Shown one piece after another: positions 1 through 45,811 of a stretch of 45,811 nt of DNA. The notes beneath the pieces are model-generated. The model did not search any database and had not been told where the DNA came from. It saw only the letters and a program-made list of their open reading frames with translations. A program made the position numbers and the translations under genes. The stretch comes from an uncultured Clostridia bacterium (GTDB lineage: Bacteria > Bacillota > Clostridia > Christensenellales > Aristaeellaceae), in assembly GCA_945948915.1 (NCBI GenBank), contig CAMFCQ010000013.1:1-45811 (forward strand), in the 5' to 3' direction. Position 1 is the first letter of the stretch, and each line of letters opens with the position of its first letter.

Positions 1-65
1 GGCTTTTCGGATAGTTTGTAAATTTTTTTTGCACCTACTTGACATAAAGGGACGAACTGGGCAGA

Positions 66-575
66 GTGGTGATTCCCAAGGAAATACGGCGGACCCTCCG
101 CATTCGGGAGGGCGACCCGCTGGAAATCTACACGGATAAGGATGGAGAAGTGATCCTCAAGAAGTATTCGCCGATTGGGGAGATTTCAAACTTTGCAAAG
201 GATTACACCGAATCGCTGTTTCGGTCGCTGGGGCACATCGCGTGCATCACAGACAAGGACATGATCGTCTCGGCCAGCGGTGTTTCGCGCAAGGAGCTTT
301 GGGAAAAGCCGATCAGCCGGGACCTGGAGCAGGCGATCCAGAGCCGTCAGGTGGTCACGGCCAACCGGGGTAGCGGCACGCGCATGGTGCCTGTGACCAG
401 CGAAGAGGATGCGCAGGCGTACACGGCGCAGGTCATCTGCCCGATCATCGCGGACGGCGAGTCGATCGGCGCGGTGGTGCTCCTGTCGCGCGAGCCTGCG
501 GCCAGGATGGGCGACACGGAGCTCAAGGTCGCGGAGACGACGGCCAGCATCGTGGGCCGGCAGATGGAGCAGTAA
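66..575 (+). CDS. spoVT: Stage V sporulation protein T (SpoVT), 5' end missing or rearranged
   Basis: AbrB-family transcription factor that tunes late forespore gene expression in spore formers. The readable protein has the swapped-hairpin AbrB DNA-binding domain (VIPKEIRRTLRIREGDPLEIY, then GEVILKKYSP) followed by a GAF-like C-terminal domain ending in ARQMEQ-like VGRQMEQ. Homology in frame begins at about base 51 (DELGRV), but the next upstream codon triplets run into a TAA at 45-47, so the usual start MKATGIVRRI is absent. The listed GTG is only the first possible start inside the domain. Known SpoVT is about 178 residues, so 10-13 residues are lost. Bases 1-50 are AT-rich and do not encode the missing end in any frame. 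The likeliest cause is a contig edge or misassembly; a real rearrangement is possible. Confidence 0.85.
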   Translation: MVIPKEIRRTLRIREGDPLEIYTDKDGEVILKKYSPIGEISNFAKDYTESLFRSLGHIACITDKDMIVSASGVSRKELWEKPISRDLEQAIQSRQVVTANRGSGTRMVPVTSEEDAQAYTAQVICPIIADGESIGAVVLLSREPAARMGDTELKVAETTASIVGRQMEQ

Positions 576-588
576 TGCATCATAAGGA

Positions 589-617
589 GGATTGCCGCGG
601 CGCGGTGATCCTTTTTT
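589..617 (+). terminator. Intrinsic terminator after spoVT
   Basis: A 10-bp stem (GGATTGCCGC with GCGGTGATCC, two wobble pairs) with a 3-base loop is followed by six T. It lies 14 bases after the spoVT stop codon. Confidence 0.75.
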
Positions 618-695
618 CATCTCTCGTTTGCTCTTGCAGCGGACGTCTGCTGTGCAGGCACAGAAAAACGCTGTGCGGTGTTTTGCGGATTTGGG

Positions 696-723
696 TTGAA
701 GAATGCCGCTTTTTTGGTATAAT
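696..723 (+). promoter_or_regulatory. Sigma-A type promoter of the rfb operon
   Basis: TTGAAG, 16-base spacer, then a perfect TATAAT at 718-723, about 40 bases ahead of rfbA. Confidence 0.7.
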
Positions 724-764
724 GGAAACGAAGCATATATACCGAAAGGAATCTGTAAAGCATC

Positions 765-1652
765 ATGAAAGGCATCATTCTTGCGGGCGGTGCCGGAACC
801 CGGCTGTATCCGTTGACGATGGTGACGAGCAAGCAGCTTCTGCCCGTCTACGACAAACCCATGATCTACTATCCGCTGTCCACGCTCATGCTGGCGGGCA
901 TCAAGGATATCCTGATCATCTCCACGCCGGAGGATACGCCGCGGTTTGAGCACCTGCTGGGCGACGGCAGCCAGTTCGGCGTCAGTCTCAGCTATCAGGT
1001 ACAGCCGAGCCCGGACGGCCTGGCGCAGGCCTTCCTGCTGGGCGAAGACTTCATTGGGGACGACGCCTGCGCGATGGTGCTGGGCGACAACATTTTCTAC
1101 GGCAACGGCTTCTCCAGAATCCTGCGTGCGGCGGTGGCCAACGCGGAGGAAAACGCCCGCGCGACGGTGTTCGGCTATTATGTGACCGATCCTGAGCGCT
1201 TTGGCGTGGTGGAGTTTGATGCGGACGGCCACGTGGTTTCCGTGGAGGAGAAGCCCCGGAGCCCAAAGAGCAATTACGCGGTGACGGGCTTGTATTTCTA
1301 TCCCCGGGGCGTTTCCGCGATGGCGAAGGACGTAAAGCCGTCCGCACGCGGCGAGCTGGAGATCACGACGCTCAATGCGATGTATCTTGAGGAGAGGGCG
1401 CTGGATGTGCAGCTGCTGGGCCGAGGCTTTGCGTGGCTGGACACCGGCACGATGGACAGTCTTGTGGAGGCAGCGGATTTCGTGCGCATGGTGGAAAAGC
1501 GCCAGGGCATCAAAATCAGCGCGCCGGAGGAAATCGCCTATAAAAACGGCTGGATCACCAGGGACAAGCTGCTTGAGAGCGCACAGCGCTACGGCAAGAG
1601 CCCGTACGGCGCGCATCTCAAGGCAGTAGTGGAAGGCAGGGTGCGTTACTGA
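765..1652 (+). CDS. rfbA: Glucose-1-phosphate thymidylyltransferase
   Basis: First enzyme of dTDP-L-rhamnose synthesis: joins glucose-1-phosphate and dTTP to give dTDP-glucose in the cytoplasm. The N-terminus [18 protein letters not shown] is the nucleotidyltransferase signature, followed by [25 protein letters not shown]. The 295-residue length is standard for RmlA. A GAAAGGA ribosome site sits slightly far upstream of the ATG. Its stop codon shares one base with the rfbC start, so the two are translationally linked. It opens the four-gene operon rfbA-rfbC-rfbB-rfbD, whose product feeds rhamnose-containing cell-wall or surface polysaccharide. Confidence 0.97.
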
Positions 1653-2209
1653 TGAAGAGAATCGAGACAGCACTGCCGGGCGTGTGCATCGTCGAGCCGC
1701 AGGTGTTCGGCGATCATCGCGGGTATTTCATGGAGACGTATTCCACAAAGACCTTTGCGGACATCGGCATCACCAACGCGTTTGTGCAGGACAACCAGTC
1801 CTTCACGGCGCAGAAGGGCACGCTGCGCGGCATCCATTTCCAGAACGCGCCCATGGCGCAGGCCAAGCTGGTGCGCGTGACGCGAGGCGCGGTGCTCGAC
1901 GTGGCGGTCGATCTGCGCTGCGGCAGCCCGACGTATAGGCAGTGGGTCGGCGTGGAGCTGTCCGCCGAGAACAAGCGCATGCTGTTCATCCCGCGCGGCT
2001 TCGGCCACGGGTTTGTGACGCTGACGGACGACGTGGAGTTCTGCTACAAGGTGGACAACCTGTACAGCCGTGAATGCGACCGCGGCATCCGCTTTTGCGA
2101 TCCGTCCATCGGCGTTCAGTGGGGCGTGGAGAACCCGATCCTCTCTGAAAAGGACGCGAATTCCCCGATGCTGGCGGATTCGGACTGCAATTTTACATAT
2201 GGGGAATGA
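1652..2209 (+). CDS. rfbC: dTDP-4-dehydrorhamnose 3,5-epimerase
   Basis: Third step of dTDP-rhamnose synthesis: epimerises C3 and C5 of dTDP-4-keto-6-deoxyglucose. RmlC cupin fold; the segment FVQDNQSFTAQKGTLRGIHFQ contains the conserved catalytic histidine (RGIHFQ), and FIPRGFGHGF is typical of the family. At 185 residues it is full length. The ATG overlaps the rfbA stop by one base and there is a 39-base gap to rfbB, so it is an internal gene of the operon. Confidence 0.97.
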   Translation: MKRIETALPGVCIVEPQVFGDHRGYFMETYSTKTFADIGITNAFVQDNQSFTAQKGTLRGIHFQNAPMAQAKLVRVTRGAVLDVAVDLRCGSPTYRQWVGVELSAENKRMLFIPRGFGHGFVTLTDDVEFCYKVDNLYSRECDRGIRFCDPSIGVQWGVENPILSEKDANSPMLADSDCNFTYGE

Positions 2210-2248
2210 CGCTGCCTTCAGCGCCTTTCCTGATTTGCGGAGGACAGC

Positions 2249-3268
2249 ATGACGATTATCGTAACCGGCGGCGCCGGCTTTATCGGCTCCAACTTCATCT
2301 TTCACATGCTGGGAAAATACCCGGCTTACCGCATCATCTGCCTGGACAAGCTGACCTATGCGGGCAACCTCTCGACGCTCAGGTCCGTGATGGACAATCC
2401 CAATTTCCGCTTTGTGAAGGCGGACATCTGCGACCGCGAGGCGGTGGAGCGGCTCTTTGAGGAGGAGCACCCGGACATCGTCGTGAACTTCGCGGCGGAG
2501 AGCCATGTGGACCGCTCCATCGAGAACCCCGGCGTATTCCTGCAGACGAACATCCTGGGCACGCAGGTGCTCATGGACGCGTGCCGCAGATACGGCATCA
2601 CACGCTATCATCAGGTGTCCACCGACGAGGTCTACGGCGATCTGCCGCTTGACCGGCCCGATCTGTTCTTCACCGAGGAGACGCCGATTCACACGTCCAG
2701 CCCGTATTCCAGCTCCAAGGCCGGCGCCGATCTGCTGGTGCTGGCGTATTACCGCACCTACGGCCTGCCGGTGACGGTCTCCCGCTGCTCCAACAACTAC
2801 GGCCCGTATCACTTCCCGGAGAAGCTGATCCCGCTGATGATCGCCAACTGCCTGAATGACAGGCCGCTGCCGGTGTACGGCAAGGGCGAAAACGTGCGCG
2901 ACTGGCTGTACGTGGAGGATCACTGCAAGGCGATCGACCTGATCCTTCACAAGGGCCGCGTGGGCGAGGTCTACAACATCGGCGGCCACAACGAGATGCG
3001 CAACATCGACATCGTAAAGCTCATCTGCAAAACGCTGGGCAAGCCGGAGAGCCTCATCACCTACGTCACCGACCGCAAGGGCCACGACATGCGCTACGCG
3101 ATCGACCCGACGAAGATTCACAATGAGCTGGGCTGGCTGCCGGAGACGAGGTTTGCCGACGGCATCCAGAAGACGATTGCCTGGTATCTTGAGCATCGGG
3201 ACTGGTGGGAGGAGATCATCTCCGGCGAATACCAGAACTACTATGAGAAGATGTACGGGAACCGCTGA
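2249..3268 (+). CDS. rfbB: dTDP-glucose 4,6-dehydratase
   Basis: Second step of the dTDP-rhamnose pathway, an NAD-dependent dehydration of dTDP-glucose. Extended short-chain dehydrogenase: the Rossmann glycine motif GGAGFIGSNF is at the N-terminus, the catalytic STDEVYG block near residue 130, and the Tyr-Lys pair in YSSSKAGAD near residue 155. CSNNYGPYHFPEKLIPLMI is characteristic of RmlB. Length 339 is normal. A good AGGA ribosome site precedes the ATG. Confidence 0.97.
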   Translation: MTIIVTGGAGFIGSNFIFHMLGKYPAYRIICLDKLTYAGNLSTLRSVMDNPNFRFVKADICDREAVERLFEEEHPDIVVNFAAESHVDRSIENPGVFLQTNILGTQVLMDACRRYGITRYHQVSTDEVYGDLPLDRPDLFFTEETPIHTSSPYSSSKAGADLLVLAYYRTYGLPVTVSRCSNNYGPYHFPEKLIPLMIANCLNDRPLPVYGKGENVRDWLYVEDHCKAIDLILHKGRVGEVYNIGGHNEMRNIDIVKLICKTLGKPESLITYVTDRKGHDMRYAIDPTKIHNELGWLPETRFADGIQKTIAWYLEHRDWWEEIISGEYQNYYEKMYGNR

Positions 3269-3286
3269 GCGGCGGACAGGAGAGCT

Positions 3287-4192
3287 ATGAAGGTATTGGT
3301 TACAGGCGTCTGCGGCCAGCTGGGCCATGACGTTGTCAACGAGCTGATCCGTCGCGGACATGAGGCGATCGGCAGTGATATCGCGCCGCTGTATGCGGGC
3401 GCGGACGACGGCACGGCGGTGACGCGCGCACCGTATGCACAGATGGACATCACCGACGCGCAGGCCGTTGCCCGCGTGCTCTCTGAAGCCCGGCCGGACG
3501 CGGTCATTCACTGCGCAGCCTTTACGGCGGTGGACGCGGCGGAGGACAATGAGGACAAGGTACGCGCCATCAATGCGGGCGGCACGAGGAACATTGCCAG
3601 GGTCTGCAAAGCGCTCGGCTGCAAAATGATGTACATCTCCACGGACTACATTTTTGACGGCAGGGGCGAGACGCCGTGGACGCCGGATTGTACCGACTAC
3701 GCGCCGCTGTCCGTCTACGGGCGGACGAAGCTGGAGGGCGAGCTGGCCGTGCGCGAGCTGGTGGAGAAGTTCTTCATCGTGCGCATCGCCTGGGTCTTCG
3801 GCGTCAACGGAAAAAACTTCATCAGGACGATGCTCAGTCTGGGGCAGAAGCATGAGAGCCTGCGCGTGGTCTGCGACCAGATCGGCACGCCGACGTACAC
3901 GCTGGATCTTTCACGCCTGCTGGCAGACATGATCGAGTCCGAGAAATACGGCGTGTACCATGCGACCAACGAGGGCGGGTACATCTCCTGGGCGGATTTT
4001 GCCAGGGAGATCTTCCGTCAGGCGGGCATGGCGACGCAAGTTGTGCCGGTGACCACCAGCGCGTACGGCCTGTCAAAGGCGGCTCGGCCGCTGAACAGCC
4101 GTCTGGACAAATCGAAGCTGACCCGGAACGGCTTTGCACCGCTGCCCGCATGGCAGGACGCGCTGAGCCGCTACCTCAGAGAGATCATGTAA
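3287..4192 (+). CDS. rfbD: dTDP-4-dehydrorhamnose reductase
   Basis: Last step of dTDP-L-rhamnose synthesis: NAD(P)H reduction of the 4-keto group. RmlD-type short-chain dehydrogenase with MKVLVTGVCGQLGHDV at the N-terminus (GxxGQLG), HCAAFTAVDAAE, the substrate segment STDYIFDG and the YGRTKLEGE Tyr-Lys site. Full length at 301 residues. It starts 18 bases after rfbB and closes the operon, with an intrinsic terminator immediately downstream. Confidence 0.96.
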   Translation: MKVLVTGVCGQLGHDVVNELIRRGHEAIGSDIAPLYAGADDGTAVTRAPYAQMDITDAQAVARVLSEARPDAVIHCAAFTAVDAAEDNEDKVRAINAGGTRNIARVCKALGCKMMYISTDYIFDGRGETPWTPDCTDYAPLSVYGRTKLEGELAVRELVEKFFIVRIAWVFGVNGKNFIRTMLSLGQKHESLRVVCDQIGTPTYTLDLSRLLADMIESEKYGVYHATNEGGYISWADFAREIFRQAGMATQVVPVTTSAYGLSKAARPLNSRLDKSKLTRNGFAPLPAWQDALSRYLREIM

Positions 4193-4199
4193 AAACAAG

Positions 4200-4227
4200 C
4201 GCTCTTTATGGTCGAAGAGCGTTTTTT
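4200..4227 (+). terminator. Intrinsic terminator after rfbD
   Basis: CGCTCTT and AAGAGCG form a 7-bp stem with an 8-base loop followed by six T. It separates the rfb operon from the mannosidase gene, which then has its own ribosome site. Confidence 0.8.
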
Positions 4228-4245
4228 GAAAGAGGTGCATACAGG

Positions 4246-7200
4246 ATGAAACCCGAGTGGAAGGACCGCGTGCGGCGCTGGATGGCTGTGCTCGAGAAGG
4301 AGTTCTACGAGCCGCTTGGCGAAATCGCGCTCGAGGGCTTTGAGACGGCGCAGATGCTTGCGCCCGAGGAAGCGGAGACGCGCGATTTTGCGCCAATGAA
4401 GCCCGGAACGGCCTGGGGCTGCAAGTGGCATTACTGCTGGATGCGCGGCGAGATCGTGCTGCCTGAGCGGGCGGCGGGTCAGCGCATCGTGATGGACCTT
4501 GAGCAGGGTGGCGAGGCGACGCTGTTTGTGAACGGCGAGGCGTTCGGCACGCGCCGCGCAGAGTGGGTGAGCGTACCGCATCACTACATCTGCGATCAGG
4601 TGCTGACCCTGAACGCGCAGCCGGGCCAGCGCTTCCATCTGCTGATGGAGGCCTATGCCGGGCACGATTATCCGGGCGAGCACAACGACGGCTGCGCGAC
4701 GGGCCCGGTGCGCCCTGGCGACTATTTGCCCGAGCCGGAGGACGTGCCGCGTCAGAGGATGGGCCGCAGCACGTTCGGCATCTGGCACGAGACGGCATAC
4801 CAGCTCTGGCTTGACCTGCGCACGATCGCGGATCTGCTGAAGGTGGAGGACAAGGATTCCCTGCGCGCGGCGGAGCTGGAGGAGGCGCTGGAGCGCTTCA
4901 CGCTGCTGGTGGACTTTGAGCAGCCGCGCGAGGGAAGGCTGGCGGATTATGCGCGGGCACGCGAGGCGATTTTGCCCGTGCTGGCCGCGCGCAACGGCAC
5001 GACCGCGCCGCGCATGGCGGCCATCGGCAACGCGCATCTTGACGTGTGCTGGCTGTGGCCATACCGGGAGACGCAGCGCAAGGTGGCACGTACGTTTGCC
5101 CAGCAGATTCGCCTGATGGACATGTACCCGGATTACAAGTTCCTCCAGAGTCAGCCGGAGACGTACAAGATCTGCAAGGAGCTGTATCCTGCGCTGTACG
5201 AGCGCATCAAGGAAAAGGTGCGCGCGGGCCAGTGGATCGCGGACGGCAGCATGTGGGTGGAGCCGGACACGAACATGACCTCCGGCGAATCGCTGATCCG
5301 CCAGATTGTGCACGGTAAGCGGTTCTATCGGGAGGAGTTCGGCGTGGACTGCCAGCTGCTGTGGCTTCCGGATACGTTCGGCTACAGCGCGGTGCTGCCG
5401 CAGATTCTGCGCGGCTGCGGGGTCAAATACCTGACGACGCAGAAGATCTTCTGGACGTACAACGGCAGCGATCCGTTCCCGTACCACTATTTTACCTGGC
5501 AGGGCATGGATGGCAGCGAGGTAACCAGCTTCCTGCACATGGACTACACCTCCCAAACAGACGCCCAGACGACGGTAAGCCGCTGGCGCAACCGCGTGCA
5601 GAAGCGGGACATCCACAATTTCCTGCTGCCGTTCGGCTACGGCGACGGCGGCGGCGGCCCGACCCGCGACCATATCGAGTTTGTCCGGCGCCAGAAGGAC
5701 CTGCAGGGCGCGCCGAGGATGACGTTTGAAGCGCCGCAGGTATTCTTTGAGGAATGCGCCAAAGACGGCGCGCCGAAGAACCGCTACGTGGGCGAATTGT
5801 ACTTCCAGTGCCATCGCGGCACCTACACCAGCCAGGCGGCCATCAAGCGCGGCAACCGCAAGAGCGAGCTGGCGCTGCGCGAGGCGGAGATGTGGAGCGC
5901 CGCGGCGGCGGACAGACAGCCCTATCCGCAGGCGCAGCTGGATCAGGCTTGGAAGGGCGTGCTGCTCAATCAGTTCCACGACATCCTGCCCGGCTCGAGC
6001 ATCGCGCGGGTGTACGAGGAAGCCAGAAAGCTCTACGGGGAAATCCTGGACAGCGCCGCGGCTATGACGCAGGCGGCGGCGAAGGCGCTGACGGACGGCG
6101 GCGCGGGCACGACGTACTTCAACTCCCTGAGCTGGAACCGCCGCGCGCTGGTGAAGCAGGACGGACGCTACGGCTTTGCCGTGCTGCCGCCGTGCGGATG
6201 GAGCGCGGAGGTTGACTTCAGCGCGCCGGCGCATCCGGTACAGCTCAGATTGCTGGAAGACGGCGGCGTCATCCTGAGCAACGGCCTGATCTCGGCGCAG
6301 CTCAACCGTCTGGGCGAGATGGTCGCCTGCGAGCATCAGGGCCGGCGCTGCATCGGCGGCAGGGGCAATGTGCTGAAGCTGTACAAGGACGTGCCTCGCC
6401 TGTATGACGCATGGGACATCGACAGCATGTACGATCAGCAGCCGGTTGATCTGGGCGAGGACGCGGCGCTGGAGATCGTCGAGGAGACGCCGTGGCGCTG
6501 CGCGTTGCGCGTGACGCGGCGGTTCGGCCAGTCGGTGCTGACGCAGGAAATCGCGCTTGAGGCGGACAGCTGCCGCATCGACTTCATCACGCATGCGGAT
6601 TGGCAGGAGACGCACCGCCTGCTCAAGGCGGCGTTTGAAACCGGCGTGCACGCGGACGAGGCGATCAACGAGATCCAGTTTGGCTTCGTCAGGCGGCCGA
6701 CGCACCGCAGCCGCCCCTACGACGCGGATCGCTTCGAGGTCTGCAACCATCGCTACACGGCGCTGTGCGACGAGAACCGCGGCGCGGCCGTGCTCAACGA
6801 GAGCAAGTACGGCGTGAGCGTGCTGGGCGACGAGATCGCGCTGACGCTGCTGCGCGCGGCAACCTGCCCGGACCTGAACGCCGACAAGGGCGAGCACGAC
6901 TTCACCTACAGCTACTATGTCTGGGACGGCCCGTTCATGGACAGCGGCGTGGTGCGCGCGGGCTATGAGCTCAATGTGCCGCTCACGCAGGCGGCGGGCA
7001 GCTGCCCGGCGCACAGCCTGATGCAGGTGGACGCGCCGAACGTCATCATCGACACGGTGAAGCTGGCTGAGGACGGCAGCGGCGACGTGATCGTGCGCCT
7101 GTACGAGAGCAAGCACGCGCAGACGGACGCGAGGCTGACGCTGGGCTTCCCGGCCGCGCAGGCCTATGAATGCGACATGCTGGAAAACCCGCAGCAGGAG

Positions 7201-7278
7201 CTGAACGTGGAAAGCGGCAGCGCGGCGCTTAAGCTGCGCGCGTTCGAGATCAAGACGGTCAGAATCAAACGGGCATAA
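4246..7278 (+). CDS. GH38 family alpha-mannosidase
   Basis: Retaining, metal-dependent hydrolase removing alpha-mannose from glycans or glycoconjugates. No signal peptide is visible, so action on imported oligosaccharides in the cytoplasm is likely. The catalytic domain carries the zinc-binding H264-x-D266 in AIGNAHLDVCWLWPYRET and the expected nucleophile D376 in WLPDTFGYSAVLPQI. FHDILPGSSI begins the helical middle domain, and the rest is the beta-sandwich part. At 1010 residues the length fits bacterial GH38. I chose the ATG at 4246 because AGAGG lies just upstream; the in-frame extension to 4150 would run through rfbD and the terminator. The gene is isolated, with terminators on both sides. 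The exact linkage specificity cannot be read. Confidence 0.93.
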   Translation: MKPEWKDRVRRWMAVLEKEFYEPLGEIALEGFETAQMLAPEEAETRDFAPMKPGTAWGCKWHYCWMRGEIVLPERAAGQRIVMDLEQGGEATLFVNGEAFGTRRAEWVSVPHHYICDQVLTLNAQPGQRFHLLMEAYAGHDYPGEHNDGCATGPVRPGDYLPEPEDVPRQRMGRSTFGIWHETAYQLWLDLRTIADLLKVEDKDSLRAAELEEALERFTLLVDFEQPREGRLADYARAREAILPVLAARNGTTAPRMAAIGNAHLDVCWLWPYRETQRKVARTFAQQIRLMDMYPDYKFLQSQPETYKICKELYPALYERIKEKVRAGQWIADGSMWVEPDTNMTSGESLIRQIVHGKRFYREEFGVDCQLLWLPDTFGYSAVLPQILRGCGVKYLTTQKIFWTYNGSDPFPYHYFTWQGMDGSEVTSFLHMDYTSQTDAQTTVSRWRNRVQKRDIHNFLLPFGYGDGGGGPTRDHIEFVRRQKDLQGAPRMTFEAPQVFFEECAKDGAPKNRYVGELYFQCHRGTYTSQAAIKRGNRKSELALREAEMWSAAAADRQPYPQAQLDQAWKGVLLNQFHDILPGSSIARVYEEARKLYGEILDSAAAMTQAAAKALTDGGAGTTYFNSLSWNRRALVKQDGRYGFAVLPPCGWSAEVDFSAPAHPVQLRLLEDGGVILSNGLISAQLNRLGEMVACEHQGRRCIGGRGNVLKLYKDVPRLYDAWDIDSMYDQQPVDLGEDAALEIVEETPWRCALRVTRRFGQSVLTQEIALEADSCRIDFITHADWQETHRLLKAAFETGVHADEAINEIQFGFVRRPTHRSRPYDADRFEVCNHRYTALCDENRGAAVLNESKYGVSVLGDEIALTLLRAATCPDLNADKGEHDFTYSYYVWDGPFMDSGVVRAGYELNVPLTQAAGSCPAHSLMQVDAPNVIIDTVKLAEDGSGDVIVRLYESKHAQTDARLTLGFPAAQAYECDMLENPQQELNVESGSAALKLRAFEIKTVRIKRA

Positions 7279-7288
7279 ACGAATCAAA

Positions 7289-7316
7289 ATCCGCCCCGGC
7301 TTGAGCCGGGGCGGAT
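7289..7316. terminator. Strong bidirectional hairpin between mannosidase and eutH
   Basis: A perfect 12-bp stem, ATCCGCCCCGGC with its complement, around a TTGA loop. AAAA precedes it and a short T-containing tail follows, so it can end transcription from both convergent sides. Confidence 0.8.
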
Positions 7317-7341
7317 TGCTATGCGCCGAAGAGCTGCAAAT

Positions 7342-7401
7342 GCGCGAAGCGAAGAAGGGTCAAGGGATGAAATCCCTTGCAGGGTTTGGGCGGCAACCCA
7401 A
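7342..7401 (+). repeat. Hairpin repeat family, copy A
   Basis: Head GCGCGAAGCGAAGAAGGG, then hairpin 1 (CAAGGGAT-GAA-ATCCCTTG, 7361-7379), then hairpin 2 (TTGGG/CCCAA around a GC-rich loop). It lies between the mannosidase terminator and the 3' end of eutH; its tail ends three bases from the eutH stop codon. Shortest copy of the family. Confidence 0.8.
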
Positions 7402-7403
7402 TA

Positions 7404-8483
7404 TCATGCAGCTTTGTTCGTGTCCCGCCGCGTCATCGCCAGCGCGAGGACGACGCCCACGGCGCAGCCCAGCAGCTTGGACAGCAGCAGAGGCACGGCC
7501 ATCTCAGGCTCGGCGCTGAGGGCAAAGCCCAGGTGCGCGGAAAACGCGGACGCGCCGCAGACCACGGACGCGCCGCAGAGCACCTTGCCGCGGTTGTCCA
7601 TGCGGGGGATCATCGCCAGCGCGGGCGTGACGCTGACCAGACCGATCAGCAGGCCGGTGGTGCTCACCTCATTGAGCCCGGTGCGCTCGCCGATCCACCG
7701 GAACGGCGCCTTCATCAGCCGCTGCACCATCTCCGCCAGGGGCATGCTGCCGAGCATGACGATGCCGATGGCGCAGACAGTCTCCATCGCCTCGGTCAGG
7801 GGCGTGAGGTTTTTGAGGGGACAGAAGCCCGTCATATACTGGATGGCGCCGAGCGTCAGGCCGAGGCTGGCAAGCGCCTGCACCCCCTTGGCGAACACGC
7901 TGAACCCGCGCACGACGGCCTGCGGCGCCTTGATCAGCCCGACGAACAGCGCCGCGGAGATCAGCAGAATGGGCAGGGTGTGAAAGAGGATCGTACCGGC
8001 GGACAGGCCGAAGGCCAGACCGCCGGCCAGAATGCCCGCCGGCATGGAGGCGAGCCCCAGCAGGACGCCCCGCGTGAAGAAGGGACGATCCTGCGCGCGC
8101 ACCGCGCCGAGCCCGACCGGAATGGTGAAGACGATGGTGCAGCCGAAGATGGCGGAGACGATGATGCCGGAGAACCGGCCGATCATCGGGTCGGCAGCCA
8201 GGTCCATGGACATCTGGTAGCCGCCCATGTCGATGGCCAGCATGCTGCCGAAGACGCCCGGATCGAGGCCGAGCGCTGAGAACAGCGGAACGACGATGTG
8301 ACCCAGGCCCTGCGAGAGCGCCGGGGCCAGGCAGATGATGCCCGCCATGGACAATCCGATGGGGCCGAGCAGACGGAAAGCCTCCTCAAACCGCGCACCA
8401 TAGCCAAAGCGGTTGCCAAGCATGTGATCCATGCCGCCGATGACCGCGCCGACAGCCATCACATAGAGAATGATCTGGTTCAT
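7404..8483 (-). CDS. eutH: EutH family ethanolamine permease
   Basis: Integral membrane protein of the EutH family, which brings ethanolamine across the membrane. About ten hydrophobic segments are visible. Family-like blocks are GLSMAGIICLAPALSQGLGHIVVPLF, SMLAIDMGGYQMSMDLA, TIVFTIPVGLGAV and IPRMDNRGKVLCGASVVCGASAFSAHLGFA. At 359 residues it is slightly shorter than the E. coli protein (about 400). No ammonia-lyase or microcompartment genes are in the window, so it stands apart from a eut operon. It lies 21 bases downstream of a histidine phosphatase gene and probably shares its promoter. An AAGGAAG ribosome site precedes the ATG. Function as an ethanolamine carrier is by homology. Confidence 0.85.
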   Translation of the reverse strand: MNQIILYVMAVGAVIGGMDHMLGNRFGYGARFEEAFRLLGPIGLSMAGIICLAPALSQGLGHIVVPLFSALGLDPGVFGSMLAIDMGGYQMSMDLAADPMIGRFSGIIVSAIFGCTIVFTIPVGLGAVRAQDRPFFTRGVLLGLASMPAGILAGGLAFGLSAGTILFHTLPILLISAALFVGLIKAPQAVVRGFSVFAKGVQALASLGLTLGAIQYMTGFCPLKNLTPLTEAMETVCAIGIVMLGSMPLAEMVQRLMKAPFRWIGERTGLNEVSTTGLLIGLVSVTPALAMIPRMDNRGKVLCGASVVCGASAFSAHLGFALSAEPEMAVPLLLSKLLGCAVGVVLALAMTRRDTNKAA

Positions 8484-8504
8484 GATGCGTGTACTTCCTT
8501 ATGC

Positions 8505-9095
8505 TTAGCGGTGGACGGAGAGCTCCCTGACCTGCCAGACGCCGCTCGTACGCTCCAGCAGGCTGACCGCCGCGTAATCATGGGGGATTTGCCTCTTTTC
8601 GCTCAGCGGACGGCCGAGCAGATCGCACAGCAGGAGCCGGTTGATGCCGGAGTGCGCGACGATGGCCGCGCAGCTTTCCGTGTGCGCATCGACATACGCG
8701 AGCGCGGCATGCGCCCGGGCAAGCCCCTGCGCGTCGCTCTCGCCGCCGGGCGGGCAGGAAAACCCGGTTCCCCGGACGAAGTACTGCGGATACTGCGCGC
8801 GGATCTGCTCAATGGGCAGGCCGTCCCACGCCCCGCCGTAGAGCTCGATGAGAGGATCAAGCACGTGAAGCGGCCTGCTGCCGGCGACGAGATCGGCGGT
8901 CTGCCGGGCGCGCAGCAGCGGGCTCGTGTAGACGGCTTCCAGCGGAAGCGCTGAGAAGAATTCTCCAAGCCTGCGCGCCTGCTCGAGTCCTTTTTCGCTC
9001 AGCGGCAGGTCGTTCTTCTGACCGAGACACATTTTTGCGCCGCCGGGGTAGTCCGGCAGCGCGTGACGTATCAGGTAAATCTGCTTTTCAGCCAT
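8505..9095 (-). CDS. Histidine phosphatase family protein (CobC-like)
   Basis: Cytoplasmic phosphatase of the phosphoglycerate mutase-like superfamily. The phosphohistidine motif is LIRHALPDY near residue 10 (an RHA instead of the usual RHG), the second catalytic histidine is in IVAHSGINRLLL, and YTSPLLRARQTADL is the conserved loop. At 196 residues it matches alpha-ribazole phosphatase (CobC/GpgP-like) proteins, but this superfamily is hard to assign. It is transcribed with eutH; ethanolamine lyase needs B12, so a role in cobalamin assembly would fit, though this is inference. The ATG at 9095 has GGAGAG six bases upstream, which decides it over the longer frame reaching 9179. Confidence 0.8.
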   Translation of the reverse strand: MAEKQIYLIRHALPDYPGGAKMCLGQKNDLPLSEKGLEQARRLGEFFSALPLEAVYTSPLLRARQTADLVAGSRPLHVLDPLIELYGGAWDGLPIEQIRAQYPQYFVRGTGFSCPPGGESDAQGLARAHAALAYVDAHTESCAAIVAHSGINRLLLCDLLGRPLSEKRQIPHDYAAVSLLERTSGVWQVRELSVHR

Positions 9096-9126
9096 AGGGT
9101 CGCTCTCCAACTCAGTTGATGGATGT

Positions 9127-9155
9127 ATGATACCATGGACGGCGGCGGCATGCAA
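9127..9155 (-). promoter_or_regulatory. Promoter of the phosphatase-eutH unit
   Basis: On the minus strand TTGCAT, 17 bases, TATCAT, about 32 bases upstream of the phosphatase start. It diverges from the promoter at 9206-9234. Confidence 0.65.
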
Positions 9156-9205
9156 TCGCCAATCGACGATTGCGTGCAAAATTGAAGTGCATGGCGTCGG
9201 GCTTC

Positions 9206-9234
9206 TTGACAGATCGTCAGGGAATTGATAAGAT
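9206..9234 (+). promoter_or_regulatory. Promoter of the structured leader and ABC importer operon
   Basis: Consensus TTGACA, 17-base spacer, TAAGAT. Transcription would start near 9241, leaving a leader of about 200 bases before the first gene. Confidence 0.75.
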
Positions 9235-9240
9235 AGTAAC

Positions 9241-9397
9241 GTCTTCGAGCCTTCCTTCCTAAGGCGGACGCTATGGAAGGACGGCCGTGTTAAGCAATTA
9301 ACTCAGGGTTCCGCTGGAAACGGTGCAGCCTTCCTGATTTGAAAAGGAGACGGAATGCATATGCGCTGAGGGTCTGTCTACTTGCCCCCCGGCTTGC
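9241..9397 (+). ncRNA. Candidate riboswitch leader, perhaps molybdenum/tungsten cofactor type
   Basis: A non-coding, promoter-driven leader ending in an intrinsic terminator just ahead of an ABC importer operon, which is the layout of a transcriptional riboswitch. Visible pairings are CCTTCC (9250-9255) with GGAAGG (9275-9280) and smaller hairpins around 9308-9350. The block GGCCGTG followed by CAAT and TAA resembles my memory of the Moco RNA motif, and the downstream yqeC and FecCD-type importer suit molybdate or tungstate. A tiny frame, ATG at 9355-9369 (MHMR), has an AAGGAG site six bases upstream. I see no B12-box like that of cobalamin riboswitches. The class is inferred from context more than from sequence. 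Confidence 0.45.
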
Positions 9398-9429
9398 CGT
9401 CCGCGTCCTTTGGAGCGCGGGCGTTTTTT
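9398..9429 (+). terminator. Leader terminator before the ABC importer genes
   Basis: CGTCCGCG pairs with CGCGGGCG (8 bp, one wobble, 10-base loop) followed by six T. It lies upstream of the first gene, only seven bases before its GAGG ribosome site, so it can only act as an attenuator. Confidence 0.75.
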
Positions 9430-9447
9430 GTTGTATGAGGCCTGCAG

Positions 9448-10509
9448 ATGACGGAGAGAAAAACGAGCATGAGAGAGAAAACTCCAGTACAAAAAACCGC
9501 TGGCACACGCCGCGCGGCCCTCTGCCTGACAGCGCTTTCAGGCCTGCTCGCCGCGTTGTTCCTGATTTCGTTTGTCCTGGGCCGCTACGACGTGCCGCTT
9601 TCCCAGGTGGCGCGCATCCTTGTGTCGCGCCTTGTCCCGCTTGAAAAAACCTGGTCGCCCAACATGGAGGCGGCTGTCATCAACATCCGTCTGCCGCGCA
9701 TCGCTCTGGCGTGCATGGTGGGCTGCTGCCTGGCCCTGGCGGGCACGGCGTATCAGAGCGTGTTTCAAAACCCCATGGCTGCGCCGGATATCCTGGGCGC
9801 GTCCTCCGGCGCGTGCTTCGGTGCAGCGCTGGCGATCCTGCTGGGCTTTTCTCGAGGTGGCATCACGGGCATGGCGTTTGTCTTCAGCCTGGTGACGGTC
9901 GTGCTGGTGTACATCATCGGCGCCCGGACGCGGGGCAGCCGCGTGATCAGCATCCTGCTGGCGGGCGTGATGGTGTCCTCGCTGTTTTCCGCCGGCACGT
10001 CGTTCATCAAGCTGGTCGCCGATCCGAGCAACGAGCTTCCCGCGATCACCTACTGGCTGATGGGCAGCCTGTCCGGCGCGAGGCTTTCGGAGGTGGGCTT
10101 TGCGCTGATCCCGATGACCATCGGCGCAGCGCCGCTGCTGCTGCTGCGCTGGCGCATCAACCTCCTGACGCTGGGGGAAGAGGAGGCATCGACGCTGGGC
10201 GTGAACACCGGCGCGCTGCGCCTTACGGTCGTGCTGTGCGCGACGTTCCTGACGGCGGCGAGCGTCGCGGTCAGCGGCATGATCGGCTGGGTCGGCCTCG
10301 TCATTCCGCACCTGAGCCGCAAGCTGGTGGGCAATGATTGCCGGTATCTGCTGCCGGCCTCCATGCTCATGGGTGCGAGCTTCCTGATGCTGGTGGACGA
10401 TATCTCCCGCAACCTGATGACCACGGAGATTCCCATCGGCATCCTGACGGCGTTCATCGGCGCGCCGTTCTTCATCTACCTGATGACCAGAAGGGGGAAT
10501 GCGCTGTGA
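9448..10509 (+). CDS. FecCD-type ABC transporter permease
   Basis: Membrane subunit of a BtuC/FecCD-family importer. About ten hydrophobic helices; typical blocks are LPRIALACMVGCCLALAGTAYQSVFQNPMAAPDILGASSGACFGA and SGMIGWVGLVIPHLSRKLVGNDCRYLLPASMLMGASFLMLVDDISR. At 353 residues the length is normal. The ATG at 9448 has GAGG seven bases upstream; an ATG at 9469 is possible. The family carries iron-siderophores, haem, B12 and, in MolBCA, molybdate. The presence of yqeC at the end of the operon and the leader RNA favour molybdate or tungstate here, but the substrate is inferred. Confidence 0.92.
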   Translation: MTERKTSMREKTPVQKTAGTRRAALCLTALSGLLAALFLISFVLGRYDVPLSQVARILVSRLVPLEKTWSPNMEAAVINIRLPRIALACMVGCCLALAGTAYQSVFQNPMAAPDILGASSGACFGAALAILLGFSRGGITGMAFVFSLVTVVLVYIIGARTRGSRVISILLAGVMVSSLFSAGTSFIKLVADPSNELPAITYWLMGSLSGARLSEVGFALIPMTIGAAPLLLLRWRINLLTLGEEEASTLGVNTGALRLTVVLCATFLTAASVAVSGMIGWVGLVIPHLSRKLVGNDCRYLLPASMLMGASFLMLVDDISRNLMTTEIPIGILTAFIGAPFFIYLMTRRGNAL

Positions 10510-11273
10510 GCCTGTGCGTGCAGAAGCTCTCCTTCTCCTACGGCGAGCAACCGGTGCTGGAGGATATTTCCTTCAGCCTGGAAAAGGGCGAGTTCCTCTC
10601 CGTGCTCGGTCCCAACGGCGTGGGCAAGAGCACGCTCTTTCGCTGCATTCTGGGCCTGCTTCCGGGGTATCAGGGCAGCATCCTTTCGGACGGCGAGGAC
10701 ATGCGCAGGCTGTCCGGCCGGGAAAAGTCCAAACGAATCGCCTATATCCCGCAGATCAACCGGCCAGCCTTTGGCTATACGGTGCTGGATACCGTGCTCA
10801 TGGGCACGACGCGCCAGCTCTCCTTGTTTGCCCAGCCCCAAAGCGCACAGATCCGTCAGGCGATGGACGCGCTTGAGCGCGTCGGCGCGGCGCATCTGAC
10901 ACAGCGCGATTTCACGCATCTCTCCGGCGGTGAGCAGCAGCTGGTGCTGGTGGCCCGCGCCATCGCGCAGCAGGCAGACATTCTGGTGATGGACGAGCCA
11001 ACCTCCGCGCTGGATTACGGCAATCAGCTGCGCGTGCTGGGGCTGGTGCGCGAGCTGGCCTCCGAGGGCTACGGCGTGCTGCTCTCCACGCACAATCCGC
11101 AGCACGCGCTGACCTTCGCCTCGCGCATCCTGGCGCTGTCCGGCGGACGCGTGGCCGCGCTGGGCAAGCCGGAGGAGGTGCTCACGCGGGAGCTGGTGCT
11201 CCGGCTGTACGGCGTGAATGCGGTCTTCGCCGATACCTCGGGCGGACGCGTGCTCGTCCCACTGATGGATTGA
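10506..11273 (+). CDS. ABC transporter ATP-binding protein (FepC/BtuD-like)
   Basis: ATPase partner of the upstream FecCD permease. Walker A GPNGVGKST is near residue 40, the signature LSGGEQQLVLVARAI near 140, Walker B ILVMDEPT near 160 and the switch histidine in LLSTHNP. The GTG start at 10506 overlaps the permease stop (GTGA), giving translational coupling and the standard 255 residues; a longer in-frame extension would lie inside the permease gene. Confidence 0.93.
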   Translation: MSLCVQKLSFSYGEQPVLEDISFSLEKGEFLSVLGPNGVGKSTLFRCILGLLPGYQGSILSDGEDMRRLSGREKSKRIAYIPQINRPAFGYTVLDTVLMGTTRQLSLFAQPQSAQIRQAMDALERVGAAHLTQRDFTHLSGGEQQLVLVARAIAQQADILVMDEPTSALDYGNQLRVLGLVRELASEGYGVLLSTHNPQHALTFASRILALSGGRVAALGKPEEVLTRELVLRLYGVNAVFADTSGGRVLVPLMD

Positions 11274-11357
11274 ATCTGAGCTCCCCCGTCCCTTCACAGC
11301 TCGCAGATGCGCACGCATCTGAGGCCATAAACAATTGCAGGAAGGATGAAATTTGTT

Positions 11358-12401
11358 ATGAAGAAAATGGCTGCGCTTATTCTCGCGCTGGCGCTGGCTG
11401 CCGCGCTGTCTCTGACGGCCTGCGCGGAGTCTTCCACCCGCGTCTTTACGGATTCGATCGGCCGTGAGGTGACCGTTCCGCAGGAGATCACCCGGATCGC
11501 TGTGACGGGCCAGCTGGGTCAGATCGTCGTCTTCGCCATCGCGCCGGACATGCTCGTGGGCATTCCCGGCGCGTGGCTTCCGGAAGCCAAGGCGTATCTC
11601 GATGAGCAGTATTATAACCTGCCGGTCATGGGCCAGCTCTATGGCGGCAAGGGTGAACTGAACCTGGAGGAGCTGCTCAAGGCCGCGCCGCAGGTGGTCA
11701 TCGATATCGGCGAGCCCAAGGGCAGCATCGTGGAGGACATGGATGCGCTCACGGAGCAGACGGGCATCCCGTTCGTTCATATCTCCGCGTATATCGACCG
11801 CATGGGCGAGACCTACGCCTTGCTGGGCGAGCTGCTGGGCATGGAGGAGGAAGCGAAAGCGCTTGCCGATGCCTGCGAGCGCATGTACAGCTGCGCCGTG
11901 GAGCTGTCGCAGGGCGTGGAGAAGGCGAACGTGCTCTATGTGATGGGCGCAGACGGCCTCAACGTGCTGGCCAGGGGCGCGTATCACAGCAGTGTGATCG
12001 ACATGATGGCCAACAACGTGGCCGTTGTGGAGAACGTCTCCTCCAGGGGCACCGGCAATGAGGTGGACATGGAGCAGATCCTCAATTGGAATCCGGACGT
12101 GGTCATCTTCTCCGAGGACAGCATCTTCGATACCGTGGCTGACGATCCGGTATGGCAGAGCGTCAGCGCGATCGCGAACAACACCTACTACCAGGTGCCG
12201 TTCGGCCCGTACAACTGGATTGGACAGCCGCCGGCCGTGCATCGCCTGCTGGGCATGCTGTGGATGGGCAAGCTGCTGTATCCGGAGACAGCGGCGTATG
12301 ATCTGTATGAAGAGGCTGCGCAGTATTATCAGCTGTTCTACCACTGCGACCTGACCCGGGAGCAGTACGACGCGCTGATGGCCAACTCCATCGGCAAGTG
12401 A
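11358..12401 (+). CDS. ABC transporter substrate-binding lipoprotein
   Basis: Extracytoplasmic solute-binding protein of the helical-backbone (TroA/BtuF-like) class, anchored by lipid. The signal peptide MKKMAALILALALAAALSL ends in an LTAC lipobox. DSIGREVTVPQEITRIAV is the usual start of the mature domain, and LLGMLWMGKLLYP near the C-terminus is seen in importers of this group. AGGAAGG abuts an earlier ATG at 11346, so the start at 11358 gives better spacing; both are in frame. It follows the ATPase gene by 84 bases. The ligand cannot be read; molybdate or tungstate is suggested by yqeC and the leader RNA. Confidence 0.9.
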   Translation: MKKMAALILALALAAALSLTACAESSTRVFTDSIGREVTVPQEITRIAVTGQLGQIVVFAIAPDMLVGIPGAWLPEAKAYLDEQYYNLPVMGQLYGGKGELNLEELLKAAPQVVIDIGEPKGSIVEDMDALTEQTGIPFVHISAYIDRMGETYALLGELLGMEEEAKALADACERMYSCAVELSQGVEKANVLYVMGADGLNVLARGAYHSSVIDMMANNVAVVENVSSRGTGNEVDMEQILNWNPDVVIFSEDSIFDTVADDPVWQSVSAIANNTYYQVPFGPYNWIGQPPAVHRLLGMLWMGKLLYPETAAYDLYEEAAQYYQLFYHCDLTREQYDALMANSIGK

Positions 12402-12425
12402 CAGCAGAATCGTGGAGGATCAGCG

Positions 12426-13208
12426 GTGAATAGACCGGACAATCAGGCGACGGCTTACTGGCTTGAAGCGGACCGCCTTGTGCGCGGAATGCCGCAGGAC
12501 GCCTTCCCGTTTCTCGGAGAGCGGGGCCATGTGGTCTCGCTGGTCGGCGGCGGCGGAAAGACGACGCTGATGTACTGCCTTGCGGAGGCGTCCAGTGGGC
12601 GCGGCCTGCGCACGGCGGTGATGACGACCACCAAAATGGGCCGGCCGGGTGCGTACTGCAGATCGATGGCAGCGTGCCTGAACTGCTGGTCGGCGGGGGA
12701 ATACGCCGTGTGCGGCGAGCGGCTGAACGAGCGCAGGCTGGTCGCGCCGGAGCCGGCGTTTCTTGCGCAGTTGCTTAAGCAGGCGGATGCGCTCTTCATC
12801 GAGGCGGACGGCGCGCGCCGGCTGCCCTGCAAGGCGCCGGATGCGCATGAGCCGGTGATCCTGCCTCAGACGGATACGGTGATTGCGGTGATGGGCCTTG
12901 ACGCGCTGGGCCAGCCGGTCGGGGAGATCTGCCTGCGCGCGCAGATCGTGCAGGCGCTGCTTGGCTGCGGTCCGGAGCACAGGCTCACGCAGGAGGACAT
13001 GGTCACGCTGCTGCTTTCCGAGCAGGGCTCGCGCAAGGGCGTGGCGCAGCGGGATTTCTTCGTCGTGCTCAACAAGTGCGACGATGCGCAGCGGCTTCAG
13101 GCGGGCAGAAGGATGCTCGAGCTGCTGCGCGATCAGGGACAGACGCGCGTCGTGCTGACGGCGGGCATGCGCCGCAGCGAGACGTACGAGCAAATCAAAA
13201 CGGAATAA
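12426..13208 (+). CDS. yqeC: Selenium cofactor biosynthesis protein YqeC
   Basis: Putative accessory factor for selenium-dependent molybdenum hydroxylases; known as a phylogenetic companion of those enzymes. A P-loop, SLVGGGGKTTLMYCLAE, lies near residue 40, followed by TTTKMGRP, IEADGARRLPCKAP and GLDALGQP, all typical of the family. Length 260. The GTG start at 12426 has GGAGGA seven bases upstream. It lies 24 bases after the binding-protein gene, so it belongs to the importer operon and points to molybdenum metabolism. No hydroxylase gene is in the window. Confidence 0.87.
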   Translation: MNRPDNQATAYWLEADRLVRGMPQDAFPFLGERGHVVSLVGGGGKTTLMYCLAEASSGRGLRTAVMTTTKMGRPGAYCRSMAACLNCWSAGEYAVCGERLNERRLVAPEPAFLAQLLKQADALFIEADGARRLPCKAPDAHEPVILPQTDTVIAVMGLDALGQPVGEICLRAQIVQALLGCGPEHRLTQEDMVTLLLSEQGSRKGVAQRDFFVVLNKCDDAQRLQAGRRMLELLRDQGQTRVVLTAGMRRSETYEQIKTE

Positions 13209-13215
13209 CCGTCTA

Positions 13216-13377
13216 ATACTAATTCTTGTTAAAATGGCCTAATCCGCGCACCATCTTTTCCGCTCTGACTTTGCCTTGTTCCGTTTAACGTACCTCCAGT
13301 ACGCCTCACTTCACTCGGCTTCGTCAGAGCAAAAAATCTGATGCGCTCTATTAGGCATTTTAACTGCGAATTAGTAT
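13216..13377. mobile_element. MITE-like element, copy 1
   Basis: A 162-bp unit bounded by imperfect inverted ends (ATACTAATTC-TTG-TTAAAAT-GGCCTAAT against the complement of ATTAGG-CATTTTAACTGCGAATTAGTAT). Inside, GCTCTGAC and GTCAGAGC also pair, so the whole unit can fold as one long imperfect hairpin. It holds no gene. The ends contain a TA that could be the target duplication. It sits between the yqeC stop and the terminator at 13384. A second copy lies at 28422-28584. Confidence 0.85.
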
Positions 13378-13383
13378 AACGGG

Positions 13384-13409
13384 GTCTGCCGACGGCAGGC
13401 TCTGTTTTT
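13384..13409 (+). terminator. Intrinsic terminator of the importer-yqeC operon
   Basis: GTCTGCC, GAC loop, GGCAGGC, then TCTG and five T. It is now separated from yqeC by the MITE-like element. Confidence 0.65.
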
Positions 13410-13484
13410 GCCCAGGTGATGCCTGGCTGAAAAATGGACACAATCAGACGCAATATGGAACTATCCTGTTCAGCCATCGTGCGG

Positions 13485-13490
13485 TATAAT
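13485..13490 (+). promoter_or_regulatory. Probable -10 box of the DJ-1/PfpI gene
   Basis: Perfect TATAAT 33 bases before the ATG. No convincing -35 box is seen. Confidence 0.45.
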
Positions 13491-13522
13491 GGCCATGAAG
13501 GAACACAAGGGAGGAAGAAACG

Positions 13523-14038
13523 ATGCGGGATGTCTTTCTCATTTACGATGGCTGCTGCTTTTATGAAATCGTGACCCTTTGCTATTTCATGCGCTATGCC
13601 GGGTGCGATCTGGTGTTCTGCGCGCCGGAGAAAAAGCCTGTACGCGCCATGGAGGGCTTTACAGTTCAGCCGGACCTTTCGCTTGAAGAACTGGATTGCC
13701 GTCAGGTCAGGAGCCTGATTGTGCCGGGCGGAAGGGTTTTGGCCATCAACCGCCCCGAGATGCATGACCTGCTGCGGACGGTGCGGGATCGTCAGGGCCT
13801 CATCGCCGGGATCTGCGCCGGCGTCGATGTGCTGGACGATGCCGGCATTTTGGAGAATATCCGCTCCACCCACTCGACGGATGAGGATCTGGTGTGCGCG
13901 GATCATGTCATCACGGCCCGGGCCAACGCCTATGTGGATTTTGCCATCAAGACCGCCGAGGTGCTGGGCCTGTTTGCCAGCCGGGAGGACAGGGAGGAAA
14001 CCATCGCCTTCTGGAAGAACAGGAAGAGGATGCAGTAA
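13523..14038 (+). CDS. DJ-1/PfpI family protein
   Basis: Small cytoplasmic protein of the class I glutamine amidotransferase-like fold. The nucleophile elbow is IAGICAGVDVLDDAGIL with the conserved cysteine in GICAG near residue 96, preceded by SLIVPGG. Length 171. GGAGG lies nine bases before the ATG. It stands alone with its own promoter and terminator. Members act as stress proteins, deglycases or regulators; which applies here cannot be told. Confidence 0.85.
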   Translation: MRDVFLIYDGCCFYEIVTLCYFMRYAGCDLVFCAPEKKPVRAMEGFTVQPDLSLEELDCRQVRSLIVPGGRVLAINRPEMHDLLRTVRDRQGLIAGICAGVDVLDDAGILENIRSTHSTDEDLVCADHVITARANAYVDFAIKTAEVLGLFASREDREETIAFWKNRKRMQ

Positions 14039-14063
14039 AGGCAGATGCGGCCCTCAGAATTTG

Positions 14064-14099
14064 AAGAATCCACCGTGAAAGATCGCGGTGGATTCTTTT
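14064..14099 (+). terminator. Intrinsic terminator after the DJ-1/PfpI gene
   Basis: AAGAATCCACCG pairs with CGGTGGATTCTT around a ten-base loop, followed by a T run. Confidence 0.8.
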
Positions 14100-14136
14100 G
14101 GTCAAATGAGCAATACAGAAGGGTTCGAACGGCGCG

Positions 14137-14301
14137 TCAGCTGAGCAGCATGTGGATCGCCGCATCCAGCGCGGCGACGGAGCGGATCTGGCCCTGACGT
14201 ACCAGCAGCTGCCGCCTCACCTGCGGCGGCGCTTGATCAAAGAGACGGCGGGCATTGGAGTTGGATTCCAGCAGCGCATACAGGTTGGGATACAGATTCA
14301 T
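14137..14301 (-). CDS. Small conserved-looking protein, 54 residues
   Basis: Minus-strand gene with a textbook AGGAGGT ribosome site eight bases before the ATG. The product starts MNLYPNLYALLESNSNARRL and continues with FDQAPPQVRRQLLVR and RSVAALDAAIHMLLS; it is soluble and mostly helical in character. It resembles small Clostridial proteins I recall with the pattern YPxLYxLLE, a proline in the middle and VxSxxxL near the end, of unknown role. It lies alone between two plus-strand genes. No function is proposed. Confidence 0.7.
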   Translation of the reverse strand: MNLYPNLYALLESNSNARRLFDQAPPQVRRQLLVRQGQIRSVAALDAAIHMLLS

Positions 14302-14353
14302 GGGGCGCACCTCCTGACGGTTTTATCCTGCGCACGAAAAGCCGCGCTTATGC

Positions 14354-14383
14354 TTGACGCTCCTTTGCGTGCGGGACTATAAT
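14354..14383 (+). promoter_or_regulatory. Promoter of the recQ operon
   Basis: TTGACG, 18-base spacer, TATAAT, ending 33 bases before the recQ ATG. Confidence 0.8.
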
Positions 14384-14416
14384 AAGCTGAATGGCTATGC
14401 AAAGGAGAATGCGCGG

Positions 14417-16249
14417 ATGACGGCGATGCAGGCGGCGAGAAAGACGCTCTCGGAGGTGTTTGGCTACGACAGCTTTCGCCCGGGCCAGGAGAGCGTCGTC
14501 GCGGCGATCTTGCAGGGCCGGGACGTGATGGCTGTGATGCCCACCGGCGCGGGCAAGTCGCTGTGCTATCAGATTCCGGCGCTGGTGCTGGGCGGCATCA
14601 CGCTGGTCGTCTCTCCGCTGATCTCACTGATGCGCGATCAGGTGAGCAGCCTGCTGCAGAACGGCGTGCGCGCGGCGTATCTCAACTCCTCGCTGACAAG
14701 CCGGCAGTACAGCCTGGCGCTTGACAACGCGCGGCGCGGCGTGTACAGGATCATCTACGTCGCGCCGGAGCGCCTTTTGACCGACAGCTTCCTTGACTTC
14801 GCCGTGAACGCGCCGATTGCGCAGGTGGTTGTCGATGAGGCGCACTGCGTCAGCCAGTGGGGACAGGACTTTCGGCCCGGCTACCTGAACATCGCGCCGT
14901 TCATTGAGCGCCTGCCCCGGCGTCCGCGCGTGAGCGCGTTCACCGCGACGGCGACGCAGAGCGTGCGCGGTGACATCATGCGCCTGCTTGCGTTGGAAAA
15001 TCCCTACGCCGTGACGACGGGCTTTGACCGGCCGAACCTGTATCTGGAGGTGCGCCGCGAGGGCAGCCGGGACGCCGCGCTGCTGCGCTTTCTGGGGGAG
15101 CACCGCGGGCAGAGCGGCATCGTCTACTGCGGCACGCGCAAGGGCGTGGAGGAGGTCGCGGAGATGCTCGTTTCGCACGGCATCGACGCGGTGGGCTATC
15201 ACGCGGGCATGGGCGACGAGGAACGGCAGACTGCGCAGGAGGATTTCGTCTCCGACCGCGCGCCGGTGATCGTGGCGACCAATGCGTTCGGCATGGGCAT
15301 CGACAAGTCGAACGTGTCCTTCGTCGTGCACTACAACATGCCCAAGGATCTGGAAAGCTACTATCAGGAGGCGGGCCGCGCGGGGCGTGACGGCGAGGAC
15401 GCCGTCTGCTGCCTGCTCTATCAGCCCGCCGACGTGCATCTGAACACGTTTCTCATCGAGCACGCGCAGGAAAACAGCCAGCTCGACGAGCAGACGCAGA
15501 GAATCGTCACCGACCGCGCGAAGGAACGGCTCAGGCAAATGACCTATTACGCGACGGGCAGGGGATGCCTGCGCGCGAAGATCCTGCATTACTTCGGCGA
15601 GGAGCCGGAAAGGCCCCGCTGCGGCAACTGCTCCGGCTGTCTGACGGGGGCGCAGGAACGCGACGTGACGCGCGAAGCGGGCCGCATCGTCAGCGGCGTG
15701 ATGGCGTTGGGCGGCCGGTACGGAAAGGCGCTGACGGCCAGGGTGCTGGCGGGCGTGAAGGACGCGCGCATCAAAGAAAAGCAGCTGGACAAGCTGTCGG
15801 CCTTCGGCAGCCTGCGCGAGGAGGGCGAGGAGAATATCCGCGCGATGATCGACGAGCTGATCGTCGATGAGGTGCTCGACATGACGGACGGGCAGTATCC
15901 GCTGCTGCGGCCCGGCCCCCGCGCCAAGGAGGCGCTGCTGGGCGACGAGCCGATCCGCATGACGCTGGAACTGCGCGGGCAGAAGACGGCCTCCCGCCGC
16001 GTGACGATGAAGCCGCAGGCAGACAAGGGGCTTTTGTCCCGGCTCACGAAGCTGCGGCGCGGCATCGCGGAGGAGCAGCATGTGCCGCCGTTCATCATCT
16101 TCACCAATGCGACGCTGCGGGACATGGCGGTCAAGCGGCCGCGCACGCGGCGCGAGATGATGCGCGTGGACGGCGTGGGCGAGGGAAAGATGGACCGCTA
16201 CGGCGACATGTTCCTGCGCGTGATCGCGGACTATCTGGAGGAAGAATGA
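14417..16249 (+). CDS. recQ: ATP-dependent DNA helicase RecQ
   Basis: 3'-5' helicase that unwinds recombination and stalled-fork structures. Motif I is MPTGAGKSLCYQ near residue 45, motif II VVVDEAHCVSQWG, then SAFTATAT, the helicase C domain with GIDKSNVSFVVHYNMPKDLESYYQEAGRAGRDG, the zinc-binding cysteines around YFGEEPERPRCGNCSGC, and a C-terminal HRDC domain (VPPFIIFTNATLRDMA). At 610 residues it is full length. The ATG at 14417 has AAGGAG nine bases upstream; an in-frame extension to 14354 would include the promoter. First gene of an operon of four. Confidence 0.96.
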   Translation: MTAMQAARKTLSEVFGYDSFRPGQESVVAAILQGRDVMAVMPTGAGKSLCYQIPALVLGGITLVVSPLISLMRDQVSSLLQNGVRAAYLNSSLTSRQYSLALDNARRGVYRIIYVAPERLLTDSFLDFAVNAPIAQVVVDEAHCVSQWGQDFRPGYLNIAPFIERLPRRPRVSAFTATATQSVRGDIMRLLALENPYAVTTGFDRPNLYLEVRREGSRDAALLRFLGEHRGQSGIVYCGTRKGVEEVAEMLVSHGIDAVGYHAGMGDEERQTAQEDFVSDRAPVIVATNAFGMGIDKSNVSFVVHYNMPKDLESYYQEAGRAGRDGEDAVCCLLYQPADVHLNTFLIEHAQENSQLDEQTQRIVTDRAKERLRQMTYYATGRGCLRAKILHYFGEEPERPRCGNCSGCLTGAQERDVTREAGRIVSGVMALGGRYGKALTARVLAGVKDARIKEKQLDKLSAFGSLREEGEENIRAMIDELIVDEVLDMTDGQYPLLRPGPRAKEALLGDEPIRMTLELRGQKTASRRVTMKPQADKGLLSRLTKLRRGIAEEQHVPPFIIFTNATLRDMAVKRPRTRREMMRVDGVGEGKMDRYGDMFLRVIADYLEEE

Positions 16250-16277
16250 CTGGCAGGGCCGGAGAGGAGAAATGCAG

Positions 16278-17723
16278 ATGACACGCAGGGAAAAACGACA
16301 GGCCGCGCTGTTCTGCCTGACGGCGTCGGCGCTGCTTTTGCTGCTTTGCTCGCAGTGCTCGCCGCTGTATCCCATCAACGTGTGGGGCGATGCGAACTGC
16401 CTGCTGACCGTGGGGCGCGTGATGAAGGCGGGCGGCGTGGTCTATCGCGACATTTACGAGCAGAAGGGCCCGACGCTGTACCTGATCCACATGCTGGCGG
16501 CGTGCATCACGGAGCGCAGCTTTCTGGGCGTGTATGTGCTGGAGGTGCTGTCCTTTGCCGCCGCGCTGGCTTTGGCGTGCAGGGTGATGGCCCGGCGCAT
16601 GCCGGTGCGCCCGGCCTGCGCGCTGGCGGCGCTGCTGGGTGCGTTGGTGCTCACCAGCGCGGCGTTCTCGCGCGGGGACAGCGCGGAGGAATTCTGCCTG
16701 CCCTACCTGATGGCGGCGCTGGCGCTCGCGTTTGATGCATACGGGCAGAGGCCGGGGCCGATGCGCAAAGGGGCGCTCTTTGTCTGCGGGCTGATGGCCG
16801 GCATGGTGGCGACCATCAAGTTCACGATCCTTGGCCTGTTCGTGGGGCTGTGCATCGCGGAGGGCGTGCTGGCGCTGCGCGCGGGCGGCTTCAGGCGCGC
16901 GCTGGTCAGCGCGGGCGTATTCCTGTCGGGCATGCTGCTGCCGGTGCTGCTGTGGTGCGTGTACTTTTTAGCCAACGGCGCGCTGGGGGACGCTTACACG
17001 GCGTACATTCACAACAATGTCTTCCTCTACAGCGACGTGACGCGCACGGCTGTGGATCTGCTGCGCGATATCTGTGATACCGTGCGGGACAATGTGCTGT
17101 GGGTGCTTGCCGCTGTGTGCGGTCTGCTGGCGCTGCTGACGGATAAAAGAGAGCGGCTGGCTCTGCGCCTTTCTGTGCTGAGCATGGCGGTTTGCACGTT
17201 TGCGGCGGTGTTCCTTCTTGGACGAACCTGGACGTACAGCGCGCTGGTGCTCTCTGTGTTCGCGTTCGCCGGCGTGGGCAGGATCGGCAAGCGGCTGGGC
17301 AGGCTGCTTGAGCGGCGTGGGATGAAGGCGGCAGTCTGTGCGCTGGCGCTGGCCATTGCGCTGCTGCTCAGCCCGAACGCGTACCTGCGCGGCGAGGACC
17401 GGGAGAATCTCGCCCAGACGCGGCTGGCGAGGTTTGTGCACGAGGGCGCGACGCTCCTGCAGTACAGCCATCTGGACGACGGGCTGTACCTGACGACGGG
17501 CCGGCTGCCGCAGCAGAAGTATTTCGTGCGGCTGAACGTCAATTACGAGGAAATGTATGCGGAGCTTGACCGGTACGTCGCCGAGGCCATTCCGGATTAC
17601 GTGCTCACGGCGTGGAGCCCTCTGCCGGAGATATTTGACCGGTATCAGCTGATTGCGACCGATGCGGGCTACGATGACCGCGACCGCATCAACAAGCTGC
17701 TGTATCTCTACAGGAGAAAGTAA
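16278..17723 (+). CDS. Polytopic membrane protein, GT-C glycosyltransferase-like
   Basis: Integral membrane protein with roughly ten to twelve hydrophobic helices over 481 residues. The first outside loop has INVWGDANCLLTVGRVMKAGGVVYRDIYEQKGPTLYLIHML; an acidic residue in such a loop and the YRDIYEQKGP pattern occur in GT-C (PMT/ArnT-like) proteins that use lipid-linked sugars. A soluble C-terminal part ends in YDDRDRINKLLYLYRRK. The ATG at 16278 is preferred because AGGAG sits eight bases upstream; an ATG at 16272 is also in frame. It lies 28 bases after recQ. Donor and acceptor are unknown. Confidence 0.7.
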   Translation: MTRREKRQAALFCLTASALLLLLCSQCSPLYPINVWGDANCLLTVGRVMKAGGVVYRDIYEQKGPTLYLIHMLAACITERSFLGVYVLEVLSFAAALALACRVMARRMPVRPACALAALLGALVLTSAAFSRGDSAEEFCLPYLMAALALAFDAYGQRPGPMRKGALFVCGLMAGMVATIKFTILGLFVGLCIAEGVLALRAGGFRRALVSAGVFLSGMLLPVLLWCVYFLANGALGDAYTAYIHNNVFLYSDVTRTAVDLLRDICDTVRDNVLWVLAAVCGLLALLTDKRERLALRLSVLSMAVCTFAAVFLLGRTWTYSALVLSVFAFAGVGRIGKRLGRLLERRGMKAAVCALALAIALLLSPNAYLRGEDRENLAQTRLARFVHEGATLLQYSHLDDGLYLTTGRLPQQKYFVRLNVNYEEMYAELDRYVAEAIPDYVLTAWSPLPEIFDRYQLIATDAGYDDRDRINKLLYLYRRK

Positions 17724-17768
17724 CCGGCGCCTGACGGAAGAATGATTGTAAGGAGCAAGAAAAAACAG

Positions 17769-18836
17769 ATGGATACGATGGTTTCGGAAAGCGCGCTGCG
17801 CGCGTTCATGGAGCGCGTGTTTGAAAAGGAGGGCTTTGCGGCCCCGGACGCGCGCACGATCGCGGATGTGCTGATGCAGGCGGATCTGTTCGGCATTGAG
17901 AGCCACGGCGCGCAGCGCATGATGTACTATCACCGGAACATCGCCTCGGGCAGCGTGAATGTGCAGGCCAAGCCGGAGATCGTGCGCCAGACGCCGGTCT
18001 CCGCGCTGCTGGACGCGCACTTTGCCATGGGCCAGCTCAGCGGCACTGCGGCGATGAATCTGGCGATCGAGAAGGCGAAGACGACCGGCGTGGGCATCGT
18101 GTGCGTGCGCAATTCCTCCCACTACGGCATCGCGGGGTATTACCCGCTGATGGCGGCGAAGGAGGGCCTGTGCGCGTTTTCGATGACCAATACCGGCCCG
18201 ATCATGGTGCCGACGTTTGGCCGGGAGATGATGCTGGGCACCAACCCGCTGGCCTTCTGCATGCCGGCTGATCCGGTTCCCTTCTGGTTTGATGCGTCCA
18301 CGACGGTGGTGACGCTGGGCAAGGTGGAGGTCTATGCCAAGCGCGAAAAGCCCATGCCGGAGGGCTGGACGATCGATGAGCGCGGCGAAGCCTGCACCGA
18401 CGCAGGGAAAATGAACCGGTCGATCCTCTCCGGCTGCATGGGCGGCATCCTGCCGCTGGGCGGCGAGGGCGAGCTGCTCAGCGGCCACAAGGGCTACGGC
18501 CTGGCGATCATGGTCGAGGCGCTCACCGGCGTGCTGGCGCAGGGCCTGCTCTCGCCCGAGATGCAGGGCGCGCACGGCGATCACACCAGCCACTTCTTCC
18601 TTGCGTTTGATCCGGCGATGTTCGGCGAGGCGGCACAGATCCGCGCGCAGATGAGCCGGTATTTGCAGATGCTGCGTGACAGCGAGAAGCTGCCGGGCCA
18701 CGCGCGCATCTACACGCCCGGCGAGAAGGCGTTTGAGGCACAGGCAAAGCGCATGCAGCAGGGCATTCCCGTAGAGGAAAAGACGCTGCTGGAGCTGCGT
18801 GCAATTGCAAAAGAACTGGGTGTGGAGGAGATTTGA
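17769..18836 (+). CDS. Ldh_2 family NAD(P)-dependent malate/lactate-type dehydrogenase
   Basis: Oxidoreductase of the type 2 malate/L-lactate dehydrogenase family, a cytoplasmic dimer with an unusual NAD(P) fold. Typical blocks are ADLFGIESHGAQRMMYYHR, the catalytic region RNSSHYGIAGYYPLMAA, MLGTNPLAFCMPA and LSGHKGYGLAIMVEALTGVLA. The start at 17769 gives MDTMVSESALRAFMERVF, matching the usual family N-terminus; an upstream ATG at 17742 would add nine basic residues. The ribosome site AAGGAG is rather far from it (13 bases). Its stop overlaps the MATE gene start, so they are coupled. The true substrate may be another 2-hydroxy acid. Confidence 0.88.
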   Translation: MDTMVSESALRAFMERVFEKEGFAAPDARTIADVLMQADLFGIESHGAQRMMYYHRNIASGSVNVQAKPEIVRQTPVSALLDAHFAMGQLSGTAAMNLAIEKAKTTGVGIVCVRNSSHYGIAGYYPLMAAKEGLCAFSMTNTGPIMVPTFGREMMLGTNPLAFCMPADPVPFWFDASTTVVTLGKVEVYAKREKPMPEGWTIDERGEACTDAGKMNRSILSGCMGGILPLGGEGELLSGHKGYGLAIMVEALTGVLAQGLLSPEMQGAHGDHTSHFFLAFDPAMFGEAAQIRAQMSRYLQMLRDSEKLPGHARIYTPGEKAFEAQAKRMQQGIPVEEKTLLELRAIAKELGVEEI

Positions 18837-20167
18837 TGGCAAGCACAAGAAAAATGACGGAAGGGCCTGTGCGCGGGCATCTGCTCGCCTACGCGCTGCC
18901 GCTGATTCTGGGCAATCTCTTCCAGCTGACCTACAACGCGGTGGACACAATCGTCATCGGGAAGTTTGCCGGTGAGCGCGCGCTGGCGGCGGTCAGCGCG
19001 GCCGATCCGGTGATGACCATCGTGATCCTCGGCGTGTCCGGCATCTCCATCGGCGCGTCGGTGCTGATGAGCCGGTTCTTCGGCGCGGGCCAGGAGGACA
19101 AGCTGCGCCGCGAGGTTGCCACGACGATGCTCTTCGGTGCGGGCGCTTCGATGGTCGTCTTTGTCCTGGGGCTGCTGCTTTCCGGGAGCATTCTGCGGCT
19201 TTTGAACGTCCCGGAGGAGATTCTCTCCATGGCGACGGTGTATCTGCGGATCATCTTCGTGGGCTTCCTGTTCACGTTCCAGTACAACATCCTCGCTGCC
19301 AGCCTGCGCAGCGTGGGCGATTCCCGCACGCCGGTTAAGTATCTGGCGCTGTCCTCGGTGCTCAACGGGTGCCTGGATGTGGTGTTCATCGCGGGCTGCC
19401 ATTGGGGCGTGGCGGGAGCGGGTCTGGCGACGGTCATCGCGCAGGCGGTGAGCACCGTGCTGTGCCTGCATCGCATGCAGACGAGCGTGCCGATGCTGCG
19501 GCTGTCGCGCGGCGACCTGCGTATCGACCGGGCGCTGCTGCGCGAGACGCTGGCGAGCGGCTCGATCACGGCGCTGCAGCAGGCTTGTCAGCCGGTGGGC
19601 AAGGTGCTCATCCAGAGCGTGATCAACGCGCAGGGCGTCGCGGTGATCGCGGCGTTCAACGCCGTTAGCCGCGTGGACGACTTTGCGTGCATTCCCGAGC
19701 AGAGCATTTCCTCCGCGATGATGACCTGCGCGGCGCAGAACCGCGGCGCGGGGAACAAGGCACGCGTGAAGGAGACGCTGCGCGTGGGCATGCGGCTGGA
19801 GGCCGTATACGGCGTGCTGATCCTGCTCGTCGTGCAGCTGGTCAAGCGGCCCGTGATGCGGCTTTTCGCCGCGCAGGACAGCGTGCAGATGATGACAATG
19901 GGCGTGGATTACCTGTCGCTGATGGCGTTCTTCTACATCCTGCCCGGCATGACCAACGGCATCCAGGGCTTCTTCCGCGGCATGGGGGAGATGAAGACGA
20001 CGCTGGTCGCCACGTTCATCCAGATTTCCATCCGCACATTCGTGGTGTATCTGCTGGTTCCGCGCGTGGGCATCTCCGGCGCGGCGCTGGCCTGCGCGAT
20101 CGGCTGGAGCTTCATGCTGCTGTACGCGTTTGTGCGGTATAAGACGGTTGTGAAGCGCCTTGACTGA
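18836..20167 (+). CDS. MATE family efflux transporter
   Basis: Twelve-helix multidrug and toxin extrusion exporter, cation-coupled. MTEGPVRGHLLAYALPLILGNLFQLTYNAVDTIVIGKFAGERALAAVSAA is the classical N-terminal half and the second half repeats the pattern around SGSITALQQACQPVGKVLIQ. Length 443. The ATG shares one base with the preceding TGA stop (TGATG), which marks tight coupling to the Ldh_2 gene. Substrate unknown. A second MATE gene lies at 26761-28128. Confidence 0.93.
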   Translation: MASTRKMTEGPVRGHLLAYALPLILGNLFQLTYNAVDTIVIGKFAGERALAAVSAADPVMTIVILGVSGISIGASVLMSRFFGAGQEDKLRREVATTMLFGAGASMVVFVLGLLLSGSILRLLNVPEEILSMATVYLRIIFVGFLFTFQYNILAASLRSVGDSRTPVKYLALSSVLNGCLDVVFIAGCHWGVAGAGLATVIAQAVSTVLCLHRMQTSVPMLRLSRGDLRIDRALLRETLASGSITALQQACQPVGKVLIQSVINAQGVAVIAAFNAVSRVDDFACIPEQSISSAMMTCAAQNRGAGNKARVKETLRVGMRLEAVYGVLILLVVQLVKRPVMRLFAAQDSVQMMTMGVDYLSLMAFFYILPGMTNGIQGFFRGMGEMKTTLVATFIQISIRTFVVYLLVPRVGISGAALACAIGWSFMLLYAFVRYKTVVKRLD

Positions 20168-20177
20168 GGGTGAACGT

Positions 20178-20222
20178 GCGCGAAGCGTTACCTGACGGGG
20201 ATAATAGCACATGGCTATTTCT
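20178..20222 (+). repeat. GCGAAGCGTTACCTGACGGGG element, first (partial) copy
   Basis: The run from GCGCGAAGCGTTACC through TAGCACATGGCT recurs at 45719-45758. Here the matching inverted arm seen at the second copy is not recognisable. It directly follows the MATE gene. Confidence 0.7.
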
Positions 20223-20260
20223 ATTTGAAAACAGTATGAAATGGATATGTATATAGCAAA

Positions 20261-20290
20261 AGAAGGAAGACAAAGCATCTTCCTTCTTTT
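20261..20290. terminator. Bidirectional terminator between MATE and the mini-gene cluster
   Basis: AGAAGGAAGA pairs perfectly with TCTTCCTTCT around a 7-base loop. T run on the plus side, AAAA before it serves the minus side. Confidence 0.85.
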
Positions 20291-20306
20291 CGTTATGTCT
20301 TCTGTA

Positions 20307-20420
20307 TCAGAAGCAGCGGCGGAAATCGCGGCTGCGATAGATCGCCTCGCCCACGGCGCTGAGCATGCGGCCCGGCAGGGTGAGAAGGTTCTGCTTCTGT
20401 GTATTCGTCGTCTTGTTCAT
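20307..20420 (-). CDS. Mini-protein, 37 residues (third gene of cluster)
   Basis: Too short for routine gene calling, but TTGGAGGTCTGAAT precedes the ATG, a strong ribosome site. The peptide starts MNKTTNTQKQNLLTLPGRML and ends in YRSRDFRRCF; it is basic, possibly amphipathic, without a clear membrane segment. It is the last of three consecutive minus-strand mini-genes and is followed by a terminator. Family unknown. Confidence 0.55.
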   Translation of the reverse strand: MNKTTNTQKQNLLTLPGRMLSAVGEAIYRSRDFRRCF

Positions 20421-20450
20421 ATTCAGACCTCCAATCGAAGCGGTGATGTG

Positions 20451-20594
20451 TCAACGGCAAACCACAAGAGTCAGCGTCATCAGGATGCCCGTCAGGCCCA
20501 GTGCAAAGCGCACGATGGACAATACGTCCCGGCAGTTCATTCTGTGGTTCGCGGCGACAGCGGCCGCGGCTTCCTGCATCATGTTGTTCATCAT
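20451..20594 (-). CDS. Mini-protein, 47 residues, one membrane segment (second gene of cluster)
   Basis: AGGAGGTCTTG precedes a double ATG. The N-terminus MMNNMMQEAAAAVAANHRMN is followed by a hydrophobic stretch (IVRFALGLTGILMTLTLVV) long enough to cross the membrane and a short basic tail CR. The MMNN start and the GGAGGTC ribosome site are shared with the neighbouring mini-gene upstream. Family unknown. Confidence 0.6.
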   Translation of the reverse strand: MMNNMMQEAAAAVAANHRMNCRDVLSIVRFALGLTGILMTLTLVVCR

Positions 20595-20615
20595 CAAGAC
20601 CTCCTGTCCATGCGT

Positions 20616-20738
20616 TCAGGCGCAGAAGCCTGCGTACAGGGCCATCAGCAGCAGCGCCGCCGGCGCGAAGCCGTAGAGCAGTGCGACGATCGAATCGCTC
20701 ATGCCGGTGTGGGAAGCGTGTGTATGGTTGTTCATCAT
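20616..20738 (-). CDS. Mini-protein, 40 residues, one membrane segment (first gene of cluster)
   Basis: AAGGAGGTCAACGAAT precedes a double ATG. The peptide MMNNHTHASHTGMSDS is histidine-containing and is followed by a hydrophobic segment (IVALLYGFAPAALLLMALYAGF) and a C-terminal CA. It lies first in the three-gene cluster, about 100 bases after its probable promoter, and the leader contains a GCCCGC-AGAA-GCGGGC hairpin (20762-20777). Family unknown; small membrane peptides of toxin, regulator or transporter-partner type are possible. Confidence 0.6.
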   Translation of the reverse strand: MMNNHTHASHTGMSDSIVALLYGFAPAALLLMALYAGFCA

Positions 20739-20840
20739 ATTCGTTGACCTCCTTGTGTCAGCCCGCAGAAGCGGGCGAACGCTATGTGATCAGCGGGGGG
20801 ATGCTGCGCCTTCCTGCGGCGCTCCCCTGCTGTGGGCCGT

Positions 20841-20870
20841 ATCATAGCACAAGCGACCAAATTCTGTAAA
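20841..20870 (-). promoter_or_regulatory. Promoter of the mini-gene cluster
   Basis: On the minus strand TTTACA, 18-base spacer, TATGAT, upstream of the first mini-gene. Confidence 0.6.
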
Positions 20871-20898
20871 CCCCTTTTGAGCAAATTTGTCAAACCGT

Positions 20899-20918
20899 GC
20901 CAAATCGATCGATTTGGC
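20899..20918. promoter_or_regulatory. Perfect 20-bp palindrome, possible operator
   Basis: GCCAAATCGATCGATTTGGC reads the same on both strands. It is 28 bases upstream of the -35 box of the mini-gene promoter, a position suited to an activator or repressor dimer. The rest of 20880-21190 is AT-rich and shows no supported gene. Confidence 0.45.
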
Positions 20919-21193
20919 CGGTTCTGGTGCCGAAAATATCCGTGCAATACAACCAAATTGACGATAGGTTTATCACGAAACATGGAGAAATGCATTTTCA
21001 AAATTTGGAAGCGAAATGTCATGCACATGCAGGCGGAAAACACGAAATGTTCTCTGAACATACAGAAAAGAATTTGAAATAAAAGAAAAATATGATGACA
21101 GTGTGAACTGAATGTGAGCAATACATGCAGGATACAATGTATGAACTTGCATAATGAACAGGATGCAGCTGTGCGCAGAACGGATGGAAACGC

Positions 21194-21235
21194 AAAAAAG
21201 CGGGACTGCATAGCCGATTTGGTCATGCAGTCCCG
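21194..21235 (-). terminator. Intrinsic terminator after typA
   Basis: CGGGACTGCAT pairs with ATGCAGTCCCG (11 bp) and six A at 21194-21199 give the T run on the minus strand. Confidence 0.85.
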
Positions 21236-21256
21236 TTGATGATATGCGATTCAGGC

Positions 21257-23098
21257 TCAGCCCTCGCTGCGGCGGGCGCGGGCAGCCAGCTTCTTGCGCA
21301 TTTCCACCTCGAGCACGCGCTTGCGCATGCGCAGGTTCTTCGGGGTGATCTCCAGCAGCTCGTCGTCATCGATGAACTCCAGGCACTCCTCCAGCGTCAG
21401 CGCCTTCATGGAGGTCAGCTTCATGGCGGTTTCCGCGCCGGCGGCGTTGCGGATGGAGGTCAGGTGCTTCTGGCGGCAGACGTTGACGTCGATATCGCCG
21501 GTGCGCGCGTTCTGACCGACGATCATGCCGGTGTAGACGGCGGTACCCGGGCCATAGAACAGCGTACCGCGATCCTGCGCGTAGAACAGGCCGTACATGA
21601 CCGCCTCGCCCGTTTCAGTGGAGACCAGCGCGCCGCAGTTGCGGTGCGGAATGTCACCCTTGTACGGCTCGTAGTGGTCAAACACGGCGCTCATGACGCC
21701 CTCGCCGCGGGTATCGGTCATGAACTCGCTGCGGTAGCCAAACAGGCCGCGGCTGGGCACGGTGAACTCCAGGCGCACGCGATCCATGCCGGACATGTTG
21801 TCCATCACGCCGCGGCGGCGGCCGATCTTTTCGATGACCGCGCCGGCGTACTCGCTGGGCACGTCGCAGACCATCTTCTCGACCGGCTCCATCTTGTTGC
21901 CGTTCTCGTCGTACTGGATGAGCACCTCCGGCTTGGACACCTGGAACTCATAGCCCTGACGGCGCATGTTCTCAATGAGCACGGAGAGGTGCAGCTCGCC
22001 GCGGCCGCTGACGCGGAAGGCATCCGGCGAGTCGGTCTCCTCCACGCGCAGGGAGACGTCGGTCTCCAGCTCGCGCATCAGGCGCGCGCGCAGGTGGCGG
22101 GAGGTGACGTAGGTGCCCTCGCGGCCGGCGAACGGGCTGTCATTGACGGAGAAGGTCATCACGACGGTCGGCTCGGTGATCTTGACGAACGGCAGCGGCT
22201 CCACCGCATCCGGCGCGCAGATGGTGTCGCCGATCATGATGTCCTCGATGCCGGTGATCGCGACGATTTCGCCCATGGACGCCTCCTCGATCGGCGTGCG
22301 CTTGAGGCCGTCGAAGGCGAAGAGGCTGCTCATGCGGAAGCTCTCGTGCAGCTCCGGATTCTCGTAGTTGCAGCGGGTCTTCATGGTGTTCAGTTTCATG
22401 GTGCCGCGGGTGATGCGGCCGATGCCGATACGGCCCACGAACTCGTTGTAGTCGATCGTGGAGATGAGCATCTGCGCCGGGCCCTCCGGATCGCCCTTCG
22501 GGGCCGGGATGTACTGAAGAATCGTGTCAAACAGGGGACGAAGATCGACGCCCGGGGTGGACAGATCGAGCGTCGCCGTGCCGGCGCGGGCGCTGGCGTA
22601 GACGATCGGGGTGTCCAGCTGGCTCTCGTCCGCGTCCAGGTCGATCATCAGGTCAATGGCCTCGGAGACCACCTCGTCGCAGCGCGCATCCGGACGGTCT
22701 ACCTTGTTGACCACGATGATGACCGGCAGGCCCAGCGCCAGCGCATGCTGAAGCACGAAACGGGTCTGGGGCATCGGGCCTTCAAAGGAGTCGATCAGCA
22801 GCAGCACGCCGTCCACCATCTTGAGCACGCGCTCCACCTCGCCGCCGAAGTCGGCGTGGCCGGGGGTGTCCACGACGTTGATCTTCACGCCGTTGTAGTT
22901 GACAGAGGTGTTCTTGGCCAGGATGGTGATGCCGCGCTCCTTTTCCAGATCGTTGCTGTCCATGACGCGGTCGGCGACCTGCTGGTTCTCGCGGAAAACG
23001 CCGCCCTGTTTGAGCATTTCGTTGACCAGCGTGGTCTTGCCGTGGTCAACGTGCGCGATGATGGCGATATTGCGGATGTTCTCACGGATCATTTCCAA
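21257..23098 (-). CDS. typA: Translational GTPase TypA/BipA
   Basis: Ribosome-associated GTPase of the elongation-factor class, needed for ribosome assembly and growth under stress. G1 is [19 protein letters not shown] near residue 12, G3 [18 protein letters not shown]4 [11 protein letters not shown], then domain II and the EF-G-like C-terminal domains, ending in a basic [12 protein letters not shown] tail. 613 residues, full length. I keep the TTG start at 23098 because GAAGG lies nine bases upstream; an ATG two codons later is possible. A repeat copy lies between it and prfC. Confidence 0.96.
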
Positions 23099-23142
23099 AA
23101 TGAAGGACCTTCTTTCTTGAAGTCAAGTATGGTTAAGCCGTC

Positions 23143-23304
23143 GCGAAGCGAAGAAGGGACCGTAGCCTGCCGCGCGCAGTGTGCGATGCAGGCAGGCGGA
23201 GCGTCGGGAATCGCAAGGAGCAGCAGGATGCTGCGACTATGCGAATTCCCCGGAAGTCTGAGGGATGAAATCCCTCAGGCGGGGTACGGGGCCTGCGGCC
23301 CCGT
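23143..23304 (+). repeat. Hairpin repeat family, copy B, split by a 96-base insert
   Basis: Head GCGAAGCGAAGAAGGGA (23143-23159), then 96 foreign bases, then the remaining element: hairpin 1 CTGAGGGAT-GAA-ATCCCTCAG (23258-23278) and hairpin 2 ACGGGGCC-TGC-GGCCCCGT (23286-23304). Comparison with copy C, where head and hairpin are contiguous, shows the insert. The insert itself holds GGGAATCGCA paired with TGCGAATTCCC (one bulged A) and an inner GCAGCA-GGA-TGCTGC hairpin. Confidence 0.75.
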
Positions 23305-23315
23305 CGTTTCCCCCT

Positions 23316-24929
23316 TTACTCCGCGTTTCTCGAGGCGGTTTCGGCGAGCTCCAGGCCCTCGTTGTTTTCCAGCGCCCAGCGGATGGACCACTCGTTTTCA
23401 AAGAGGATCACGTCGCGGTCGTGGCTGTCCTGCGCGAGCGAGCAGGTACTGGAGAGCTTGAGCTGATCGACGGGCTTGGGGGTCTTGGTGATCCAGCGCA
23501 CAAAGCGGTAATTCAGCTGCTGGCGGCGGATCTCGGCGTTGTATTCGGTCTTGAGACGATGCTCGAGCACCTCGAACTGCAGCACGCCGACGACGCCGAC
23601 GATGATTTCCTCAAAGCCGATGCCCGGTCGCTTGAACGTCTGGATCGTGCCCTCCTCGGCCAGCTGCACAACGCCCTTGACGAACTGCTTGCGCTTGAGG
23701 CTGTCCACGGAGGAGCAGCGCGCGAAGAATTCCGGCGCGAATACCGGAATGCCCTCGTAGCGGCGCTTTTTGCCGGTGCACAGCGTGTCGCCCAGGCGGA
23801 AGATACCCGGATCGAACAGGCCGATGATGTCGCCCGGATAGGCGGTCTCCACCGCGCCGCGCTCGTCGGCCATGAACTGCTGAGGCTGCTTGAGCTGGAT
23901 CATCTTGTTCGTGCCGCTGTGCCAGACGTTCATGCCCTTGGTGAACGTGCCGGAGCAGATGCGCATGAACGCAAGACGGTCGCGGTGGGCCGGATTCATG
24001 TTCGCCTGAATCTTGAAGATAAAGCCGGAGAAGTCCTCGTCCGTCGGTGCGACGGTGCCCTGGTCGCTCTCGCGGCTGGCGGGCGGGGTGGAGTATTCCA
24101 GGAAGCGGGTGAGGAACGGCTCGACGCCAAAGTTGGTGATGGCGGAGCCGAAGAACATCGGGGTCAGCTCGCCCGCGCGCACCAGCTCGAGGTCGAACTC
24201 GTCGCCCGCCATGTCCAGCAGCTCGATTTCGTCCATCAGGCGGGTATAGAGGCGCTCGCCCAGCAGCTCCGGCAGGCTCGGATCATCGAGGGGCACGTCC
24301 ATCTTTTCCACGCGGGTCTTGCCGTGGTCGCCGCTCTCATAGAGCTCGACCATGCGCGTGTCGCGGTGAAAGACGCCCTTGAAATCGCCGTCCGTGCCGA
24401 TGGGCCAGTTGATGGGGCAGGCGCGGATGCCCAGCACCTGCTCGATTTCCTCCATCAGGGAGAACGGGTCCTTCGCCGCGCGGTCCATCTTGTTGACGAA
24501 GGTGAAGATCGGAATGTTGCGCAGGCGGCAGACCTTGAAGAGCTTGATGGTCTGCGCCTCGACGCCCTTAGCAGCGTCGATCATCATCACGGCGCTGTCC
24601 GCCGCGACGAGCACGCGGTAGGTGTCCTCGGAGAAGTCCTGGTGGCCCGGGGTGTCCAGGATGTTGATGCGGAAGCCGTCAAACTCAAACTGCATGGCAG
24701 AGGAGGTGACGGAGATGCCGCGCTGCTTCTCGATTTCCATCCAGTCGCTGGTGGCGTGCTTGTCGCTCTTGCGCGCCTTGACGCTGCCGGCGGTGCGGAT
24801 GGCGCCCGAGTACAGCAGCAGCTTTTCGGTCATGGTCGTCTTGCCGGCGTCCGGGTGGGAGATAATGGCAAATGTCCGGCGGCGGGCGACTTCACTTTCG
24901 AGCGTGCCGGGCAGGATATTTTCAGGCAT
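23316..24929 (-). CDS. prfC: Peptide chain release factor 3
   Basis: GTPase that recycles RF1/RF2 from the ribosome after termination. G1 is FAIISHPDAGKTTMTEKLLLYSGAI, then RGISVTSSAMQF (switch I), LDTPGHQDFSEDTYRVL (G3) and FVNKMDRAAKDP (G4); the C-terminal part with VVGVLQFEVLEHRLKTEYNAEI is typical of RF3. 537 residues. AAGGAGG lies nine bases before the ATG. The same ribosome site and ATG occur again 66 bases upstream, there followed at once by TAA (see separate entry). Confidence 0.96.
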   Translation of the reverse strand: MPENILPGTLESEVARRRTFAIISHPDAGKTTMTEKLLLYSGAIRTAGSVKARKSDKHATSDWMEIEKQRGISVTSSAMQFEFDGFRINILDTPGHQDFSEDTYRVLVAADSAVMMIDAAKGVEAQTIKLFKVCRLRNIPIFTFVNKMDRAAKDPFSLMEEIEQVLGIRACPINWPIGTDGDFKGVFHRDTRMVELYESGDHGKTRVEKMDVPLDDPSLPELLGERLYTRLMDEIELLDMAGDEFDLELVRAGELTPMFFGSAITNFGVEPFLTRFLEYSTPPASRESDQGTVAPTDEDFSGFIFKIQANMNPAHRDRLAFMRICSGTFTKGMNVWHSGTNKMIQLKQPQQFMADERGAVETAYPGDIIGLFDPGIFRLGDTLCTGKKRRYEGIPVFAPEFFARCSSVDSLKRKQFVKGVVQLAEEGTIQTFKRPGIGFEEIIVGVVGVLQFEVLEHRLKTEYNAEIRRQQLNYRFVRWITKTPKPVDQLKLSSTCSLAQDSHDRDVILFENEWSIRWALENNEGLELAETASRNAE

Positions 24930-24989
24930 GGGTGCAGTCCTCCTTGGGAGAGCGGTCTCATTCTTTACAAAAGCTGCGCATTTCGTCCA

Positions 24990-25011
24990 TTACATGGGTG
25001 CGGTCCTCCTT
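24990..25011 (-). promoter_or_regulatory. Start-stop element (AUG-UAA) in the prfC leader
   Basis: On the minus strand AAGGAGG, nine bases, ATG, TAA. The segment from the ribosome site to the ATG is a near-copy of the prfC initiation region (AAGGAGGACYGCACCCATG, one difference), but the next codon is a stop. An overlapping frame ATG-GAC-GAA could make a ten-residue peptide (MDEMRSFCKE) ending before the prfC ribosome site. Confidence 0.5.
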
Positions 25012-25131
25012 AGGGGAACAGAAACATATTCAGTATTCACGCATTTTGACAATTATATAGTATACCATAGTAACCACATCTTGAAAAGAAAAAAGATGCA
25101 GAAAAATGCTGATCTGATCAGGGCAAAACGC

Positions 25132-25160
25132 AAAAAAGCGCAGCGAAGGAAGACGCTGCG
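25132..25160 (-). terminator. Intrinsic terminator after murI
   Basis: CGCAGCG pairs with CGCTGCG around eight bases; six A at 25132-25137 give the minus-strand T run. Confidence 0.8.
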
Positions 25161-25179
25161 GCATACAGATGGCGTGGGT

Positions 25180-25947
25180 TCAATGCTCAACCAGGAGCTT
25201 TCTGCAAAGCTCAATCATCTCCTGCGAGCCGGAGCTGTTCTCAATCAGCAGCTCGCCGGGGCCGTCAAAGAGCAGCCCTTCGGCCTCCAGACGGCGCTTC
25301 GTTTGGCGCGCGGTGCCGGGGCCGCCGTCCAGCAGCGCGGTGTGCCCGCCCAGCAGCTTCCCGATGACCGGCGCGGCGAAGGGATAGTGCGTGCAGCCCA
25401 GCACGAGGGCGTCGAGCCTGTCCCTGTACGGCGCAAGCAACGGGCGCAGGAGTTCTTCGGCATCCTCGCTGACGGCCAGGCCGCTCTCCACCAGCTCCAC
25501 CAGGCCCGGCGCGGGGATCTTGTGCACGGTGCAGGCATCGGTAAAGCGATGCAGCAGCACGTCAAATTTCTCCTCGCGCAGCGTAACCGGCGTGGCCATC
25601 ACACCGACCTCCCCGCCGGGGAAGTGATCCGCCGCCACCTTGAGCGCCGGCTCGATGCCGATGATGATCCTGTCCGGATACTTGGCGCGCAGATCGATGA
25701 TCGCGGCGGCGGTGGCGGTGTTGCACGCGACGACCAGCGCCTTGCAGCCGCGCGCCATCAGGCGCTCAGCAGCCGCCAGCGTGAGCGCGCGCACCTCGCT
25801 CGTGGGCCGCGTGCCGTAGGGCGCGTTGGCGGAGTCGCCGAAGTACAGATACCGCTCCTGCGGCATGAGCTTCACCAGCTCGCGCAGCACGCTGATGCCG
25901 CCCACGCCGGAATCGAACACAGCGATATAGTCGGTCCTGGAGGACAT
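25180..25947 (-). CDS. murI: Glutamate racemase
   Basis: Makes D-glutamate for peptidoglycan from L-glutamate without a cofactor. The two catalytic cysteines are in VVACNTATAAAI (near residue 74) and VLGCTHYPF (near residue 185); YIAVFDSGVGGISVLREL and YFGDSANAPYGTR are signature blocks. 255 residues, normal. An AGAGGTGAT ribosome site precedes the ATG. It has its own promoter and terminator. Confidence 0.96.
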   Translation of the reverse strand: MSSRTDYIAVFDSGVGGISVLRELVKLMPQERYLYFGDSANAPYGTRPTSEVRALTLAAAERLMARGCKALVVACNTATAAAIIDLRAKYPDRIIIGIEPALKVAADHFPGGEVGVMATPVTLREEKFDVLLHRFTDACTVHKIPAPGLVELVESGLAVSEDAEELLRPLLAPYRDRLDALVLGCTHYPFAAPVIGKLLGGHTALLDGGPGTARQTKRRLEAEGLLFDGPGELLIENSSGSQEMIELCRKLLVEH

Positions 25948-25976
25948 GGGATCACCTCTTGAATGGTTTCCTGCTT

Positions 25977-26005
25977 ACTATACCACAAAATCGGGATGCT
26001 GTAAA
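25977..26005 (-). promoter_or_regulatory. Promoter of murI
   Basis: Minus strand TTTACA, 17 bases, TATAGT, 30 bases before the start codon. Confidence 0.75.
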
Positions 26006-26036
26006 ACCGAATGAGAAAACAGACGGTGCAGCGCAG

Positions 26037-26060
26037 AAAAGCAGCGCCGCAAGGCGCTGC
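26037..26060 (-). terminator. Intrinsic terminator after the SH3-like protein gene
   Basis: GCAGCGCC-GCAA-GGCGCTGC, perfect 8-bp stem, with AAAA on the minus-strand exit side. Confidence 0.8.
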
Positions 26061-26080
26061 CTGAATGACGGGGACAGGGA

Positions 26081-26620
26081 TCAGAAAACCGTGTCCGCTT
26101 GGATGAACGCGCGCACCGGCGCGTCCTCGAGTTCCGCCTGCACGTAGAGCCAGCCGTCCACCTGCGCCAGGACGATGATGGACGTGCCCGGCTCAAGCGA
26201 CAGGGTCCAGCCCGCGAAGGGATCATCTGAGAGCGGGTTGTCCGTCAGCTGTGCGGTCTCCTCGACCGTCGCGGCGAAGCCGTCTTCAAAGCCGAGCTGC
26301 GGCTGGTAGGGGATGTCCGCGATCGACCCGGCCTCAACCCAGCCGACCGGGCCGAAGTTGTCCGCCGACCCCTGCGCGGCCATGGCCCAGCAGTCGTACT
26401 GGCCGAAGAGGACATAGGGCTTGCCGGTGTCAAGCGTCTGCCCGCCGTGGCGGTAGAAGCCCTGCGTCGGGCCGCAGTACAGGTCGAGCACCTGACCGTC
26501 TGACTCAGGTGTCCTCTCCATGGGCACAAGCGCGCTGACGTCGGCGCCTTCACCGAGAGCACAGCAGGGGAGGAGCATGAACAAAAGAATCGCGGCAAGC
26601 AAGCATTTGAAAAAGCGCAT
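26081..26620 (-). CDS. Exported protein with SH3-like repeats
   Basis: A signal peptide (MRFFKCLLAAILLFMLLPCCALG) directs the product out of the cell; cleavage after ALG or lipidation at one of the cysteines is possible, though no clean lipobox is seen. The rest of the 179 residues reads as two bacterial SH3-like modules: VLDLYCGPTQGFYRHGG through WAMAAQ and VGWVEAG, then AQLTDNPLSDDP through TSIIVLAQVDGWLYVQAE and VRAFIQADTVF. Such modules bind cell-wall or protein ligands. GGAGG precedes the ATG. The gene is a single-gene unit; partner unknown. Confidence 0.7.
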   Translation of the reverse strand: MRFFKCLLAAILLFMLLPCCALGEGADVSALVPMERTPESDGQVLDLYCGPTQGFYRHGGQTLDTGKPYVLFGQYDCWAMAAQGSADNFGPVGWVEAGSIADIPYQPQLGFEDGFAATVEETAQLTDNPLSDDPFAGWTLSLEPGTSIIVLAQVDGWLYVQAELEDAPVRAFIQADTVF

Positions 26621-26735
26621 CGGAAAAACCTCCTGTCAAAGGGCGAGGGGGAAGGGAGCGTCATCCGTCTGTTCCGCATGGCCGCAGAAGCCTGACAGCC
26701 CGGGAACGCTTTTGTGAGATTCTTGACCTGATTCC

Positions 26736-26764
26736 ATCATAACAAATCCGGCGTGATTTGTCAA
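26736..26764 (-). promoter_or_regulatory. Promoter of the SH3-like protein gene
   Basis: Minus strand TTGACA, 17 bases, TATGAT. The -35 box overlaps the stop codon of the MATE gene. Confidence 0.8.
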
Positions 26765-28128
26765 AGCCTGTGCGCCTGTTTCAGGCCCATCCAGTCTGTT
26801 CTGAGGATATAGATCGTGAAAAAGAGACTGCTCAGCAGCCAGGTGATGGGATAGGCCCAGGAGACGGTGGTCAGCACCGGGCGCAGCTGTGTGGCGAAAG
26901 TAACGTACGGCACGCGGATTACGCACCAGCAGACGGCCATGCCCAGCATGGCGACGCCGGACTTGCCCGCACCGCGCAGCGTGGCGGCACAGGCGTGCGT
27001 GTAGGCGGCGAGGAAGAAGAACGGCGTGGTTACGCGCTCATGCATCACGCCGTAGGCGATGACCTCCGGGTTGGAATCAAACGAACCGATGAGCTGCGGG
27101 GAGAAGACGAAGATGAGCAGTGCGACGGCCTCTGCGATGCCCGCCGAGCAGAGCATGCCGATGCGCATGCCCTTTTTCACGCGATCCGGGCGGTTTGCAC
27201 CCAGGTTCTGGCTGACGAACGTGGTCAGCGCCATGTTGAAGCACGTCACCGGCAGGAAAGCAAAGCCCTCGATGCGCGAGTGCGCGCCGCAGCCAGCCAT
27301 GGCCGCCGCGCCGAACGCGTTGATGTTCGCCTGGACGACGACATTGGCAAAGGAGATGATGCAGTTGGCCAGACCGGAGGGAACGCCGTTTTTGAGGATG
27401 GCGCGCAGGGCGGTGCGGTCAAAGCAGAGCCTGCGCAGACTGACGCGGTAGTCGCGGTCGCTGTGCATCAGGCGGTAGAGGCACAGCGACATGGCGACGG
27501 CCTGCGAGATCGCTGTCGCCGCAGCGGCGGAGGCCACGCCGAAGCGCAGCACACCCACAAACAGCAGATCAAGCGCCACATTGACAAGCGAGGAGACGAT
27601 GAGGTAGTACAGCGGATGGCGGCTGTCGCCCACGGCCTGCAGCACGCCCATGCACGCGTTGTACAGGATGAACGCCAGCGAGCCATAGAAATACGTGCGG
27701 AAGTAGCGGATGGACTGGGGCAGCACGGTTTCGGGCGTGCCCATCAGGCGCAGCAGGATCGGGGAGAGCGCCGCGCCGGCGAACGTCAGAAATACGCCGA
27801 CGGCCAGCGCGCCCGCGAGCATCGTGTGAATGGTCTTCTGCACGCGCTCGATCTCGCGCGCGCCGTAATGCCGCCCGATGACCACACCCGCGCCCATGGC
27901 CAGACCGTTGAAAAAGCCAATGAGCAGGTGGATCAGGTTGCTGGACGAGCTGACGGCGGCCAGAGCCTCACTGCCCAGAAAGTTGCCCACGATCAGCGAG
28001 TCCGCCGTGTTGTAGAGCTGCTGGAACAGGTTGCCCAACAGCAGCGGCACGGCGAAGGCGATGAGCTGGCGGGCAATGGGGCCTTCGGTCATCAGCGTGG
28101 AACGCTCCACGGATACTTGGCGGCGCAT
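26761..28128 (-). CDS. MATE family efflux transporter
   Basis: Second twelve-helix MATE exporter of the window (455 residues). It has the family N-terminus MTEGPIARQLIAFAVPLLLGNLFQQLYNTADSLIVGNFLGSEALAAV and the mid-protein block NGVPSGLANCIISFANVVVQANINAFG. It differs clearly from the plus-strand one, so it is not a recent duplicate. A hairpin repeat (copy C) sits 49 bases upstream of its start. Substrate unknown. Confidence 0.93.
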   Translation of the reverse strand: MRRQVSVERSTLMTEGPIARQLIAFAVPLLLGNLFQQLYNTADSLIVGNFLGSEALAAVSSSSNLIHLLIGFFNGLAMGAGVVIGRHYGAREIERVQKTIHTMLAGALAVGVFLTFAGAALSPILLRLMGTPETVLPQSIRYFRTYFYGSLAFILYNACMGVLQAVGDSRHPLYYLIVSSLVNVALDLLFVGVLRFGVASAAAATAISQAVAMSLCLYRLMHSDRDYRVSLRRLCFDRTALRAILKNGVPSGLANCIISFANVVVQANINAFGAAAMAGCGAHSRIEGFAFLPVTCFNMALTTFVSQNLGANRPDRVKKGMRIGMLCSAGIAEAVALLIFVFSPQLIGSFDSNPEVIAYGVMHERVTTPFFFLAAYTHACAATLRGAGKSGVAMLGMAVCWCVIRVPYVTFATQLRPVLTTVSWAYPITWLLSSLFFTIYILRTDWMGLKQAHRL

Positions 28129-28176
28129 GGATGTCTCTCCTTTGAGTCGTGCTTTCTGTAAGATGCTTTAAACTGT

Positions 28177-28305
28177 GCGAAGCGAAGAAGGGAGTCTGAG
28201 GGATGAAATCCCTCAGGCAGGTTTGGGCGGCAGCCCAACGCATCTCATCCTATCAGGGAGAATGTAGTCTCAGAGCAGGATGCGAAAGCATCCTACGATT
28301 GAGAC
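28177..28305 (+). repeat. Hairpin repeat family, copy C
   Basis: Head GCGAAGCGAAGAAGGGA; hairpin 1 CTGAGGGAT-GAA-ATCCCTCAG (28196-28216); hairpin 2 TTGGGC-GGCA-GCCCAA (28223-28238); hairpin 3, an outer stem GTCTCA/TGAGAC (28267-28272 with 28300-28305) enclosing AGGATGC-GAAA-GCATCCT. It lies upstream of the MATE gene, antisense to its leader. Confidence 0.85.
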
Positions 28306-28379
28306 GATGGTGATCTGCAAAGGCTGGATTTAAAACGAAATCAATTTATTATACGCTCTTTTGGAAGCAGCTTCAATAG

Positions 28380-28400
28380 AAAAGACCGCACGCTGTGCGG
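28380..28400 (-). terminator. Terminator, probably left from the lost methyltransferase gene
   Basis: CCGCAC and GTGCGG pair, with AAAA at 28380-28383 giving the minus-strand T run. It lies just beyond the MITE-like element that ends the methyltransferase remnant. Confidence 0.6.
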
Positions 28401-28421
28401 CGCTCGAAAACAGAGAATGTA

Positions 28422-28584
28422 ATACTAATTCTTGTTAAAATAGCCTAATCCGCGCACCATCTTTTCCACTCTGACTCTACCTTGTTCCGTTCAACGTACC
28501 GTGAGTAACGCCTCACTTCACTCGGCTTCGTCAGAGCGAAAAATCTGATGCACTCTATTAGGCATTTTAACTGCGAATTAGTAT
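28422..28584. mobile_element. MITE-like element, copy 2
   Basis: Same ends and same order of internal sequence as 13216-13377, with scattered differences (for example a changed centre and small substitutions), so the copies are not brand new. It lies inside a methyltransferase gene and its own sequence supplies that gene's premature stop. Confidence 0.85.
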
Positions 28585-28755
28585 GAGCGATTGCGCCAGA
28601 GCGCCCGGTCCGCATCCGATTTCAAGAATCCTGCGTCGATCATCGATCCCAAATGCGTCCATATAATTCTCTTTGAAGGAATCGGCAAATCGCAATGAAC
28701 GCGAAGAATACAGCGTACCGGTTTTCTGAATGTACGTTGACCAGATTGTATTCAT
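28585..28755 (-). pseudogene. Methyltransferase, N-terminal remnant
   Basis: 57 codons remain, beginning MNTIWSTYIQKTGTLY behind a good GGAGGTG ribosome site, and reaching the SAM-binding motif ILEIGCGPGALAQSL. The frame then runs into the MITE-like element and stops after five foreign residues. Class I SAM methyltransferases need over 150 further residues, and nothing matching them lies beyond the element, where only a terminator is left. The gene was therefore truncated and its middle and C-terminal parts deleted. Confidence 0.8.
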
Positions 28756-28845
28756 GCCGCACCTCCGTCAAGTTCTGTCGATCCTGATTTCCCGATGAAT
28801 CAAGTATATCAGATTCATGAAAAAAATGCTACTGTGGACATAACA

Positions 28846-28873
28846 AACGCCCGGACAGCAACGTCCGGGCGTT
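28846..28873 (-). terminator. Intrinsic terminator after argH
   Basis: AACGCCCGGAC pairs with GTCCGGGCGTT (11 bp) around AGCAAC; the minus-strand exit is TTTGTTATG. Confidence 0.75.
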
Positions 28874-28959
28874 CAGGGCATCCATTATTGCAATTCGGCC
28901 GCCGGGGCCGCGTCTCGCCTTCTTCATCGCTTCGTGCGCGTGAAAGGCATCGAACAGGC

Positions 28960-30342
28960 TTATACCGTGAATTCCGCCAGGAAACGCTCGCCCGCGGCGA
29001 TGGTCTCCTGGACGCGGCCCGGCGCGGGGCCGCCCGTGACATCGCGCAGGGTGACGCAGGCGCGCATGGAGCAGGCTTCGTAGACGTCCTCCTCAAACAG
29101 CTCGGAGAAGGTCTTGAGCTCCGCCAGGCTCAGGTCGAGAATCGCCTTGTTCTCCTTGACGCAGTGCAGCACCAGATGGCCGATGACCGCGTGCGCGTCG
29201 CGGAAGGCCATACCCTTCTTGACGAGGTAGTCCGCCGCGTCGGTGGCGTTGGTGAAGCCGCCCTCCGCGCTGCGGGACATGTTCTCCGTGCGGAAGGTGC
29301 AGGTGGAGAGCATGGCATTAAAGACCATGAGGGACTTGATGAGCGTGTCGCGCGCGTCAAAGAGGCCCTCCTTGTCCTCCTGCATGTCCTTGTTGTAGGT
29401 TAGCGGCAGGCCCTTGAGCGTCGTCAGCAGGCCCATCAGGTCGCCGTAGACGCGGCCGGTCTTGCCGCGGATGAGCTCGGCGACGTCCGGGTTCTTCTTC
29501 TGGGGCATGATGGAGGAGCCGGTGGCAAAGCCGTCGTCCATCTCCACAAACTTGAACTCGTGCGAGTTCCACAGGATCAGCTCCTCGCAGAAGCGGGAGA
29601 GGTGCATCATGCACACGGAGGCGGCGTAGAGGTAGTCGCACACGAAGTCGCGGTCGGAGACGCCGTCCAGGCTGTTGAGGGCGACGGAGGAAAAGCCCAG
29701 CAGCTCCGCCGTGCGCGCGCGGTTGAGCGGATAGGTGGTGCCGGCCAGCGCACCGCAGCCCAGCGGGCACACGTCCGCGTGCTGGTACACCTCCTTCATG
29801 CGCTGCATGTCGCGGGAGAACATCTGGAAATACGCCATCATGTGATGGCCCAGCGTCACCGGCTGCGCGCGCTGCATGTGCGTGTAGCCGGGCATGATGC
29901 TCTCAGCGTGCTGTTTGGCGATGGAGAGCAGCGTTTCGCACAGCTCGCGCTGGTAGGAGACGGCCTCCTTGGCGCTCTCCTTGACGTACATGCGGCAGTC
30001 CAGCGCGACCTGATCGTTGCGGCTGCGGCCGGTGTGCAGGCGCTTGCCCGCTTCGCCGATGCGCTCGGTCAGCAGCTTTTCCACGTTCATGTGGATGTCC
30101 TCGGCGTCCAGCTCGAACTCGACCTTGCCCGCTTCCACATCCGCGAGGATGGACTTCAGTCCCTCGACGATCGCGTCCGCATCCGCCTTGGGGATGATGC
30201 CCTGCTCGCCGAGCATGGTGGCATGCGCGATGGAGCCGGTGATATCCTGGTGAGCCAGGCGCTGGTCGAAGCGGATGGAGGAGTGGAAATCGTCCACCAG
30301 TCCGTTGGTCGCCTTCTCAAAACGTCCGCCCCAGAGTTTCAT
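28960..30342 (-). CDS. argH: Argininosuccinate lyase
   Basis: Last step of arginine synthesis: splits argininosuccinate to arginine and fumarate. Fumarase/aspartase superfamily; the three conserved regions are visible as TGRSRNDQVALD, GYTHMQRAQPVTLGHH and GSSIMPQKKNPDVAELIRGKTGRV, the last being the mobile signature loop with the catalytic serine. 460 residues. The ATG at 30342 (MKLWGGRF) has AGGAGG nine bases upstream; the frame stays open far upstream into argG but that part is not coding. It follows argG with repeat copy D between them. Confidence 0.97.
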   Translation of the reverse strand: MKLWGGRFEKATNGLVDDFHSSIRFDQRLAHQDITGSIAHATMLGEQGIIPKADADAIVEGLKSILADVEAGKVEFELDAEDIHMNVEKLLTERIGEAGKRLHTGRSRNDQVALDCRMYVKESAKEAVSYQRELCETLLSIAKQHAESIMPGYTHMQRAQPVTLGHHMMAYFQMFSRDMQRMKEVYQHADVCPLGCGALAGTTYPLNRARTAELLGFSSVALNSLDGVSDRDFVCDYLYAASVCMMHLSRFCEELILWNSHEFKFVEMDDGFATGSSIMPQKKNPDVAELIRGKTGRVYGDLMGLLTTLKGLPLTYNKDMQEDKEGLFDARDTLIKSLMVFNAMLSTCTFRTENMSRSAEGGFTNATDAADYLVKKGMAFRDAHAVIGHLVLHCVKENKAILDLSLAELKTFSELFEEDVYEACSMRACVTLRDVTGGPAPGRVQETIAAGERFLAEFTV

Positions 30343-30421
30343 GATGCTTTCCTCCTGGTAAGAAAAGGGCTGTAAGGCGTCGCCCTGCAGCCCGGTATTT
30401 ACGTTCAGTTGCTTGCTGCTG

Positions 30422-30513
30422 CCGCGAAGCGGAGCAGGGGTCTGGGGATGAAATCCCCAGCAGGGGTACCGGGGACGGCGTCCCCGGTCAGGGTCCGGGA
30501 CAGCGTCCCGCCG
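30422..30513 (+). repeat. Hairpin repeat family, copy D, between argG and argH
   Basis: Variant head GCGAAGCGGAGCAGGGG; hairpin 1 CTGGGGAT-GAA-ATCCCCAG (30442-30460); hairpin 2 ACCGGGGAC-GGC-GTCCCCGGT (30488 is its last base); hairpin 3 CGGGAC-AGC-GTCCCG. It separates two genes of one pathway and is antisense to their transcript. Confidence 0.8.
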
Positions 30514-30521
30514 TTTCCGTC

Positions 30522-31751
<1,230 letters not shown>

Positions 31752-31819
31752 GGTATTGTCCCTCCAGATGATTGCAGGCGCTTATGCGTGCCTGCGAGAA
31801 TTTGCTGTTACGAGTTGGT

Positions 31820-31848
31820 ATTATAGCGCCATGCTCATAAAAATGCAA
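31820..31848 (-). promoter_or_regulatory. argG-argH promoter with overlapping ARG-box-like operator
   Basis: Minus strand TTGCAT (-35), 17 bases, TATAAT (-10). On the plus strand the -35 lies within CATAAAAATGCAA, close to the Bacillus ARG box core (TAAAAATKCAA), so the arginine repressor would block RNA polymerase. A second, weaker ARG-like palindrome, TATGAATATGCATATTAAT, lies at 31942-31960. The 31752-32065 gap otherwise holds only the ruvC promoter. Confidence 0.65.
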
Positions 31849-31996
31849 TAGGTTTGCGAAAGAATTTGCATAATTCTGCGATTTATGGGAGCAATGCCCG
31901 ATAAAACGGCGAAAATCTGGATAAAATGACATGACCGATTGTATGAATATGCATATTAATGCTGAGTATGCGCATAAAAACGAAGACGGGCACACA

Positions 31997-32025
31997 TTGA
32001 CAGCGGATGCAAAATAGGATAAACT
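31997..32025 (+). promoter_or_regulatory. Promoter of the ruvC-ruvA-ruvB operon
   Basis: TTGACA, 17 bases, TAAACT, ending about 40 bases before the ruvC start. Confidence 0.7.
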
Positions 32026-32065
32026 GAGTTGGTTCAATTTCTTGTGTATAAGAAGGAAGAAGTTC

Positions 32066-32560
32066 TTGAGAATCCTTGGCATTGATCCCGGCCTGGCAAC
32101 GATGGGCTGGGGCGTGATCGAGTCGGACGGGTACAAAGACCGCCTGATTCAGTACGGCGCGCTGGAAACCTATCCCAGGGATACGTTCCCCACGCGCCTT
32201 GGCAGCCTGTATACGGGCGTAAAGGGGCTGCTTGACACGTTCAGGCCCGATGAGATCGCCTTTGAGGAGCTGTTCTTTTCCAAGAACATCACCACGGGCA
32301 TCCAGGTGGCGGGCGCGCGCGGCGTGGCGCTGGCGGCCTGCCAGAGCTATACGGACAAGCTCTTTGAATACACGCCGATGCAGATCAAGCAGACCATCAC
32401 CGGCTACGGCAATGCGGAGAAGCGGCAGATGCAGCAGATGGTGCGCATGCGTCTGGGCCTGACGGAGATCCCCAGGCCGGATGATGCGGCGGATGCTGTC
32501 GCCTGCGCGATCACCCACGCGCATGCCGGCGTGATGCGCGCGCAGTTTCGAATCAAGTGA
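32066..32560 (+). CDS. ruvC: Holliday junction resolvase RuvC
   Basis: Metal-dependent endonuclease cutting Holliday junctions with RuvAB. Catalytic acidic residues are in MRILGIDPG (D7), AFEELFF and DAADAVACAITHA. 164 residues, the usual length. The TTG at 32066 is chosen as start because the protein then begins exactly at the conserved MRILGIDPG and AAGGAAG lies upstream; the earlier TTG at 32042 would add eight residues across that ribosome site. Confidence 0.95.
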   Translation: MRILGIDPGLATMGWGVIESDGYKDRLIQYGALETYPRDTFPTRLGSLYTGVKGLLDTFRPDEIAFEELFFSKNITTGIQVAGARGVALAACQSYTDKLFEYTPMQIKQTITGYGNAEKRQMQQMVRMRLGLTEIPRPDDAADAVACAITHAHAGVMRAQFRIK

Positions 32561-32588
32561 CCGGGATGCTGTCCCGCAAGAGGATAAC

Positions 32589-33194
32589 ATGATTGCATTT
32601 ATCGAAGGAAAGGTGGCCGAGAAGAACCACGGCGAACTGGTGATATCCGCCGGCGGCGTGGGCTTTTCTCTGCTGTGCTCCAACGCGACGATCGCCGCCG
32701 CGCCGGAGAAGGACAAGACGTTCCGCTGCTATACGGTGATGAACGTGCGCGAGGACGCGATGGAGCTGTTCGGCTTTGCTACCAAGCTTGAGCGCGAGAT
32801 GTTCAAAAAGCTCTGCACGGTCACGGGCGTGGGCGCGAAGACGGCGCTGGGGATTCTCTCCGCGCTGCCGCTGCGCGATCTGTCCATCGCCATCGTCACA
32901 GGCGACGTGAACGCGCTCTCCCGCGCGCCGGGCATCGGCAAAAAGACGGCCCAGCGCATCGTGCTGGAGCTGCGGGACAAGGTGGAGCAGGCGGAGGTTT
33001 CCTCGTCCGCACCGGGCGTCAGCGCGCCGGTTTCCGCGCCGGCAGGCGGCATGGAGCGCGAGGCGCAGGCGGCCCTGCAGGCTCTGGGGTATACGTCCGC
33101 CGAGGCGGCGCGCGCGGTCAATCTCGTGCGCGATCAGGCTTCTACGGTGGATCAGATGGTGCTGCTGGCGCTTCGCCAGATGAGCACGCTGTAA
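32589..33194 (+). CDS. ruvA: Holliday junction branch migration protein RuvA
   Basis: Tetramer that binds the four-way junction and docks RuvB. N-terminal OB domain (MIAFIEGKVAEKN), two helix-hairpin-helix motifs (LCTVTGVGAKTALGILSAL and LSRAPGIGKKTAQRIVLEL), a flexible Ser/Ala/Pro linker and the C-terminal domain III (EAQAALQALGYTSAEAARAV) that contacts RuvB. 201 residues. Second gene of the ruv operon. Confidence 0.97.
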   Translation: MIAFIEGKVAEKNHGELVISAGGVGFSLLCSNATIAAAPEKDKTFRCYTVMNVREDAMELFGFATKLEREMFKKLCTVTGVGAKTALGILSALPLRDLSIAIVTGDVNALSRAPGIGKKTAQRIVLELRDKVEQAEVSSSAPGVSAPVSAPAGGMEREAQAALQALGYTSAEAARAVNLVRDQASTVDQMVLLALRQMSTL

Positions 33195-33206
33195 GGAGGC
33201 GTTGAT

Positions 33207-33380
33207 ATGCTGCCCAGTGATCCAATGATGCTGCTGAGCGTGGTGAACATGAAGCTGCGCGATCGCTATGCGTCCCTTGACGCGCTGTGCGACGATCTCG
33301 ACGTGAGCGAAAAGGAGATCGTGGACAGGCTGGCTGGGATCGGCTACGCGTATTCGAAGGAAAGAAACCAGTTTGTGTAA
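33207..33380 (+). CDS. DUF4250 domain small protein, 57 residues
   Basis: Small soluble protein MLPSDPMMLLSVVNMKLRDR continuing with YASLDALCDDLDVSEKEIVDRLAGIGYAY and ending NQFV. This pattern (MLPxDPxMLLSxVNxKLRD, then a helix-turn-helix-like half) is the DUF4250 family, common in Clostridia and of unknown function. AAGGAGG lies nine bases before the ATG. It sits between ruvA and ruvB with gaps of 12 and 15 bases, so it is co-expressed with the resolvasome. Confidence 0.85.
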   Translation: MLPSDPMMLLSVVNMKLRDRYASLDALCDDLDVSEKEIVDRLAGIGYAYSKERNQFV

Positions 33381-33395
33381 GCGTGGTGAGAGAAG

Positions 33396-34445
33396 ATGGA
33401 TGAAGAACGCCTTGTCATGAGCGGCTTCCGCGAGGAGGACGACGATCAGGAGAGCAGCCTGCGCCCCAAAACGCTGCGCGAATACGTGGGTCAGCAGGCG
33501 GTGAAGGACAGCCTGAACATCTACATCCAGGCGGCGCGCCAGAGGCGCGAGCCGCTGGATCATATCCTGCTCTACGGCCCGCCCGGCCTGGGCAAGACGA
33601 CGCTGGCCAACATCGTCGCCGCCGAGATGGGCGCGAACATCCGCGTCACCAGCGGCCCGGCGATTGAGCGCCCGGGCGATCTGGTCGCGCTGGTGTCCAA
33701 TCTCTCGCAGGGCGACGTGCTGTTTATCGACGAGATTCACCGCCTGTCCCACGCTGTGGAAGAGGTGCTCTATCCGGCGATGGAGGACTACGCGCTGGAT
33801 ATCGTCACCGGCAAGGGAGCGATGGCCAACAGCATCCGCATTCAGCTGCCCAAGTTCACGCTGATCGGCGCGACGACCCGCGCGGGTTCGCTGTCCGCGC
33901 CGCTGCGCGACCGCTTCGGCATCATCTTCCGGCTGCAGATGTACACCACCGAGGAGCTCATGCAGATCGTGCATCACTCTGCGGGCGTGCTGGACATCCG
34001 GGCAGACGAGGAGGGTGTGCGCGAGATCGCGCGCCGCAGCCGCGGCACCCCGCGAATCGTCAACCGCTGGCTGAAGCGCGTGCGCGACTATGCGCAGGTG
34101 CGCGGCGACGGCGTCATCACCCGGGAGATCGCACGGCAGGCGCTTGCGATGCTGGACGTGGACGAATTGGGCCTTGACCGCACGGACCGCGCGATGCTGC
34201 ACACGATGATGGTGAAATTCGGTGGCAGGCCGGTGGGCCTGGATACCCTCGCGGCGACGACCGGCGAGGACGCGGTGACCATCGAGGACGTGATCGAGCC
34301 GTACCTGATGCAGCTGGGCTTCATCATGCGCACGCCGCGCGGCCGCATCTGCACGCAGGCGGCGTACGACCATATGAGGCTTCCCATGCCGCAGGAACCG
34401 CGCGCGCAGGGAAGGAGCGAGGGCCAGACCAGCCTGCTGGACTGA
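33396..34445 (+). CDS. ruvB: Holliday junction branch migration helicase RuvB
   Basis: AAA+ hexameric motor of branch migration. [18 protein letters not shown] is the N-terminal signature, Walker A is [20 protein letters not shown], Walker [17 protein letters not shown], the sensor 1 segment [10 protein letters not shown], and the arginine finger region [12 protein letters not shown]; the winged-helix C-terminus has [12 protein letters not shown]. 349 residues. Last gene of the ruv operon; repeat copy E begins 27 bases after its stop. Confidence 0.97.
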
Positions 34446-34471
34446 TCGCCGGACAAGCTTCGCAGATATGC

Positions 34472-34618
34472 GCGAAGCGAAGAAGGGTCAAGGGATGAAA
34501 TCCCTTGCGGGGTTTGGGGCGGCGCCCCAAGCGGGTTTGGGCGGCAGCCCAACGTATCCCATCAATCAAGAAAAAATGTAGTTTCAGAGCAGGATGCGAA
34601 GCATCCTACGATTGAAAC
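34472..34618 (+). repeat. Hairpin repeat family, copy E, with doubled second hairpin
   Basis: Head GCGAAGCGAAGAAGGG; hairpin 1 CAAGGGAT-GAA-ATCCCTTG (34489-34507); hairpin 2 TTGGGGC-GGC-GCCCCAA (34514-34530); a second hairpin 2, TTGGGC-GGCA-GCCCAA (34537-34552); hairpin 3 with outer stem GTTTCA/TGAAAC (34581-34586 with 34613-34618) around AGGATGC-GAA-GCATCCT. It faces copy F in opposite orientation; together they fill the 400-base ruvB-queA gap, which holds no gene. Confidence 0.85.
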
Positions 34619-34683
34619 GGGGCTGATTTGTAAAGCTGATGTTGATCAGGCATAATGAAGAGTGTCTGCGGCTTTATTGCGGC

Positions 34684-34826
34684 GCCGTTTCAATAGGACG
34701 CTTCGCGTCCGCTGAAACGGGAGGAAATCCATAGAATGACGCGCTGCGCGATGATAGGGGGAACGCTGGGCGGCTGCCCAGACCTGCTTGGGGATTTCAT
34801 CCCCAAACCCCTTCTTCGCTTCGCGC
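34684..34826 (-). repeat. Hairpin repeat family, copy F, inverted
   Basis: Read on the minus strand: head GCGCGAAGCGAAGAAGGG ending at 34826; hairpin 1 TTGGGGAT-GAA-ATCCCCAA (34788-34806); hairpin 2 CTGGGC/GCCCAG (34766-34781); hairpin 3 with outer stem CCGTTTCA/TGAAACGG (34684-34719) around GGACGC-GAA-GCGTCC. Its head ends 22 bases before the queA start. Confidence 0.85.
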
Positions 34827-34847
34827 TATGATAAGCGAGAGTATCAT

Positions 34848-37017
<2,170 letters not shown>

Positions 37018-37025
37018 GCTGTTCA

Positions 37026-37062
37026 GAAGCGTCCTTCCTTTTGCCAATGGGGAGGACGTTTC
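37026..37062 (+). terminator. Hairpin after tgt, weak terminator
   Basis: GAAGCGTCCTTCC pairs with GGGGAGGACGTTTC through two or three wobbles. The T tail is short, so some read-through into the GH2 gene is likely. Confidence 0.5.
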
Positions 37063-37092
37063 TGTGCTGTACGACGATAAGGGGAGGATTCC

Positions 37093-38751
37093 ATGCAGCG
37101 ACTGTTTCCTGAGCATCACCTGCGCAAACGCGTCGAGCTGTCTCCGCTGTGGACGCTGACGACGCTGGACGCGGGCGGCCTTGACCATCCCGTGCAGACC
37201 GTTGTGCCCGGCGTGTGGGAGAGCATCCCGGGCCTTCGGGCCTACAAGGGCCGCGCCGCATACGAGAATACGTTTGAGGCCGGCGGCACGCTGCGCTTTG
37301 TGTTCGGCGGCGTGAGCTTCAAAGCCGAAGTTTATCTGGATGACGAGCGGATTGCCGGGCACTACGGCGCGTTTACGGCCTTTGACGCGGTGGCGGAGAA
37401 CGTGCCGCACGGCGTCCACAGGCTGCGCATCATTGCGGATAACCGTTATGGCGAGGATTCCGCGCTGCATGTGGAAAACGACTATTACAGCTACGGCGGC
37501 GTGAACCGCCCGGTGGAGATCGAGCAGCTGGCTGGCGCGTACCTGACGGACTTGTCCGTGCGCACCCGCTGCGAGGCGGGGCAGTGGATGGCCGACGTGC
37601 AGGTGACGGCGTACAGCCTCTGCGATGAAGACAGGACGGTCAGCGTATTCGTCAGCGCCGGCAGCGCGGAGCATCTGTTTGCAGACCGGAATCTGCCTGC
37701 GCGAGGAAGTCTCGTGCTCAGCGCGTCGCTTCCGGCGCAGGACGTGCAGCCCTGGAGCCCTGCAAGCCCGAAGCTGTACAGCGCCGGCGCGGTGCTGCTT
37801 GAACAGGATCAGGCGGCGGACGACCTGTACGACCGCTTCGGCTACCGCGAGGTGAAGGTCGAAGGCAATAGGATTCTGCTCAACGGCGAGCCGCTGGTCA
37901 TCAAGGGCTTCAACCGCCACGAGACGTATGCCGATTTCGGCAGCGCCGTGCCGCTGGGCGCGATGGCGCAGGACATTCAGCTGATGAAGGACATGAACGC
38001 CAACGCCGTGCGCACCTGCCATTATCCCAACGATCCGCGCTTCCTCGACCTGTGCGACGAGATGGGCATGCTGGTGTGGGAGGAGGTGCACGCGCGCGGC
38101 CTGCTGGAGCATCAGATGCTGCATCCGCTGTTCAAGCCGCAGACGGAGCAGTGCGCCCGCGAGATGGTCGCCCAGCACGGCAATCACCCCAGCATCTTCA
38201 TCTGGGGCTGCCTGAACGAGTGCGAGGATACCACGCCCGCCGGTGCGGAGATCTTCCGCTGGAACTACGACCTGCTGCGCAGGCTTGATCCCTCCCGCCC
38301 GGTGACGGCGGCGCTGCTGGACCGCAGGGGCAGCCGGGTACTCGGGGACAGCGATGTGGACAGCCTTAACCTCTATCCGCTGTGGTATCATCCGACCGAC
38401 CCGGCCGTGCATGTGGAGAGGATGACCCGCTGGGCCGCGGAGAACGGCGGCGCGGGCAAGCCAATCATCATCAGCGAGATCGGCGCGGGCGCTATCTACG
38501 GCGACCACGATCCGGGCATGGCCAAGTGGTCCGAGGAGCGTCAGGCCGAGATCCTGCGCCGGCAGATCGACGCGGTGCTTGCGCATCCGGCGTGCAGCGG
38601 CATCTTCCTGTGGCAGTTCGCCGATACGCGCGTGGACGAGAGCTGGGCTGAAAAGCGCCCTAAATGCATGAACAACAAGGGTGTGGTGGATCAGTATCGC
38701 CGGCCGAAGCTCGGGTATGCGGCGGTGAAGGAGACTTTCGCCCGGTATTGA
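37093..38751 (+). CDS. Glycoside hydrolase family 2, candidate beta-glucuronidase
   Basis: Cytoplasmic retaining glycosidase: no signal peptide. Order of parts is a sugar-binding jelly roll (YENTFEAGGTLRFVFGGV), an immunoglobulin-like domain, and a TIM barrel from about residue 260 with GFNRHETYADFGSAVPLG, acid/base glutamate in IWGCLNECED and nucleophile in IIISEIGAGA. Near the C-terminus MNNKGVVDQYRRPK contains the N-x-K-G pattern that, in gut enzymes, recognises the glucuronic acid carboxylate, so a beta-glucuronidase is more likely than a galactosidase. 552 residues, on the short side for this group. GGGGAGG precedes the ATG. Confidence 0.8.
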   Translation: MQRLFPEHHLRKRVELSPLWTLTTLDAGGLDHPVQTVVPGVWESIPGLRAYKGRAAYENTFEAGGTLRFVFGGVSFKAEVYLDDERIAGHYGAFTAFDAVAENVPHGVHRLRIIADNRYGEDSALHVENDYYSYGGVNRPVEIEQLAGAYLTDLSVRTRCEAGQWMADVQVTAYSLCDEDRTVSVFVSAGSAEHLFADRNLPARGSLVLSASLPAQDVQPWSPASPKLYSAGAVLLEQDQAADDLYDRFGYREVKVEGNRILLNGEPLVIKGFNRHETYADFGSAVPLGAMAQDIQLMKDMNANAVRTCHYPNDPRFLDLCDEMGMLVWEEVHARGLLEHQMLHPLFKPQTEQCAREMVAQHGNHPSIFIWGCLNECEDTTPAGAEIFRWNYDLLRRLDPSRPVTAALLDRRGSRVLGDSDVDSLNLYPLWYHPTDPAVHVERMTRWAAENGGAGKPIIISEIGAGAIYGDHDPGMAKWSEERQAEILRRQIDAVLAHPACSGIFLWQFADTRVDESWAEKRPKCMNNKGVVDQYRRPKLGYAAVKETFARY

Positions 38752-38803
38752 CGCTGCTGCGTCAAAAATTGTTCGCAGTCAGGGTGAATTCTTTCTGCGG
38801 CCC

Positions 38804-38832
38804 TTGCGGTTTTTGCCCATTCCATGTATAAT
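38804..38832 (+). promoter_or_regulatory. Promoter of yajC
   Basis: TTGCGG, 17 bases, TATAAT, ending 45 bases before the yajC ATG. Confidence 0.75.
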
Positions 38833-38877
38833 AGGAACGCTGTATTTCGTAAATTTTGAAAGGATGTGTCTTTTCCC

Positions 38878-39267
38878 ATGAATACCAAGCTCATGAGCCT
38901 GCTGGCTGACGCGACTGCGGCCGCTGAGGCGACTGCCGGCGCCGAGGCCGAGATGTCCACCGGCGCGATGATCATTTACTACGCTGTGCAGTTCCTGCCG
39001 ATGATCCTCATCTTCGTCATCTTCTACTTCATGCTCATCCGTCCGCAGCGCAAGAAGGACAAGGAAGCCAAGAAGATGCTCGAGAACCTGAAGGTCGGCG
39101 ACCGCATCTGCACCATCGGCGGCATCTATGGCACCATCGTGCGCATCAAGGATCAGGTGCTGACCATCGAGGTGGGCGAGCAGAAGAACCAGATGGTGAT
39201 CGCGCGCTGGGCGGTTCGCAACGTCGAGCAGCTCTCCGTGACCAACGACGCCGAGACCCTCATCTGA
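38878..39267 (+). CDS. yajC: Preprotein translocase subunit YajC
   Basis: Accessory Sec translocon membrane protein. One membrane segment (YAVQFLPMILIFVIFYFML) is followed by the family block IRPQRKKDKEAKKMLENLKVGDRICTIGGIYGTIV. The 36-residue alanine-rich N-terminal part is longer than usual. 129 residues. The ATG at 38878 has AAAGGA about 13 bases upstream. Following queA-tgt, YajC is the usual Clostridial neighbour, though the GH2 gene intervenes here. Confidence 0.93.
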   Translation: MNTKLMSLLADATAAAEATAGAEAEMSTGAMIIYYAVQFLPMILIFVIFYFMLIRPQRKKDKEAKKMLENLKVGDRICTIGGIYGTIVRIKDQVLTIEVGEQKNQMVIARWAVRNVEQLSVTNDAETLI

Positions 39268-39280
39268 TTGAATTCGCATA

Positions 39281-39328
39281 ATCAAAACCGCTCTGTCATA
39301 GGGTTGACCATGACAGAGCGGTTTTGAT
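39281..39328. terminator. Very stable bidirectional terminator after yajC
   Basis: A perfect 19-bp stem (39281-39299 with 39310-39328) around a 10-base loop; the stem ends are A-rich and T-rich, as in bidirectional terminators. Confidence 0.85.
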
Positions 39329-39420
39329 ATGGGGCTTTTCCGCAAAGCGCTGGTCTTGGCACAGCGCCAAGGATTGCATCGCTTTGCCAGTAATGCGGCT
39401 TCAATCTGGGAGGGATGGAC

Positions 39421-39885
39421 GTGGACAGCAAGGCGCAGCCTTTCGCGCAGAAGACGGACCGTGGGCTGGATTCCTTCAAGCGCTCCATGCGTCGGAGCGT
39501 GCGCAGGGGCAGGGGGAAAAGCGCGCTGGGCGCGGTGCTGCGGGGCGTGCTCGTGAGCGCGAGCATCACGGTGATCGGCGTGGCCGTCTTTGCGCTGCTT
39601 CTCAACTGGTGGGATGCGAGCGACCGGGCGATCACGGCGATCAATCAGGTCGTCAAGTTTGTCTCCATTCTCGCGGGCGTGGTCACGGCGCTGGGCGGGC
39701 AGACGCAGGGTGGGGCGATGCGCGGCGTGTGCGTAGGGCTTTTGTACATGGCGCTGGGCATCCTGTGCTACTGCCTGCTGATGGGGGAGAATCCTTCGCT
39801 GACCTCGTATCTGGCGGATCTGGGCATGGGTGTGGCCAGCGGCGGGCTGTTCGGCATGATCCTGACCTCGCGGAAAAACGCCTGA
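39421..39885 (+). CDS. TIGR04086 family membrane protein
   Basis: Small membrane protein with four helices (ASITVIGVAVFALLLNW, AITAINQVVKFVSILAGVVTALG, GVCVGLLYMALGILCYCLLM, LGMGVASGGLFGMIL) after a basic N-terminal tail. The pattern and its place after yajC match the TIGR04086/YrzE-like family of unknown role. GTG at 39421 is preferred as start because GGGAGGG lies six bases upstream; an ATG at 39415 directly touches that site. 154 residues. Confidence 0.8.
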   Translation: MDSKAQPFAQKTDRGLDSFKRSMRRSVRRGRGKSALGAVLRGVLVSASITVIGVAVFALLLNWWDASDRAITAINQVVKFVSILAGVVTALGGQTQGGAMRGVCVGLLYMALGILCYCLLMGENPSLTSYLADLGMGVASGGLFGMILTSRKNA

Positions 39886-39919
39886 GCGGCTTGATGCCGC
39901 GCGAAGCAATCATGAAAAT

Positions 39920-39945
39920 AAGCGCCCTCCAAACGGAAGGCGCTT
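39920..39945. terminator. Bidirectional terminator between TIGR04086 gene and rpsR
   Basis: AAGCGCCCTCC against GGAAGGCGCTT (one mismatch) around AAAC, with A-rich sequence to the left and T-rich to the right, in a convergent intergene. Confidence 0.75.
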
Positions 39946-39978
39946 GTTTCTGCAGGACAGTATGCCGGCGCACACAGC

Positions 39979-40239
39979 TTATTCAGCGGTGTAGGGCAGC
40001 AGCGCGATGGCACGGGCGCGCTTGATGGCCTCAGACAGCTGACGCTGATGCTTGGCGCAGTTGCCGCTCATACGGCGGGGCATGATCTTGCCGCGCTCGT
40101 TGATGTTGCGGCGCATACGGGAGTTCACATCACGGAACTCCTTGTAATCGATGTACTCGATCTTGTCAACACAGAACGCACAAACCTTGCGGCGCGGCTT
40201 GCGGCCACGCGGACGGCGTGCTCCACGATCTTCAGACAT
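39979..40239 (-). CDS. rpsR: 30S ribosomal protein S18
   Basis: Small-subunit protein pairing with S6 on the platform. A basic N-terminal tail ([11 protein letters not shown]) precedes [26 protein letters not shown] and the core [35 protein letters not shown]. The two cysteines in CAFC with the later C and H suggest a zinc-binding S18. 86 residues from the ATG at 40239, which has AAGGAG eight bases upstream. Last gene of rpsF-ssb-rpsR. Confidence 0.97.
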
Positions 40240-40295
40240 GGAAAGGTCTCCTTTCATCGCCGGGCAATCCGGCTTATTTTCTCAGATCAGATCAA

Positions 40296-40748
40296 TTAAA
40301 AGGGAAGTTCGTCGTCATCCACCTGCGTGAATCCGCTGTCAGCGGGCGCATAGCTCGGGGCCTGCTGGCGCTGCACCGGGGCAGGGGACACGGCAGCGTG
40401 ATAATCGCTGGAGGAAGCGGAAGAGGCATTACCGGAAGAAAGGAACTCGACATCGTCGGCGACGATGTCCACCGCGGTGCGCTTTGTGCCATCCTGCGCT
40501 TCATAGCTGCGGATCTGGATGGAACCGCACACGGCGACCTTCCTGCCCTTGGCCAGATAGCGGCCGCAGAGCTCGGCGAGCTGACGCCAGGCGACGATGT
40601 TGAAGAAATCGGTTTCCTGCTGGCCCGTCTGCGCATTCTTGAAGCGGCGGTTCACCGCGATGGAGAAGTTGCAGACCGGGATGCCGGCGGAGGTGGATCT
40701 CATCTCCGGGTCACGGGTCAGATTGCCAATCAAATAAACCTTGTTCAT
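40296..40748 (-). CDS. ssb: Single-stranded DNA-binding protein
   Basis: OB-fold protein that coats single-stranded DNA. MNKVYLIGNLTRDPEMRSTSAGIPVCNFSIAVNRRF is the N-terminal strand set, ETDFFNIVAWRQLAELCGRYLAKGRKVAVCG the core, then a glutamine-, serine- and proline-rich linker and the acidic tip DDDELPF that recruits partner proteins. 150 residues. It lies between rpsF and rpsR, the common Bacillota order. Confidence 0.97.
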   Translation of the reverse strand: MNKVYLIGNLTRDPEMRSTSAGIPVCNFSIAVNRRFKNAQTGQQETDFFNIVAWRQLAELCGRYLAKGRKVAVCGSIQIRSYEAQDGTKRTAVDIVADDVEFLSSGNASSASSSDYHAAVSPAPVQRQQAPSYAPADSGFTQVDDDELPF

Positions 40749-40784
40749 ACGCTCAATTCCTCTTGTGGATCATCATTCAATGGC

Positions 40785-41147
40785 TTACTCGGCCTTCTCG
40801 GCTTCGACAGCCTCTTCAACCGGAGCGACGCGGGCCGCGCGCGGCTTGACGCTGCTCTTCTTCTCCAGCAGCTTGACGATCTGAGAACGGATGACGCTCT
40901 CGTTGATCTGCAGGTTACGGGTCAGCTCCTTGGGCAGCTCGGCGGCGCCGTTGAAGCCAACGTAGACGTAGTAACCCTCGGTCTTGTAGTTGATGGCATA
41001 GGCCAGACGGCGCTTGCCCCACTCCTCAACCTTGACAACCTCACCGCCGTTGGCAGTGATGATACCGTTGAACTTCTCGATGAGCTCCTTGCGGGCGGTC
41101 TCCTCGACGGCGGTATCGATGATGTAGATCAGTTCGTACTTATTCAT
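40785..41147 (-). CDS. rpsF: 30S ribosomal protein S6
   Basis: Ferredoxin-like platform protein. MNKYELIYIIDTAVEETARKELIEKFNGII, then VVKVEEWGKRRLAYAINYKTEGYYVYVGFNG and LQINESVIRSQIVKL. The C-terminal tail past residue 100 is alanine- and glutamate-rich and longer than in many S6. 120 residues. Strong AAAGGAGG site. First gene of the operon, with its own promoter and a hairpin leader. Confidence 0.97.
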   Translation of the reverse strand: MNKYELIYIIDTAVEETARKELIEKFNGIITANGGEVVKVEEWGKRRLAYAINYKTEGYYVYVGFNGAAELPKELTRNLQINESVIRSQIVKLLEKKSSVKPRAARVAPVEEAVEAEKAE

Positions 41148-41174
41148 GATCCTTTCACCTCCTTTTGGACTCTG

Positions 41175-41198
41175 GTTCCGTCATTTCTCAGGCGGAAC
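41175..41198 (-). promoter_or_regulatory. Hairpin in rpsF leader, possible S6:S18 regulatory site
   Basis: On the minus strand GTTCCG and CGGAAC form a perfect 6-bp stem around CCTGAGAAATGA in the short rpsF leader. Many bacteria control this operon through an S6:S18-binding leader with a conserved CCG element; the position and the CCG and CGG sides fit, but I cannot test the match. Confidence 0.4.
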
Positions 41199-41217
41199 AA
41201 GGATGTGCCAGTTATGT

Positions 41218-41246
41218 ATATTAGCACAGGTTTCAAATGAAATCAA
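41218..41246 (-). promoter_or_regulatory. Promoter of rpsF-ssb-rpsR
   Basis: Minus strand TTGATT, 17 bases, TAATAT, about 70 bases before rpsF. Confidence 0.65.
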
Positions 41247-41303
41247 GAGTTTTTTTACTTTTTCTCAAATATCTTTTCTTTTTGCGGCGCAGCGGTATGC
41301 GGT

Positions 41304-42182
41304 TCACGGATCGTTCGTGCTGTCCGTGGATACATAGTATGTGCCGACGATCATGATGGTTAGCGCGATCAGGAAGGTCAGCGAAGGCATCTCCTTGAAG
41401 ATGATCAGAGACAGCAGTGCGCCGATGAACGGAGCCACTGCGTAGTACGAGCTTGTCTTGGCGGCACCCAGATCACGCTGGGCATAGATGTAAAAGAAGA
41501 TGCTCAGTCCATAAGCGACAAAGCCGAGGAGCAGCGCCGCTGCGATGCAGGGGAGGTTCTGCGTCCGCTCGCCAGTGAACAATCCGAGCATCAGAGAGCC
41601 GATACCGGAGCCAAAGCCCTTGATGACGACGATTTCCAGAGGATCCTTGTGCGAAAGATTCCGCGTGCAGTTGTTTTCAAATCCCCAGCACACACAGGCC
41701 AGCAGGACGAACAGCGAGCCAACGGTGAACGAAAGACTGCTGACGTCCTCAAAGGAAAGCACCAGGCTGGCCAGCGTGACGAGTCCAATGCCGATAAAGA
41801 GCCGTTTGGAAATCCGTTCCTTGAATATCAGCAGCGCAATCAGGCTGGTGGCGACAATTTCAAAATTGTTCAGCAGAGATGCGTTTGCCGCGGTTGTCCT
41901 GGTCAGGCCGATCATCAGAAAGATGGGGGCTGCGATGTCCAGCGCAACCATCGCTGCTGTGCAGGGGAGTTCGGCTCTCGTCAAGGGTGCTTCTTTGGCG
42001 GCATGGCCTGTCTTCCGCTGAACAATGCCCAGCAGGGAGAGACCGATACCGGCACCGAGATAGAGAAAACCGGCCATAAGCGTAGAGGGAATCTCCTGCA
42101 GCAGCAGTTTAGAGACAGGTGAGTTCAGAGCATACAGCGCCGCAGCCAGAATGGCAAAAAAGACAGCTCGTGCGTTCTTCAT
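41304..42182 (-). CDS. EamA (DMT) family transporter
   Basis: Drug/metabolite transporter with ten helices in two EamA repeats: AVFFAILAAALYALNSPVSKLLLQEIPSTLMAGFLYLGAGIG in the first, and VLLACVCWGFENNCTRNL through FLIALTIMIVGTYYVSTD in the second. 292 residues, normal. AAGGAG precedes the ATG. It lies 15 bases after the csoR-family gene and so is under the same metal-type operator, which is an unusual partner for an EamA protein. Substrate unknown. Confidence 0.9.
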   Translation of the reverse strand: MKNARAVFFAILAAALYALNSPVSKLLLQEIPSTLMAGFLYLGAGIGLSLLGIVQRKTGHAAKEAPLTRAELPCTAAMVALDIAAPIFLMIGLTRTTAANASLLNNFEIVATSLIALLIFKERISKRLFIGIGLVTLASLVLSFEDVSSLSFTVGSLFVLLACVCWGFENNCTRNLSHKDPLEIVVIKGFGSGIGSLMLGLFTGERTQNLPCIAAALLLGFVAYGLSIFFYIYAQRDLGAAKTSSYYAVAPFIGALLSLIIFKEMPSLTFLIALTIMIVGTYYVSTDSTNDP

Positions 42183-42197
42183 ACAGATTCTCCTTGG

Positions 42198-42464
42198 TTA
42201 CAGAAATTGATCAATAGCCTTGCCCAGCTCGACCAGTTCCGTTTCGTCTCCACGCTCAATGGCATCGACCAGACAGTGATTGATGTGATCCTTTAGGATC
42301 AGCTTTTGCGTGTTGTTGACCGCAGACTTCACCGCGGCCAGCTGAATGAGCACTTCACTGCAGTTTCGCCCATCCTCCACCATTCTCTTGATGCCTTCCA
42401 GATGCCCGATGATCCTGGAAAGACGGTTCAGCACATTCTGCGTCTCGGCGTGTTCATGACTCAT
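42198..42464 (-). CDS. csoR: CsoR/RcnR family metal-sensing repressor
   Basis: All-helical repressor, 88 residues. LNRLSRIIGHLEGIKRMVEDGRNCSEVLIQLAAVKSAV and LKDHINHCLVDAI hold the Cys35-His60-Cys64 set that binds Cu(I) in CsoR; an extra His63 and N-terminal histidines are present. The ATG at 42464 has GGAGGT seven bases upstream, and the frame further upstream crosses the operator and promoter. It is first in an operon with an EamA transporter. Copper is the likeliest signal; nickel-, cobalt- or aldehyde-sensing relatives cannot be excluded. Confidence 0.87.
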   Translation of the reverse strand: MSHEHAETQNVLNRLSRIIGHLEGIKRMVEDGRNCSEVLIQLAAVKSAVNNTQKLILKDHINHCLVDAIERGDETELVELGKAIDQFL

Positions 42465-42474
42465 GCGTTCACCT

Positions 42475-42499
42475 CCATATCCCCCCTGGGGGGATATGG
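42475..42499. promoter_or_regulatory. CsoR-type operator
   Basis: A 25-bp palindrome: CCATATCCCCCC, one central base, GGGGGGATATGG. G/C-tract palindromes of this form are the known CsoR-family operators. It lies between the -10 box and the ribosome site, so binding would block transcription. Confidence 0.8.
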
Positions 42500-42501
42500 A
42501 G

Positions 42502-42530
42502 AGTATATCATACCAGAAGAAAAACCGCAA
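42502..42530 (-). promoter_or_regulatory. Promoter of csoR-EamA operon
   Basis: Minus strand TTGCGG, 17 bases, TATACT, directly upstream of the operator. Confidence 0.65.
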
Positions 42531-42596
42531 GCGTATGCCCGGAACACAGTTTTCAGTGAACCTGCGGCATGAATTCAGTATTTATAGGGAAAAAGC

Positions 42597-42625
42597 TTGA
42601 CGAAAAGGGGATATCACGGTATAAT
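42597..42625 (+). promoter_or_regulatory. Promoter of obgE-yhbY
   Basis: TTGACG, 17 bases, TATAAT, 57 bases before the obgE ATG. Confidence 0.8.
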
Positions 42626-42682
42626 CTTGCGGATACTTTTTAAGACGTATCAATGTTTACTGGATATAGAGGAAGAAACACT

Positions 42683-43945
42683 ATGTTTGTCGATCAGGTC
42701 AAAATCACCGCGAAGGCCGGCAACGGCGGCAACGGCGCGGTTTCGTTTCATCGTGAGAAGTTCGTGCAGAACGGCGGCCCGGACGGCGGCGACGGCGGCA
42801 ACGGCGGCAGCGTCATCCTGCTGGCCGACGAGAACATGCACACGCTGATGGATTTCCGCTACAAGCGCAAGTATACCGCCGAAAACGGCGGCAACGGCGC
42901 GGCAATGCTCTGCCGCGGCAAGAGCGGACAGGATCTCGTCATCAAGGTGCCGGTGGGCACCATCGTGCGCGATACGGAAAGCGGCCGCCTCTGGGCGGAC
43001 ATGCACGAGGCCGGCCAGCGCCACGTTCTGCTTCGCGGCGGCAAGGGCGGCTGGGGCAACGCGCACTTTGCCACGCCGACCCGCCAGGCGCCCAACTTCG
43101 CCAAGCCCGGCCAGAAGTGCGACGTCGTCGAGTTCGAGCTGGAGCTCAAGTCCATCGCGGACGTGGGCCTCGTCGGCTATCCGAACGTCGGCAAGAGCAC
43201 CATTCTCTCCGTTGTGACCGCGGCCAAGCCGAAGATCGCGAATTATCACTTCACGACGCTCGCGCCGAACCTGGGCATCTGCCGCCAGTACGGCATGGAC
43301 TTCGTCATGGCCGATATTCCGGGCATCGTCGAGGGCGCCAGCGAGGGCGTGGGCCTGGGCATCCAGTTCCTTCGCCACGTCGAGCGCACCCGTCTGCTGG
43401 TGCACGTCGTCGATATCGCCGGCAGCGAGGGCCGCGACCCGGTCGAGGATTTTGAACACATCTGCGACGAGCTGGTGGGCTACGGCGATCTGGCCGAGCG
43501 CCCGCAGATCGTCGCGGCGAACAAGATGGACCTGCCGGGCGCACAGGAGAACCTCGAGCGCCTGCGCAGGCACCTGCACGGCACGGACATCGAGGTCTAT
43601 CCGATCTCCGCGGCCACGCGCCAGGGCTTTGACGAGCTGATGGGCGCGATCGTCAGGACGCTGCCGACCCTGCCGCAGACGCTGGTCTTCGAGGAGGAGC
43701 CGGAGGCCGTCATCGCCGAGGACGCGCCGTTCACCATCACCAAGGAAGGCAGCGACTATTACATCGTCGAGGGCAAGGCGATGGAGCAGCTCATCGGCTC
43801 CATCAATTTCGGCGACGACCAGTCCGTCAACTACTTCCATCGGACCCTGCGCAGCCGCGGCGTGATCGATGCGCTGCGTGCGGCGGGCGCGAAGGAAGGC
43901 GACACCGTCGCGATCTGCGACATGGAGTTTGACTTCGTGGAGTAA
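42683..43945 (+). CDS. obgE: GTPase ObgE/CgtA
   Basis: Essential ribosome-associated GTPase linked to 50S assembly and stress. The glycine-rich Obg fold is seen in KAGNGGNGAVSFHREKF and GGDGGNGGSVIL; the G domain has GLVGYPNVGKSTILSVVTAAKPKIANYHFTTL, DIPGIVEGAS and VAANKMDLPGA; a C-terminal OCT domain follows (FTITKEGSDYYIVEGKAMEQLI). 420 residues. The ATG at 42683 (MFVDQVKI) fits the family and has AGAGGAAG upstream; an in-frame ATG ten codons earlier does not. Confidence 0.97.
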   Translation: MFVDQVKITAKAGNGGNGAVSFHREKFVQNGGPDGGDGGNGGSVILLADENMHTLMDFRYKRKYTAENGGNGAAMLCRGKSGQDLVIKVPVGTIVRDTESGRLWADMHEAGQRHVLLRGGKGGWGNAHFATPTRQAPNFAKPGQKCDVVEFELELKSIADVGLVGYPNVGKSTILSVVTAAKPKIANYHFTTLAPNLGICRQYGMDFVMADIPGIVEGASEGVGLGIQFLRHVERTRLLVHVVDIAGSEGRDPVEDFEHICDELVGYGDLAERPQIVAANKMDLPGAQENLERLRRHLHGTDIEVYPISAATRQGFDELMGAIVRTLPTLPQTLVFEEEPEAVIAEDAPFTITKEGSDYYIVEGKAMEQLIGSINFGDDQSVNYFHRTLRSRGVIDALRAAGAKEGDTVAICDMEFDFVE

Positions 43946-43993
43946 CGGTCTGACACAACCGTACACTGTATGTATATAGAAAGGAAATCCTGC

Positions 43994-44281
43994 ATGACAA
44001 GCAAACAGCGCGCGTATCTGCGCGGATTGGCCAATACCATGGAGCCCATCCTTCACGTGGGCAAGGACGGCGTGAATGAGAACATGATCAAGCAGCTCGA
44101 CGATGCGCTCGAGGCGCGCGAGCTGATCAAGGGCACCGTGCTGCAGAACTGCCCGCTTTCCGCCCGTGAGGCGATTGCGGAGCTGTGTGAGAGCGCGAAT
44201 GCCGAGCCGGTGCAGTGCATCGGCAGCCGCTTTGTGATCTACCGCGCCCGCAAGGAAGAGCCGAAGATCGTTCTGCCCTGA
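43994..44281 (+). CDS. yhbY: YhbY family RNA-binding protein
   Basis: CRM-domain RNA-binding protein associated with pre-50S particles. MTSKQRAYLRGLANTMEPILHVGKDGVNENMIKQLDDALEARELIKGTVL and IGSRFVIYRARKEEPKIVLP cover the whole domain, including the GKDG-like loop. 95 residues. AAAGGA lies upstream of the ATG. It follows obgE by 48 bases; the pair is a common Bacillota ribosome-assembly unit. Confidence 0.93.
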   Translation: MTSKQRAYLRGLANTMEPILHVGKDGVNENMIKQLDDALEARELIKGTVLQNCPLSAREAIAELCESANAEPVQCIGSRFVIYRARKEEPKIVLP

Positions 44282-44291
44282 AGCGCGCGGG

Positions 44292-45053
44292 CTAGGGCGT
44301 AAGGAACGCCTGCTCCATCCCTGCAAGCGCAGTAAGAAGTGCATATACCCCAAGCGCGATGCGAAGTCCCCGGCGGATTTCGCCGCGCTTTTTGTTTTTT
44401 TCAAACCGCCAGCCGCCGATGAGCGCGCCGGCAGACAATGCGGCGAGCATCTGCGGGGGAAGCACCTGCGCGCCGCCGGAGAGCAGCGTGAGCAGCAGCG
44501 CGCTGGCCTGTGCCGTGAGCGTGAGCAGCAGCGCGGCGGAGGGCGGCGCGCCGGCTTTTCTGCGCACGCCGTCATGCGCGAAAAGCTGGAAGGTTGCCAG
44601 TGCACCGCCGCCGAGGAAGCCGTCGATCCATGCACCCGGCAGCGCGCACAGGAACAGGCCCATGCGCGTCCGGGGAAGCGGGATGCGGCGCAGCTTGCCG
44701 GGCAGCAGCGCGGCCAGCGTCAGCGCCAAAAGGGGAAACGCCTGCATGCGCGCCAGCTCGGGGCTCCCGGAATGCCGCGCGACGAACATGAGCAGCAGCA
44801 TGCGGCCGAGCGTACCGCCGGTCATGCCTGCGATGGCGGCGGACAGGCGCTGCCCCGGCGGCACGGCGCGCAGACCGCCGCGCGCGCTCAGCGCGCCCAA
44901 ACAGCCGAAGAGCGCGGCCACACTGGCCAGCGCCACTGCGGCGCGCGGGGAGAAGCGCAGGCAGGCAGCCAGACCGCTTCGCAGGGCCAGCGGCGCAAGC
45001 ACGGGGGAAAGCGAAAAGAGCAGCCAGGCGGAAGAAAACAGCGCGATCTCCAT
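44292..45053 (-). CDS. TauE/SafE-like membrane protein
   Basis: Membrane protein of 253 residues with about eight helices. The family's two glycine-rich halves are recognisable in SPRAAVALASVAALFGCLGALSARGG and ALPGAWIDGFLGGGALATFQLFAHDGV, followed by SAALLLTLTAQASALLLTLLSGG. TauE/SafE proteins move sulfite, sulfoacetate or other organic anions. The ATG at 45053 has GGAGGG six bases upstream. The sequence is divergent, so the family assignment is moderate. Confidence 0.65.
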   Translation of the reverse strand: MEIALFSSAWLLFSLSPVLAPLALRSGLAACLRFSPRAAVALASVAALFGCLGALSARGGLRAVPPGQRLSAAIAGMTGGTLGRMLLLMFVARHSGSPELARMQAFPLLALTLAALLPGKLRRIPLPRTRMGLFLCALPGAWIDGFLGGGALATFQLFAHDGVRRKAGAPPSAALLLTLTAQASALLLTLLSGGAQVLPPQMLAALSAGALIGGWRFEKNKKRGEIRRGLRIALGVYALLTALAGMEQAFLTP

Positions 45054-45141
45054 GGCCAGCCCTCCGCAAACGGTTTGCTCTATTGTGCGCAAAAGCACGA
45101 AGAACCATGCAGAAAACCGGCACAGTGCTGCGATGGTGTGC

Positions 45142-45147
45142 TATAAT
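45142..45147 (+). promoter_or_regulatory. Probable -10 box of the half-size EamA gene
   Basis: Perfect TATAAT 36 bases before the ATG; no clear -35 box. Confidence 0.4.
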
Positions 45148-45183
45148 ATGTGCAAGCATTTTTCTATCATGGAGGGAGAATCT

Positions 45184-45597
45184 ATGTGGGCAGTATTTGC
45201 GGTGCTGTCGGCGGTCTTCGCGGCGCTGACGAGCATTCTGGCGAAGGTTGGTATTGAGGGCGTCAACTCCACGCTCGCCACGGCGATCCGCACGGTGGTC
45301 GTGCTGGCGATGAGCTGGGGCATGGTGTTCATCATGAACGTGCAGAACGGCATCGGCTCGATCAGCCGCAAGAGCTGGCTGTTTCTGATCCTGTCCGGCC
45401 TGGCGACAGGCGCGTCCTGGCTGTGCTATTACCGAGCGCTGCAGCTGGGCGAGGCCTCGAAGGTCGTGCCGATTGACAAGCTCAGCGTCGTCATCACGCT
45501 GGCGCTGGCATTCATCTTCCTGCACGAGCCGTTCACGACCAAGTCGCTCATCGGCGCGGCGCTCATCACCGTCGGCACGCTGGTGATGGTGCTGTGA
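45184..45597 (+). CDS. Half-size EamA transporter
   Basis: Membrane protein of 137 residues with one EamA domain of about five helices: MWAVFAVLSAVFAALTSILAKVGIEGVNSTLATAIRTVVVLAMSWGMVFIM, then ILSGLATGASWLCYYRALQLGEASKVVPIDKLSVVITLALAFIFLHEPF. Single-domain EamA proteins are known and must dimerise to make a full carrier. GGAGGGAG lies eight bases before the ATG; the open frame upstream is antisense to the TauE-like gene and is not coding. Substrate unknown. A hairpin repeat follows after 15 bases. Confidence 0.87.
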   Translation: MWAVFAVLSAVFAALTSILAKVGIEGVNSTLATAIRTVVVLAMSWGMVFIMNVQNGIGSISRKSWLFLILSGLATGASWLCYYRALQLGEASKVVPIDKLSVVITLALAFIFLHEPFTTKSLIGAALITVGTLVMVL

Positions 45598-45611
45598 GTT
45601 GCTTGTATAGG

Positions 45612-45700
45612 CGCGAAGCGAAGAAGGGAGTCTGAGGGATGAAATCCCTCAGGCGGGTTTTAGGGCGGCGCCCTAACGTATTCCTATATGGCGAAGCCAT
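45612..45700 (+). repeat. Hairpin repeat family, copy G
   Basis: Head GCGAAGCGAAGAAGGGA; hairpin 1 CTGAGGGAT-GAA-ATCCCTCAG (45632-45652); hairpin 2 TTAGGGC-GGC-GCCCTAA (45660-45676); a short third hairpin ATGGC-GAA-GCCAT (45688-45700). Confidence 0.85.
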
Positions 45701-45718
45701 TCAGACAAAGCAGTCAGG

Positions 45719-45811
45719 GAGCGAAGCGTTACCTGACGGGGCTTAGCACATGGCTGATTTTATACTACTCTCAAATAAAATCGGCCATGCAATAACCGGC
45801 CGTCAGGTAAC
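45719..45811. repeat. GCGAAGCGTTACCTGACGG inverted-repeat element, second copy, at window end
   Basis: GTTACCTGACGG (45728-45739) pairs with CCGTCAGGTAAC (45800-45811), and CATGGCTGATTTTAT (45749-45763) pairs with ATAAAATCGGCCATG (45775-45789, one wobble) around an 11-base loop. The left arm matches 20178-20222. The window stops exactly at the end of the outer arm, so the element may continue or the assembly may have broken here. Confidence 0.7.

Follow-up and report, generated by a model that had tools for sequence, protein, structure and literature searches.

Multi-hairpin intergenic repeats of an uncultured gut Clostridia bacterium resemble mobile DNA repeats and not an established RNA

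The window analyzed here (45,811 nucleotides) is one contig of the 2.9 Mb MAG of a gut Clostridia bacterium, and it carries seven copies of a multi-hairpin repeat that look like members of a mobile DNA repeat family and not like a proven RNA. It is moderately probable that they form a new family of interspersed DNA repeats that is REP/BOX-like, modular, and subject to concerted evolution. An RNA function is not needed to explain the data, and effects on co-transcribed mRNA are possible. The first-pass annotation had described a real family with paired stem changes, which holds up, and had suggested that the fold is what selection or copying sees, for which, as regards selection, no support was found. 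It had also known of no named family with this layout; no published name was found in the literature, as judged mostly from titles and the openings of abstracts, although the layout is of an already known general kind (REP/BIME, BOX, and MITE-like repeats). The result is an unnamed repeat system that is widespread in a single family of uncultured Clostridia from the gut.

Copies in the Window

The head, GCGAAGCGAAGAAGGG, occurs at seven sites in the window, six exact and one, at 30424, with two mismatches, whereas dinucleotide shuffles of the window contain a mean of 0.77 head sites and a maximum of 4. All seven copies first described are thus present with their common head; the true head starts are 7344, 23143, 28177, 30424, 34472, and 45613 on the plus strand, 0–2 nt from the earlier figures, and 34809–34824 on the minus strand. 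An element has a short head (a CGC-GAA-GCG mini-hairpin plus AAGAAGGG), then one to three hairpins (HP) that are interchangeable and joined by GC[A/G]GG(T) linkers, with variable tail hairpins after them. The features of the window are as follows:

7344..7410, plus strand: copy A, with head, HP1 at 7361-7379 (CAAGGGAT-GAA-ATCCCTTG), and HP2 at 7386-7401
23143..23313, plus strand: copy B, with head at 23143-23158, insert at 23159-23253, HP1 at 23258-23278, and HP2 at 23286-23304
23159..23253, plus strand: insert 1, a 95-nt structured element directly behind the head of copy B
28177..28330, plus strand: copy C, with head, HP1 at 28196-28216, HP2 at 28223-28238, and HP3 at 28267-28305 (GTCTCA..TGAGAC)
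30424..30512, plus strand: copy D, with a two-mismatch head, HP1 at 30442-30460, HP2 at 30468-30488, and a third hairpin at 30496-30510
34472..34635, plus strand: copy E, with head, HP1 at 34489-34507, HP2a at 34514-34530, HP2b at 34537-34552, and HP3 at 34581-34618
34670..34824, minus strand: copy F, with head at 34809-34824, HP1 at 34788-34806, HP2 at 34766-34781, and HP3 at 34687-34718; its low end is approximate
45613..45745, plus strand: copy G, with head, HP1 at 45632-45652, HP2 at 45660-45676, and a tail hairpin at 45713-45737 (GTCAGG..CCTGAC); its high end is approximate
45763..45811, minus strand: the end of a further MITE copy with the TIR TACTACTCTCAAATAAAATCGGCC, of a kind that includes the core at other sites; it runs off the contig

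Copy A (model score 65.5 bits) lies between the convergent genes 4246-7278(+) and 7404-8483(-). Copies E and F share one intergenic gap, F being inverted relative to E. In copy B, the insert, which is absent from the first-pass annotation, moves HP1 95 nt downstream.

The hairpins follow the order first described, but the set varies from two to four, because the GTYTCA/TGARAC hairpin is found in three of the seven copies only (at 28267, 34581, and 34687). Similarly, HP1 closes on GAA in all seven window copies but not throughout the genome, where its loops are either GAA triloops or variable and C-NNN-G or A-CTGG-T apices occur.

Spread of the Family and Comparison with Known Repeats

The window's own genome has 197 head sites, versus 3 with a reversed-pattern control. 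Head conservation appears very high among the copies, partly in a circular manner, since they were selected by the head motif. A covariance-model search of this genome returned at least 150 matches (the weakest of those listed has an E-value of 7e-11). Among 300 genomes, many head copies were found in the window's genus only. The two-hairpin core is present in 54 of 120 genomes of the family and in 26 of the 50 genera sampled, in a search confined to the family, with the 66 genomes lacking a match as the sole control.

REP/BIME elements of gammaproteobacteria number more than 100 copies per genome and are intergenic, GC-rich palindromes that can fold as single strands and occur in composite arrangements (PMC2817692). 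The present repeats resemble them in all these respects: high copy number, intergenic location, GC-rich palindromes foldable as single strands, and composite arrangements. They differ in that the conserved part of the head GCGAAGCGAAGAAGGG has neither GTAG nor GTGG, in having one to three different hairpins in a fixed order, and in their Clostridia host. The BOX elements of Streptococcus pneumoniae have fixed end modules and a variable, strain-dependent number of internal modules (PMC3049150). The likeness to BOX, another modular interspersed repeat, is one of layout, on which the comparison was based, and here, unlike in BOX, the hairpins of a single element differ from each other, as do those of orthologous sites.

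No Rfam family exceeded its gathering cut-off on the repeats. The nearest, Clostridiales-2 (RF02937), has a GGG and a GC-rich stem in register with HP1 but falls far below: it gave 14.7–31 bits versus a gathering value of 58.6 (a value reached in 0 of 10 genomes), with 15.4 and 21.6 bits on two window copies. Its weak matches (E <= 0.1) occur in 10 of 10 genomes searched and also in 4 of 14 control genomes, and it is kept as a lead only. A Clostridiales-1 match on copy B (17.8 bits) was treated as chance, since it was seen in none of five other loci, namely four with the insert and L079 with a match to the insert's pattern.

Paired Changes in the Stems

The compensatory changes first described lie well above chance: among 60 aligned copies, 137 cells have both-sided changes, against 49.9 for shuffles, none of 500 of which reached the observed value, and 3–21 for slid controls. 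The alignment was hand-picked (112 representatives with parseable HP1 and HP2; 60 aligned, five of them from the window, out of 90 considered) and omitted copies with inserts or unparseable stems, so that it favours paired stems.

This covariation could be explained by a cis-acting RNA, in which hairpins located 3' in mRNAs would serve to stabilise or process the transcripts and the stems would be under compensatory selection, a reading that we regard as unlikely while giving it some weight. It would agree with RNA folding, in which four of the six stretches have a low energy (z -3.3 to -5.0), though not those at 7344 and 30424 (z -0.7 and -1.1). DNA folding, which covered six copies (23143 in part, and all others except 45613), gave z-scores of -3.9 to -6.0 for four of them and weaker values for 7344 (-1.2) and 30424 (-2.3). 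An RNA would also be expected to tolerate wobble pairs, and this tolerance is not seen, as G.T is not in excess over A.C: one-sided mismatches in HP1 and HP2 comprise 9 G.T versus 17 A.C, in a count that scored the two alike and included a few chance hairpins, with small numbers and neither hairpin significant alone. (The hairpin scoring of one apex survey ranked G.T above other mismatches, and its counts likewise include a few chance hairpins.) Three pairs combine many both-sided changes with zero G-U cells among the 60 copies, an absence limited by a sample in which no hairpin could have more than one non-Watson-Crick pair. The HP1 loops, which are GAA triloops or variable, also speak against an RNA. 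The paired changes would probably satisfy an RNA covariation test, yet much of the change appears to reflect the exchange of entire hairpins among DNA copies; the comparison of orthologous sites, together with the G.T versus A.C count, makes a simple control against false RNA covariation.

Orthologous Junctions and Proposed Hairpin Exchange

Nineteen orthologous groups were compared, 15 of them clean; the four set aside comprise three that include a TIR-bearing copy, in one case along with a mirrored head, and one in which unlike hairpins were matched. At ten of the 15 clean junctions, HP1 has at least two pairs changed on both arms, usually along with the loop, while three are identical, one differs in the loop only, and one has a one-sided difference. 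Among random copy pairs, 84% have at least two pairs changed and 3.4% are identical. Such multi-pair changes fit whole-hairpin exchange better than stepwise compensation. Together with the mismatch count, they count against both a cis-acting RNA and the proposal that selection sees the fold, and they fit the alternative offered in the same annotation, that of copying. Among the matches listed, the orthologues of copy D (L222 and L237) differ from it in hairpin number or type.

Under concerted evolution, then, the covariation would arise mainly by recombination or gene conversion among some 200 dispersed copies, with exchange replacing the whole hairpin, both arms and loop, while the site itself stays inherited; since no donor tract was traced, we infer the gene conversion. 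Two observations temper this. In two of the ten groups (L188/L242 and L189/L241), exactly two separate pairs differ, for which stepwise compensation could also suffice. Moreover, the copies at one junction may be separate insertions there, which counts against the main reading; the flank windows begin 15 nt ahead of the head start and 110 nt past it and can therefore take in tails.

Another mechanism, arm-to-arm correction within each hairpin by template switching in quasi-palindromes, would match the arms without either selection or exchange between copies. The nearly perfect Watson-Crick arms are consistent with it, as are a reverse-complement apex (CCAG for CTGG) in the otherwise similar MITE copy L016 and single ATT and ATC apices against AAT and GAT. 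On its own, it explains neither the changing together of several pairs and the loop nor the gain and loss of whole hairpins, and we consider it improbable. The TTC apex of L169 was rejected as an inversion: the head is mirrored, and the copy was read from the other side.

Placement Relative to Genes

Using our own simple codon-scored gene caller, we placed 281 copies: 2 lie in divergent gaps, a type that accounts for 137 of the 791 background gaps; 99 lie in convergent gaps, and 124 and 56 in codirectional gaps in sense and antisense, respectively. Thus 223 of the 281 lie behind a co-oriented gene, and copies without TIRs lie at a median of 29–32 nt past its stop. With a cruder longest-ORF caller, 40 of the 190 copies fell into divergent gaps and 104 came out as "inside" ORFs, contrary numbers that were put down to antisense ORFs. 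This placement would reflect selection against insertions into promoters and reading frames. A role for transcription is suggested by the sense bias (124 to 56), which counts against the main reading and, like the proximity to stops, favours a cis-acting RNA. However, TIR-bearing copies have a similar bias (18 to 8), so it looks like a bias of insertion or purging.

A location behind genes and GC-rich hairpins would also befit intrinsic transcription terminators. However, only 9 of 336 copies have a hairpin with a T-run no more than 110 nt from the head, as do 12 of 336 random stretches, making this explanation barely credible.

REP/BIME elements, too, are placed at gene ends. Placement, copy number, and hairpins are all REP-like, and the repeats might be supposed to be moved by a RAYT (Y1) transposase with single-stranded hairpins as its substrate. 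This is very unlikely: the head lacks GT(A/G)G, and Y1_Tnp is absent from 7 of the 12 genomes with at least 30 head copies (the window's own, G096, G220, G269, G273, G187, and G226), as scored in MAGs, which are incomplete. It is strong in two of the other five (G151 and G244) and weak in three (G071, G135, and G261). Conversely, five genomes with strong Y1_Tnp matches (G232, G249, G265, G277, and G281) have 0–16 head copies. Copies outside MITEs would thus spread by some other DNA route.

Apex Insertions and MITE-Borne Copies

A structured element of about 95 nt (94–96 nt) inserts cleanly at hairpin apices, as evidenced by empty and filled near-clones. An IS110-type transposase (PF01548), considered as the agent, was found in 0 of 7 genomes. 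A tentative and rather doubtful idea is that the apices are dedicated exchange and landing sites, where a machinery acting on single-stranded DNA or cruciforms inserts elements after the GGG of the 5' arm and swaps hairpins among the approximately 200 copies; if so, the family would serve the whole genome as a store of exchangeable hairpin cassettes. These clean insertions offer a testable case for mobility targeted to DNA hairpins, in genomes in which neither a Y1 nor an IS110 transposase was found.

Some copies ride in MITEs. These are units of 191–198 bp that carry the core, have TIRs of the form TACT..AGTA (TACT[A/C]TT..), and are flanked by 3-bp TNA duplications, like the known MITEs with TNA duplication, which are IS5-group/IS1031-like. 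Unlike MITEs, most copies lack TIRs, and in the window's own genome, searched with PF01609 only, no mobilising transposase or autonomous partner with the same TIRs was found. The PF01609 transposases beside two copies, presumably IS5/IS427-like, have other ends and merely adjoin the MITE. The left TIR motif is present in 46 of 116 copies, or in 30 of 326 in a pooled and more deduplicated set, and was not seen in the others. Among distinct short core-bearing TIR-to-TIR units, 23 of 26 have identical TNA flanks (41 of 44 when counted by insertion site).

Copies in the window and in the source genome

The most economical account of these elements is a modular, interspersed DNA repeat, in these respects like REP and BOX, that undergoes concerted evolution and is partly borne by MITEs. 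The comparison draws on three papers, for the definition of REP and its link to RAYT (PMC2817692), for BOX modularity and effects on transcripts (PMC3049150), and for stem-loop repeat families in 40 genomes (PMC2267715). Concerted evolution would, on this account, act among interspersed DNA copies.

All seven copies reported by the first-pass annotation are present, at positions right to within 2 nt. The conserved start motif, or head, matches seven times in the window, against a shuffle mean of 0.77 and a maximum of 4, and the GAA apex claimed for hairpin 1 (HP1) of every copy is found in 7/7. In the copy at 23143, a 95-nt insert separates the head from HP1. The contig C13 is complete in the window; its source MAG comprises 2.9 Mb in 158 contigs and is 88.7% complete. 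This genome has 197 head sites (at most 2 mismatches) versus 3 for the reversed pattern, and a covariance model of the two-hairpin core gave at least 150 matches, all 150 candidates scored being matches.

Paired changes in the stems

Covariation was assessed in 60 chosen copies, with at most one non-Watson-Crick pair admitted per hairpin. Four HP1 pairs show two to four Watson-Crick forms.

Forms of four HP1 pairs in the 60 chosen copies
Pair 22-40: CG 34, UA 23, GC 3
Pair 23-39: UA 23, GC 16, AU 13, CG 7
Pair 24-38: AU 32, GC 28
Pair 29-33: CG 30, UA 25

The compensatory changes that had been claimed are borne out by 137 cells changed on both sides, versus 49.9 after shuffling and 3-21 in the slid controls, with an opposite trend in one measure (17 further pair types observed versus a shuffled mean of 21.1). 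No G-U cells occur at pairs 22-40, 23-39, and 24-38, in a sample from which hairpins with more than one non-Watson-Crick pair were excluded. Selection on the fold as RNA, one of the options that had been suggested, fared differently: on the sense strand it would predict an excess of G.T mismatches. A count that scored both mismatches alike, in 116 HP1 and 88 HP2 haplotypes, all distinct, found 9 G.T versus 17 A.C and was significant in neither hairpin alone.

The apices are mostly GAA with T-A closing or a variable triplet with C-G closing; PMC2864571, on STAXI, is a precedent for loop sequence as evidence on DNA versus RNA. The motif GCGAAGC stands behind the head in 106/336 copies versus 14/336 random stretches. 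As DNA, d(GCGAAGC) is known as a mini-hairpin. Among the papers listed, GCGAAGC is associated with "extraordinarily stable" hairpin DNA. At three loci (L169, L032, and L053), the head is mirrored wholly or partly behind HP1, which gives a single long hairpin through head and stem.

Hairpin turnover at orthologous sites

Elements were paired as orthologues if they came from different species and matched for 150 nt or more of flank on the 5' as well as the 3' side, which yielded 36 pairs in 19 groups. Four groups were set aside: three with a TIR-bearing copy (one of them with a mirrored-head partner), where the TIR-bearing copies may be separate insertions, and a fourth in which an HP2-type hairpin was compared with an HP1-type hairpin. 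The closest pair was used for each of the remaining 15, whose flank identity is mostly 80-97% (lowest values, 69.8 and 73.5).

At least two pairs are changed on both arms in 10 of the 15 groups, the loop being changed too in 8 of these 10; three groups are identical, one differs in the loop only, and one has a one-sided difference. Among random inter-genome pairs, 84% have at least two pairs changed and 3.4% are identical. Two of the 10 groups differ at exactly two separate pairs, which stepwise compensation could also give. HP1 at 34472, for example, reads CAAGGGAT-GAA-ATCCCTTG in the window and CTGGAGAC-AAT-GTCCCCAG in its orthologue L222, and the site at 30424 has three hairpins in the window, two in the L222 orthologue, and three in L237, the third being different. 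These orthologous-site comparisons suggest that hairpins tend to be replaced as blocks while the sites stay inherited.

MITE carriage and apex insertions

A subset of copies is contained in 191-198-bp units, or 286-288 bp where the insert is present, bounded by TIRs TACT..AGTA. Identical 3-bp TNA flanks accompany 23/26 distinct short core-bearing units (41/44 by insertion site) and 27/34 of all distinct units, a total in which six units belong to a second MITE and two are too long to be plausible. The left TIR motif occurs in 46/116 copies, and in 30/326 of a pooled, more deduplicated set. The second MITE, about 160 bp long, lacks the hairpin core and has the ends TACTAATTC..AATTAGTA; its two window copies, compared over two stretches, agree at 91% and 97%.

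13217-13376: second MITE, TAA on both sides
28423-28583: second MITE, TAA and TGA flanks

RAYT transposase is absent from 7/12 copy-rich genomes and IS110 from 7/7 genomes tested.

A scan of 357 distinct copies, reaching about 230 nt from the head, shows insert 1 in 44 and insert 2 in 7. The left junctions that were read lie mostly after GGG of the 5' arm, a few after GGA or GGC, and directly behind the head in two copies, one being the window copy at 23143. Insert 1 (94-96 nt; 23159-23253 in the window, also at L018, L026, and L056) is structured, with the layout ACCGRAGCC..GGAATCGCAAGGAGC..GCGACTATGCGAGTTCCCCGG, and its second hairpin has the internal-loop motif GGAGC / GCGAC(T/C)AT common to tail hairpins of other copies. 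Insert 2 reads TTCGG..CCGAA...GACCGACGAGCGTCGAGCGAGGAG (e.g., L096, L108, L155, and L172).

If the insert is left aside, three MITE clones with insert 1 agree with the empty clone L019 at 184-185 of 190 letters: L018 and L026 carry the 94-nt insert in HP1 at GGGA^TGAAATCCC, and in L056 a related insert of 96 nt lies in HP2, at GGG^CGGCAGCCC. These clones give direct evidence that insertion at an apex took place in two separate events, with no target duplication visible. The TNA flank differs from clone to clone.

Placement relative to genes

A codon-scored gene caller placed 281 copies, besides 4 inside genes and 5 at edges: 124 are codirectional sense, 99 convergent, 56 codirectional antisense, and 2 divergent, against a background of 137 divergent among 791 gaps of at least 60 nt. 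A cruder caller gave conflicting placement; this genome has long antisense ORFs, for which reason that caller was considered unreliable here. Copies without TIRs and with a co-oriented upstream gene have their head a median of 29-32 nt from the stop codon. On the account given above, the repeats would be allowed to persist downstream of genes and would be eliminated from promoters; they may also influence mRNA stability or attenuation. A reading as intrinsic terminators was not supported by a hairpin and T-run test against random stretches.

Distribution beyond the source genome

Among the matches listed, records with a head followed by GGGA are mostly Clostridia MAGs, a good number of which originate from the rectum or caecum of ruminants, together with one Deltaproteobacteria, one Mucispirillum-labelled, and one Christensenellaceae contig. 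The head was surveyed in 300 genomes of the family (at most 1 mismatch, reversed-pattern control), 29 of them from the window's genus. Within the genus, 12 genomes have 30-243 copies, 4 have 10-16, and 13 have 0-4, the highest counts being 243 (G071), 240 (G135), 169 (the source genome), 166 (G096), and 152 (G220); the 271 others have 0-2 each, comparable to the reversed control.

The search of related Clostridia that had been suggested found the core in 54/120 genomes of the family and 26/50 genera at E <= 1e-4, the model E-values being rough. The genus member G032, with 12 heads, gave 142 core matches among 150 scored. Loci in other genera (e.g., L266, L270, and L271) have the layout GGG-TCAAGGG..CCCTTG-GCGGGGTTTGGGG..CCCCAA in common and different heads. 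Because high head counts are limited to the genus and core matches extend across genera, the head is a feature of the genus and the hairpin core a feature of the family.

In G024, a genome of another genus of the family, loci such as L268, L275, L283, and L291 consist of runs of several different GC-rich hairpins with GGG-type linkers between them. Three tandem variant heads (GCGAAGCGATGAAGGG), spaced by 154 and 162 nt, lie at G265:C12:36196-36527. The window also holds a riboswitch:

9231-9365, + strand: Moco/tungsten riboswitch (RF01055, 79.3 bits)
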